Notes under the pieces: model-generated
What the model saw: the letters and a program-made list of their open reading frames with translations, nothing else
Database searches by the model: none
What the model was told of the DNA's origin: nothing
From: Phorcus lineatus
Lineage: Eukaryota; Mollusca; Gastropoda; Trochida; Trochidae
NCBI GenBank assembly: GCA_921293015.1
Contig: OV121088.1
Location: 21,799,645 to 21,863,644, forward strand
Length of the DNA stretch: 64,000 nucleotides
Direction of reading: 5' to 3'
Program-made: the position numbers and the translations under genes
Shown: positions 1 through 64,000 of the stretch, one piece after another
How the letters are laid out: every line of letters starts with the position of its first letter
Numbering within the stretch: position 1 is the stretch's first letter

Positions 1-648
1 CTTCTTGCTTGATTAAACATCCAAACTAGAAGATGTTATATGCTGTACTATATTAAATCTAGTTCGAGTCGATAAAGACTCAGAAATGTATGTTATGCAG
101 TGTCTGACACACTGACCAGAAATTATTCCAGTTCGAAATCATACAGACAATCTGGAAAAACGTCTAACATTTGAGAAAGTTCGCTAATTATTCTGTGAAC
201 ATCTGGGAGTATTGTTGTATCTTCTTTCTCTGTTTATGCTCAAGTGAAAAAGAAAACTATCAGCTGACATTTTCTTATGACCCTTTGTAATAAAATGGTT
301 ATACGTTTCGTTTTTGCTTCCGAGTCGAAACTAAAAATATCAAAAAAGTTCCTCGAAACTAAGTACAAGTGTCCAAAAAAAGTTGTATATGCCAGCAAAG
401 AACGTCTACATCAATTATGCATTCGAAGTGATGTGGCCGAGCAAAATGGTCCTATCAATGTAGTGATCATGATGCCTGGTTTCGCCACCTCATATTGCCG
501 GGTTGCTAACTGTTCCAGATACTATGCCAGGAATTGCACTACGGTTATTGAATGCGCCCTACATTGGTTGGTGCAAGACATACCCAATAAACGGTAGTTC
601 ATTTTCAGATCACTCAAATACCCGTCTCTAATGATGCATTGTTTAAGC
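1..648. other. Left-edge stretch, no convincing gene
   Basis: No gene can be supported here. The longest open frame (277-597, +, 106 codons) resembles no family I know. It has no clear splice signals and could be a decayed transposon fragment, because the base composition of 430-595 is less AT-rich than its surroundings. A TTAA-flanked MITE begins immediately after this stretch. Confidence 0.3.
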
Positions 649-652
649 TTAA

Positions 653-1093
653 AGAGGCACAGAGTATGTTGTAGGAGTCAAATATTTCGAACTTCATAAA
701 TGGTGTTATTTCATCGAGAAGTAGTGTTTGTTTCAGAAAATCAGAATCCTAATGCTTATAAGTTCAGTATAGTGACAATTATTTCTGATCGAAAACCGGA
801 CAGTGGCGCGAACCAATGACTCAAACGTCATTTTGGAAACTTATTTACAGCAGACACAAAGACAAACATAATAAGGTCATTTATCTTCTTATTTATGTTT
901 ATTGGACACTGAATTTCGACTTTGTAACTTTTATAGGGCCATTTTCCGATTATCATTGAAAACAAGAAAATATCATATCTTGTCAATTAGAAATAATGAT
1001 GCAAGTTTAGGAAGGTGATTTTAACTTAAATCAGGTCATACTAGCTTTTAATCAAAGCCACCTGAAAAATCATGAGACATTCTCTCTGTCACT
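653..1093 (+). mobile_element. TTAA-flanked MITE, copy 1
   Basis: A ~441-bp non-autonomous element is bounded by TTAA at 649-652 and 1094-1097. Its outer ends are inverted versions of AAGTGACACAGAGTATGTT (here the left end reads AGAGGCACAGAGTATGTTG). The interior contains family-diagnostic words such as GGAGTCAAATATTTC near the left end and CAATGACTCAAACGT in the middle. The same interior recurs at 8501-8997, 28120-28580, 31721-32164, 46984-47451, 56289-56762 and 57002-57357. A TTAA target duplication points to a piggyBac- or Kolobok-type transposase acting in trans; this is an inference, since no coding sequence is present. Confidence 0.8.
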
Positions 1094-1097
1094 TTAA

Positions 1098-4000
1098 CAA
1101 ATACCATTGCATGATTATAACCATGGTCCAGTCGGAAGTTCCTCACTGGACGTTCCGTCTTGTTTCTACGAGTTCGTAGTTTTATAGTTTTTCTTTGTCT
1201 GCTATCTTCTCCATAAATCCTATTTCAGTCAATATATAACCTTTGGAATTGTCTCGTATTCCTTATCATTGATCACCACATATCACCCCTGAATTGATAG
1301 GGTCAGAGAGCTCAATAAACCTTCCAGAGAAGGCGGCAATATCAGAGGATACAACTGTGTGATGTGGACTTCATAGATTCCATTTACATATATCATGATA
1401 AATCATATTTTGATGTGTACACATGATTTTCAATAATTACAATTACTTTATATTAATTAAAACTTTCGAATTTCATTAAAATACGACGATAGTTTAACCT
1501 TTGATCAGGTGTTTTGGATATTGGATATTGGATTGAACGTTCACCAATGAGAGCGTTTCCCATCAAAACGTTTTCATTACGTGTTCTTCGCGTGCCTTAC
1601 GTTCAGTCAACATGTCAGCACAAACGATGGTAAGGTATTGATGGTAAGCCAGGGAGACCAGCGAATCGCCACGTTGCTGCTACAATTCTCTACCGACTGT
1701 TTTGTCCAGTTGTATCTCCGTGATTAATTCCTTCACAACCAATGTTCTAATACAAGCTTTTAACGGGCTTACAGCAGGTTCCCCTTACGGCAAAATATTG
1801 ACTCCAATGCAATATTACAGCCAGTGGAAACGCTGCATGCATGGATAGAATATCTATCGTCACATAAGCCTATGGAAAGATGCCTTGCTGTTTAAAGAAG
1901 ACTCACAGTGCATATTCGATATAATACATGTGTGTACTTTTGAGTTTATTAGATATTTTAAATCATATTTTGTTCAGAATGCCAAGTTTAAAGATGCTTA
2001 AATGGGCAATATTTGTGAAAACTAACAATGAATTTTCAACATGAAAGTATACCTTGAAATGAAAGGGGAGAAAAAAGGCTACGAATTACTGCTGCAAGAT
2101 TTTGATTCAAAGTATGAGAAAATGCAACAAGAATTCATCACAAGCAATATAATGTGGTAGCCCATCTAAAGTATGTGAGACCTAAAAACTGTATACTGCA
2201 AAAATCGCCTATAAGAAACGAGCTCTTAAGATCGTCATGCTATTCTGAAGAGTATGTGCATAGGACTTTCAAATTCATGTATAATTTTCATACGCGATCG
2301 TTCGAAAATTCAAATAAGTAAATCAAAATCAACACCTGAACACATTAGACACAAAAATAGTGAGATCACTGGTAAATGGAATACAATGTTTGCTTTTGTT
2401 TGTTTTCTGTTGGAATGAATCGCAGATTTTCTTGTTATCAATAAGAAATTAAACTGAATCATTCTGAACAAAGGAGGCAATAATGAGTACAAAGTGGATA
2501 CTTATATTGCGCTGGACTCACACGACATTGCTCTCTCAGGCCAAATATAAAGTATTTACCACAGACTCACGTTTTTCTGGAATGATAACAATTAACGACC
2601 TAGAATTCGCAAATGGTAATTTTGGCGCTCAAAATTCATATGGATCAACGGATTGTGCTGATCAACATGTAGAAATGAGAATGTTTCATAATTTGGTAGG
2701 AAGCGAATTATAGTGTCCTCAATTATCGATCGACTTGGCAAGTTTCTCGATGTCAAGATGAGACTTCATTACGTGGTCTGGAAATTCAACTGCTTTGAAT
2801 CAGAAGGAATACCTGTGAAACACCATCAGTAGTTATTTGCATAAAGCCAGAAGAGGAGAGAAAAACTCCGTATATCCGATAATAATGTTAGAATTATTAA
2901 TATATGCCCTTATGTCTTTATCGTAATGACATTGTAGTTCATAGCTGCAATGCAATAACAATGAATGATGAATAACAATTTTACATTGATCATTAAAAGC
3001 AATGGTTATCCTATTTTGCCTTTGCACAAATTATTTAAAATCGTGCATCATTCTTAAACCATTCGTGATTGCATCGTGAAAGCGTCGTGTCAAGATTATT
3101 GATTGTGTTCTGACCGTGTTAGAATCGTGATCTTTCGTGCAATGATTGTACCAACATCGTAAACCTCAAGCACAGAAACCGTTTTAACATAATAGATCGT
3201 AAAAACGACAATACGATACAAGTACGATAGAATCGTAATGTTACCGTAGTGCAGTCGTGCGTAGTGTGAGTTAGGCTTAAGTCACCTTATAATGCTCTTG
3301 CTCATGTGCACAATGAAACTGACATAACAATGGTATGACGTCAAAATCTAGCAAGAGGTCGAAATATGTTTTAATCAATGTCTTTGTCTTTTGCAAAGTT
3401 ATCCAAGTGGGCACTAACATGTATCAAGACATTTTATTTCTTGTATATGAATACGGGCTACAGGGGTGACCTTCTGTAAGTGTCGCCATTGCAGGTATTG
3501 ATTATTATCCATGGTATATTCCTGACAATGTCTCAGAACACATTGATTACGCCTAACAGTCCAATTAGGACGAACAAGCACTGGTCATTAAGATAATTAA
3601 CACGTTCGTTACAGAGAAGCATGAATCATAACTACATATACATATACCACAACATGCATCTGCCTGTAAAATTATACATTTTACTTACATTTTTGATAAA
3701 TAAGACAAAGTGAACACAGCTTACATTCTCTTATAGCAGGTTTGTCCATCACTGCGAACAAACTAAAGAAAACGAATTCTCTAAAATGCAAATTCATATT
3801 AGAAATAAACATGTCAAAAACTTTTCAATTGGCCTTCTTGGTCATAACTTTAGAAGAAATTTTAATCAAGGGTATATTTAATCTTTCGGGCGTTATAAAA
3901 ATTTACAAACAGCCTTAACTGCCACAAACAATTGGCATAATTTCTTCTTACAAAAGTGTTAGAGATACGCGATGAAGAGATTTTCTCTTCAAAGAGGCTA

Positions 4001-5958
4001 CTTATTTCTTCCCACGTTAACCTATGTTACATGAAGGCAATGATTCGTAATTCCATCAAGATCCCAATAGTTAAAAAGGAGATACAATCTACTCTATCCA
4101 ATGTTGTCTTACATCTGCAACTGATTTGTGTTTTGTAAGTAATACGCGCTCCCTGGTCTTTCTCAAAGGTTACTAGGCCAGTTCAATTACTAGTCTGAAA
4201 TATCGTCTTCATTTCTTTACCTTTGATTGTAGACCGACACTTCTGTCGCCCGAATGCTTTCTCTCGCACAGCGAGCCGCATACTAGCTATCCACTGGGGT
4301 TGAAGGCAGAGCCTCTCGGCCTACTTAGATTAGGAACACTCAGAAGTTGGTAGTTCAGGCCAAGAAGGTGCATAACATGTACCGGGGAGTTCTAGGGCAA
4401 AAATGAAAGTGTAAAGATAAGCATAAGTATATTCTCTGAGCGCCTATAACCCCTGATACCCACTACGGTATGGGCGTTGTTTCCCTGACAACTGGTTACC
4501 CATGGCTATAGAGAGCATGAATTGTATTTAGCCAATGAAATGTCGTTTGTCGATCTCTCATCCGGGTAGTGTCGATATTGCTCGAGAGAAAGCCATTTCA
4601 TTGGCTGGTTTAAATTAGATACATATCGGGGTATGGTAGGATTCAAATGTCCTGATGTAAAAGAATAACAAGGGTTTTTTAAAAGATGTATTTAAACCGA
4701 AGTATGGTAAGTAACAACGAGCTCTAGAACTCTATGTTGAGACGTTTTGCGAAGCCTCATATATGTGGCATTGTTGAAAGTGATACAGAGTTAAACATTT
4801 ATTAAGAACTCATCAGATTGATATAATGTAATGCTAAGGACTCAGATCAGTGACATGTCCTTTTGTGAAAACCGTTTGTTGGTTTCAACAGCTTAGGAGA
4901 AACAACGTGAATGACGCGATAATAGTAACCTTACACGGTCAACTCATGTTTATCCACCTCAGCAGTTATTATGCTGCTTTATATTGCGTAATCAGGCTGA
5001 TTTTATTGTGTTTGCTCACAACTTTATTGTGATTAATTGTTTGCCAACCCTTTCCGTATTATCACGTGCATATTATTGAATACAATCATTGAGCCAGTAC
5101 AATAGTTATGGCATAATCTCTTCCAAGAGCGAATATTCATCACATTGCAAGGCGATTGATAATCACAGAATTGCACGTTTGACCGTTTGCTTTGTAATCA
5201 AAGTGAATCGGACATTAGGGTTGTAATTAAATGGGAATGAAATTATTGCCTCAAGTCGTTATAGCAACCATCATCATGCACTATTGATATCGAACGAGAA
5301 TCACCATTACATGATATATTTTGATATGCTAAGCCGTTTTCAAAAACGAGATATTATATGATTACCGTAACACATAATATAGAAAAGCATTACACAATTA
5401 TGAAAAGTGAACTAAAGCAATCCTGGGTGCTGAAGACCAAATTTTGACCCTTTTTAACAAAATTTCATTTGATACACGAACTTCTAGAAGAGACGATGCT
5501 TCAGGTGCCATAATCAGGGCGTACACAATATTTCCACTATACTTTACCATCACCATTGATTCAGTAATTCAATAATCGACATTATTTCAAGCAAAAAGTT
5601 CAAAGTCATAAAAGTAAAATGTCCGCCACGCATTCGAGACACTGAGAGCATTGCCCCGCTCAAAAGGACATAACATAAAAGGATTGCCATGTCTCATCCA
5701 ACCTATTTGAACCTCAAGTATTCCGACACTTCTGCAGTGAGCACTTTTAGAGAGTTATTGAAAGTTTGCTTTTATACCCTTTACAATTTTCATCCCAGAT
5801 TACAATGAAGGTTTGTATGTCGAATTCACTGTCATTGTTTACTTAATTAATCAAATTCATTTACCAACTTCATAGACATCTTTTTGCTGTAGTTTATAAG
5901 TATGTAACTACTGATTCCCTATGTGCACCTCAGTGAAGTGAAGAGTCTCAACAAGTGT
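1098..5958. other. Gene-poor stretch with decayed repeats
   Basis: No gene can be supported. The stretch 1785-1925 resembles 43995-44130 (shared words around AATATTNCAGCCA, ACATA-GCCTATG and AAGACNACTCA-AGTGCA), so both are copies of one unidentified dispersed sequence. A further decayed-looking segment lies at 2470-2830. Region 3060-3285 is unusually rich in ATCGTAA/ACGAT words, as subterminal transposase-binding regions can be, but no inverted ends were found. A short hairpin with 13-bp arms AGCCAATGAAATG/CATTTCATTGGCT lies at about 4530-4605. Confidence 0.35.
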
Positions 5959-6312
5959 CATCACATCACTCGTCATATGAACCATCACATCACTCGTCAT
6001 CTGAACCATCACATCACTCGTCATCTGAACCATCACATCACTCGTCATCTGAACCATTACATCACTCGTCATCTAAACCATCACATCACTCGTCATCTGA
6101 ACCATCACATCACTCGTCATCTGAACCATCACATCACTCGTCATCTAAACCATCACATCACTCGTCATCTGAACCATCACATCACTCGTCATCTGAACCA
6201 TTACATCACTCGTCATCTTAACCATCACATCACTCGTCATCTGAACCATCACATCACTCGTCATCTAAACCATCACATCACTCGTCATCTGAACCATCAC
6301 ATCACTCGTCTT
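5959..6312. repeat. 24-bp minisatellite, ~15 copies
   Basis: Nearly identical 24-bp units (CATCACATCACTCGTCATCTGAAC with few substitutions) are tandemly repeated about 15 times. Because 24 is a multiple of three, two forward frames stay open and would encode 8-residue repeats (NHHITRHL and SEPSHHSS). The SEPSHHSS frame is broken by one TAA near 6220 and neither frame has supporting splice signals, so it is best read as non-coding. The high copy identity implies recent expansion or ongoing length variation. Confidence 0.95.
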
Positions 6313-8045
6313 TAACCGATGTAAGTCAAACAGATCGATAATCCAATTACAACCGATCTGAGTGTCTGATTAGTTTCTAGAATAGGAGAGGATGTGTGAA
6401 AGATCGGGAGTACTGTTTGTGTCTCTCCAAGATTCCAATTACAGATATCTTACTTCAAGACTTTTCATGTGAAGACTAAGACTTTTATGACCATGCTTAC
6501 AATATTTGGAATGGCTATATTTTTAGAGGACTATTTCTTGACTGCCAGAGGCCTTCTGTACTAATTTGAAACTTCGAAGAAGGGTTTGTACACAGCTAAC
6601 CTATCTTTTCTCACGTTGAAATGAGAAACGTTAAACCTAGATGAGAAAACTAAGCCAGAGAATGAAACATCGAATGCAATCTGAGAAATAAATCTGGACC
6701 TAAATGAAGATGTTGAAATAGCAAGCAAACGGGATGGATTACTGATGGCGATTGTTTTGATTCGGTCAGGTAGTCCCTTAAAATGGTATGTCGCCAATAG
6801 TGATATCTAATAATGATTTACAAAATATGATTTCATAATATACATGTCATAAAATTAAGAAAGCTGAAAGATACATACTCACAAACCATGTGAACGCTGA
6901 CATAAACAAGGAAAAATCAGTTTCAAACTCAACCTAGCATTTTCATACACCGGATCGAAGGATGTGTTTCTGGAGACAATGCAAGATCAAGCAAAGAACT
7001 TCAGTTATCTACAATGTAGAAATGCTAGTGCCAATCTGACGATGTTTATGGAGTAAACAAAGCACCAGCTCAAGCTAAGCTGACAAGGCCACTGTTTTGT
7101 TGCAGTCTCATGACCATTTTCTCTTATGATATAGTTTTTCATAAATGTGTTGTTACTTGCTAGATTTGCTATTGCAACCAGCACCCAACTTCTAAATCGT
7201 GATTTGATATTTGATTTGGATTTGGATTTGATCGATACTTAAGATGACGTTCAGATTTTATGTAATACATTTATGCATAACTGTTAATTCCTTTCTAAAA
7301 TCGAAAAAGGAATCACTTCTTGTGTCTTAAATAGTAGTTTTATCAATTATAAAGTACAGGTAAGTACCCAAAATTGCTAGTATTGAGGATCCAGTGGTTT
7401 CTGTAGGGAATTCTTTGTTCATGTTCTACAGTATATATTCTGCCATGCTCAGTATGTTTATCGTGTGACTTTAACCTACAACAGAAGGATTTGATCGATA
7501 TTCCAGCTCTTGACTTCACTTCAGTCTGTTATCAACTGCTGCTTCATTAAATCCACCCTCCAGATGAAAGATTATCTTCATTACCGAGCCGGATTATCAG
7601 ATTACTATCACAGACCACATGGCTGGAGCATCAAAGGTTTCTACATATGTATGTGATAGAACTGAATATACAGTTTCTTACCACAACACCAAGAGTGATA
7701 GTTCAGAAATCACTCGCTATGAGTCTCCGGTTCGTTATAATATGTGTGAGTCGGCAGCAACCATCTTTGAAGGCACTAAGAATTAATTTAATAAGAAGAC
7801 CAAAATTAAACTTAATACTGGAGAGTTGATATAGAGCGTCATATATCATGATTCAAGTATCAAATTAGTTGCTGGTATATGTTTAGATGACTATCGTCAT
7901 CAACTATCCATTACTAATCAAATTCCATCATATTTGGAGTTTTCTCCTCGTTACAATTTGATACTTTCTGATATGACTTTGGGCAAGAACTTGCTTCAGA
8001 TTGAACGGTTACTAACGTGGACATATTGCCAAGATACCTAGAGTT

Positions 8046-8048
<3 letters not shown>
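6313..8048. other. No feature seen
   Basis: AT-rich sequence without a supportable gene. Open frames are short and show no family signature. Confidence 0.4.
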
Positions 8049-8095
<47 letters not shown>

Positions 8096-8104
8096 CGGGG
8101 GGGG
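8049..8104. repeat. Poly-G tract followed by (AG)n
   Basis: A run of 47 consecutive G (8049-8095), one C, then 8 more G leads into a short AGAGAGAG tract. This is an extreme homopolymer with obvious G-quadruplex potential on the + strand. Its length is hard to sequence accurately, so the exact count should be treated cautiously. Confidence 0.95.
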
Positions 8105-8500
8105 AGAGAGAGTATCCCTACACTCGTCTATAAAAAATCGCTCATACAGGAACACTCATTAAATATTTTGAATAGTTTTGAGTTAACCATCAATATCAAA
8201 ATATTTGTTTGTCTCAAAGACATCGATATGCAGTATTCATATTTATGTAAATACAAATCACCATTGGTCAGCGTGTGCAGAGAAGAACTAGACATCAGAT
8301 TACCGTGTCACTCTAGATCTTCACCGGGGAGATCAACGGAAATGTAGAAATCGATACCGACCTAATGAACACGTGTATCATTGAACCATTTATTATCAAG
8401 CATTTTTATATTATTTTTATATTACCCTATAATGTTTAATGATAATGAAGTTTCGTAAAATATCATTCAAACTGTTGACATTACCATTAGATAAATATCA

Positions 8501-8997
8501 AGGTGACACAGGCTTCAAATCATGAATTTTGTATGTGGCTTAGCCAAAATATAATTTGTCCGGAGTTAAGTCCAAATCGCCTATCGAAAGTTGCATCTGT
8601 ATCTATCAAATGCCAAAATAATGACATAAATTTATGAGATTTCGGTTGTAAATTAAAAACGGCCATATTGTTAAGAAGTCGAAATTCGGCCTCTCATTTG
8701 CATGTATATTTGTTAAATGATCTACTCACCAATACCGACCTATGTTCCTCGTTTACTCTGCTCTAAATAAGTTTCCAAAATTACGTTTAAGTCATTGAAT
8801 TGCTCCATTGTATGGTTTTCGATCATAAATCTCGAATTTTTCCCTGTATGTTGTCACTTTTCTAACTGATTAGCATTGAGATGTTAATTTTCAGAAACAA
8901 CCACTACTTGTCGATGAAAACAAAACTACTTGTCGATGAAATAACACCATTTATGAAGTTTGACAAAACTCACCCTAACAACATACTTTATCCTATC
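8501..8997 (-). mobile_element. TTAA-type MITE, copy 2 (degenerate ends)
   Basis: This is a reverse-orientation copy of the 441-461 bp MITE family. It begins near AAGGTGACACAGG and ends near AACAACATACTTTATCC. The interior matches other copies in reverse, including ACGTTTAAGTCATTGAATTG and the AATAACACCATTTATGAAGTTTGACA region before the end. The TTAA duplications are no longer visible, so it is an older insertion than copies 1, 3, 4 and 7. Confidence 0.7.
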
Positions 8998-11116
8998 TCA
9001 TGTAAGAATGCCGATCTCTGATTGGTCAACTTGACCCTAAACAAATATCCATTTACACCGTCACCGAGGGATGATAAATCCCTTATACCCGCCACATGAG
9101 TAAAGCGTGTTTCCACGTCAATCAATCAAAGTCATGTGATCAGGTCATAGGTGTTCATTTCTGTTTGTCTTTTTAATAATACATTAAACGCACTAGTGCA
9201 CGCAAATATTTCGTAAACACAACGAATGCACAGATACTGCATATCTCTCGATATTACTCACTTTCCTCACTCAAGTAATCTACCTCGTAGGTTATTTAAC
9301 AAATATTTACGTATTCGGGTAGTAAAGTGGATTTTTAAAGGCCGAAAGTATTTAATGTTACGTTACATTAAATACGCATGAACTACGATATCGGAAATAT
9401 TAAAATTTTGCTTATAACCAGAAAAGCGGAAACGACAGCCGCTATGGTCAATCTAATAACAATGCTAATACTGTGTTATTAAATCGGTTAATTTACAACA
9501 TATTTCATGATTTGTTGTCAGTTTAGAGTTTAGGTAAATTCATTAGTTGCACACAATAGTAGTTCAGCCGTTTCCACGTGTCAATCATTTATCCGTTTTG
9601 TGCACAGTTAACCATAGATTTTATATGTCCAAGCCGACAGCGGCTGTCTTAACGTGTTCATTGTTGATTGCAGGTAAATTGTAAAGGATGTTTAGTATTT
9701 AATTGCATCGATAGAAAATTTAAGTGAATGCATAAGTCCTCGTAATCCTTAGAATAGCCAATTTAAACGTTTAGTCTAATATATATACTTTTGAATGTGG
9801 ATTACTTTTAGTTTCATTCGTCTCCTTGCATCAAATGAATAATAAACAGTCTCCAACGTACAACGTCTTCAAAGTTAAAATACATCAGCAGGCACATTAC
9901 TTTTAGATCATTTAAAGTAAGGTGTTTGCAAATGAAGCTTCGTAAAATCTTTGAAAACTCACCATGATCAGCTCAAGGTTTGAGCGTCTAACAAACCTGG
10001 CGATCATTTTAACTGTTTTGGATTTCTTCAAGTCATATTTGAAAAATTAAGTGGAAATTGGCCATTTTCATAGATAAAATAATTTACTACACTGCAGTCG
10101 AACTTTCGGTAAATTTGCACCTCTCTTTGCTGCATGTCGTCTACATGTATACTGAAGCCATTTTTTATGCAAAATCAGAAACTTTTTCATTCTCACAAGA
10201 ACACTGTGCCAAAACCTTCCGAAATAAAATCTTAAGCTACCTTTGTACTAATAACTTTAACCTGAAGTAAAAATGACAGTTATTTGGTAAGTTATAACTG
10301 AATTTTTGTATCAAAGTAAAAGAAAATAAAGAAAGTCATTGCATTGAAGAGTACTCTCTTAGAGTTTAGAAGACAATTATATTAACCCCATATCATACAT
10401 GTATATTTACAATTTGTAGGAAAGTCCGTGTGTTAGGACATGTGGATAGAGTTAAATGTTATTGCACAATATGTATAAGAGTGGTAATATTGAAAATGAA
10501 TATAATTTTTTACTGGTTTGTAACGCTTACAGAAATCTTATACCAGTTTATACCTCATACGTACTTTTTCAACCTTTCAAGACATAAATTTAACTTCTTG
10601 CTGTTTAGTCATAACAAAGAATTGATGAAACGTATTTCCATGTTTATTCTCTATGCGACAAATTATCGCAAATCTGCATGGTCCAATATATATACCATGG
10701 GCCGATGGCCTACATGTACCTAAAGGAAATAAATTTTTAAAAATAGCTCATTCAGAAATGAATGCCCCCGGACTGCATGTCCTCAAAATCGAGTCTACTA
10801 AGCTCACTCTTTTGAATGATCAACTGAATGTCTGTCAACAAATGTGTAACAATAATTGTTATATGGAAAATAACATCTAGCTAAAGTAATCTCCCTTGAT
10901 GATAATCGACTTCCGCTTGTGGCTGACTGGTGCCGAAAAAAGGGTAATGAAATACATTTATGAATGCACATTCATTAAAAGTCATTCTGCTTTGCCTCTG
11001 TGTAGATGTTAAGATATCATTTGAAGCATAATTATAAAGATAATGCATGATATAACGTTACGACGACATAATGAGGAAAACCTGAATTTGACAGATTGGT
11101 TTGCCGAGTCTGGCTT
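8998..11116. other. No gene seen
   Basis: AT-rich sequence. Small open frames at 10058-10270 and 10430-10880 overlap each other in different frames and show no recognisable domain. Nothing else could be supported. Confidence 0.35.
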
Positions 11117-11850
11117 GTTCATGGGCCCCGCTAACAGAGTCCCCTATGTATAGACTATTGACAGGGTAATTCACCCGCCATCTTCGATCTAAAAAATCTA
11201 ATTTTACGCTATTGTCGACTCAAATTGCATTATGTAGTAATAGAACACATTCCCAGAGATACTCCGCCGCTAACCTTTCCTTCATAGTTATCGTTTTATT
11301 CCTGCTTTTAATCTTTCTTTCGCGAAGCGGTCAGGTCACATTTACCTTACCCGGAAGTTTACAATGGCTGCCGACATGGCCGCAGCCAACACGCTTCTTG
11401 AACCTCATTGGTTGATTAGTAGAATGCCATAAACACTTGATTAAGCGAGGGAAATTAAAAAATTTTCGCATGACATTTTTAACACGTGAGAGATAACAAC
11501 AATGTCAGAAGTCAACTTAACTCAGTGGTAATATTTTTTTAAAGACATTAATTTTACAATAACTCGTCATAAACAATAACTGGTCGACCGCCATTGACAA
11601 CTTCCGGGTGGGGTAAATGTAACCAGGCTCGCTTCGCGAAAATTAAGTCAGAAATAGGCATTATTAAAAAAAAATTAAGGTAAGATTAGCGGCGGAGTAT
11701 CAAAGGATATATGTCCGATAATTTCGTGATATACTTTTAGTTTTTATTTGCGTTTAAAGAGCATTTTACACGCTAGAGTTCGAAGATGGCGGGTGAATTA
11801 CCCTGTCAATAGTCTATACATAGGGGACTCTGTTAGCGGGGCCCATGAAC
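11117..11850. mobile_element. Foldback-type element with perfect 70-bp inverted ends
   Basis: Positions 11117-11186 and 11781-11850 are perfect 70-bp inverted repeats (outer end GTTCATGGGCCCCGCTAAC). Inside them a second pair of imperfect inverted segments continues the fold: GATACTCCGCCGCTAA near 11257 against TTAGCGGCGGAGTATC near 11686, and TTTACC-CCGGAAGTTTACAATGG near 11345 against CCATTGACAACTTCCGGGTGG near 11591. Most of the 734-bp unit can therefore fold on itself. I found no target-site duplication under several boundary choices. No transposase is encoded. The right end lies 466 bp upstream of the gene A start codon, so the element may contribute to that gene's 5' region. Confidence 0.75.
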
Positions 11851-11984
11851 TCGTGTTGATATCTTTGATATCAGAAGACACAAGGGTGAGATTCTATTTA
11901 TCCTCCAAAATCATTGTTCATTTCGAGTTCGTGAAAAATGTGTATTTCTGAAATCTGCACTACTCTAAGACTCTCAGTGGAGTG

Positions 11985-12080
11985 TTGTCATAGCATTGTG
12001 ACGTCATCATGTTTATGACGTCATAGCATTGTGATGTCATTACTTGATGATGTAAAACAATTGTGATGTCATGAACTTGA
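11985..12080. promoter_or_regulatory. CRE-like repeat cluster upstream of gene A
   Basis: The unit (T)GATGTCATAGCATTGTGA is loosely repeated, giving two perfect TGACGTCA palindromes (near 12000 and 12017) and several TGATGTCA variants. TGACGTCA is the established CREB/ATF site. The same unit recurs at 26265-26410, and TGACGTCA sites recur at 30460-30500, so the cluster is also a dispersed short repeat. A regulatory role for gene A is inferred only from its position 240-330 bp before the start codon. Confidence 0.45.
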
Positions 12081-12118
12081 CTGTAATAGGGCATTGTTCA
12101 AAATCTACTGTCAAAACA

Positions 12119-12136
12119 ATATCTCCTAGGAGATAT
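12119..12136. other. Perfect 18-bp palindrome
   Basis: ATATCTCCTAGGAGATAT is its own reverse complement. It is followed within 40 bp by a GATATCG/CGATATC pair. It sits about 180 bp upstream of the gene A start codon, in the probable 5' UTR or promoter. Protein binding is a possibility only. Confidence 0.5.
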
Positions 12137-12316
12137 CGTTTGATCTACCACAAGCGATATCACCTGTGGAACATAGTTTTGGATGATAAAATGCAATTCT
12201 CCTCTCAAATCTCAAAGGCATTACATTTTCAGTGATTTTTTGTTTTAATAGGGTTTTAGCTGTGAAAATGGACAACTAGATTACGGATTCAAAGAGAATA
12301 AAGAGAAAGTTTCAAG

Positions 12317-15300
12317 ATGTCAACCAACCAAGCTATGGAGAAACAGTACTCAGTTCAGTTTTTTACAACATTTGTAGCCAATCTTCAAAAACTCTGCCAA
12401 GCTTATGTCAAATTTGACAGGAATGTTGAAGTCAGTGGCTATCTCTGTGTGGAAGTTGACAATTCCAAAAAAGAACGCTATGTGTTGAGTGAGCTTATAC
12501 AGAACTGTGGCAGTGTAGTTAGTGAAAGCTATTGTACCAAGGTATTCCGCACCCTCCCCTTACTTAACACTCCTCAAAACACAGGAAAACCAGATGGAAT
12601 GGAGGCTTGGTCTCAGTCATCAACTGCAGGTGTGGATCGATCTCGCCCAAAAGTATCTCAGGAACGGAGAGGCAGCATTTCCAGCAATAAATCAAATGAC
12701 AACTATCAAGAAGGAAGAGATCTTGACTACAGTGGTTCCTCATCTTACAATTCTGACTCAATGGAACCAATGCGAACAACAGCTCAAAGATCCAAACGCT
12801 TGTCATTTGAACATGACAAGGAAAATGCAGCACGACTTTCACGTGACATCATCCAAAGACTGACAGGTGAAGCTCCTCCAAGAACAACAGTTGAGCAGAA
12901 CCGTAGTCGCCACCAAGTCCAGCGTAGGGAGAGTCTGCCAAGCTTTGCTCACATATCAAGCCGGATGGGGACCGCCAGCAGCAGCCACGCAACCCCTATG
13001 GAAGTCCTGGACCTGGAGTCCATCAAGGTGGAGGGTTCGCGCCACTCAGCCTGTGCTCAAGGTAAAGCTCAGTCAGTCCCCAGCAGCCCAGCTGAGTCCT
13101 ACCCTGGTGCGGTCCCTGTCGGCATCCATGCAAACCTCTCAAATCTTGGACATGTTGTGGAGGCTTTTGCTGGTGAGTCAGTCAGTTCCTTGACAACTTA
13201 ACACTTTTCAAGTGTCTTTACCTAATGTATGCTTAGCCTAGGGGAGTGACAGACTTGCCTACCCTTGCAGTTTTATTGATTACACAAGGCTTATTATATT
13301 TTGGTGGTGAATTATAACTTTACAATCATACTGATCATACTTATTCCTAATGACTTTTTTTAATGATTGATAATACACAACATTTAGGCATGAATTAGCT
13401 ATTTACAAGAACATTTATGGTACAAAAAGCATGTGACTTTGAAGCAAAGTGTATGTGAAACATTACTAAGGCATATTCTTTGCATCATGCTGGCCTGGTG
13501 AAGTAAAAGAAATGAAAAAAAACTTTTTCCTTCATTTGAATAACTTTGCCTGTTTCAGTTTTGCCATGTCGGTGTAATAGGAAATGAGCTTGCTAATTTT
13601 ATTGTATGAATGACCGCAAGGGAGGAACACAAAATGACCTTTGTTTACACAGGAAACAAAAGTCTATAAATAATTGTGCAACCTTTCAATCAAGTGAAGC
13701 CTTACTATCTAGCACACCTGCCTTGCTATTTTTGCTGATCTTCCTATTCTCCTAAGAAGGGGATAAGCAAATCTGAATTGTTCTAAAATAAGAATGGAAG
13801 TAGTTCCGTTATGTCCCTCTCATAGTCAATATCACCTAATGGCAACTGAAGTTGTCAGGTATGAATATTAAAGTTGCAATCATTCACTTTTCCCTAGTGT
13901 TTTCAAGTTGATACTACCTTTGATATATTTTCTATATTGAACATTGGTTATCGATGATTTTCCACTGCAGCCTCCAGGATGCCAATAGCACAACCAGCTC
14001 ACAGCAATGCCGACAGATTCCCACGTCTATCCTCATCCACCACAAACTCAGCCTCTTCCATCTCCTCCACATCCCAGCCTGTCCAGTCTTCCTCCTTGCT
14101 GTCTCATCTCCAGTCCCAGCCATGGTCCCCAACAGACACTCCCCGCCCTCGTGCCCTACCCACCAATCGCAGTCAACAGGAGGTCTTTATGCAGATGCTG
14201 CCCCAGGGCTATGACCAGGATGGGAACAAGCAGACAGTGCACATGGTAGACCCAGAATCACATCAGAGACTAGTTGATGGAGCTGCAGGGATGGACCCAG
14301 CAGATGTCATTGATCTTGAGATAGATGAGATGGATGGGGATGCCGCAAACAGCTCCATTGCAGATGTCAACCCCAGCCTTGGTCTCACAGGGATCGATCA
14401 AAGTGTCCTGTCTGACTACATGATGTCTTCTGCTCAAGCAACAGATGTTCAGAGAAAGAGGAATGCTCAATTGAACTGTCAGAGGTACGCGCTAAGACTT
14501 TTTTGTGAGTTTCATCAAAGCCACGCAGGAGCTGTGCCACCACTAGACAGCATTTCTTCTGAGCAAATGGACTCTATGCTCAGTATGTTCTATGCAACCT
14601 CCAAGAAGGGCAACGGGGAGGATTTCACTGTGAGCTCTCTGAGGAGCATTCAGTACTATCTAGAATCTCACTTGTTTGAAAACTACATCCAATCAGGATC
14701 CCGGGCTATCATTTTCAAGAACTCCCGACAGGCTTTGCGGAAACGCTGTGATGAACTCAGATTGAAGCAGAAATCCACTCCATCACATAAAAAAGCATTA
14801 ACATCAATGGATATTGATATCCTTTTCGAAAAAGGACAGCTTGGTGCCAGTAACCCAGACGTTCTTCTCAACACCCTGTGGTTCATGAATGTTATATGCT
14901 TTGGTATCAAAGGCAGCGAACACTTCTCCCTTCGATGGGGTGATATCATTCTAAATACAGACAAAGAGGGTCGACAGTTCCTAGAGTACTCTGGGTCTGG
15001 ATCGTCCACACAGTTGTCAAACTGTCACCGTGTCTACGCACTTCCACAAAACCCTTCTCGATGCTGTGTACATTACTTCAAGCAATACTTAAGCCATCGA
15101 CCAACTATCGCCCTTCAACCAGACGACCCATTCTACCTCACAGTGAACAACCAGTATGAGAGAGTGGGCAGTTGGTTCATCAAGGAGAAGGTTTCAATGA
15201 GCAGGATGACCGCAGTCTGGAGGAATATGCTCTTTGCCGCAGGACTACCTCCAGACAAGAAGACGCCAGCAGGATTTCAGAAGGGCCTGCTCATTCAGGA

Positions 15301-15361
15301 AACACTACCACCCAGTCCTTTAGCACTCTTCAAGTCAAAAGTAGAACCTGTGGATTCATGA
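12317..15361 (+). CDS. Gene A: novel N-terminal domain + Crypton-derived (DUF3504-like) domain
   Basis: There are two coding exons, 12317-13172 and 13971-15361. The donor (TG|gtgagt) and acceptor (ccactgcag|CC) join in phase 1 to give 748 aa. The second ATG (12335, MEKQYSV) aligns with the starts of genes B and C and may be the true start. Residues ~7-78 form the family domain shared with B and C. Residues ~80-445 are Ser/Asn/Gln-rich, with basic RRxS-type sites. VLDLESIKVE (230-239) combines a SUMO-interaction-like motif with an IKVE SUMO-acceptor consensus, and VIDLEIDE (398-405) is a second interaction-like motif. Residues ~446-716 match the tyrosine-recombinase-derived domain of ZMYM2/QRICH1/KIAA1958 (NGEDFTVSSLRSIQYYLE, then FGIKGSEHFSLRWGDI, PFYLTV, AGLPPDKK). 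The usual first catalytic Arg is Lys599, and the protein ends before the expected His/Arg/Tyr segment. It is probably a nuclear DNA- or chromatin-associated regulator, not an active recombinase. Function is inferred. Confidence 0.88.
13173..13970 (+). other. Gene A intron (phase 1)
   Basis: This 798-bp intron begins GTGAGT and ends TTTTCCACTGCAG. The exon 1 reading frame runs on for 9 codons past the donor before a stop, and the exon 2 frame is already open at the acceptor, so the junction is supported by frame and by both splice consensus sites. The equivalent introns in genes B and C occupy the same place after the linker, also in phase 1. Confidence 0.85.
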
Positions 15362-17654
15362 CTATTCTGAATGCTTTCTTTAGATATTGATCTCTTGTAA
15401 GTGGTCAGAACTACTGCTTTAGATACCAAGTAATTGACCATGGATGCTGTTATACAACCCCCTGAAATAAATCCTGAAATGAATTGCCAAAGGCAACATT
15501 ATGTTACTAAGTGGAAAAGACTTCCTTAGTGCTGTGTTTTTGAAACATTGAGTGTATCAAGGCTGGTTGAGTGCCAGTGAGAGAGAACAGCTGGCTCCTT
15601 AACAAACTGATGACCGTCTCTCTCAGTCCATCTGCAGAATTTGCAGGCAGCAGCAACTACAACAACCCTGGCTCACATTTCCTGCTGATTGATAACATGA
15701 AGGTGTTTTGAACAAATATTTGACACTATTTTTATGGTTAAAAACTTGAAATGGTTTTATCAAAGTCACTTTCAATAAGCTTTAGATATGATTTGTATAT
15801 TCTCCTTCCAATCTCCTTAGATACGTATAACAGTTAAAACAAACATAGTATTACCATTCAAAGTTCATGATGAAAATTAACTTTAAAATCTAGAATGTCA
15901 GTAGCGCAAGTTAAGTTCAGTGAAATGACATTTTGTTTTAATTTATTGAAGTGTCATTTTTCAAAAATTATTATGCCATAATTTCAGTAGACTTTGACTG
16001 ACAGACTAACTTATTGAATATTATAGGCTTGGTAGCATTTTCACAAGCCTCAGGCCTTGGTCAATTCTACAAGTGAACTACATATTGGCTTCCTTGTTTA
16101 TATTGTTCTTTCATGTTCCATTCTATAGTGACGTAAACCACAAATGACAAAATGACATCGGTCAATTAACTAAGATGTCATGAATATTATGAGGCAGCAT
16201 GTTTGTGTTAAAAAATCATCCATAGTAGAAACTGAAGTCATCCTATCTTTCTACAGCTAAGACCTAATTTGCTTTGTTACTACATTTTCTTGTTAAGATA
16301 ATGTTGAATACAAACCAAAAAGTCCATTGAAATTTCAACTTGTCCCAAAGAACTTGCTCCTGTGGTGCTGAACTGATTTCAAGCCTCCCCTTCATCATGT
16401 TACAGACTTATCATTCAATCATTTGATTCAGGACAGTCATTTCAAATCCAGTGGTTGTTTCAGTCTCAGTTTTGTAAACTAATTGTATTGGTGATTAGTG
16501 GTAAGCTCTTGAACGTCATGACATTCATTCTTTCACATAGTAGTATTTTATGCAAATCAAATTGTTACAATCAACAAAATGTTATAATTCAAATAAAAAG
16601 GTGAAGTCTTGTTAATCTCAAGCAAGCGCTGCACTCCAGCTAGCAGCCACCATCTTTACAGGTTGGATGTGAACCTTCTATCTTCTGGTTCACTGTTGCT
16701 ATCTCATGGAAAATCCTGGACTTTTTCCACATTCAGCTGAGGCTTCCAATGGTACCAAGAAATATTACTGTGCATGTAATATTTATGGTTGCATCTGACT
16801 AATAGATACAAAACTATATACAGGGTTCAGGTACAAAGTTGGAGGTTGGGTATATTTAGTGGTTTTCTGGCAGCATTTTAATTGTTTTCCATATTGTGAT
16901 CAATTCTTATTCTCAAAGAGAGATAGCTAACATTACAGACAAACATTTTCTATTGAAGCCTTTTTGTAGGCTTGCCGAGTTGAAGTTTATGTATCATGAT
17001 AGGTATCTGACTGTGAGCTCTGTTCTGAAATGTATATCCTTGCAATAGCCTAGTGTTTCACTGAAGCCTTTGGTTTAGCAACACAGGAACGATGTGGCAC
17101 CAGGAAACTCCTGCTGTTGAATTCACCAGTGCCAAACCTTTCTGACTTGCAAGTGAAATTCTCGGATCGGCTACTGATAAGAGATCGTTTTGTCTGGGAT
17201 GCCCACAGGAAGGGTTTATTGTTTAAACAGTGAGAGAAAGTTGTTAGAGATGGCTCTATATTCCTATTCACGGCTTTCTGTTTGTCAGTAGGGTTGGTGC
17301 CTGTTTGGAGTGTAATGAACCATTGTACAGTGCTGATTTGTGTCCCCCCCCCTTGAATTGTTTTGACACAATGGTTACTCCATTAGTGTGGTCTGCTACT
17401 GTTTGAAGCATAAATGTGCTATAAATGTTATTTCTAAATGTGTTTTGTGTTTTTAATCCTGTTTGTGATGTTATATATACAGGGTTGATTTTTTTCCTCA
17501 GATGTTTTATTATTTACTATGTTCTTCTATTTCAATTTTGTAGTAACTGTATTGCATACCCATATTTTAATTATAAAGTTAAAAATATATGTATATAAAC
17601 AGAATTTTATTTATTTATTCGACTTTTGTATGCTACATCTTTGTTTTGTATAAA
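15362..17654 (+). other. Gene A 3' UTR and downstream intergenic DNA
   Basis: An AATAAA hexamer at 15466-15471 lies 105 bp after the gene A stop and is the nearest polyadenylation signal. Another at 16592-16597 would give a longer UTR. No open frame with family resemblance follows. A C10 homopolymer lies at 17344-17353. Confidence 0.5.
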
Positions 17655-17847
17655 GCTTGAGTAGATGCATCTTCCTACGCAAAGCTTAACTATTGCCAGT
17701 CTCGAACTGTCCAAGTTAACCCTTGCTGCCGACATACGACTTTCCTGTGCTGATACCAGCGCCCCCTCTGGCGATTTTTAGTAATCTCCAGTTACCTCCC
17801 TTACCCTAACCAATCGGTGACGCCGTATCATTTGCGTGATAATCAAA

Positions 17848-17988
17848 ATGGCTGCGCCCATAGAAAGTGACCTGATCGATCAGATTACTAAGAAGTTTGC
17901 ATTGCAAACCTTTCAAACAAGAAGATTCAGTTTATAAATGTATTGATGGACGGAAAAGATGTTTTTGTTGTTATTAGGACCGGTTTTG
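17848..17988 (+). pseudogene. Broken 5' exon of a RecQ-like helicase
   Basis: An ATG in good context (aaaATGG) opens MAAPIESDLIDQITKKFALQ. After a frame change the sequence continues as DGKDVFVVIRTGFG. This matches the N-terminal core of RecQ-family superfamily-2 helicases: the FGFxxFRxxQ-type lead-in followed by the Walker A region (normally xTGxGKS). A possible donor (TTTG|gtaaat) falls exactly inside the Walker A motif, as if the Lys and Ser lay on a lost next exon. In-frame stops and at least one frameshift make it non-functional. It is cargo or an ancestral gene of the surrounding 9-bp-duplication element. Confidence 0.6.
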
Positions 17989-18407
17989 GTAAATAAATAA
18001 CATATGACTGCGCCCCTTATATTTTTTCAAATGGAAGTATGTAGGCCCATTTATCGTGGTCGTTACCATTATATAATTGTATTTTTTCATCAAATAAGTA
18101 CAGTAGCTGAAAAAATTTCTTTGTCATGTGCACAAGTCTCATTTTTTTATTATCCAACTGTTCACAAACACACGTACAAGCCAAACGGGAAACATTTCAT
18201 GGAGAGAGAATAATTTTTATATCAAGGCACATACGTAGTAACCAAAGTAATATTTTCAAAAATGAATATGACCCAATCAAATCAGTGAAAATGGAAGTAA
18301 ATATAACAATTGTTTTATTTTTTTAAATTTTGTTTATTGACGACATGATATTTAAATGGTACACGTCAACATACCTGGTTTTTGACTGCAAGAAGTAAAG
18401 TTTTATG

Positions 18408-18503
18408 CAATCTCATTGAAATAATATCTAAATTGCTACTCTCCGTTTCGCATGTACATGCGTAACGGAGAGTAGCAATTTAGATATTATTTCAATGAGA
18501 TTG
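18408..18503. mobile_element. 96-bp near-perfect palindromic mini-element with 9-bp target duplication
   Basis: The 40-bp arms at 18408-18447 and 18464-18503 are perfect inverted repeats (outer end CAATCTCATTGAAATAATAT). The 16-bp centre is itself the palindrome CGCATGTACATGCG with one unpaired base on each side. The whole is flanked by AGTTTTATG at 18399-18407 and 18504-18512, a perfect 9-bp duplication. It lies inside the 1.46-kb element, so it inserted later. It shares its terminal CAATCT/AGATTG and duplication length with 26504-26580. Confidence 0.9.
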
Positions 18504-19264
18504 AGTTTTATGAGAGTAACGTTTACTACCGCGATACAACAAGGTCACAGGCTACTACATTTCGAGTGTTATGAAATCGCGAGATGTTCAAATTTTATCG
18601 GTTCATTTATGTAAAATTTAATCAATGTTTCAGTTCAACGGGTATTCAATAAAGTTTTTGCAAGCACAAAAGATGAAAACAATTGTACGATGACAGGAAA
18701 TAAAGTCTTGCCGGGCGTAGTGCATCGAGTCGGTGCTTCAAATCAGGGTCAAGTTTATTGATTTTGATTAGTTTACCGAAGCAATTTAAGAATAAATTCT
18801 TTGACAGGCCGCTGTCCGCTATAGGGTTGTAGTAAAATAATAACGCAAATTGACTATAACCATAAATGAACTTGAATATATTGTTCATCGCTTTGGAGGC
18901 GGCACTTTCTCTTTACAAATCTTTCAGTCGACGGACTGCGACTTGGGCGCATCCATGTTTGTTCGAGTGCCCGGATTTAGCTTTTGCTAGGAGCTTTCTG
19001 ATTGGACTATCTAATTCCTTTGCAGTGAGTTAGAGAGCTAGCACAGGAAAGTCGTATGTCGGCAGCAAGGGTTAACTTGGACAGTTCGAGACTGGCAATA
19101 GTTAAGCTTTGCGTAGGAAGATGGAGTAGATGTAAAAGGGGGGTTCTGGATCAACGGGAAGTTTTTAATGTATGAAATACATTAAAAATGGAGAAAAGGT
19201 ATGAAATACATACATTAAAAACTTCCCGTTGATCCAGAACCCCCGCTTTTACATCTACTGCTTG

Positions 19265-19837
19265 AGAGTTTTTTCAATGTGAAAAAATAAGTTAATATTT
19301 TCAATGTTTATGAAAATATACACACAGTTATAATAACCTAATGACCAAATTATCATTGTTGAGCAATGTCCATGTTCTTGTTTTATTTAGACCAGAAACA
19401 TTTGTTTATGATGTATTTTGAAAACTTTTAAGCTTGTTATTTTATGATAAAGTTTCTGTATTCATTTGAAATGTAATGGTAATTTTTACCTCTTGATTGT
19501 ATGTTTAAGTTATTCAAATAACATAATATGATAATAATGTTTAGCTACTGTATAAAATATTCGTAAGTTACATTTTAAAATGAGAGAAGAAGCTAAAAAT
19601 GATTCCTCTGGAGCACAGGTTACCAGGTGACGGGCTACTGAAGGGGACTCAGCTCATACACTGGTTCTGCAAGTTTTGTTCCGCATAATTTGTATGTTTG
19701 TATTTAAAGTAGAAATAATAACCTTTAACCACATCAAGTATTCAGAAAGATTTATCATTGTCATTGTCTATGTTACTATACAGTAGTATCTTGGCAGTGT
19801 TTTCTTATTGGATGTATGATTGGATTAGTATATATCT
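19265..19837. other. No feature seen
   Basis: AT-rich spacer without a supportable gene or repeat. Confidence 0.4.
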
Positions 19838-20885
19838 TTAGCTCATCTGGCCTGAACGGCCCGTTGAGCTTATGGCATAGCATCTCGTCTGGTTGTTCAT
19901 CCGTAAACTTTAAATATTTCATCTTCTTCTCCAGAACCATTGACTCAGGATATCTGAAATTGTGTGTACCGACTGTTTGACAAATGAGGGCCACAGGGGC
20001 CACACTCTAAAATCATATCTTCATCTTCATCTCTAGAAGCAAAATGAGTAGAAAGCTAAAATTTTGTGTGGAGACAATTTGGAGTCTTATTTGAATATTT
20101 GGTGACCCTGTGGCCCCTAATATGGGCCACAGGGACCACGCCCTAAAAACTTACTTTCATCTTCTCCGGAAGCAAGAGGTCTAGAAAGCTGAAAATTCAG
20201 ACTCCTTAGCTGATGAGTATTCTAAGTTATAGATTTGGTGACCCTGTGGCCCCTAAAAAAGGCCACAGCAACCATGCTGTAAAAACCTATTTTCATCTTT
20301 TTCTCAAGAAGCAAAATGTGTAGAAAGTTAAAACTTTGTTTGCAGACGCCTTAGATAATAGGGATTCTGATTTTAATATTTGGTGACCGTTACCCCTACT
20401 AAGGGTCACAGTGGCCACACCCTATTAACTTATTTTCATCTTCTCGAAAAACAAGAGGCCTAGAAAGCTTAAACCTTGTGAACAGACTCCTTAGATAATT
20501 TGAAATATATAGATTTAAATATATAATTTATAGACCCTGTGAAGTCTAATAAGGCCCAGAGAGACCAAACCCTTAAAACCTTTTATCATCTTCTTCTCCT
20601 GAAGCAAGATACCTAGAAAGCTTAAACCTTGTGTACAGACTCCTTAGCTTTTGGGGATTTTAATTGGTAGATTTGGTGACCCTGTGACCTCTAATAAGGA
20701 CCACAGGGACCACAAGCACATTTTTTCTTCTTCTTCTATTGCTCCAGAAATGTAGGCCTAAATACCTAAAATCTTGTGTAGAGTCTCAAGCTGACAAAGA
20801 ATTTAATTAATGGATGTGGTGATCCTGTGGCAGCTCATATGGTGACCTGTGACTATTTATAAAATGAACTATTAATAGCCTGATG
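19838..20885 (+). repeat. Dispersed repeat with ~145-bp internal units
   Basis: It begins with an imperfect palindrome around AGCTCATCTGGCCTGAACGG, followed by about six or seven diverged units of 137-150 bp. Each unit contains GGTGACCCTGTGGCCCCTAA, GGCCACAGGGACCAC and TTCATCTTCTTCTC-type words. Marker positions (GGTGACC) are near 20101, 20237, 20382, 20532, 20675 and 20818. Related copies lie at 43083-43530 (reverse), 51883-52680 and 60360-60800. I take it to be a molluscan-type interspersed repeat; no coding capacity was seen. Confidence 0.75.
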
Positions 20886-23800
20886 AGCAACAGTGCCAGC
20901 AGCTCTATTTTTTTCCAGGTTATTATAGCCCCATCTGCAAAGTAGTAGGGGTATCAAATAAAAGTTCAGACTGTTGATTTTGTCAGTACAAGTAATGTTC
21001 AAAATTGAATGTGATCTCTATCACTTTTGTCTTATATTTTCAGACTATGTGTATGGATAATCAAGCTGTTCCTTTTAAACCCATCCCATCAGGCCTACTG
21101 GCCAACATGAGTTTATTGCATGGGCTGGTATCTGTCGAATGGCTGTAAACTATTCCATTTTTTTTACTTCTATAAAAATTTGTGTTCCCCATAAAGCTTA
21201 TACCATGATTCGTTGTTTTGATTTGGATTTAAAATACATAGCCGCTGGTGTGTGTCAATCAGTCAGATGTAGTTGATGGAAAGTTGTTGTTGTGAGATGG
21301 AAACTTAACCAAAGCAGACAAAAAGACAAAACTAGTTTTCATCTAAACAGGATGTCTGATTTGGCCTTCGGAGCATTTATAAAGGCTGTTCTCAAATTTT
21401 CATTGAAAACTATCATTTTCTATATATTTGGCATTTAGATATGAAAATGAGATATTTTCAATTCATATCAGCAGATAACATATTTTGAAACGCATTGAAA
21501 GTTATGAAACTTACATAAGGATTGGCTCTTAAAAGTCATTTGTTTCTTATGAAATGTTTTGTACATCCGATCGCTATTTTGCTCAAACTTGAGAACTCGG
21601 GTAAAAAAACTATTCTAACTAATTAATATTACCAGCTATTTCTCATTGTTGATTTGCATAATTCAATAGATTAGAGATTTGAGTGTCACTTTATCATCTT
21701 ATAGTCAACAGCATTTTCTTCATTCTATTTAGTATTAGAGGAATGGACTATGAAGGTAGCATGTTTCTATGTTAGTGGTTCATCGTTCAAATGTTTCACA
21801 ATCTTCACTGCAAATGCTGCCATGATTGACGAACGTGTTCTGGAGAATGTAAGCTCTGTTCATTTCAATCTTGTTGCCAGTGCTCATGTTAAATTTGTGT
21901 TTCAAATGTATGCAAATATCAAGTTATAATTGTAAACATATTTCCATTATTCTGGAAGTTTGTTGTAATTCAGTATTATCTTTACTAGTATGTACCATGG
22001 GTTTTTGTATGAACCATATAATATTATGCGTACATTCAACAATCATGGTTGGATCTGGCTTTCAGTATGTCGTAGAATACCATAAAAGCATTGATGATTT
22101 TATGTCAGTTTCAAAGAAGCCTGAATGGGTTTTGAATGTTGTAATACATACTGTGGTACAAGTCAGAAAAATGATGAAATCATGGTACAACAATATCTGA
22201 GGTGAGCAGCTTCAATTACTGATTGAAGTGCATTTGAGTGAAGTAGGTCTTCTGTTGGTAGAAATAGTTCTCCTTTCTTCAATGTATTAAATAAATATCA
22301 AACTGGAAGCCAAAGTTGAAGTATGCTATATTATAATTGATGCTCTGTTGGTTAGCTTTAGACTTCATAAAATATCATAAACATATTGTTTCAGATCTGA
22401 TTGAATTTTGATTTTATGATATTTGAATTTTCTCAAAGTCATAAATACATAATCTGTGGTTGACATTGAAATTGTTTTTGTATTGATTTAATTGAAATTG
22501 TTTTTACCTTCAGAAATAACACAAATAAGATTGTCCTCTCAAATTTTGTTTTAAAATGTATTCACATGGAACTATCAATTTCAGAGAGGAGTGTTATGTG
22601 TTATGGTTCGGTGTGTTCATTCCCACATAAAGGCCATTTTTCAGTAATAAAGTTCCTCCAAAAGTAAGCAAGTGACATAGTAGGTTCAACTGGCACAAGA
22701 GTGCAAGTGGAGACACTTCCTGCCGGTTCCTTCCTTGATCTCCTCCTGCCTGTCTTCATACACTGAACTGTTGTAGAATGTGATTGTCCCAATCAGAGTC
22801 TATTCACAAACTCGCAAGTCATCTGTTGACTGAAGGTTCACATAATTAACTCATTCTAAAGGTACATTAAAGGCAGGCTTAGAGTATTATATTCAATTTC
22901 ATATTCTTAAATGTACATGTAACACAGTAAAGGTTAAATCAAGCAAAGAAACATTCTCTGTTATGTTTATTAAACTGATTTATACAGGAACATTTCAAAT
23001 TGTATGGTAGGTCAGCATAGTAAATAAACTGACATCTGACCACATTAAGAAATTGAAATGTGGTTGTCGCTCAAAAAGCACTGTTTTTGTCTTGTGTACA
23101 AAGATGGTTAGTCCCAAATAGCCTCCATTGTCACATCAGATATGTTCTTGTAAGTTTGTTGCTTGTTAACAATGTTATATTGTGTTACGTGATTTGTACT
23201 GTGAGTTAAAGAAGTATGCCCCTTGTTTTCTACCTTTGGCAATATGGTGTGGAGTTCAACTTTGTTCAAGTGTTGTTGTGTTCCTATCCTGTCTGGCTCT
23301 TTCAGTGTTTGAATAATGGCCACTATAATTCCCGTAACTTTACACTTTCGGGCTGGATACTTAAGCTTGTTTCATCCACTATTTGTATTCACTGTTGCAG
23401 CACCGCACATCCAAATATCATAATATTTATCACAGATGAATTACCCTGAAATTCCTATTTATCGACTTTATATCTTTTTTTTACAATTTATCCATATATT
23501 TTACCTAGTCACAATGTTTATCATGTAGTTTGTGAATCATGTGTACATGGTTTACATTGTGTGAAATAGAAAAAGTATCTCCTGTGATTACCTAATATAT
23601 ATGATATATTAAAAAATAATTGGACACCCCCATCTGTTTTGTTGTAAATTTGTTGGCAAAACAACCGAAGCTATTATTATAAAATAAGTAGAGAAAGGTC
23701 TACGCCCCTTGAACATCTTCTGGGACCAAGATGCAACATCCATCCAAGCCCAACTTCCTTCCATGTGCTCCTGTTCTCATTGTGTGAATGAAAGTAAATA

Positions 23801-23935
23801 ACTCAAGGCTGATTCGGTATTTGTTATTGAGATAGCAAAAAAAGGACATAGAAATTATAAGTACGGTTAAAACATTCCTGCAAATTCACCTTTAGATATT
23901 GCAAGAGACCTACCTGTGCATACAATACCTGTAGT
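20886..23935. other. Intergenic stretch, nothing firm
   Basis: Open frames at 21871-22200 (+) and 22601-22792 (-) are short, without recognisable domains or convincing splice sites. The rest is AT-rich spacer. Confidence 0.35.
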
Positions 23936-23942
23936 GGGGGAT

Positions 23943-24880
23943 ATGGCGAGATAACACAACCTCAAATACCATCTTTATGCAGAAGATACTCAACTGTACT
24001 TAGGATTTAAGTCACTTGGTGCCAAGGTCAGGATAATGCAGTGGTTAGCGCATTGGGCTTCGGATCAAGAGGTCCGTGATTCGAATCCCGCTAGGGGCTC
24101 TGCAACTCTGTCGGCAGTAGAGAACTGTTCTGCATGCAGTAAGGCATGGGTGCAATGCTACACTAAATTTCAGTGCAGTACCGCCCATATTTCGCTAGTT
24201 CCAGCCGATGCTCGCAGGTTTCACCGCAATGCTGACATCAAATGCAGAATAAACTGACCAGCAGACTGAAATCCTCGACATTACATCAAAACAACTAAAT
24301 GCCAAAACTATTGTACCTAAGATTCAGATCAGAGGAAGTGTTGGTGTGCCATCTAACCAGGCAAGGAACCAACACGTTGGCAACATCTGTAAAACGGCTT
24401 ACTTTCATCTCAGGCAAATACAGCAGATTAGTAGATACCTCGATACACCGACAGTCAAGTGTCTAATCCATGCGTTTGTCAACTCCCGATTGGACTAATG
24501 CAACAGTTTGATTTTTGGAATCCAGGCCCATCATCTGCATAAATAACACCTGTATTGAAGAGTTTGCACTGGTTTCCTGTACGACAGAGAATTATATACA
24601 AGCTCCTGATGTTTCTTTTCAAATCTGTCCAAGGACTACTGATCACCAGTCTATTTCAAGGAGTTAGTGAGCGTCCACAAGCCAGAGAAAATGCCGAGGT
24701 CTGCAATTCAAAATGTCCTGACAGTCCCGCCTACCTGTACAGCAACATACGGGCACAGAACTTTCTGCTGGTGCTGTTCATTGTAACCAACTTCCTGAAG
24801 ACATCAGAAAACTTGAAGATCTTCAGATCTAGTCTGAAGACCATTCCCTTCAGCAGAACATACGGCTGAGCGCACATGAA
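23943..24880 (+). pseudogene. Dead CR1/L2-like LINE reverse transcriptase fragment
   Basis: The reverse-transcriptase active-site region is visible as HLYAEDTQLYLGFK (~23962-24018, with YAED in place of the usual YADD). After an inserted SINE the frame resumes at ~24280. It then shows VPSNQARN (~24338), HVGNICKTAYFHLRQI (~24362), LIHAFVNSRLD-stop-CNSLIFG (~24462-24520) and LKSLHWFPVRQRIIYKLL (~24552). These blocks, in this order, are characteristic of the C-terminal half of Jockey/CR1/L2-type non-LTR reverse transcriptases. In-frame stops, frameshifts and an internal deletion (the segment between QARN and HVGN is missing) show it is inactive. No 3' UTR or tail could be defined. Confidence 0.85.
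24028..24262 (+). mobile_element. tRNA-derived SINE inserted in the LINE
   Basis: It starts with a Pol III A-box-like TGGTTAGCGCATTGG (24042-24056) and a B-box-like GATTCGAATCCC (24078-24089) at tRNA spacing. A non-tRNA body then runs to about 24262. The LINE reading frame stops at the left edge and resumes after the right edge, which defines the insertion. The cloverleaf stems are too degenerate for a functional tRNA. Exact ends and target duplication were not resolved. Confidence 0.7.
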
Positions 24881-26264
24881 CAGTAGCCTGGATATGTTTT
24901 GCCCTATATTAATGCCCAGTTTATCATTATTATTATTATCATACCTCCTGTTGCTGATCATATGAATATAAAGATGGCACTTACAGGTATTGTTTGTTAG
25001 TGTTGCACGCAGCCAAATGAGATAACAAAGGTTGGTAACACTTTAACTTCAAACAAATAATTAAGCTGACAAAATTAAATTTTAAATCTATTAAAGAGAT
25101 TAACAATTATTAGATAAACAGAAAAATATAATATTTCAATATTTTATCTGCAAATTCACAGTTTCTCTGATTATGTGATTTCCAGTCATGTTATATAAAG
25201 ACAGCCTGGTATGTAAGAAATTACATTATCTATTATCAAGTCTATTCTGCTTTCTAATACTGAAGAACATCGGGATAAATATTGTATCGCAAGCATGGTA
25301 TTGGTTTGTAATCGTCTCGCAGGTTCCTTGGCAATACTTCTATGATATATTGTCTCACCTCATAAAACTCGAATCGGGAAATATTGTTTAGGGACTAAAG
25401 CCAGGAAGCACAGGTCAAGTCAGCAGGCCTGCTAGTGGAGGTACATGTTATGTTGATAGTACAAATAAGAGTGTTGCTAGTAAGGGAGAGAGAGACAAAT
25501 AGTTTATTTCAGTGTCACATAGTTTACAACAAAAGTCAGGCCTGCTGGCTACATTCACAGTTGATCAGTCTAATTGGTTGTATATTGAGCTAGATTCGTG
25601 AATGAGTGAGCTAACCGGGTGGGACAGGGATTCCCAAGTCAACTGGGATGTTTCCTGAATACACAAAGATACTTGACCATGCCTCATGTGGTAGATCCTG
25701 CTGCTGCCATTGATTTACTAACTAGACACTTTGAAAAGCCAGTTTGTCTGCTGCATCAACATTATTCTCATGCCGCAAACCATAATTGACATTGTATACA
25801 GCATCGTCTGAACGTGCATCCATTTGTCTGGATCCTGATAAATATTATGAACCATTGCACTTAAAAATCACTCTCTCAGGAAACGTTGGACTCAAATTCA
25901 TTGAATTTCAATTCTAAACTACATTACAAGGTTACCCATACACCAGTATGTTTTAGTGACCTTGACCTTACATTAAGTCCATTACAGCACTGACTGCTTT
26001 CAAGTTGTTGTCCTCATGAACAATTGGATTCAATGTCTCCAAATTTGTTGGCTTCCTACAATGAGGTATAATACAGACGAGTGAAAACTTTTCTTTAGCA
26101 GAACACCTACTAAAGCAGTTTAAAGGGATGGCCGATGTATGACAGACCAAGTACAACAGATGTAGACCCATGCCAGAAGCCCTGTTTTGTAGGTTCTTTT
26201 GGGATGTATATGAATGCCAAATGAGCTCATCTTACTCTGGAGCCTTACATGAATAGTTAAATTA
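24881..26264. other. No gene seen
   Basis: AT-rich intergenic DNA; only short unrelated open frames. Confidence 0.4.
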
Positions 26265-26410
26265 TGATGTCTCAGTATTGTGATATAATGATGGCACAGC
26301 ATTGTGACATTTGAGGTTAAAACATTGTGCCATTTTAATTGTATTGTGAGATTATGATGTCATAGCATTGTAACATTAATATGTCATAGCATTGTGACAT
26401 TTTGATGTCC
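26265..26410. repeat. Degenerate tandem ATGTCATAGCATTGTGACAT repeat
   Basis: About six loose copies of a ~20-27-bp unit built on GATGTCATAGCATTGTGACA occur in a row. The same unit forms the CRE-like cluster at 11985-12080 upstream of gene A. Confidence 0.7.
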
Positions 26411-26503
26411 TTTAAGTCAGTCAAGCCATGTTACTATCAACCAACAGGAACAAGAGCTAAATGACAGAAGTATCAAATGTACACTTCAATGAAACTCTTT
26501 TAG

Positions 26504-26580
26504 CAATCTAGTTAAAACTAGATGTAATGTCCTGTAGGACTTAGGGGACGTAAACATTACATCTAGTTTTAACTAGATTG
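26504..26580. mobile_element. 77-bp palindromic mini-element with 9-bp target duplication
   Basis: The arms at 26504-26530 and 26554-26580 are perfect 27-bp inverted repeats (outer end CAATCTAGTTAAAACTAGAT) around a 23-bp loop. The unit is flanked by CTCTTTTAG at 26495-26503 and 26581-26589, a perfect 9-bp direct repeat. It shares CAATCT/AGATTG termini and duplication length with 18408-18503, but the arm sequences differ, so the two are related by structure more than by sequence. Confidence 0.9.
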
Positions 26581-26589
26581 CTCTTTTAG

Positions 26590-28115
26590 GAACAAAACAA
26601 CAGTGGTGAGAGAGGTGCTTTAGTTCAACAGCTCAGTGTATGACCAAAGGTGTCAGACTCTTAGGATAAAACAAAAATTTTCTTGATTTTCTCCATACAT
26701 GATTACTGGCCACCGTGATATTCTCTCACTTCTAAAGTCTGAAGAAAATAAAATACAACTCAACAAATCATTGATGTAGATTATTCATCTAACTAATATT
26801 TATAAAGTTTATTATTGCAACTGAATAAGTAAACAAATCATCTTTTGGAAGAACTAGATTCAATTGTTCCTTAAAATCAATTGTAAACTAAAACCAGGTT
26901 GTAAGAAAAAGCGAATAATTTACCCCATTTGAAGTCATGAAATTATAAATCATTTGAAATTAAATAAACAATTTTATAAAATTTCAATCATTTGGCACAA
27001 AATTTCAGTAACTAGTGGTATCACACTTGACTATCCTCCATCTCCAAGGGCCAAATCTTCTGATACTCTTAACACCTTGGACCCCTGGGAATTTTCATTA
27101 GAAAAAATCATTCTCAAATTACCCACCCAAGATCTGTGTCCTCCAATGTTAGAGATTATGGCATCTTACTACTGGTTTTGTTTTGTAGAAATATGCCTCA
27201 GAAGCAACAATCTCATTGAAATCAATTCAAAATCCTAGTTCACCACCTTGGTTTTTAGATGAAAAGGATGATGTCGATGACATTGTATTCAATCATCTTA
27301 TACTAAGCCATTCCATTTTTTTCATCCCAGAGGTCATGTCTGACTATCAGAACAATAGGCTGTGGGAGACCAAGGAAGACTTTCACAAATATATATTTGG
27401 TGAACACATCACTATTGTTCTATTCTTTGAAAATAATTTTATCAAAATGATGCAACATAATATCGAGAGGTACAGTGATACATATGTCTCCTTCTGTATA
27501 CTCTGGATTACAACTACTAAACAAACAACATTTATACATGATCACAAATTGTAGATTTATCTAATATCGTAAATCAAAGAAAGCCGATAGTCTTTTTTCA
27601 TCGCTCCTTAAAAGGCCGGAAAATTAGGGTACCTATGTTAAAAGTGGAATAAATCACTATCTTCTCTCTGGAAAGTTTTCATATTTACGAAGCATATTCT
27701 TGACACATCAATGGAGGGGAATTGCCAAACATGTTGGAACCAAATTCAATACTAAAGCAGTATTTGGAGAGCATTTACTTTGTTATTGTTTCCAAATACG
27801 AATTTTCACTGAAAATGTTATATGATAGATTCTTATCACTGCCATTCCAACAAATTTTGCTAGTGGAAGATAAGATTTATTCACAATTTCATATTTCCCC
27901 CCGAAAATTTAGCTGTGTATGAGTATATAAACCAAACAGGCTATTGGTAATGGTTCAGAAAAATATATATTGTGACAGGAAATGGATGGACTTTTGCCCA
28001 ATTAAGTAAAATATTCTTTTCAAATATACCCAGACATGGTTATTAGACTTACTATATATTGAACGGTTCACACAAAATGTAAAAATCAATTGAATGTGAT
28101 AGTTAACTCTGTAAC
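26590..28115. other. Intergenic stretch with several short stacked open frames
   Basis: Open frames of 94, 112 and 66 codons (26954-27238, 27216-27554, 27722-27922, all +) follow one another in different frames. An acceptor-like TTTTTTTCATCCCAG lies near 27331. No family is recognisable, and composition alone could explain them. I do not call a gene. Confidence 0.3.
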
Positions 28116-28119
28116 TTAA

Positions 28120-28580
28120 AGGCCACAGAGTATGTTCTTGGAGTCAAATATTTCAAGCTTAATAAATCGAGAAGTAGTGGTTGTTTCTGAAAAACAACAT
28201 CTCATTGCCGATCTGTTCAGTATGGAGACAATAAACAGTGTCTAGATGTAATTTATAATAAAAAAGCGGACAATAGCGAGCACCAATGACTCAAACGTAA
28301 TTCTGGAAACATATTTATTGCAGATACAAGGAAAAAAGTATGTTGATAGTGTTCAGTAAATCAATTAACAAATATTCATGCAAATCAGATGCAAAATTTT
28401 GACTTATTATCTACATGGCGTTTTTTCTATTCTCATTGAAAAAGAGAAAATATCCTAATTTTGGCAATTAGAGATAAAGAAGCAAGTTTAGGGACAATAT
28501 TTGATTTGCACGCAAGACAGATTGTAGTTTGGCTCTTATATCAGCCAAACATAAATTTATGAAACATACTCTGTGTCACT
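28120..28580 (+). mobile_element. TTAA-flanked MITE, copy 3
   Basis: This 461-bp copy lies between TTAA at 28116-28119 and TTAA at 28581-28584. The ends are AGGCCACAGAGTATGTTC and GAAACATACTCTGTGTCACT. Together with copy 1 it is the best-preserved member in this orientation. Confidence 0.85.
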
Positions 28581-28584
28581 TTAA

Positions 28585-31180
28585 GATCTCATTTAGGGCT
28601 GTTCATCACACCAAAGATAAACCACTTGATATCCTGAAGTAATATCGGTTGTCATACAAAATTAAAATTCATGGTTTTTAACTATTTGGTTTTCCATTTA
28701 CTAATTTTATATTTCTGTTCATTAAACAAGTTCTTTTCAAAATATTTCTTTACTAAACAGGTTCCTATCCACATATTTCTGTTCATCAAACCAATTCTAA
28801 CTAACATACTTTTCTTTTTCTCCTTTTTGACGATAAAATGAACAATACGACTTGTATGTACTATACCCGTATTATTCAGTATGAATGTACTTCAGCATCT
28901 TAGTTAAAGAATTCACACATGATAATGATCATGTTTATCATCATTCAAAGATTTGTAGTGTTTTTTTATAAATAAATTTACATACTGAATAAGTCAAACT
29001 AACAACAACTTGTATAAAATCAGAATATATAAATAAGAACCTCATTTCTTGGAACAGTGGAACAGTGTGCTAGAAATACAGAATCCAAAATGGTCGAAAT
29101 CAAAGTTAGTTGTTCAGTCAGAGTAACTCTTTCATCTGTCAAATACGCTCAAATTTCTTACAAGACAGAAGTCAGTCAATCAAGTTATTAAGTGGAACCA
29201 CAAATAATGGAGCATTTGTAAGAGTGGTAATGTTGGAAATGACTTGAGTAGCCACTGTAGAGAGAGTTTGAAGAACCAATTCTTGCTTAGTCCAGCAGTT
29301 GATTTCACTGCAAGTTATCAATACCTACTGCAATACCTACAATCAACATCATAGATTTGACAACAACATAGGTATATAACATTTTGTTTGGCACTACACT
29401 GACAAACTGTGTGCATGGGTTATGGACAATAACTTATACTGAGTATCAACAGTTACATCACCATTATAATCAATAATATCTCAATAAAGTAATTGTATGT
29501 ATATATCCAATATATATTTCTCATCAAAAGTAACATTCAATATCAAATATGGAGAAATCTATCTTATAACAAAAAAGCTTTGAGTTCTTATGAATCATGA
29601 CAACATAAATTTAACCAGAATAACAATATCATATAAACCTGTTTCCCATCAAAAGAACAAATGAAAAGAACCATTATGTTGCTGGTTTAATAACTGTAAC
29701 CTAAGACACATATCAAATGTTATAATCAATATGTAATATATAGACTCAATTCTATGGCAGGCCTCAAATCTGTGGTGGATTTCCAAATCTATGGCAGATT
29801 TTCAAATGCCTGGCAAATGACATACCTACCCTACCTACTGTAATTAAATCATAAGGTTTAACATTGTTACTTTTGGGATCACTTCAAGTTTACATTCTTG
29901 TCTTTTTTGAGCAGAGAGCTCATGCACTCAGAGTAAGGCAAGAATCGGCAACAGCTACTCGACCACCGCGACCTCTGAATTTATTCATAAAATGTGGTCC
30001 GAAATATATTACTTTCTAAATGACATGTTTTTTTAAATTCCATTAAAATTATAGAAAATTTTTTTAGATAACAGGCATTAGTACTTATCAACTGCAATGA
30101 TTTACCAAACCTTACACGAGACAAACTAACCCTAAAAATCGTTGACATGTACAAAAGTTAGTCGTCCAATATCTTAGGGCTAAAGAAGACACAGTCATGG
30201 GAATCCGAGGGCTAAAAAGATCATACAAAATAAACATGATTGATTTGGCATGAAGCCGCAACTGTCTTACTTGAGGTATTGTTTAGTGTGTTTGCGTAAT
30301 TTGGATATGGACTTTTATTATTTGTATCCTAAAACTTTGACAACTGGATTAGTTTTAGTTAGATGATAGCAGCGATGATTTGGTCAAGACTGACATGTTC
30401 TCATTGTTACCGCTATGGAACTTGGAATTACTTACGACGGGAACAGTTAGCTATCATGACATCATTGCACAATGACGTCATTTAGCATGACGTCATTAAA
30501 CAATCTAACAATCAAACGCGCCAAAGATTAGGAAATCTGCCATATATTAGAGACCCGCCACAGATCTGAGTCCTACAAATATAATATCAATGAATTCATA
30601 ATGACTTCGAATCAAATACATCACCAAATCAAACAAGCAGCTGACATGGTTGAGCTATATCACCCGCAACTGACACAATTATATTTATATTATATAGTAT
30701 ATTTTTTATCATTTAAGATTTTTCTATGACTGTAATGATTCCTTAACATCATTTTGCTGAATAATATGTCATTTGCGATATTGTAAAGAATAAAAAAAAG
30801 GAAACTGTTCAATTATGTGAGTAATCTTAATAAACATTCAAATACCAATAGACAAAATAGTATAGACGGAGAAGATTTGATCATTTCAGTCATATTATGA
30901 TGTTATATTTCAGGACCCAAAAATTCATATCTTAAATTTTTATTTTTCAAATCAACCTTTATTTATTTCTCAATCTTTGTGATGAACTTGACCTTTAATG
31001 AACCAAAAAGGAGAACAATTTATGATCAGTATTTACTATTCAGCATGTCATACTTCCACAATCAGTTGATTAGTTAAAAACCAATGAGAACTTGTGAACC
31101 AAATAGGACTTAGAATAAACTTTGAAACAGACACCACCTTTAACAAAAATTGCAAAATTAAAAAAAAACTATTGTAAAAA
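28585..31180. other. No gene seen
   Basis: AT-rich spacer. Two TGACGTCA sites in the dispersed CRE-like repeat context occur at about 30470-30500. No other structure was found. Confidence 0.4.
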
Positions 31181-31186
31181 TTTTTA

Positions 31187-31540
31187 ATCATGACTTATTT
31201 TCATGTAATTATGTATTTCACTACCACATTTGATCAAAATTAGATGATTAGTGAAGAAGTTAGCAGCCAGACAGTACTTGAAACATTTTTTTAACAGTCC
31301 TACAATTTTTTGCCCAAAATTGCAACATTTTACAGGAGTAATTTCAGAATTATTGATCATGACACACTTTCATGTAATTATGTATCTCCATACCTAATAT
31401 GATGAAAATCTGATGACTAGTTTAGAAGTTATGAGGAAGACAGGATTTGAAACATTTTTTCAACAGATTCCTCATTTTTTGTCAAAAGGCGCAAAATGTT
31501 TCAAAAATATTTTCAAAATTGTTAATCATGACAAATTGTA
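31187..31540. repeat. 169-bp tandem repeat, ~2 copies
   Basis: The marker ATCATGAC recurs at 31187, 31356 and 31525, exactly 169 bp apart. Each unit contains TTTCATGTAATTATGTAT and a GAAACATTTTTTCAACAG-type block. The copies are diverged and no coding frame is seen. Confidence 0.75.
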
Positions 31541-31720
31541 ACACAAATTAGTGTTTAGTCAAATTCTGGTTTTACACATATATCAGACAACAAAGTTAAA
31601 AAAAATTCTTTTAGCTGGATAACAGTTCATTTATCAGCCATGTGACCCATTCACAACCATTTGGACTGATATCTATCAGTGTTCTCAACATATGATTTAA
31701 TATAATGTCAAATATTTTAA

Positions 31721-32164
31721 GTGACACAGAGTATGTTTTATTAATTTTGTATGTGGCTTAAATAAGAGCCAAAATAACATATGTCTTGAGTTAAGATCAA
31801 ATTGCCTTTCTAAAGTTACATCTTTATCTCTAAAAACTAGTAATAAAAAAACGGCCACATAAATGTTAAAAAGCTAAGCACTACTAACCTGCGTTCTTCT
31901 GTAAATAAGTTTCCGAAATTATATTTGAGTCATTGGCGCGCGCGCCGATGTCCGTTTTTTCATCACAAATTTTGACTTTAACCTGTTTATTGTCTTTATA
32001 CTAAATTCAATTGTACCCTTGGTCTTATGGCCATATATACTGAATAAAGCTGTTCTTCTTCATAAGCATTAACTTGCAGTAAGAAAAGAACATAACTTCC
32101 CAATAAAATACCACTGCTTATGAAGTTTGACATATTTGACCAAGAAAACATACTCTGTGCCACT
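31721..32164 (-). mobile_element. TTAA-flanked MITE, copy 4
   Basis: This 444-bp reverse copy lies between TTAA at 31717-31720 and TTAA at 32165-32168, with ends GTGACACAGAGTATGTTT and AACATACTCTGTGCCACT. It lies 203 bp beyond the gene B stop codon and may fall in that gene's 3' UTR; it includes a TTTATT (AATAAA on the minus strand) at 31986-31991. Confidence 0.85.
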
Positions 32165-32367
32165 TTAAGTATAACATATTATCCTATTCATGAAACAAAA
32201 TATTCAAGTTAACTTAATTGTCATACATTGTCAGTCAACCTTTATGTCTAAAGACATTCTCTGATCCAAGTAACCATTGAAAGTCAGAAAGTAAATGTTG
32301 GCATAAACAAAACAAACCTGGTACAAGACTTCACAAGCGCAGAAATCTATTATCCTGATTTGATCTT

Positions 32368-35034
32368 TTAAAGTATATCAAAATCAACAATTTGCTTGTC
32401 AGGTGGAATCCCTGACTTAACCAACATGTTTCTCAGAATAGCATTAATATCCCTTGATTCCATTTTCTCATTTTTCAAAACATCACTGTGTTCATCTACT
32501 GCAAGATAAAATGGTGCCATAGGACTTAATGAGTTTTCTGGTCTTCTCCTCTCAAACAATTTATACATCTTGACAAAACAACGGTCTGGGTCTGCATTGT
32601 TGGGGTAAACCTTGTTACACGGGGTGGTCTGTGCAGACCTACTCAGCTCCAGATACTGATTCTGGTATTCATCAAGCTTCAGCGTCACGTCACCCCACTT
32701 CAGCAAACAATGATCGTCCTTCCTGACCTTGAAGAGCAGTGTATTCATGAGCCACATGGAGTTGGTGAGAGTCCTCACATTGCTGTCACTCAATATCTGG
32801 TCTGCTCTGAACATCCTGTCCACATCACGTCTCGTTAGAATGTGCTGTACTTCTTGAATCTGCCTTATTTTAGTCTGTAATATTGATCTACAGTTAGAAA
32901 ACTCTGTGTCCCTTGTAATTGAAACTGGGTATCCATTTTCTCGCAGATATAGCTCTAAATATGACGGGATGCTTTTTAAAGTACTGGTACCAAAGTCTTC
33001 TCCTCGTTTGTTACGTACAGTGACATAGAACTCAGCCAAAAGTGGGTCAAGTTTTGTGGTAGGGATACGAAAAATTGGTTCACTTATGCCTTTCTCTTTG
33101 GTAAAAGCTTGGAAACGCTTCACAGCAAATTTGACATAATCTTTGAAAGTGTCAAGTGTCCGGAGTTCCTTTACAGCATATGGTTCACTTTCACATTCGA
33201 GGTCTTCCTCCTCATCGGAGTCAAGCTCAATGATGATGGGACTGTCAAAGTTGCAAGGGTCATCAACCTCGTCCTCTGAGATGGCAAACTGGCAGGAGTC
33301 AGCATCCTCAACGGAAGTCAGGGTGGAGATGCTGCCTGCATCCAGCATCAAGGAGGAGGACACAGTGCACGGAACATCAGCTCCTGGAGGTAACAACACA
33401 GACTTTCAAAGATGTTGATTTCTACAAAGTGTACAAGAGCTTGACACTATGGTAGATTACAGACATGTTTTAGGCATATAAACAGCTTTTTATGTGCAAA
33501 GGATGAGTGATCATCATACATTCTACCTTATGAGACATAACAAGTGTCGAGTTGGAAATAAGCCCAACATAAAAATATACTATTGTTTTTCAATATTATC
33601 ATGCAAACAGAAAATTGGAAAAACAAGAATTTCAGAATGAAGACTTCAGACAGGCAAACAGATGTTTTAATTGGCATAACAACATGGCAATGCATGTTAA
33701 AACCATTTTAGCAGGGAAATAATGAATAATGCAAAAAGAGGTAGACAAATATTAGGAAAACACACTTGAATTAACTTCAAAAGAAGACAAATCAAGTGTG
33801 TAAGCACCCACAACTCACCAGGACTCTGCATTTTGGTTTGAGTGGGGAGATCAGGTGGCTCTGCTTCCCCAGGCAGATCTTCGAGGGAGATGATAGCTAC
33901 GCCCCCGTCCTCCCCATCCTTGTCCTCCTTGTCCCTCCCGTCCTCAGCAAGCTCAATGTATGCCTGGCCAGGCAAAATATCCTCAGTCCCACCCACTGGC
34001 CGCTGCTCTAGGGTCGCTGAGTCCTCGTATGACTTGGACACCAGGTGGCGCAAACTAGACACATTCATGTCAATAGGGATCAAGTCCTTTGGTTTTGAGC
34101 AACTGGGCCTTGCTTCACTTGATAGCAAACTTCCAGGACTTGTTTTTAATTTGTTTATTGATGCCTTAAAGGAAGATGACTTCTTTAAAGATCTGGGTTT
34201 CTTGGATTTAAATTTAAAGAGACTAGGGAGGGAGATGGGAAGCCTTGATGAAGAAGGGTTTGTTGACAGCGATTGTGGCTTAGAAGATGGATCTTGTCTC
34301 AAGGATGTGCTCAAAACAGGATTTGTAGCAAAGTGTACTTGTGTCACTATCTCATCGTCAGAACTGCTGGAGTCTGGTTTGGGTGATCCAAGAGAGTCAA
34401 CAACCCCTGATACAAAGTCTTGGAATGACTCTGTTCTGGGCGGCGACTTCTCAGAACATGTGGACATCCATTTAGCTGAAGAAGCCAAAAATGATGAACT
34501 TCTTGATTCAATTTCAACACTACAACTTGACTTAGGGAGTTTGTTTGAAGAGCTTGCCATAGACTTCCTCGCAGTATGTTTAGCTTTCTTCAGCTCTGGC
34601 TCTTCTGACAACAATGAAACTCTTTGTTCTGTTGATTTGTTTGAATTTTTATGCTTTGGGTTTTGAGAATTGTCAAACAAGGAAACAAATGTTGCTCCTG
34701 AGGATTTACTGCCCTTCCCATCATTGTTTTCTTGTTCACAGACTTTACTGTTCTCTTTGTCTTCATCTGCTGCAATGCCTCCCGACTTATTTCTATCTCT
34801 TACATTCACTGGCAAGTTCTTATATACTTTGGTACAGTAGCTTTCGCTTAGGATATTGCCACAAGCCTGCAGAAACTCACTCAGCACATACCGCTCCTTC
34901 TGCGAGTTGTCAATCTCCACACTCACATACCCGCTCACCTCTACAACCTGGTCAAAGGTTAAATGTTCTTGGCAGATGTTTTGGAGACTCTCGATAAATG
35001 AAGAGAAAAACTTCACTGAATACTGTTTCTCCAT
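32368..35034 (-). CDS. Gene B: novel N-terminal domain + Crypton-derived (DUF3504-like) domain
   Basis: On the minus strand there are two coding exons, 35034-33819 and 33383-32368. The donor (CCTG|gtgagt) and acceptor (ttacctccag|GA) join in phase 1 to give 743 aa. Residues 1-~72 are the family domain (MEKQYSVKFF; VEVSGY; KERYVLSE; SESYCTKV). Residues ~80-405 form a Ser/Lys-rich linker with a strongly basic stretch (FKSKKPRSLKKSSSFK) suited to nuclear import. VAIISLED (379-386) and IIIELDSDEEED (455-466) look like SUMO-interaction motifs, the second in the classic hydrophobic-then-acidic form. Residues ~480-735 match the tyrosine-recombinase-derived domain of ZMYM2/QRICH1/KIAA1958 (KRGEDFGTSTLKSIPSYLELYL, LLKWGDVTL, APFYLAV, SGIPPDKQ). 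Arg626 aligns with the first catalytic Arg, but the protein stops just before the expected His/Arg/Tyr block. It is probably a nuclear regulator, not a recombinase. A 5' UTR acceptor lies at 35055. Confidence 0.88.
33384..33818 (-). other. Gene B intron (phase 1)
   Basis: This 435-bp intron on the minus strand has donor GTGAGT and acceptor GTTACCTCCAG. Splicing joins ...KMQSP to GADVPC through a shared Gly codon and keeps the frame. The intron position matches genes A and C. Confidence 0.85.
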
Positions 35035-35054
35035 TCCTAGATCTTATATTTTAT

Positions 35055-38000
35055 CTGAAAAATTAAGCATTAGAGCAAAATGTAAAAAAAATCATTGAAA
35101 ACCAATTGATACAAATGAAATGACTAACATCTTTAAATAAAATCTTAATCTTGATGAATTAGCTACATTATGTGAATTATAGTTTTTGCTTTTCTCTTAC
35201 AAAAACAACAAATATTTGTAAACAAGTTATAAATATTTTTAGATTACAAGGGTTTTATAATCCAAAAGATTGCGTGATGGTAATAAAAATATATTTGAAG
35301 AATTGTTTTAATTAAAAAAATATATTAATCTAAAATATATCATCGAAATTGTTTACAAAACACATATAGTTCCTGAGAAATCTAATTTACCATAATCTGT
35401 AAAATTAGATGACTTAAAGTAAATGAAGCGCCATAAATTGCCACAAATCAAGCATGCAGACAACGGTTGGAACCCCCATCACCCACGAAGAAGAAAGAAG
35501 AAATCAAATTCTCTAATTGTATCTAATGATGATACTAAATGGAGTTTTCGAATTTATCCAATTAATAGCTTGTTAATTAAAACAGAAACCAAGTTTTTCA
35601 ACGTTGACAGTCATTCTCAGGTTCATTAGCATCAGAGTCGGAGTGACCTCTCTAAGACCCGGAAGTAAATCTCGAAGGAAGTGGAACCGGGCGGTACCTC
35701 AGAAATTGATATAACATCTAACAGTACGCAGAACATTGCCTCAAGCTTGATACATTTAACGCGAATATTAAAAAATATCAACTGAATAGTGGAAATATTA
35801 GCACAATACATATATTGTTGGGTGTTTTTGTCATTCACATAGTAAAATATTATCTGCTTCAGCGTTATGATTGATTAAGGTGGCGTCAAGGTAAAATAGT
35901 TGTGTTTTAATAATGGTCATGATTTGAGAGTAATATTATTAGATAACTTATATCATTAACATTTTGATTTTTGTTTTTTTTGCAGTCCCCGCTTTTTCCA
36001 CACAGTTGTAAAATATTATTAACTCGTCATAAATAATTGGGTTTAAATTACAGAGACATATAAACGAAAATGAGTGCATGAATATATCTGCTGATATTTG
36101 GAAATATGCGGATATATAGCAGGTGTATTTGAACAATTCGTATTTTAATTAATTGATTTAAAGCCGGAAAGAGTGCCGTGGTGCCGTGAACACGCGTTAT
36201 TCTTTGTCAAATTGCAAGACCTTCAGCAACCACATGTTAGACTCAGTACCTTGCTTGTAACTGATTGTGAAATATTACAGGAAATTGTCCCCTTTAATTT
36301 CGTTTCCATAAATCCTTTATATGAGATACGTTTAAAACAGCGACAAAACTATATAAGACCTAATCAAAAATGCGAAACAGGTTTATCATAAAATTCTGTT
36401 TTAATTTCGCTGTTCTAAAAGGAAAAGGTCACAGCATTTCGAAAGTTTGATAGGATGGTTCTTCAGGATGTTTATGAATGCATTTAATAAAGTTGTGATG
36501 TGTTTTTATAATGACAATGATCATTCTTACCTTATCTTTGGTGTTCAACTAACATACTTGGTCAGTTATCCTGAGGAATTGGATTTGAACAATTGTTGCA
36601 TACAGCCTACGTTAAATGGAAACAAACCTTATTTTTCTGTTTTCTTTTATTCTTTATATACATCAGATCTAGCAAGAGACAACGAAAGTGTACATGCAGA
36701 TGGCCATATATCTATTGATATATTTTGAATCAACTGGCTAGGACAAGACATTTACACAATTTGAGTAAAAACAGCTGTCTTCCTATTTTTACATCTAATG
36801 TTGTGATGTTGCTAAAATGACTTTAGAAAAACTATGAAAGGTCCACTGCCATTCATGTTTGAGGCGATCGCCCTATTCCAGACATTCAAACAATGGGTTC
36901 ACAAAATACAAAAAAACATTCTGCATGACCTTTTTATTTATTACTCAGGTAGCAATGTTATTTTAAATATCTTAACAGTAAGGATGCATTTCCCGTTTAT
37001 TTCCATGCGATATGCTTTAAAACATGAAATTGTTATTGTCTTTTTTAAGTCTAAACGGTACCAATAATGCAAAAACCCTTTTCATTGAAACCGAAAACAA
37101 TAATAAGGTGCTGAAACCTTTCTTATATTACCACAAACATTTGTTTTATTACTTGAAGGACGACCCAAATCATCATTTCACACTAATCCACTTAATTTTG
37201 ATACAAAAACGTAATAATTGTTTGATAACCATAGAGTACCGCGATGCAACGATTGAGGCCTCAGGCTAATTTAATTGTTTCGGTTTGCACTGGTTAACCA
37301 AAACTAACGATGACCCATCGCACTGTAGCTTCTAATGTATGCCAAACTTAAATATTTGATTTATGTGCATAATAAATGAGAATAAGAGTCAGATCATGAT
37401 GATGATGATTTGAAAACACCTTCCGTATGACTCGATGAGATTATGAATAGAAATAAAGTTTAGACAAAATTCCTTTCATCTGTTTTCTTTTTTTCGACAT
37501 TAAAGGTGAAGGAATTTTTAACCATGTATATCAAACACATTACATTATATTAAGAATCCTAGCAGATTTTGAATAGATGTTACTATTATTTTTCATCACA
37601 ACTTGTTCTTGACAACAGATGTCTTTTGATGTGACCGCTGACCCTTGACTAGTCGTGTTGAAAATAGCATCTACTCGTTTATTGACCTCACATATCAAAA
37701 GAGTTTTGTTTACACAGTAGGCAATATATCATTATTATTACAGTGTCGCTTCACCCTCCATTCGCATGCAATAAATTATGAATTTTATGCCTCCCAATGC
37801 AGGATATCCCCGTCAAATTGATTTCTAAATCGTAAAGTGAACCTCGTGCTACATACATGAGGCCCACAGGTAACACGTAAAATCACTGTTGTGGTGGCAT
37901 TCAAGCAAGGGACGTAATTTCGTTCTGTACTTGAAGTATCTGATACAGGTACTGTTGCAAGCAATGTTGATATTAGAATAATTTCCTTAATTGATTAATT

Positions 38001-38626
38001 AATTAAGCTTCTAATTAGAGTAAATGAAAAGTCAAAATAAGAAATCTTTCGAAGAAATATTAGAGCTTGTTATATTTAGTTGAGTTTGGTGCTTATAATT
38101 TAAATTACCATTTAATGCTTAATAATAATGCATGTAAACAGGACAGGTAATTTCAGCAGTGCTACTGGATTTAAAGTGAAAAAAAATTGATTAATATTTG
38201 GAAATTTTGACATTTTAATCAATTTATTTTTGCAGTCTTTGAACACATGTATGTAACAGTACTTTGGAAAGTCAGAGCTCCAGATAATTATTTGGACTCG
38301 GGTATTTCACTCCTAAAATAAAAATTGAGGAGTAAAATTACTTAAGGAAAAAAACTAGGAGTATTTCAAGATTTATCCTTTTCAGATCCTCATTCCAAGT
38401 CAGCATTTTTTTCGATGTTAGTCGTTGATTATATTTTCCACATGTCTAATCTGTAAATAAATGAGTGATTTCTCTTTGTTTTCATACATTCCTATGTGAT
38501 ATAAGTGAAATACTCTTGAAAACATGATCGCCCAAATCACCTCACCTCACCTCATTCCATCCTTAGTCAGATGAAATCCTAATGAGTGAAGTTATTGTTA
38601 ATCAATACTTTGTTTTATTGTTTCAG
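35055..38626. promoter_or_regulatory. Divergent intergenic region between genes B and C
   Basis: Genes B (leftward) and C (rightward) start head to head with 3.6 kb between their start codons. A 3' splice acceptor lies just before each start (minus strand ...AATTTTTCAG at 35055 for B; ...TTGTTTCAG at 38626 for C), implying untranslated first exons inside this interval. A comparatively GC-rich patch at 35630-35700 contains CCGGAAGT (35659-35666) and AGGAAG, ETS-type sites common in core promoters, and could be the gene B promoter. No TATA box or first exon could be fixed. No other gene was seen; small frames near 36173-37269 have no recognisable content. Confidence 0.4.
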
Positions 38627-38634
38627 TTTTCAAG

Positions 38635-40343
38635 ATGGATAAACAGTACTCTGTGCAGTTTTTCACAAATTTTGTTGAAAATCTTCAAAATCTGTGCCAT
38701 TGCTATCTAGACTTTGAACAATCTGTTGAAGTCAGTGGTTATGTGTGTTTGGAAATAGACAACATAAAAAAAGAGAGGTTTGTCCTCAGTGAAATCATTC
38801 AATCAAATGGTCGATCTATTAGTGAAAGCTATTGTACAAAGGTCTTCAAATCCAGCCCAAGTAGTATGATACAAAGAAACAACTCTCACCAGGATATCAC
38901 CAACCTCAATCATGACCAAAGATTACAATCATCTCATGAATTGTCATTTTCACACAGAGTTCCTGGACATCAAAGACCAAAATTTGGACAAAGTGTTATT
39001 TCCCCATCCTCATTAAGATCATCCGGTACTATGTCTCAACAAAAACACAACACCCTTCGGAAGAGTCAATTTAGAAATGAGAGCGTGATAGGAGCACAAA
39101 GATCTTTCTCGATGAATGAGAACAGAACCAAACGCTTTGATGAAGAATCGAGGTTGATCGTGTCAAGAATTAATCATTGCTCCGGTGAGTTGTCAGACAA
39201 CACTGCTGAACGAACGTTGTCTGATGCAGCTGACACAGAATCAGCTGACGATGGGGACATCATCATCGTCAAGACAGAACCAAGACCATCGGAGGATTTA
39301 AGAGATTTAGGGGAACCTCCACGGGAAGAGAAAAAAGGAGAATCACTCCGACTCCCTGATTCACTCATGTCTGGTAAGTCATTACTATTGTTTGGGAGGT
39401 GAGATGTTTTTGTCTTTTAACAACTTTCATTAAGTATGAGTTTACTATTATTATTGACCATCATAAATTGGAAGAGTGAGATATCTGTCAATCTCTCCCT
39501 CTTTCAACTTGTCCCACTTTGTTTTGGCACATTTACTTGCAATTGGTTGAACATATCTCAATGCAACTCTTTTAAGAAATTATGGAGACAATTGCAATAG
39601 AAGTATGGAGTAATTGCTGAAATGGTTCATTTAACTTTGGAAACTATTCAGAAATTAAATTATTTTGATGAAGCAGATCAACAAGTTTGACAAGTTGACA
39701 ACTAAATGATAAAAGCTTATGGACAATGTTGAATATTCAGCAAGAGAGAACAGTGTTTCACTTAGTAGCAATCCTTACATTTTCTATTTCAGGTGAAGGA
39801 CCGAATACAATACTTGATGAAGAGTTTTCAGAGACAATGCCAAGTATAGATTTCAATACCTCAGATTATGATCTGCAAATGAACTCTTATCCATCAACAT
39901 CAGCCTTCAGTCATGGGCTGTCTATTAATACACTGACAATATTCAACAACATCCGACCCACACCTCATGTCGTAGATACCCCAGATGGGAAGAAAATCAC
40001 ATGCTTGTTGTGTCGAAATGTTGCTTGGTCTGAGGCTGACTTTGTGCTGCACATGAAGGTGCACCCCTCTTGCAAAGAGTGCGGTCACTTCCTCGTCTCC
40101 CACATGGACCTGCGCTCACACATGCAGAAGGAACATGGGCGCACCAGCATGTTCAAGTGCAGCTTCTGTGACAAGGTGTTTCTCAGCAAGGGGGGGATGA
40201 TGGAGCACCAGAGACTCAAGCATGAGAAGACTGCCCCCAGATTCGTCTGTGTCATCTGTAGACATGTCTGTGTTCGTAAGCGCCACCTAGAGGACCACAT
40301 TGAGAATGTTCACAAGAAGAAGGCTACTTTAGATATCTCATAG
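38635..40343 (+). CDS. Gene C: novel N-terminal domain + four C2H2 zinc fingers
   Basis: There are two coding exons, 38635-39373 and 39793-40343. The donor (GTCTG|gtaagt) and acceptor (tctatttcag|GT) join in phase 1 to give 429 aa. Residues 1-~72 are the family domain (MDKQYSVQFF; VEVSGY; KERFVLSE; SESYCTKV). A Ser/Asn-rich linker follows, then IIIVKTEP (209-216), which combines a hydrophobic SUMO-interaction-like core with a VKTE SUMO-acceptor consensus. Four C2H2 fingers follow: Cys317/Cys320-His333/His337, Cys340/Cys343-His356/His361, Cys369/Cys372-His385/His390 and Cys399/Cys402-His415/His420, all with 12-residue C-to-H spacing. Linkers are not of the TGEKP type. The protein has no recombinase-like domain. 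It is probably a sequence-specific nuclear DNA-binding protein. Exon 1 is preceded by an acceptor (ttgtttcag at 38626), so a 5' UTR intron is likely. Confidence 0.9.
39374..39792 (+). other. Gene C intron (phase 1)
   Basis: This 419-bp intron runs from GTAAGT to CATTTTCTATTTCAG. It joins ...LMS to GEGPNT through a split Gly codon, the same arrangement as in gene B, though different in residue from the split Ala of gene A. Confidence 0.85.
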
Positions 40344-41053
40344 GAACTTCTATTGATGGAGATTTAGTCATTTGATTAATTTTAAAAACATATAGCTGTT
40401 ACTCCTGTCTGACTGAATATTGATTTAAAGTCAGTAAGTACTGATATATATTAACCAAAAAAAAGGAAGTACCCGTAACACTACACTTGGTAGTTCTGAA
40501 AATGGTCTGCATGCCTTGCTCCATTTGGGTCTCACTTTTCACAAATTCTATTTGTCCATTTACTCAGGCATCAGATCTTTCAGAAAAAAGACCATTTCTA
40601 TTTTTAAAAATTTGTAAGTAAATTTTGATGGCACATATATACAAAAACTGTCCACTATCATTTGTAATAATGCCAAAAAACATTTTGCGCGTCAAGCAAA
40701 TTGGAACAAACCTGAATGAATTTGACTTGAAATTAGTTGGTGCTCTATATTGCAATATGAAAACTAATATGGCAGTAATTGTATTGTATAATCTGTATCA
40801 CAATATATTTCTATTGCGATAATAGTGCACAGTGATTGAAAACTCAGAAGTAAAAGAGTTTTGATGGTGCTTCACATGTAGTTTATGTACCTTGTACATG
40901 TGAAAACTGATAGTCAAATAAGGAATTGAATGTGTGTTGATAATATATGGTAGTGTTCATCTTGTTTATATATACCGGTATTTGAATATAAAATAGCTGT
41001 AATGTATGAAAAAATGTTTTCATATTTTGATATCTGTTGTTGAGAAAATTCAA
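40344..41053. other. Gene C 3' flank
   Basis: Probable 3' UTR and spacer. No strong AATAAA was found close to the stop. A 10-bp hairpin TTCACATGTA/TACATGTGAA lies near 40870-40903. Confidence 0.35.
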
Positions 41054-41078
41054 ATACATACATACATACATACATACA

Positions 41079-41125
<47 letters not shown>

Positions 41126-41126
41126 G
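41054..41126. repeat. (CATA)n/(TA)n microsatellite
   Basis: About 13 CATA units are followed by about nine TA units. Open frames reading MYVCMYVC on the minus strand are artefacts of this repeat. Confidence 0.95.
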
Positions 41127-43082
41127 AATTCTGTTATAAATACTCTCAAATAATGTTTGATTTCAAAACAATGGATCTGATGTGTTTTTGTTCCAAACTT
41201 GTTCTTAAAATACTTCTCAATAGATAAACAATTTCATGTTTGATGCAGACTTTGAAATTTCCACATTTTTAAATCATCGATACACCTGGACAAAAGTTAG
41301 GCACTCCTAGTATGTTTATCTGTAAAAGTTGATAAAAAACAAAGACTGTGTTTGAGAAGAAGAAATTGTGTTTAATGGTAGGATCATATACCTTAGTTGA
41401 TCAAGGAAAAATTTATTCATATACATTCAACTCCTTATGGATAATTGCATTTATAGAAATTCTGGTATTCTCGTGTATACTGAAAATGGAAGTCAATATT
41501 GGTTGTTTTAAGTGGAAAAGTCTGTTCAGTCAAGTGAACTACCTTTTTACCAAAAGTTACACTAATGTTAACCTTCAAAATCACAAATCATGGAGGAAGA
41601 AAATTCAATAGAAGATTGTTTCAGTAAAAACTTAGATTTAGATTGAAGTTGATGAACTATGAAGGGGTTCATCGTTTTTCTGATAGTCGTTGATGACCAT
41701 TTCTGGCTGTAGCCTACAGAACCCTGTCCTTGATATGAGCAAGGAAGATGAAATATGAAAAAGATGCAGTATGACATATTAAGATGTGATTGGAATGAGA
41801 GCTTAGAAAAAAAATGTCCCTATACATGACTTATAAGCACATTACCCATACAGGTTTAAATGGTATACACACGAAACAAAGATTTAAGCATCGTAATATA
41901 TATCACATGATACCCCGATAACCCTTTTCACGTCTACAAACAGATCTAAGTCGACCTCGGTACGCCCTTTTCAGCTGTTATTTCATGTGGATATGTTCCA
42001 AATAAAATTCATTGTTTGAAGGGGTTGGTACTACGTTCCTACAGGGTCCTAAAAATTAACTTAACTAGATACTCATTACGTTAAATTCGTTCTTAGTACG
42101 TTTGAGCATGAATAGATGCTCATCATTCAGCATACACAGTTAGTCATGTGAAACATGGATAACTTTGCAGCGGTCAATATGTTATGTTGACTGTTGGTTT
42201 CCTTCAGCATTTGGATGGAAGCAGAGGAACAATATAAATTGGTTCAACCATATTCTATTCATAATGAATCAGATTGAGAACAAGTAATGCAACATAGGAT
42301 ACCTGCTCAATTGGGAAGAGAACAAGAGATTCTCTGGTAAAGAAATGGATTTCTATGGCCAATCGTTTTTGTTCACATTATTCCTTTGACGAGTGACACC
42401 TTTTCATATTTCAAACGAGAACGGAAATATCACCGTGCTGTATATTTGTAGAAATCGTGCTGTACAAGTATACTATGCACTAAGAACGGAATGAGAACGA
42501 AGTGAAAAGTATAAGAATCGTTCGGGGTACAAATGGGATGAACGGTATTGTGCGTAGTAAAGACGAGATAGGTCTAGTTGAGAACGGATATATACTGACT
42601 GATAAACGCGATGCACTGAGAACTCTCTATAAACGTACTTGCATCGTAGTTTGGAAAACCTATAAACAAAGTTACCCGATTCTGTCCCAATCGAGACCCA
42701 ACTTTCGGTCTGAGTTGAACAAAGAAACAAAATTATATTGATATATTCACATATATAGACTTTGCAATTTCTACTCGGTGTCCTGATATTTTTAAATAAT
42801 TTTTAGAAAATCAAATTGGTATCTAGATATTTCAAGAGTAGATAATTAATTTCAAATAAATGATATTTCGCCCTTTTACGGCATCGTAAATAAGCAACCG
42901 AAGTTTTCACCCTAATTTCCACCACTGTTGAGATGAAATACAAACAAATATTCGACCTAGAATGGTTTCCTATTATATATGAGTTTGAGAAAAAGCAATC
43001 TAGGTCAAAAATTACCTTAGGAAAAAAATAGAGCCATTGGATCTGTAAGTCATCAGGCTATCTACATTTTTTTCATAAATGT
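41127..43082. other. No gene seen
   Basis: AT-rich spacer. The segment 42430-42720 is less AT-rich and contains short open frames on both strands (42473-42741) with no recognisable domain, probably a decayed repeat. Confidence 0.35.
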
Positions 43083-43530
43083 ACCCACGGTCACCATATG
43101 ACATACCACAAGATCACAGGGTGTGACCTCTTCATGTGGCCTTTGGGTCACAGGGTCACTAAATTTAAAACTCATTATACCCGCCAGTTATAAAGAGTAC
43201 ACATGTTTACGTATTTTGATTGTGGAGAAGAAGATAAAAATAGGTTATTTGGATGTGGCCCCTGTGGCCCTTATAATGGGTCACAGTGTCGCCAAATCTA
43301 TGAATTAGAATCCCCATCAGCTAAGGAGTCTGTACACAAGGTTGCAGCATCCTGTAGGCCCTTGGCATCCGCAAATTTATAGATTTATGAATCAACACCC
43401 TCATAAGTCAAGGCGTCCCTCTTTGATTTCATATTTCGGAGGGAAAAGTTGAAATCGTGAAAGGTTAACGGATGGACGTAAGGGCGCCGGACATCATGCC
43501 ATAAGTTCAACGAGCCTTTCAGGACTGGTG
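43083..43530 (-). repeat. Reverse copy of the GTGACCCTGTGGCCC dispersed repeat
   Basis: In reverse orientation it shows the head palindrome (GAGCCTTTCAGGACTGGTGAGC, near 43511-43532) and at least two of the ~145-bp units (GTCACAGGGTCAC; GGGTCACAGTGTCGCCAAAT; CTAAGGAGTCTGTACACAAGG). It is diverged from 19838-20885. Confidence 0.75.
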
Positions 43531-43874
43531 AGCTTCAAAACACTCATTATTTGTATTACCCATCCTTGTCTTTAAAATGGCTTTGATGAAATAAATAATC
43601 CTTTTTGACACTTAGTTATGTAAAGTATAGTAGTCATAAAAATGGTTACGGAAAGGAAATTGGTATTTCTATATGATACTAAAACTGATATAATAAAAAA
43701 AATATACGCAATATGCAAAAGGTAAACTGTTATATTTTTTTCGTATTTTCATAGCACAAGGTGTTTTCCAAAGGTTTCTGGTCTGAATATTACTAAGTAC
43801 CCAAAACGCAGCCATAATTGTACATTCATGAAGAAGATTGAATGATGTGTTAATGGCACGAAAGTTACGAGATG

Positions 43875-44340
43875 CATGCACTGCAGCATTCTCTCCCAAC
43901 AGAGGTAGCTCCGTCACAAATTGTCATAAAATTGTCTTGATACGAAGGTTTCTCGGGCTTTAAACGAAAGTTTATTACAACTTAAACTACCTGGCAATAT
44001 TTCAGCCAATGAAAACAACGAATGCATCAATAACATATCTGTTGTCACACAGGCCTATGCAATGATACAGTCGCAAAATGAGACGTTTGTGTTCTGTAAA
44101 GACGACTCAAAGTGCAAGGTGCATAGTTGAATAAAGTTTAGGTTTTTGAAAGCTTACGGAAATAACTTAGGCGATTTTAATGAGAACTTTTTAAACGGCG
44201 TCGCTGATTGCACAACCAACTTTGATCAGTGTTCTACATTTCTAGACCAAGAAAGCTTCGTATTAAGACAGAGGTTGTATAGGAATTTATGACGGAGCTA
44301 CCTCTGTTTTGAAGCAATGGCACTGCAGATGCTCATAATT
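43875..44340. mobile_element. Probable MITE-like unit with inverted ends
   Basis: AACAGAGGTAGCTCCGTCA (~43898-43916) and TGACGGAGCTACCTCTGTT (~44289-44307) are inverted repeats of 19 bp. A looser match extends outward on both sides to CTGCAG. The enclosed sequence (43995-44130) resembles 1785-1925. Family and target duplication are not resolved. Confidence 0.5.
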
Positions 44341-44392
44341 TATAGCCTGTTATTAAATTGTCTTCCCAAATAGTCTACTAGGGGAAAAAACT

Positions 44393-45715
44393 GAATGTGG
44401 AAGAGCTGCGATCGATTTCATGAGTTTAAAAACTTACAGTCCAAAGGAAATTAACGAACGTATTTCACAAACATTAGCTGACTGCTACATAATACAGGTG
44501 CATTGAACAGTGGTGTGCTGAATTAAGTGGGGTTGAGTCAGCTCCGAAGACGGGCCACACCTTGGTCATCTACCTGATGTAACCACAGAAGAAAACTTGT
44601 AACGCTGTTCTTGATACAATATTGCAACACAGTCGTGTGACCATTAGATACTTAGCTGTTGCTCATCCCATAAACAAAACAGCAGTTGAACAACTGATAC
44701 ATGAGCATTTACATATGAAGATAGAATCGGTACGTTGAGCCCCCATGATGTTATCTGAAGACCAGAAGTGAAAATGTCTCATGGTTTGTCGGTATCATCT
44801 TGACAAATACCGTAAGATCCCGGTATCACGAATATTAGTTATGTGCCTTACTAAACACTTACAATGTATAATTTCATTTGAAGTTTATTTTTTTAAATTC
44901 AGATATTTGATAACAGTCACTTTTCTCCATTTCGGTAAAAGATGTGAGGATACATTTGAATGACAGGCTATTATATGCAATTGAAGAGTATGCATCTCGT
45001 GATTGTCATGCCATTTACACGCCAATGAAGGTTCTTCATGCACGGACAGTTGGTTGAGTTTCAGGCGTGTTTTCATTTTCAGGCCGGAAACTTTTGGGAT
45101 AACCCTCGTATGTATAGGTCACTGATGCGTATATCGAAATTTAGAGTAGTTAATTGGAATTAAATGAATTTTTTCGAGAGCAACGGCCCTACACTTAGAA
45201 TGCGAACAAAGAGTATTGTGAACTCCTATACCTATTGATAACTAGTGAATCTATAACCTCTGGTTCAATGTTCTCCTTCAAGGTCACAAGTCATGGTCAA
45301 GGTCACATATTAAATTATTCTTCTGTCAATGATAATACTGCATACACTACATATTCATTTGAAATGCTTTTTTTAAGGTAAAATGTCTGGCGGGGGATAT
45401 CGTGTTCTTAGAACACTCTTATTTGCCGTGATGTTCGCAAACTGTTGCAAACACTCAATATAAAGTGCAGAATGGCCGCCGCGAACTATGTTTTACTGAA
45501 CGCACGGCTTGGTTCATCACTTTGCTCCAGAGACAAAAAAAGGCAAAGCACGCAGTGGAAACACGTTACCTTACCCACAACAAAGAGAAAGAATCAAAAC
45601 ATGTTCCGCTGCTGTAAAGGTTGTGGCATCCGTTCTCTGGGACTCAGGGGTTTCCCTTCCATACGGTCTGACAGCAGCCTATACTGGCTCATGTTTTGTT
45701 ACCAGTTAAGTGGTA
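44393..45715 (+). pseudogene. Broken mariner-like transposase
   Basis: The N-terminal helix-turn-helix half is visible over 44393-44815. In order it shows YSPKEINERI, VSSEDGPHLGHLPDVTTEEN (the family's EDAPRSGRPSTxTTPEN block), then SRVTIRYLAVAHPINKTAVE, LIHEHLHMKIESVR and APMMLSEDQK. The catalytic part resumes at 45505-45715 with VHHFAPETKK, RQSTQWKHVTLPTTKRK and VVASVLWDSG, matching the TPETK...QWKHP...FWDSEG region of mariner transposases. About 690 bp of unrelated sequence (~44820-45500) separates the halves where ~180 bp would be expected, and stops and frameshifts occur throughout. Mariner enzymes cut and paste DNA at TA sites; this copy is dead. Confidence 0.82.
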
Positions 45716-45825
45716 TATAACCTCTGTGTATTGTACCGAAGTGATGGGTATTTATCATTTCATAAAATCGAACAGGTACATAAAGTAGTTTGTATATAAG
45801 AAGTTTTAGAATGTTAATCCTCAAA

Positions 45826-46091
45826 CATCTTCCCCCGCATGGCCTATTCTTACGCCAGCCCCAATGACTTGCTAAGATAGGCCTTGCCGCATTTCCCGTA
45901 CTTTTCTGTGTTTGTCGCAAGGGCTGATGCGACGGATCGCGATAGTCCAATGAAAAATCATATGAGAATTGCAAATTTTCGCCGAAGAGGGCGCTGCACT
46001 CAAAACATGAATTTTGACTGGTTGGCAGCAAGGTTAAGATCAGCCAGTGATAGGGACTGGTACAATTTATAAGGCCATGCGGGGGAAGATG
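45826..46091. mobile_element. 266-bp inverted-repeat element, 9-bp target duplication
   Basis: The ends are perfect 20-bp inverted repeats (CATCTTCCCCCGCATGGCCT and its complement). They are flanked by ATCCTCAAA (45817-45825) and GTCCTCAAA (46092-46100), a 9-bp duplication with one difference. It shares the outer CATCTTCC, an internal GGCAGCAAGGTTAA-like word and a GAGGGCGCTG word with the 1.46-kb element at 17668-19123. I regard it as a short internally deleted relative of that element. Confidence 0.8.
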
Positions 46092-46100
46092 GTCCTCAAA

Positions 46101-46983
46101 ATACCCACCCAAAGATTATGAATACACAATGTCACCCTATTGAATTACTACTGGCTTACACTTGACACTTACAAATACCTCCTAGCAAAGAATACCTAAC
46201 GGATTATGACATGTTATTATATCATGATGATTGCTGATATGATAACTATGCCGTATCTTTATTTATTGTTTTCTTATGTATTTGGATAGTTTTTCTTGTT
46301 TTTAGGTGTCGGTAATGAATCGTTATTTTTTCAGATATCTAAAAGAGTTGCAGTTGACGTATACAGTTATGGATTAGCACAAATCAGGAAAGTTCGAGAC
46401 ATAGACCATAAAGACGAAATCTTGCTTGTACCTGAGAGAAATAATTTGTAAGGATAAGCTCGGGTATACAGAAATTAAAAGAAAATTATAGGGTGGTGAC
46501 TTGAAAGTGATTTCAGTAGAACATACATGTCTAATTTGTAATAAAGGAATTGGGGATGAGTGTCATTTTATGTTAGTATGTAAATATTATTATATATATA
46601 TAACATCACATATGGACACATTTTGTGCCACAAGTTAATTATCTATAAATTCCCCTTTATCAGCAGAGTAACTCAATAATCTATTTAGACATTTGTGTCT
46701 GAGTTTTGAACTCAGTCAAATAAGCCCTAATATATAACCATATGTAATAGATATGTATCTGATCAAGCTTAGTGATATGTTATGTTAAGCACAATTTTGT
46801 GTTATACGTTATATGTATTTTGAGTAGCCAAAATATAGTATCATAATCCATCATTTTGTACATGGCAGATGTCCTTCAGACTGATACTTAAAAACAAAAT
46901 CGTTGTTTAGGTAACATTCTGCACTTATTATTATTACACCGTTCTTCAACTTTTCTTTGTTACTCGTAATCGTGAGAAATTTG
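46101..46983. other. No feature seen
   Basis: AT-rich spacer. Confidence 0.4.
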
Positions 46984-47451
46984 CCTTCGTGCAACGAGTA
47001 TGTTTTTGGGGTCAAATATGTCAAACTTCCTAAATGGTGTTATTTCATTGACAAGTAGTGTTTTTTTTCTGAAAATTAACATCTCAATGCTTATCAGTTA
47101 CCAAAGTGACAATCAACAGGGTGAAAGTCGAGATTTGTGATCGAAAACAGGACAATGGCGCGCGCCAATGACGCAAACGTAATTTTGGAAACTTATTTAT
47201 AGCAGACTTAACGAGGAATATAGATTGGTATTGTTGAGTAGGTTTTAACTAATATACATGCAAATAGGACGCTGAATTTCTTAACATATATGGCCGTTTT
47301 TTATTTACAATCGAAAACTAGAAAATGTAAAAAAAATAATGGGCATTTTAGAGATAAAGATGCAACTTTCGATAGGCGATTGGAACAATTCATGGCTGCA
47401 AGAGTGTGGTCTGCAGATTTTGTGTGGAATAAGCTAATTTATCACACAACT
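46984..47451 (+). mobile_element. TTAA-type MITE, copy 5 (diverged)
   Basis: It matches the interior of copies 1 and 3 (GGGGTCAAATATG, AATGGTGTTATTTCATTGA, CAATGACGCAAACGTAATTT, GATAAAGATGCAACTTTCGATAGGCGATT). A TTAA is retained at the right end (47452-47455). The left end has decayed, and an internal open frame at 47290-47487 is incidental. Confidence 0.75.
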
Positions 47452-48127
47452 TTAAAAACGATTTTATCACTTTTCGGAAACAAATGACAACATTGTTGAA
47501 GATTGGATGCGTATAAGTGAAAAAATGTGTTGACTAGTGGTTACTTTATGTTTTATTTAAGATTATTTAAGGATTTTTTTTACCTTGTTGTAAAAATAGA
47601 CTACAATGTTGAACAATTTATAACATATATATGTCCATATAATATGTGACCTTTTTGGGAAAATTGTATTAACCATTTTGAGAAAAAAAATGAATATCTT
47701 TTCTTATGATTTATTTAAGTGTGAACTAAACGTTTGAAAAGGTGTTTTATATCCCTCTCTATAGAATTCTGGTTTTTGATTTTTAGTGGTATCCAAAATA
47801 TAAATCTCAAGAAATCGATTTGCCCCAATTTAATATATTTCCTGTGGATAGGCTGGATTTGAATTTTGTTTTAAATGAAACACGGTAACTGTGGCGATGA
47901 GTTTTTATGTAGGTCAGAAATGTCACTAAACCCCTTGCCTGAGAAATTTTACGACCCTTTGTAAAATGTTCTATTATAATAGACTGGCAATGTACACCCG
48001 AGTTGACGACCCAGAATGCAAAGCGTTCTTTCATGTGCTATTTTTAGCTCAATGGCCATCTCCCCTCAAATCGCGATCGACTGCGCCTGAATTTTGGAAG
48101 GAGGGATTTTGCCTGTATTTCAGTGAG

Positions 48128-48135
48128 TATAAAAG
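48128..48135 (+). promoter_or_regulatory. Candidate TATA box in a CpG-rich patch
   Basis: TATAAAAG lies within a patch (~47990-48650) that is clearly richer in CpG than the surrounding sequence. An ATG 77 bp downstream (48212, AAGAAATGG) opens an 85-codon frame (to 48469) of unknown content. This could be the promoter and first exon of a + strand gene, possibly the one with an internal exon at 53147. No donor site could be chosen with confidence. Confidence 0.25.
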
Positions 48136-48650
48136 CTTGGATTTCAGTTGGAGTAGCGTCGTGTGAGGTAGCAAACCTAATCCACCCGAACCAACAATCT
48201 TTGATAAAGAAATGGAGCGGCCTCCGATTCCGCAAAGGATGTACCTAGCATCAAACCCAAACCCGAGGTTCAATCAAAGAAATTGCAGCTCCGTGGTGGT
48301 GCTCGATCATCTCCATTTTTGTCGTTTTCTTAAATTTCCTAAATTCAAAACTCGTATTCCGACCATCCGTCGTACTGAAGCTCGCTTTTCTCCTGATCCC
48401 GGAATGGTTTTGTTATTAATATTTCTAAATAAGGATGAAATGAGTGAATTTACAGTTGCTTGGCGATAAACCGGAAGAGAAGGGATTGACCCGCGAGATG
48501 GCGAGGGTCGGTCTTTGTGTACACTTGGGGGGTCGGGATGTAGGGAGGGGCGCCTGGGCTCTCAAGTATATTGGGGAGGAACAAAGATTTGTAATCTACA
48601 TCTCTGGGCTATTTCATCTTTATATCGGGATTTCGTTTTCAAAATGATAC

Positions 48651-49726
48651 AGGGATGCCTATTGCAGTAGAGTAGATGGTAAAAAATAATATGATTGAAG
48701 GTGAAACAACCAATACTGATGTGAAATCACCCCCCTCCCCTCTTAATCCCCCCCTCTTAATCCTCTAAATCCTCCTCCTAAGTTATGAAATGATTATAGC
48801 AAGTATAGCAAGTGTAGGATAGAAAATTTGATACAAACCTAAACGCCAAAAGTTATTTACTAATTTTCATTGCAGAAAACCAGCCTTTTATATGAGTGGA
48901 GTGAATTTATGTGAAAACGTATTGTACCTAATATAACCTATCAACTAATATGACTGGTTTTTGGTCTGTTCTGACAAGTTTACAAGATTAAGTTTTTCTA
49001 GTTTTGGATCAGAAACCAAACTTCATACACCTTATGTTATCACTTTACTTGGCCAATTGGTTTTTAAAATGATATTTTTCATCAACAGTCATCTCTGTAA
49101 GTTTGTCATATGTGACTCTAACAGAGTGTCAATCTAAAATTCAAGATCTGAAGCATTGTCAATTTATCTTGTCTTAAGGATGCTTGAGAATATATAGTAT
49201 AGTGTATTAAGTAATAATTAACTGACATTTTGGCTTAAAACATATTTATAGGGTTATTGTTGTTATTGTTATTGTTTAATAAAGTATTTTTAAGATAAAT
49301 CAATGAGGAACAAGTTCTTAATTAAGAAAAACTATTTGATATAAAAATAGCCATGAAATGCACTGGTTATGTTAAGTAAATCTCTGTGGTCATCATATGG
49401 CTTGCATGACAGAGTTTGCAGTAGAATGATAGGTCTATGTCCCAATGATATTTCCACCTTACTTTAAACTGCTGAATCAGCAGGAATCCAATTACAGGTC
49501 TGTTTTATGTTGTTTCTAAATTTCATAACATGTTTGTTCACTGCTGTTTAAAACGTTTGAAAAGTTCAAGTGGCATGAATGCTGAGTTGTTGAGTGTTTT
49601 CCATCCATTCCATACATTCTATACTGCAGGCAATCTTGATTTATTATTCATGATGATCTACTATTCCATATGTACTATACTCTACAAATCACTAGTAACT
49701 GTTTCTATGTTCCACTTTTCTATATA
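48651..49726. other. No gene seen
   Basis: AT-rich spacer with a short polypyrimidine patch (48730-48780, CCCCCCTC/CTCTTAATCC repeats). Loosely related single units of the following minisatellite appear from about 49600. Confidence 0.35.
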
Positions 49727-50345
49727 TTCTATACTGTAGACAAAGGCTTGTAATGTTACTGTCTATAACTTATGTTTCACTAGTCCATACATTCTATACT
49801 TTAGACAAAGGCTTGTAACTATCTACAACTTATGTTTCCCTAGTCCATACATTCTATACTTTAGACAAAGGCTAGTAACTATCTACAACTTATGTTCCAC
49901 TAGTCCATACATTCTATACTTTAAACAAAGGCTTGTAACTATCTACAACTTATGTTTCCCTAGTCCATACATTCTATACTTGAGACAAAGGCTAGTAACT
50001 ATATATAACTTATGTTCCACTAGTCCGTACATTCTATACTTTAGACAAAGGCTAGTAACTATATATAACTTATGTTCCACTAGTCCATACATTCTATACT
50101 TTAGACAAAGGCTAGTAACTATCTATAACTTATGTTTCACTAGTCCATACATTCTATACTTTAGACAAAGGCTAGTAACTATCTACAACTTATGTTCCAC
50201 TAGTCCATACATTCTATACTTTAGACAAAGGCTTGTAACTATCTACAACTTATGTTTCCCTAGTCCATACATTCTATACTTGAGACAAAGGCTAGTAACT
50301 ATCTATAACTTATGTTCCACTATTCCATACATTCTATACAGTTAC
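49727..50345. repeat. 60-bp minisatellite, ~10 copies
   Basis: The unit contains CATTCTATACTTTAGACAAA, GGCTTGTAACTATCTACAAC and TTATGTTCCACTAGTC, with few substitutions. Because 60 is a multiple of three, one + frame stays open for 199 codons (49980-50579; RQRLVTIYNLCSTSPYILYF repeats), but nothing else suggests coding. Confidence 0.95.
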
Positions 50346-50703
50346 AGTAGAGAAATGTCTAGTAGCTATTCCTTATTTTCTACAGTGCTATTCCATTCAT
50401 TCCATATAGTAGACACTTCTCAAGAAACTTATCATTATGTTCTACTATTAATTATGTTCTATAGTGTACACAAATCTCTTGTAACTATACCATATGTTCC
50501 TCTATTCCTCATGTCCTATACAGTTGACAAATCTCTAGTCACTATTACTAATGTTATTTTCCCAGCAGGCACATCTTGAGTTACTGTTATATACTCCAAA
50601 CAATTGATAGGGAAAAGGAGACAGGTGTGTTTATGGCATGGGTGTTATTTGGTGTCGATCAATTTTTAGTTTCTTCTCCAGAACTGCTGTCCCCCAAAGC
50701 TGG

Positions 50704-50896
50704 AAGTTCTATTGCTCTATTCTGCAGACATATCTTGAGTTACTATTTCCCATTTTCTACTAGTTCTATTGCTCTATTCTGCAGACATATCTTGAGTTAC
50801 TATTTCCCATTTTCTACTAGTTCTATTGCTCTATTCTGCAGACATATCTTGAGTTACTATTTCCCATTTTCTACTAGTTCTATTGCTCTATTCTGC
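50704..50896. repeat. 57-bp minisatellite, 3 copies plus partial
   Basis: The unit AGTTCTATTGCTCTATTCTG-CAGACATATCTTGAGTTACT-ATTTCCCATTTTCTACT is repeated with almost no variation. It shares the word order of the 60- and 65-bp arrays on either side and probably derives from the same ancestral unit. Confidence 0.95.
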
Positions 50897-50919
50897 ACAT
50901 GTTCAGCTATTTCCACTTC

Positions 50920-51388
50920 CAGGGCTACAGATAAGGGTCGTACAAGCGTAATGTACGCCTATAAAATTACTAAGTACGGCCCTAAAATAAATTCCATGCG
51001 TATCATGTACGCACATTCATGCCTGTTTACGCTTGGACATTCATTTCTATGCGTATCGTATTTCTAAATTCAACAAGGATGTTCTGATTCATGAATATAT
51101 TAATTTCATGTTCAGATTCATTTGACAAACAATTATCGATTGTTGATACCTTGTTATATGTGCTTCTAAATTTATGTCCAGCTTCGCTAGTTTCCGTCGG
51201 TAATACATTGGCGATTTCATTGGTTGATTACAACACTTTACATTTTACACCTTTATAAACAACATACAAACGTGCTCACACTTTGCAAGTACTAAAGTAG
51301 TAAGTACACCCCCAAATGTTTCAGTACACCTCCACTTTATATTCAAGGTGTATGTACACTCACACCTAAAAAGTTATCTGTAGCCCTG
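50920..51388. mobile_element. 469-bp hAT-like MITE inserted in the minisatellite region
   Basis: It has 15-bp terminal inverted repeats CAGGGCTACAGATAA/TTATCTGTAGCCCTG. CAGGG-type ends are typical of hAT-derived MITEs. The expected 8-bp duplication is not clean: the right flank is TATTTCTA, while a similar TATTTCCA sits 4 bp short of the left end. No coding sequence. Confidence 0.6.
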
Positions 51389-51875
51389 TATTTCTATTCT
51401 CTATCTTGTAGCCGCCTCTTTGGTTACTATTGCTAGAGTTCCATATATTTAACTATTTCTATTCTCTATCTTGCAGCCGCATATTGAATTATTATTGGTA
51501 GTTTTTAATATATTCAACTGTTTCTATTCTCTACCTTGCAGCCACCTCTTGAGTTACCATTGCTAGTGTTCCATATATTTAACTATTTCTATTCTTTATC
51601 TTGCAGCCGCCTCTTTGGTTACTATTGCTAGAGTTCCACATATTTAACTATTTCTATTCTCTATCTTGCAGCCGCCTATTGAATTACAATTGGTAGTGTT
51701 CAATATATCCAACTGTTTCTATTCTCTACCTTGCAGCCATCTCTTGCGTTACTTTTGGTAGTGTTATATATATTCAATTATTTCTATTCTCTATCTTGCA
51801 GCTGCGACCTGAGTTACCATTGCTAGCGTTCCATATATTCAACTATTTCTATTCTCTACCCTGCAGCCACCCAGT
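51389..51875. repeat. 65-bp minisatellite, ~7 copies, with repeated splice-acceptor-like motif
   Basis: The unit contains TTTCTATTCTCTATCTTGCA, GCCGCCTCTTGAGTTACTAT and TGCTAGTGTTCCATATATTC. Every unit carries a pyrimidine tract followed by CAG (TAG in the first), a good match to a 3' splice site. The array is more diverged than the 57-bp one. Confidence 0.9.
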
Positions 51876-51882
51876 GTTTGTA

Positions 51883-52680
51883 GATCATCAGACCTGAAAG
51901 GCCAGATGAGCTATTGCGTGGCCTGGCATCCTTTGTCTGTCTGCTGTCTGTGTAAATTTGAATAATTTGTAATTTTTGCTCAGAAACCGCTGCAACCCTA
52001 AAGCTGAAATTTTGTAAAATACATCTTGGACTTAAGTGATCTGAATTTGTACATATGAGACTGAATCCCCCTCAAATATGGGCATGGCAGATATTTTTCA
52101 TAAAGTGTTAAAAAATCTCCTGAAAATTCTCCAGAAAACATTGCTCAGAAGGATGAAATTTTAATTTAACATTTTTCAGACATGAAGACTCAAATTGTAT
52201 TAAGTTTGGTTTTGATCCCCCTTCATATTTGTGCGGGGCAGGGTGTCTGGCCTCAAATCTTCTTTCGTCAATTTTAAAGAAACAAAAAATGGAGGGGTCG
52301 CAAATTTTGAAAATATCGTTTTTGTAGGATGGAAACTAAGAGGTGTTAAATTGTTTTCCTACCCCCAATAAATTGGATTGCATAGTTATCGTGATTCATC
52401 AAACCAAAACTTGTTGGCGAAGGATGCTTAAATTTTCAGAATAACATTATTTCTTCCATGAACATGAAGTTTGTAGATATCATCTTGACCACCCTTAAAG
52501 TATGGACGTGGCCGAGTACCAAGCCTGAAATCTTCTGTTGTCCATTTTTTCAGAGACCAATGATGTTATAGATCTATAATTTTGAGATTGTAATCTTTGT
52601 AGGACCCCCAAATTCAAGGGTGTGGCAGGGTTGAAAATAAAAAAAAACTAACCATTTTTTAAAGCTTTGACAGTTGCCAG
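51883..52680 (+). repeat. Dispersed repeat of the GGCCAGATGAGCT family
   Basis: It starts with GACCTGAAAGGCCAGATGAG followed by CTATTGCGTGGCCTGGCATC. Diverged units follow with CCCCCTCAAATATGGGCATGGC, CTTCATATTTGTGCGGGGC and CTTAAAGTATGGACGTGGCC. It is related to 60360-60800 and more distantly to 19838-20885. Confidence 0.7.
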
Positions 52681-53146
52681 GGATAGGCATATGAAAATGT
52701 TATCCTTGCAATTTCTTTGTGTATTCACACAGGTTAGGATTTTATTTTTAAGAGATTGGTGGCAACAAATAGGGAGTCCAAAGATAGAGGTAGAATGTTG
52801 CGGAGAAATGATATTAAAAATGCATTTAGAGCTAGAATTAATGCCTAACTGCTATTTTTGCTAAGAATCTGTCTTCTATTTTGTATCATGATTTAAGGAG
52901 TATGATACTGTTTTTTTTGTTTTCTTCTAATTTTATGTTGAACCATCTTGTCTAATGCATTGACACCTGACAAGTTTGGTGATGTATTTCACCTTGAGAA
53001 CTACTGGTGTTAGTTTTAGTCTTGAACATCATCAATACAAAGCCTGAAGAACTACTGAGCCCATGGCTTTATTTTTTACACTTTTGCTATTTGTTGTTGG
53101 ATATAACTGTCACTGCTTGTTTTATCCTGGATGCTTTCTGTTGCAG

Positions 53147-53278
53147 GCACATTTTGATGCACGACAAGAGCGGAGGGGTAGGCGGCGGCATCACTCTGGA
53201 CGGTCTACCAGGACTCCCCCCTCCCAGGATGCCCTCCCAGCCGATGCCCAGTCCTATGGACCGGGACCACGGGATGGG
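53147..53278 (+). CDS. Probable isolated internal exon of an unidentified gene
   Basis: This 132-bp segment is much richer in GC than its surroundings. It follows a strong acceptor (TGCTTTCTGTTGCAG) and precedes a GT (GATGGG|gtcagt). In the frame that is open on both sides it enters and leaves in phase 2, so it would be a symmetric exon. It encodes a Gly/Pro/Met-rich peptide: HILMHDKSGGVGGGITLDGL, then PGLPPPRMPSQPMPSPMDRD, then HGMG. Such low-complexity stretches are common in transcription regulators and RNA-binding proteins, but I do not recognise the protein. A second frame (AHFDARQERRGRRRHHSGRS...) is also open and cannot be fully excluded. The flanking kilobases would then be large introns of a gene extending beyond the window. 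Confidence 0.5.
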
Positions 53279-54871
53279 GTCAGTCTTCAAAACTTACCTT
53301 ACATCTTAATCATTCCTCTGCTAGACCAAACTTGTGCAAACTGAGATCCTTGTTTTGTTTCTGCCTATTTACTGTTTCAGAAGTTATTGCTCCATTGCTC
53401 TTGCTATCTTGGTAATTACAAGATGCCTAATTTTCAAATTGAGTCTTAACTTTTACTCTCTGAAATGGAAAATCTGCCAAAATGTAAGAAAGAAATGTAA
53501 AACATAAAAAGAAGTTTCTAAATGGGCTTCATCACAAGAAAAATAAAGACCTCTTAACTTGCTTAGGCTTTTACAGATAATTTTATCACAGATTTGACAT
53601 GATATCTCAACATGGTTTAGACATAGACATATGAAATGACGTACACCTTAGTGTTTTGTAAATGAAGTAACTCTGAATAAACGTAGATCACAACTCTAAA
53701 TACATCCTGCTAAATCCTTCCAAATACCCTGATCCCTTTCTGGCTAAATGCCTTGCATGGCTAGCACGGCTTGATATTCGTGGCTAAGTTCACCTGTTAT
53801 TTTTTTGGCTAATGAAATGTTGTTATTCAAGGAGTTTGAAACTACTATCTTGAACTTGACAGACTTTTACATGTGGGTTGTGCTGCTGCTGCTTGATGCG
53901 AGCCGTCTCATTGGCTTGTTAGATAGCTAGCGATATGAGGCTTTTGGCTTGAAGGAGATTAGGGTATTCTTAATATCAGATTTTGCCTTTCAAACCATTT
54001 GATAAAAAGATTGTTTGTCGCCATATATATATCATGATATCAATGCCACTGAAACAAACATGGTTAATAATCTCTATCTCAGTCTGACTCAGATATGGAA
54101 ATCACAATGTATTTTTGAATTTCTAAATAAAGAAGCTGTTTTTTGTATGGCACTTCTCTGTTCTCTTCAAAGATTTTTTGTATTGTAGTCAGATAGCGCT
54201 ACCTTGCATTCTTCAAATTGAATTTTTTCATAAAAGAAAAATAATGAATAATTAAATAATATTTTACCTAAAAAGACTGTATTTGTACCAATTAAATAGT
54301 TTAGTTCTGAATCGTATGTTTAGAATTCCTTAGAAACGTCCTTATATTTGACATTCATATCAATTCCGATATAATTTTATTGATTACAATGGTAGATACC
54401 ATGCAAAGGGATGTAACTCTTGAGCACCTCTCCGTTGTCATAATATTGATACTCTGGTTGCTTGATACTGAGCCTGCCTTTAACTGAATGATTTGTTCAT
54501 CATCTATACACTGGAAAAATAAAAGCATAAATCGAATTTATTCTGTTAATAGAATTATATACACTATTCAGTTGTATTGATGGGAATTTGTAAGATTAGT
54601 TCAACAATTACCATGAAATTTAAAACCTTATATAATACATTGTGGATTCCTCTTTCTACAGTGATTGTTTCTGTCACAAGTATTAATAAATATTGAATGA
54701 ACTTAAAAATCAAAATTAAGTTCTCATTATTGAGGGTAAAGAGGATTTCAAAGAATGATGATGAAATCTGATATACAAAGCTATGAGGATGAAACAACCC
54801 AGTTAGGTAAGCTGATGAAATGTTGAGACTGGTGTGAGAAATGATACACTATGAGACTTCATTATGACTAA
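53279..54871. other. Probable intronic DNA, nothing firm
   Basis: AT-rich, without a supportable feature. If the exon at 53147 is real, this is intron. Confidence 0.35.
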
Positions 54872-56036
54872 TGTGTTCCGAGGAAAAGTTTCAAAACATT
54901 GACTCTACCGAGATTCAACTCTAGGCACCCTCTCCACAACGGTCTGACCGCAGCCTGACTGCTCGCATGTGCTGACACCAGTTTAGCGCAGACAAAACCT
55001 AGTCATTAGCAAACCAATCACATCATCGCGTTTAAAATAAGGATAGGGGCAATCAAGGTTAACGAATGGTAAATGGGAGTTACTTGCCCCTAGCTACTGA
55101 TACCGAATGCTTTTGCCACACGCATTGTGATTGGTTAGTTGAGTGTATGTTAGAATGTGCGCTACAGTAGGCTGAGGTCTCAATATTGTTAGATTTTCAT
55201 GATTTATTTTGGGTAATTTTGGTCTGGATGGTGTCAAGACCTCAACTGGAAATTTTCTTTTTTTTATGACCTTTTGTTTACCTTTTACAGCTAATGTTGT
55301 TTGGTTGTTAATAATTTTATATTGGGGGGGGGGGGGGGGAGCATGTGTGATCAACAGTGAAATAATTTTATTATTAGTTTTTGTATGTTGGAGGGGAGGT
55401 AACACTGTTATCCTGATCCATAACAAGTCTTAACAAGGGATATGATTATTATTCTATTAAGTCATTTATTTAATTTAAAAACATTGCATATTGAGTAAGT
55501 TTTGCAAAAGCGACTATATTCTTAACTTCTTGAGTGTTTGATATTTAAATCAATTCTTTAAAGATTTGAAAGGAACTCTTACAAAATATGAAGACCATAC
55601 CAGTAATCAACGTTGAGTGAAAAATGGGAGGTGGCTACCATATTACGTACTTGTGATAATATTCCCATAGACTTACATGTTAGATAGCTGTTATCAGAAT
55701 AATTTTTTTGATAAAAGCTAAGTGATCTGAATCTTGTCGCACGTGCTGACACGAGTTTAGCGCAGACAACACCTAGTCATTAGCAAACCAATCACATCAT
55801 CGCATTTAAAATAAGGATAGCGGTGATCAAGGGTAACGAATGGTAAATGGGAGTTACTTGCCCCTGGCTACTGATACCGAATGCTTTTGCCGCACGCATT
55901 GTGATTGGTTAGCTGAATGTTCGTAAGAACGTGTGCTAGAGTAGGCTGTGGTCAGATCGTTGTGGAGAGGATAGCCTAGACAGAGTTTGAATCTCGGTAT
56001 AGTCAATTTTTTAAAACTTTAATTCCGCGGAACACA
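54872..56036. mobile_element. Composite inverted-repeat element with internal direct repeats
   Basis: The ends 54872-54955 and ~55950-56036 are imperfect ~80-bp inverted repeats (TGTGTTCCG...CTACCGAGATTCAA...CTCTCCACAACG-TCTGACC). Inside, a ~215-bp segment occurs twice in the same orientation (about 54965-55180 and 55739-55951; marker words GTTTAGCGCAGACAA, CCTAGTCATTAGCAAACCAA, GGTAAATGGGAGTTACTTGC). No target duplication was identified and no protein is encoded. The segment between the direct repeats holds a G16 run (55324-55339). Confidence 0.65.
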
Positions 56037-56288
56037 GTCGATTCTAATTAGACTGAGCCCCTTTCTTTAGAATTTGCAAACAGGAAGGAAATCATCTCAG
56101 CTCTGTGTACACAATAACATTTCGTTGTTGATTAGTTTTCTTATTCATATGATACATATTGGAGATATATATATATATTTATTATATTTGTGCAATTTTC
56201 TTAATAATAGGCAGAAAAATTTGTGTCAGTAGTTAAGATTATTTTTTACCCGTCTTCAATATATGACAGCAAAGGTACTTTTACTTAA

Positions 56289-56762
56289 AGTGACACAGAG
56301 TATCTTTCATTAATTTTGTCTGTTGATACATAGAGCCGAAATATCATTTGACGTGAGTTTAGTTCAAATCGCCTATCCAAAGTTTCATCTTTAACTCTTA
56401 AATGCCAAAATTATGACATTTTCTTGTTTTCAATTGTAAATTTATAATGACCATATAAATGTAAAGAAGTTGACATTTTGCATACCATTTACATGTATAT
56501 TAGTTAAATTATCTACCCAGCACTACCATCCTATATTTTTCATTTTCACTTATCAATAAGTATTCCAAAGTCATGTTTGAGTCATTGATGCACGTCAGTG
56601 TCCGTTTTTTAGGGTAAATCTCGTCTTTTTTCCTGTTTATTGTCAGAATGCTAAGTTAAAAGCAATGAGTTGTTAATTTTCAGTAACAACCACTACATGT
56701 AGATGATATAACACCATCTAAGTTTGGCATATTTGATTCCACCAACATACTCTGCCCCTCTA
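56289..56762 (-). mobile_element. TTAA-type MITE, copy 6
   Basis: This is a reverse copy beginning AGTGACACAGAGTATCTTTC after TTAA at 56285-56288 and ending in a decayed ACATACTCTGCCCCTCTAAT. The interior matches copies 2 and 4 (TTGACGTGAGTTTAGTTCAAATCG region). Confidence 0.75.
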
Positions 56763-57001
56763 ATGTTTAACAATTGTATCGCAACAGCTATATAACATGT
56801 AAGTCTATAGGAATTGTCTCCCAAGTAAGTAAAAGTATGGCCACAAGCTGTTTCTACAAAAACCTGCTTTGTCACCATTTCCCTAAAGGGGGCAGCCCTG
56901 AACTCACTATATCAGGATACAAAGTTGATGAAGGAGTTCAAAATGATATCAAATGATATTACATAGACTTTCTTGAAATTGAAAGAGGAAGAGATTGTTA
57001 A

Positions 57002-57357
57002 AGTGACACAGAGCATGTTTCATAATTTTTGTATATGGCAGCCGAAATACCATATTTTCTGACCAAACCATCTGTCAAAAAATACATTTCTATCTCTGTA
57101 ATGAAAAGAATTGTGATATTTTTGAAAAAGTAACTTCCTATAATCCTTTCATACCGTATAGATTTGCATGTTACTCGGTTATTCCACAAAAACAATTTCC
57201 AACAACAACAATAACAGAATATAAATGAAACTTTTGGGAGGTGGGGGGCGGGAAGGATTTAACATCAGCATTGGTCCTTTCCCCTTCAATCATATTATGT
57301 TTACCATCTACTGTACTGTTTGACATATTTGACCCCAACAACATACTCTGTGCTCCT
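57002..57357 (-). mobile_element. TTAA-flanked MITE, copy 7 (short)
   Basis: This 356-bp reverse copy lies between TTAA at 56998-57001 and 57358-57361, with ends AGTGACACAGAGCATGTTTC and AACATACTCTGTGCTCCT. It lacks part of the interior found in the 441-461 bp copies. Confidence 0.8.
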
Positions 57358-57361
57358 TTAA

Positions 57362-60359
57362 TATGGCTGACCATGGAATTCGATGGAATGAGGACAAATG
57401 TCTTGAAACGAAGAAAACAAGAACAAATTTACCTTCTTATTATTTTAAAAATTGATATGTGTTCATTAGTTTGCTTGTCATTAAATAAAATGAGAAAAAC
57501 ATTTGCATACATGCAAGAGATATACTTTTAATTAGCTCAATGACCTATGGAAGAAATAGCAAGACCTAAGATATGTTTCAGTAAAAAGTTTAAAACTTAG
57601 TTGAGGGGCACCTCTTGGTAGAGGGAGTTTATCCCCTTTCGATAAAATTTTAAGACTATTGGTAGCATATGTTCCAATATTTACATAAGGCTTTTGATTA
57701 TATAAAGCAAAAAAAACCAATAAAGCAATTTTGATTAATCGCTTATACGAATGTATGTGAATATCGATAGTTATAGTTACAGTTATGATGACATCATGCA
57801 TTTATATCTATTTGTCGTTGTCCATGGTTATATGCCAGGTCTTGTTAGTGTGATTTCTAATGTCAGGTTTCAAATATGTAGCAGACTACATTGGGAGATT
57901 TGAACTTGTACTTGTCAACAGCACATCTAGAGAAATTTTGGAGCTGTTTAATTAAATACTTATATTTTTTTTAAACTTTGAAATTTTGATGAATGATAAA
58001 AGAATTATGGTCATAGTCGATAAGTCTGTTTTTAATTTCAATCTTTTCACAAATGTATCTTACTCCCTTTTATGATCAAATATTTGACAAACCGCACATA
58101 TTTGACTTGCTGCCATGTGTTTACATAGTTAACTGACCAAGATTGTTGGAAACAACAGAGAGATTAATAACGATGCTCCTCTGGTTTCACGTCCCTGGCT
58201 TGATTTAGCTCATTATCAAATGTTCATCAACCACATGTCTTTCTTAGACAATAGAACTTGATAACTTGCACCACCATCAATGCCAGAGTTGAGAATATCG
58301 CAAAAGCTCATTTCTGTTAAAAAAGTATCATATTAGCTCCTATCCCATGGAGCTATTTCATCACATGACCAATTTTTTCTTTCACCCCTGTCATTACTGT
58401 TTTAATCTGTCAGACAAAGCATAACACACTTTTCTATGATTTTCCATCAATTTGATGATAAATTAGAACAATCTTGAGGCTTTGCACTGAATTATGCACA
58501 AGGCTTTAATTTACATCCCTTGAGATTTTGCTTGTTGTCAATGACAAGGGATTCTGAACTGAGTTGACACTTGGGTTGGGGTTAACCAAAAAGTAGGTTA
58601 GCCTATCTTACGAGGCATAACCAAAGGGTTAACTGAGACCAGATAGACACTTTATCTGATGACAGTTAAAAATTAAGCTTAGCATTTTACCTCATGTGAA
58701 CATAATGAACTAAAGATTGATTTGAGGGTTTAACCTGATTTGAATGGGAATATTCTTTAAGCAGTGTTATGTTCATATAATTAGTGTTACAGATGAGACC
58801 ATCTGTGAATACCCCAGATTTATGGATTCGCCCATGGATGGCGGTCGCTATCGACAAGCACAAAGGCCGTACAATAACCATGACAACGATCACATGACTT
58901 AGTCAAGTGACAATGCCATGCCTTCATACAGTGAGAGACAGATATATAAACTTATGCTATTCAGTTGGAATCATTTATCTGCACTTGTCCAAAATGACGT
59001 GTTCACCCAGCTGATAAAAACTCTGCTTGCTACCTGACAATCTTTTATTTGCTTCCCAGTGAATAGTCGTCATTTACTTGTCAAGCGCCAGGTAAGCATG
59101 TGTGACTGGCAGTGATGACTGTTGTTGATAGCTTGTAAATTTCGCAATCAATACCAGTGCAGTGAATAAGCACTGTCTTTTTGTTCTCGACATGACTTGT
59201 CATCCGCTTTATGTTATCCATTGCTGATCTCTGATTTTCTCAGCATTTCATACAATGGTAGTTTGGTCCAATTGGTAAACTTTCTATCAAAGTCTTTAAG
59301 AATTTTGTTTTATGAGTGAAATCATGTCCATTTCTATGAGATATTTTGTCATAGATTCAATAGATTTGTAATAATATTTTCATTAATTTTAGTTTAGAAA
59401 ATAGATGTAATGTTTCACAACTTAAACATATCAAAAGCAAACTAAAACCTTTGTTCATTTATTCTTGAGACTATATAGATTTAAAAGTAACTTTTTTTTC
59501 ATTAGAATTTTTTGACAATTATCTTGATTCTAAGAAGTAAAAATATTTTTATCATGTAAAGAACAAGGAATATATTATTCTTATAAAAATATATATTTAT
59601 ATGAAATTTTAAGTATTGGATTTTTTCAAACTAAGGTAAGACATAAAATATTGATTTTGTTAATGACTTTTCTATGGTATTCTTTTCAGAGGTAAATAGC
59701 AAGATTCTCTTAAAAAAATTTGTGTACTTAATTCAATAAATTTCAAAATTTAAATCTATAGTAACTAAATCGTTTTTTTAATTATATTCTATTCTAAAAA
59801 AATCCAGGCATTTCCAATTTATAAAATTTAGAAGTAGAATATCTGATTTCTTTATTGTGACAAAAACTAAAGCAAAGAGTATTTACGATTGATTGATAGA
59901 AACAGTTAAGTTAAAATGTATCAAAAACAGACTTGTTTGACATATTTCGACCGAAAGAAAATTGAGCAATTTGTTCAAACCATCCTTCAAAAATTTCTAC
60001 TGAGGCTGTATATTTGCTTAAGAAATGTTGCACAACTTACTAATAAAATTGTATATGACAATTAAAGTTTGATTTAGTTCCTAATTATGTTCCTTTTGTG
60101 TTTACTGGAAGAACATTCAATAATAAGAAGGCAAATTGTATAATGAGAAAAGGTTTTACATTTAAGAGTTTAGATTAAGCTCTTACAAGCCTTGTAAATT
60201 GATATCACCAAATTTGTCACATTGATGTGTGCATTTCATCAAGAAGATAAAGTGCCAGGAATGTGGTTTGTGTTCAGTTAAGTAGGTCCATCATAATTTT
60301 TTGCAACTGATTGAAGGAGAAGTGTACAATAGTTTCTGGCATTTTTGTGATCTAAAAAA
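57362..60359. other. No gene seen
   Basis: AT-rich DNA, possibly intronic. The 58130-59200 part is less AT-rich and lacks recognisable repeats, but shows no coding frame. Confidence 0.35.
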
Positions 60360-60800
60360 CATTTTAGCTTGGTATTTGAATTTGTTATGCTTTCATATTC
60401 ACCAACATTTTTGGTCATCAGACATTCTGGTCTTTCAACTTTCAGTTTTCAACTTCTTCTCTAAAACTAGTTCATTCTTGAAATCTGAAACTGTGTTGGA
60501 ATTTACCTAATACTCAGGGAATCAAAGTTTGTACTTTCCATCCTGAAATCTTCAAAACCATTGGCACAAACAACTAATATTTTTCAAAATAACACCTTTG
60601 TAAGATGGTGCGTTATAGGACTGAACCTGTTCTTGACCACCTTCAATAATTGGCATGGCAGGGTGTCTGTATGAAACCTTCTTTTGACATCAGTCAGGAT
60701 CAAACAATGCTAGGAATCTATTATGTAAAGAAAATCATTTTTTTAGTATGATTCATTGTCTCACTCCCCCAGATATGGACATGGCAGTGTCAATTGAGAG
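60360..60800 (+). repeat. Diverged dispersed repeat (GGCATGGCAGGGTGTCTG type)
   Basis: It contains TTGGTCATCAGACATTCTGG, TTGACCACCTTCAATAATTG, GGCATGGCAGGGTGTCTGTA and CCAGATATGGACATGGCAG, matching words in 51883-52680. It is strongly diverged. Confidence 0.6.
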
Positions 60801-63800
60801 TTTAGCATCCCTTTCTGCAGGTTATTAGAACCATACCTTTGCATACCAGTTATATCTCAGGTTGGGAAGCGTGATGAATTTAACAATGTATTTGCTGAAC
60901 AACTAGAGAATGACTACCGGTATGTGACATATCTTTATCCACGTATCGACGCAAACATGTCATCTCGAGGTGTCGGTCCTTATTGTATACCATTAGAAAA
61001 TCTGGCTCTATTGGCTGAAGAAATATTGTCAATAGCATGAAGTCCCTTTATAATATTTACAGTGGTCATCTTTGTTGAAGAAGTTGTGTAATGGATTGAG
61101 TTGTGTACTTCGTAGCTTAGTGACTTTGCAAACTGATAATCAGCAAATAGATATTAATCAAAATAGATATATCTATTTTCATAAATTTGTCTTTATTGCT
61201 GTATAATTTCATATAAATCAAATGAAGTTGGATGAAAAGAGTACTGATATCCTTCCCTTCAGTCTAGTATGAAGGAGTATGTTTTTCAGCTGTTCCATAG
61301 ATGTAGGAATAACTTGACTGTTTATTTCATGTTAAGTAAAATTTATGCCTTTGACAAAAGAATTTCTGTAACGCTGGAAGCTCAGGATACAATTGAAGTG
61401 TGGTAGATGAAGGGAGGTAACCCTGTGTGTATTAATGCAACGGTTCAACTGGGTCATCCAAATCAGAAAAACCTTTTTTGTGGTAGATTTTTCTTGTACA
61501 TTGAATTTATGTAGAACCGAGTTTGCAAAAAATTTAATTCTGCCATTTAGAATTATGTCAATTTCCTTAATGGGTCATGATTAAGTTATTCTGTTTCATT
61601 TAAAATAAAAGAAATAATTGCAAGTCAAAAAAAGAATGACTTCTACAAGTTTTATTGAGGTTGTAGCTGATTTGATATTCTGTGTTTGCTTCATAGCTCT
61701 GAATGTTGACTGACTTATTAACTCTTTGCTTTGGTACACATGTACATACTTGAATATTTATTTGAAAAACAAATCTATTTCTGATTTTTTATGTAATATA
61801 AACTCATTCTAGTAAAAAAGTATTTTGATAATTGTGATTAAACATTTGATAACTTTTTGTAGGTTGTAGGTATATAATCACTGATCTAAAATAAAGCAAG
61901 TTTGCAGACTGATATGATGAAAATCTAGAGATAAGCATACCATAGACACTAAGAGTTGGTATGACAGATGCATGTCTGAATAAAACAAAGTTGCGTGTGT
62001 GTAAATATATTTTCAAATATCTGATCAATGTGAGTTTAAAAAAAGAAACCATGGGAAAGATGAGGATACATTTACAGAAAAAAATGAAAACACTTTCAAT
62101 TCACCTTCAAAATATTGTTCCACTGAGTTGTCACTTTTATAGTGTACATGATTAATGTTTAAAAATTTCCATTCACACTGTGCAACAATTATTATTTCAT
62201 TTTATTAAATGAAGTTATGTTCAAAGAACGAATACTTTGCAAATGAATTTATAGTTATTAAATTCAGTAATTTCAAAATGCAATTTAAAAAAAAAGATTT
62301 CTTTGAGTGGCATTTCAGAAGTTTGACACAAATAAAGAAAAATATCATAGATGACAACTTCTTTGTAGTGAGAATATCAAATGCTTGTATTCCTAGTCAC
62401 GATACAAGAAACTGTAACCAACTGCCACTCTCGAGAAAGAGACGTTGTTATCCATAATGTTTTTCCTTAAAAAACAAAATGTTTCAAAAGAAAATATTTG
62501 TTAACTTGCAATAGTCATCTGACCAGTTAAGGCAAACAGGTTGTAGGTTTTGAAGAAAAGGTTATGATTCCCTGCCAAACAGTTTTCAGTGGATATAGAA
62601 ATGACCTCAGTGTCTGCTAACTGTTCTTTCAAAACCTGGAGTAAAAAACCATGAGGCCTAGCTTGTTGAAACTTAATATATGAAACCCTTAACACGTCTA
62701 TTGGTGCCTTTTTAGGGTTTTCAACATCTTCCTACATTCATTTTTGGCTGTTTCCATTGCACCATAAGTTACAATACTAAAGTTTAATGCTATGCACAAT
62801 GAAACTGAGGATCTTAAACAATAATCTTCTGAAAGATAAATGTATTACAGTGATCTGCTAAGGTAGTTTTCAACTAAATATATTAAGAGTTTGTGAAAGA
62901 ATACAAGTTCATAAGTATTGTTCAATATCTTTCACACTCATGTCACCTCCTTTCTATTATAATACTTTTGGATGAATTTAGTTCATATTCATTTGTTTCC
63001 AACTTAATTTCCTTTGATGTTATTTGTTAAAATTTAAAGTCAATTAACTGCGAGGTAATTAGCAAGGTATTACTACTTTATATAAATAAAGGTTCATGTC
63101 ATAGTTGTTTACCAGTCAGATATATGTAGTTAGAAAAGGCAATAATTTTCTTAAAAGATTTGATATCATAGAATTTGAAACTGTATATTTCAAGCTTTAA
63201 ATAGTTTTCTTATAAACCCAATTGAAAAGAAATGTCACTCCAGTGCAAATGTATAACAGGATTAAATGTCAAATGAATTCATAGAAATCATCATTTAATA
63301 TGCTCTTGAAATCTTAAACTTTAAGCTATCTCAAAATATGAGAAAATAATGCAACTAAGAGAAATCAGTGCAGAAATTTCAAATTAGAAATTTAAAACAA
63401 AGAGTGCAACCTGTTATCAAACCACTCTAGCAGTTAGCAGTCCAAAACTGACGTGTCTTCATGAATATAAAACTCCTTTTTTTTGCTAATCATTATAACA
63501 CATAATTAACAAGAATTTACGGGCAACAGTCAAATAAAGCATGAAACAGAATAAAAAATCTATGATAGAATAGTGTTGCATGGCCATAAATATTTGATAC
63601 TTGAGTTGAAATTATTGATTTGTGTATTTTTTTGGAATGAATATTCTTATCAATACATATTAACTATGCTCCAGACCAAACTCTTCCCTAACATGATCTA
63701 TTTTTGTTTATATTTATCTCAGATCTTGTATCCCGACTCAAATCAATAAGTATTCACATCTAATCATCTGTTGAACTTTGACCTATCAGGTTCACCTTCA

Positions 63801-64000
63801 CTGCTACTTTACGGCAAGGAGTTCTTGGTATTCACCTTTAGCGATAAAAATAAACAAATTTGAGGGAATTGATTTTTACCTTTGAACATTCTACAAATTC
63901 TTGAGTGTAATTAGCTTCCAGTCTCACCCTATCATTCTTGTGACCGTAATATTATGTGTAAGCCAAGATAGCAAAAATTGTCATTTGGTTGGGGGAAATC
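60801..64000. other. No gene seen to the right edge
   Basis: AT-rich DNA with only short open frames (for example 61804-62052 on the minus strand and 62209-62457 on the plus strand) lacking recognisable domains or paired splice sites. Confidence 0.35.

What the first reader, a model, noticed from the sequence alone, without database searches (positions are those of the whole stretch)
12317..40343. Three-gene family sharing one first-exon domain but with swapped second exons
Genes A, B and C share an N-terminal exon (aligned starts MEKQYSV/MEKQYSV/MDKQYSV) and all splice in phase 1. A and B continue into a Crypton-derived recombinase-like domain, whereas C continues into four C2H2 zinc fingers. 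The same domain-intron-phase layout with different 3' exons is the signature expected from exon shuffling or retention of a modular first exon. I do not know a described family with this architecture.
Basis: partly seen in the sequence, partly recalled or inferred. Interest (0 to 1): 0.85.

Follow-up and report, generated by a model that had tools for sequence, protein, structure and literature searches.

The report
Shared protein head with swappable tails
Three neighbouring sea-snail genes begin with the same small, strongly conserved protein module but end in different DNA-binding-type modules (a dead recombinase in two, zinc fingers in one), and relatives in other snails join one such head to many different tails, as the fruit-fly lola gene does but with a different head.

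Summary
Genes A, B and C rebuild as open two-exon genes with GT-AG, phase-1 introns. They share a 73-75 residue N-terminal domain far beyond chance. A and B continue into a Crypton-type DUF3504 domain, C into four C2H2 fingers. The window lies in a 958-Mb genome with at least 20 copies of the domain. By my own profiles, DUF3504 follows in 16 of 20; C2H2 was found only after C. The domain has no significant match to a Pfam family, PDB sequence or PDB fold. Two searches found 132 relatives; all named ones are Haliotis or Gigantopelta. A, B and C have separate Haliotis orthologues. In Gigantopelta, identical stretches of 284-385 residues continue into different tails, 19 in one group; one group holds a DUF3504 form and a C2H2 form. 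Best explanation: a lola-like regulator family with a non-BTB head and exchangeable tails, arising by alternative 3' exons, duplication and tail loss rather than random exon shuffling. No RNA or biochemical data were available. The 'first' exon is probably the second: acceptor-like sites precede the head in 17 of 20 copies.

The parts
12317..13172 (+). Gene A, head-coding exon (starts MSTNQAMEKQYSV), ends in phase 1
   Evidence: open frame, GT donor at 13173; 63% identical to H. rufescens P0001 residues 1-289
12335..12553 (+). Gene A, shared N-terminal domain (73 residues)
   Evidence: profile hit E 3e-40; 68 of 76 residues as in P0001
13971..15361 (+). Gene A, tail exon with DUF3504 (Crypton-type tyrosine recombinase)
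   Evidence: AG at 13969-13970, phase 1; Pfam PF12012 63.7 bits
14816..15229 (+). Gene A, Pfam DUF3504 match
   Evidence: residues 287-424 of the frame 13958-15361
33819..35034 (-). Gene B, head-coding exon, phase 1
   Evidence: matches H. rufescens P0007
34816..35034 (-). Gene B, shared N-terminal domain
   Evidence: profile hit E 2.4e-38
32368..33383 (-). Gene B, tail exon with DUF3504-like domain
   Evidence: Pfam 27.5 bits (below cut-off 29.7); own profile E 1.4e-84; 55% identical to P0007 residues 422-780
38635..39373 (+). Gene C, head-coding exon, phase 1
   Evidence: 42% identical to Haliotis P0015/P0016 residues 1-262
38635..38853 (+). Gene C, shared N-terminal domain
   Evidence: profile hit E 4.3e-39
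39793..40343 (+). Gene C, tail exon with four C2H2 fingers
   Evidence: Pfam C2H2; 57% identical to residues 282-447 of H. asinina P0017
40002..40313 (+). Gene C, the four C2H2 fingers
   Evidence: four motif matches; elsewhere in the six-frame window only one isolated match, at 41003
38624..38626 (+). Acceptor-like CAG 8 bases before gene C's ATG (probable end of a 5'UTR intron)
   Evidence: 12 of 15 pyrimidines
35055..35057 (-). Acceptor-like CAG 20 bases before gene B's ATG
   Evidence: 10 of 15 pyrimidines

Best explanation
A, B and C are members of a snail family of nuclear regulators. Shown by sequence: each protein has a constant head of about 73 residues, a fast-evolving linker and one C-terminal module: DUF3504 (a tyrosine recombinase without its HxxR part) or C2H2 fingers, and in relatives also BEN-type or Psq-type modules. 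Shown for relatives at the level of annotated proteins: the same head stretch continues into many tails, and DUF3504 and C2H2 can follow the same stretch. Inferred: these are alternative 3' exons of one locus; the head brings the proteins together or recruits a common partner and the tail picks the DNA target, so that the family works like the fly gene lola with a different head. Inferred: ancestral loci held several alternative tails behind a common junction; duplication and loss of all but one tail left single-tail genes such as A and B (DUF3504) and C (C2H2).
For: Head 75-89% identical to Haliotis orthologues while the linkers of the head exon are 31-57%. The 132 relatives, all found by their head, carry tails of DUF3504, C2H2, BEN type, Psq type or none recognised. 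Gigantopelta P0086, P0087 and P0088 (isoforms X3, X2, X1 by name; the locus number shows for P0086 only) are identical for 367 residues and then continue to an unknown tail, DUF3504, or seven C2H2 motifs. One prefix group has 19 proteins with 19 different finger tails; another has eight with Psq-like, BEN or C2H2 tails. The H. asinina orthologue of C has two finger tails and a third, BEN-like tail. The DUF3504 part of P0087 groups with the vetigastropod genes L018 and P0022 at 99/99 (80/54). On the head tree the tail label needs at least 4 changes. Phase-1 donor and acceptor are given in A, B and C and are available in L009, L016, L023 and L024.
Against: No transcript or protein data. The isoforms are database annotations whose read support I could not see. 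In this genome no second tail was found for C within about 83 kb downstream. Ten of the 16 DUF3504 copies here are single-frame genes with no intron to switch at. The well-supported branches of the head tree force only 2 of the 4 changes for the DUF3504 label; the tree rests on 73 columns. Dimerisation by the head is not shown: both AlphaFold models are weak (mean pLDDT 63.6 and 67.7) and match no fold.
Confidence: 0.62

Rival explanations
1. Classical exon shuffling: the head exon was copied by illegitimate recombination upstream of unrelated genes (a DUF3504 gene and a C2H2 gene), each time with a matching phase-1 intron.
For: The head's coding exon is bounded by an acceptor-like site before its start (17 of 20 copies with 10 or more pyrimidines of 15, against 16.8% of 10128 control ATGs) and, in A, B and C, by a phase-1 donor. 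Tails are of unrelated origin. The tail label changes at least 4 times on the head tree.
Against: Annotated isoforms already carry DUF3504 and C2H2 tails after the same 367 residues, so linker as well as head is shared.
Confidence: 0.2
2. The head is part of a Crypton-type mobile element's own protein: the family spread as an element, and the C2H2 version is a host gene that captured the head.
For: DUF3504 is the tail in 16 of 20 copies here, and 10 of 17 extra copies are single open frames, many in clusters on C13.
Against: Only 20 heads found in 958 Mb (a lower bound). No HxxR after the WGD-type motif in A or B; among 36 relatives hit by my DUF3504 profile 27 have that motif, and 26 of these lack HxxR. 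The exception, P0001, has two HxxR strings that I judge by eye to lie outside the catalytic place. Nine of 14 DUF3504 tails of this genome pair with one of the nine Haliotis tails given. All 10 single-frame copies have acceptor-like sites before the head. Not tested: the number of DUF3504 domains in the whole genome (search did not complete).
Confidence: 0.08
3. The tails are DNA-binding but the head is not an oligomerisation module: it is, for example, a docking site for a chromatin complex or a nuclear retention signal.
For: No known dimerisation family matches. AlphaFold gives one fairly confident helix and a weaker beta part.
Against: None direct. Strong constraint over the head is compatible with both.
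Confidence: 0.35

Closest known systems
Drosophila lola (BTB transcription factor with at least 20 isoforms; passages read in PMC5127561 and PMC7299341)
   Same: A common N-terminal region is joined to many alternative C-terminal tails, mostly C2H2; isoforms are reported to differ in DNA specificity.
   Different: The head is not BTB by Pfam. Tails here include a dead tyrosine recombinase. The family is spread over about 20 places in this genome rather than one.
Crypton-derived DUF3504 genes KCTD1, KIAA1958, ZMYM2-4, QRICH1 and WOC (PMC3212892, abstract and passages read)
   Same: The DUF3504 domain lacks most catalytic residues and belongs to a longer protein. KIAA1958 also has two isoforms with different DUF3504 exons.
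   Different: The passages read describe none of these genes with this head or with an exchange between DUF3504 and zinc fingers. Nearest non-family proteins found for one DUF3504 tail: two vertebrate KIAA1958 homologues at 34% (candidates limited to about 344-1094 residues, which by recalled lengths excludes ZMYM2-4).
Head-plus-zinc-finger families (SCAN, KRAB, ZAD; recalled, from no call)
   Same: One N-terminal interaction domain is combined with variable C2H2 arrays.
   Different: Different head; I do not recall those families swapping the fingers for a recombinase domain.

Membership tests
lola-type BTB regulators | BTB/POZ domain in the common N-terminal region | tested here: not met
   No BTB hit for 19 heads at E up to 10, though HMMER's filters drop most hits above about 0.1, nor for the head exons at E up to 1. 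Profile-profile comparison not done
lola-type BTB regulators | one constant N-terminal part joined to several alternative C-terminal tails at one locus | tested here: inconclusive
   Seen in annotated proteins of Gigantopelta and Haliotis; in the window each gene shows one tail, and none further was found within about 83 kb of C
lola-type BTB regulators | self-association of the N-terminal part | not testable with these tools
   Only weak monomer models
DUF3504 (Crypton-derived) genes | match to PF12012 above the curated cut-off | tested here: met
   Met for A: 63.7 bits against 29.7. Not met for B: 27.5 bits, though E 1.4e-84 with the profile of relatives
DUF3504 (Crypton-derived) genes | loss of recombinase catalytic residues | tested here: met
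   No HxxR after WGD in A or B; from that W to the end there are 141 and 109 residues. The first arginine is K in A and R in B by eye, its place recalled
active Crypton element | intact R-H-R-Y tetrad | tested here: not met
   no HxxR in A or B
C2H2 zinc-finger proteins | C2H2 fingers above the Pfam cut-off | tested here: met
   gene C, PF00096 28.9 bits against 25.2

The most novel reading that the evidence does not exclude
Snails evolved, independently of the arthropod BTB genes, a second lola-type system: a new head domain of unknown fold, under strong constraint, joined to interchangeable DNA-binding cassettes, one of which is a domesticated, catalytically dead tyrosine recombinase. In Gigantopelta a single locus may offer some 20 tails.
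Probability: 0.5. Interest if true: 0.8.

Novelty: new variant of a known kind. Interest (0 to 1): 0.66.

Why it matters
If true, the fly design of one head with many DNA-binding tails arose more than once, with a different head domain. It would also be a direct case of a recombinase-derived domain and zinc fingers serving as interchangeable parts. It makes two open questions testable: what DUF3504 domains do (PMC3212892 stated in 2011 that no function had been reported), and how lineage-specific regulator families gain new DNA-binding domains.

Tried and rejected
Second and third tails of C: tblastn with Haliotis and Gigantopelta tails and own profiles for BEN, Psq and DUF3504 found none in the window. 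In 60 kb beyond it, tblastn with five Haliotis tails and the same profiles found none, and the finger motif matched three isolated places only. Fold of the head: two AlphaFold jobs and two Foldseek searches gave nothing better than E 0.33. A PDB profile search gave one hit at E 0.52, judged chance. The best weak Pfam hit among 19 heads was DUF6272 at 0.0019 in one head, judged chance. A BTB resemblance of the head seen by eye was not supported by Pfam and was dropped. BEN in Haliotis P0015 and P0018 was seen by eye; Pfam gave no hit at E 0.1, so it is called BEN-like only. L025's 1254-residue repeat frame was considered as a tail, but the best-looking donor (phase 2) and the acceptors (phases 0 and 1) do not fit. 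Retrocopy origin of the single-frame copies is weakened by acceptor-like sites before all 10 of them. In 'duf' counts 35 proteins; one, P0086, and the label 'duf+zf' of P0088 match through the linker shared with P0087, so I read 34 DUF3504, 66 C2H2, 11 BEN-type, 10 Psq-type and 11 none, of 132. The BEN and Psq profiles were built from some of the proteins later counted with them. The fingers were counted by a motif, not by Pfam. Left out of the tree, of 59 prefix groups: P0008, the tail-less P0057, P0063, P0064, P0127 and P0130, and P0056, whose head is cut. The tree took 14 of this genome's 16 DUF3504 tails (without the shortened L021 and L022) and 11 chosen relatives.
Full report
Observation. 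Rebuilt with the stated junctions they are open throughout, with GT donors, AG acceptors and phase-1 introns. The common part is the first ~75 residues; the rest of the first coding exon is a linker with little conservation. A profile made only from other animals' proteins finds three heads in the six-frame window; profiles for DUF3504, BEN and Psq find two DUF3504 tails and nothing else significant; a motif scan finds one run of C2H2 fingers and one isolated match. A's DUF3504 passes Pfam's cut-off, B's just misses it, and C's fingers pass.

Kin. The searches need shared five-letter words and limit candidate length, so distant kin could be missed. On the head tree A pairs with P0001 (100/99), B with P0005-P0007 (100/95) and C with P0015, P0017 and P0023 (98/93).

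Whole genome. The window is G000:C13:21799645-21863644; the genome has 20 head matches at E 0.001 or better, a lower bound. I fetched 10 kb around each of the other 17 and scanned them with my own profiles and a finger motif. Ten have head and DUF3504 in one open frame (L010-L015, L019-L022; in L021 and L022 the DUF3504 is shortened). Four have DUF3504 in a later frame (L009, L016, L018, L023). L017 has a head on a 908-residue frame and no known tail. L024 and L025 have divergent heads and no tail that these profiles find. With A and B, DUF3504 follows 16 of 20 heads; a run of fingers was found only after C (one 28-residue frame in L017 with overlapping motif matches is judged chance). Read by eye, L023 has a phase-2 intron inside the head and a phase-1 intron before its DUF3504 exon. 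L009 and L016 have phase-1 donor and acceptor pairs among other candidates. L018 has a phase-1 donor but acceptors of phases 0 and 2 only, so a further exon is likely. L024 has a phase-1 donor and a phase-1 acceptor before a basic, arginine- and lysine-rich frame, a possible further tail type.

Start of the gene. An acceptor-like site (10 or more pyrimidines of 15) lies within 70 bases before the head's start in 17 of 20 copies, against 16.8% of 10128 ATGs from the same DNA on both strands; the exceptions are A (4), L018 (9) and L023 (0). In L019 and L025 the head does not begin with ATG. So the 'first exon' is probably the second, behind a non-coding exon, also in all 10 single-frame copies. 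That argues against simple retrocopies.

How tails are swapped. Of the 132 proteins, those sharing an exact prefix of 150 or more residues form 59 groups, 16 with more than one member. The largest, in Gigantopelta, has 19 members, each with a different tail; in another of nine, seven begin with the same tail. P0086-P0088 share 367 residues exactly, then part into an unknown tail, DUF3504 and seven C2H2 motifs. Psq passes Pfam's cut-off in P0076 and BEN in P0124; P0117, P0118, P0120 (Psq) and P0068 (BEN) fall below it. The table also lists Psq for P0066, P0067, P0077 and P0123. In H. asinina the C orthologue has an isoform whose fingers match the window's C exon (P0017), another finger set (P0019) and a BEN-like tail (P0018). 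On the head tree the label DUF3504 against other tails needs at least 4 changes without the mixed locus; well-supported branches force only 2 for the DUF3504 label. On the DUF3504 tree the P0087 tail sits with the vetigastropod genes L018 and P0022 (99/99; 80/54, which lacked L018 and L023). This fits loci with several alternative tails that were duplicated and then lost tails.

Head and tail differ in tempo. Against one Haliotis orthologue each, the heads keep 75-89% of aligned residues, DUF3504 60-79%, the fingers 67% and the linkers of the head exon 31-57%. Fifteen head columns are invariant in the 59 rows; with the divergent copies of this genome only four of 73 stay invariant in 19 rows. 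The head has no significant match to a Pfam family, a PDB sequence or a PDB fold. AlphaFold gives one fairly confident helix (about residues 7-24) and a less certain beta part.

Mechanism. That the proteins are nuclear DNA-binding regulators is inferred from the tails: C2H2, BEN and Psq domains are associated with DNA binding (established knowledge), and many DUF3504 genes are transcription regulators (PMC3212892, passages). A and B are very unlikely to be working recombinases: no HxxR follows the WGD motif. The head's role as an oligomerisation or partner-binding module is by analogy with lola (PMC5127561, PMC7299341, passages) and is not shown.

Literature. Searches for Crypton with domestication and DUF3504, Gigantopelta with zinc finger, Haliotis with DUF3504, lola-like terms with mollusc, gastropod, Crypton, zinc finger and exon shuffling (10 of 11 papers listed), abalone and alternative last exons, and DUF3504 genes with mollusc listed no paper whose title or start of abstract describes this family. 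Only an open-access library was searched. PMC3212892 and the two lola papers were read in passages, the others seen in the listings only.

Verdict. The finding is real and wider than reported. The kind of system is known from flies, but this head, and the recombinase tail as an exchangeable part, appear undescribed in what I could search.

Noticed in passing
L022:9497-9715 and L011:4592-4810 (same gene): The second half of this head matches its cluster neighbours (L011 first copy, L012, L014) nearly letter for letter, while its first half is strongly divergent; this looks like gene conversion or an unequal exchange inside the head, near where L023 has its intron.
   Followed up: no
L025:238-1071 and L025:3908-7669: A divergent head (30% identical to C's head) lies upstream of a 1254-residue frame of repeated helix-turn-helix-like units (weak HTH_Tnp_1 match); possibly another tail, but the best splice sites did not fit in phase.
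   Followed up: partly
L024:280-1227 and L024:5746-6174: A divergent head with a phase-1 donor, and 4.5 kb downstream a phase-1 acceptor before a basic arginine- and lysine-rich frame; possible further tail type.
   Followed up: partly
L023:9284-9700 (minus): Head split by an intron inside the conserved RYVLSE motif; may show the older gene structure.
   Followed up: partly
window 5959-6310, 49706-50339, 50705-50897, 51389-51868: Minisatellite arrays with units of 24, 60, 57 and 65/195 bases; long open frames at 5908-6315 and 49740-51067 come from such repeats.
   Followed up: no
window 8049-8104 and 41054-41124: A run of about 56 G (96% matches) and an ATAC repeat of about 18 copies.
   Followed up: no
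L013:5814-7580: A 589-residue open frame made of a short tandem repeat lies downstream of a head-DUF3504 gene.
   Followed up: no
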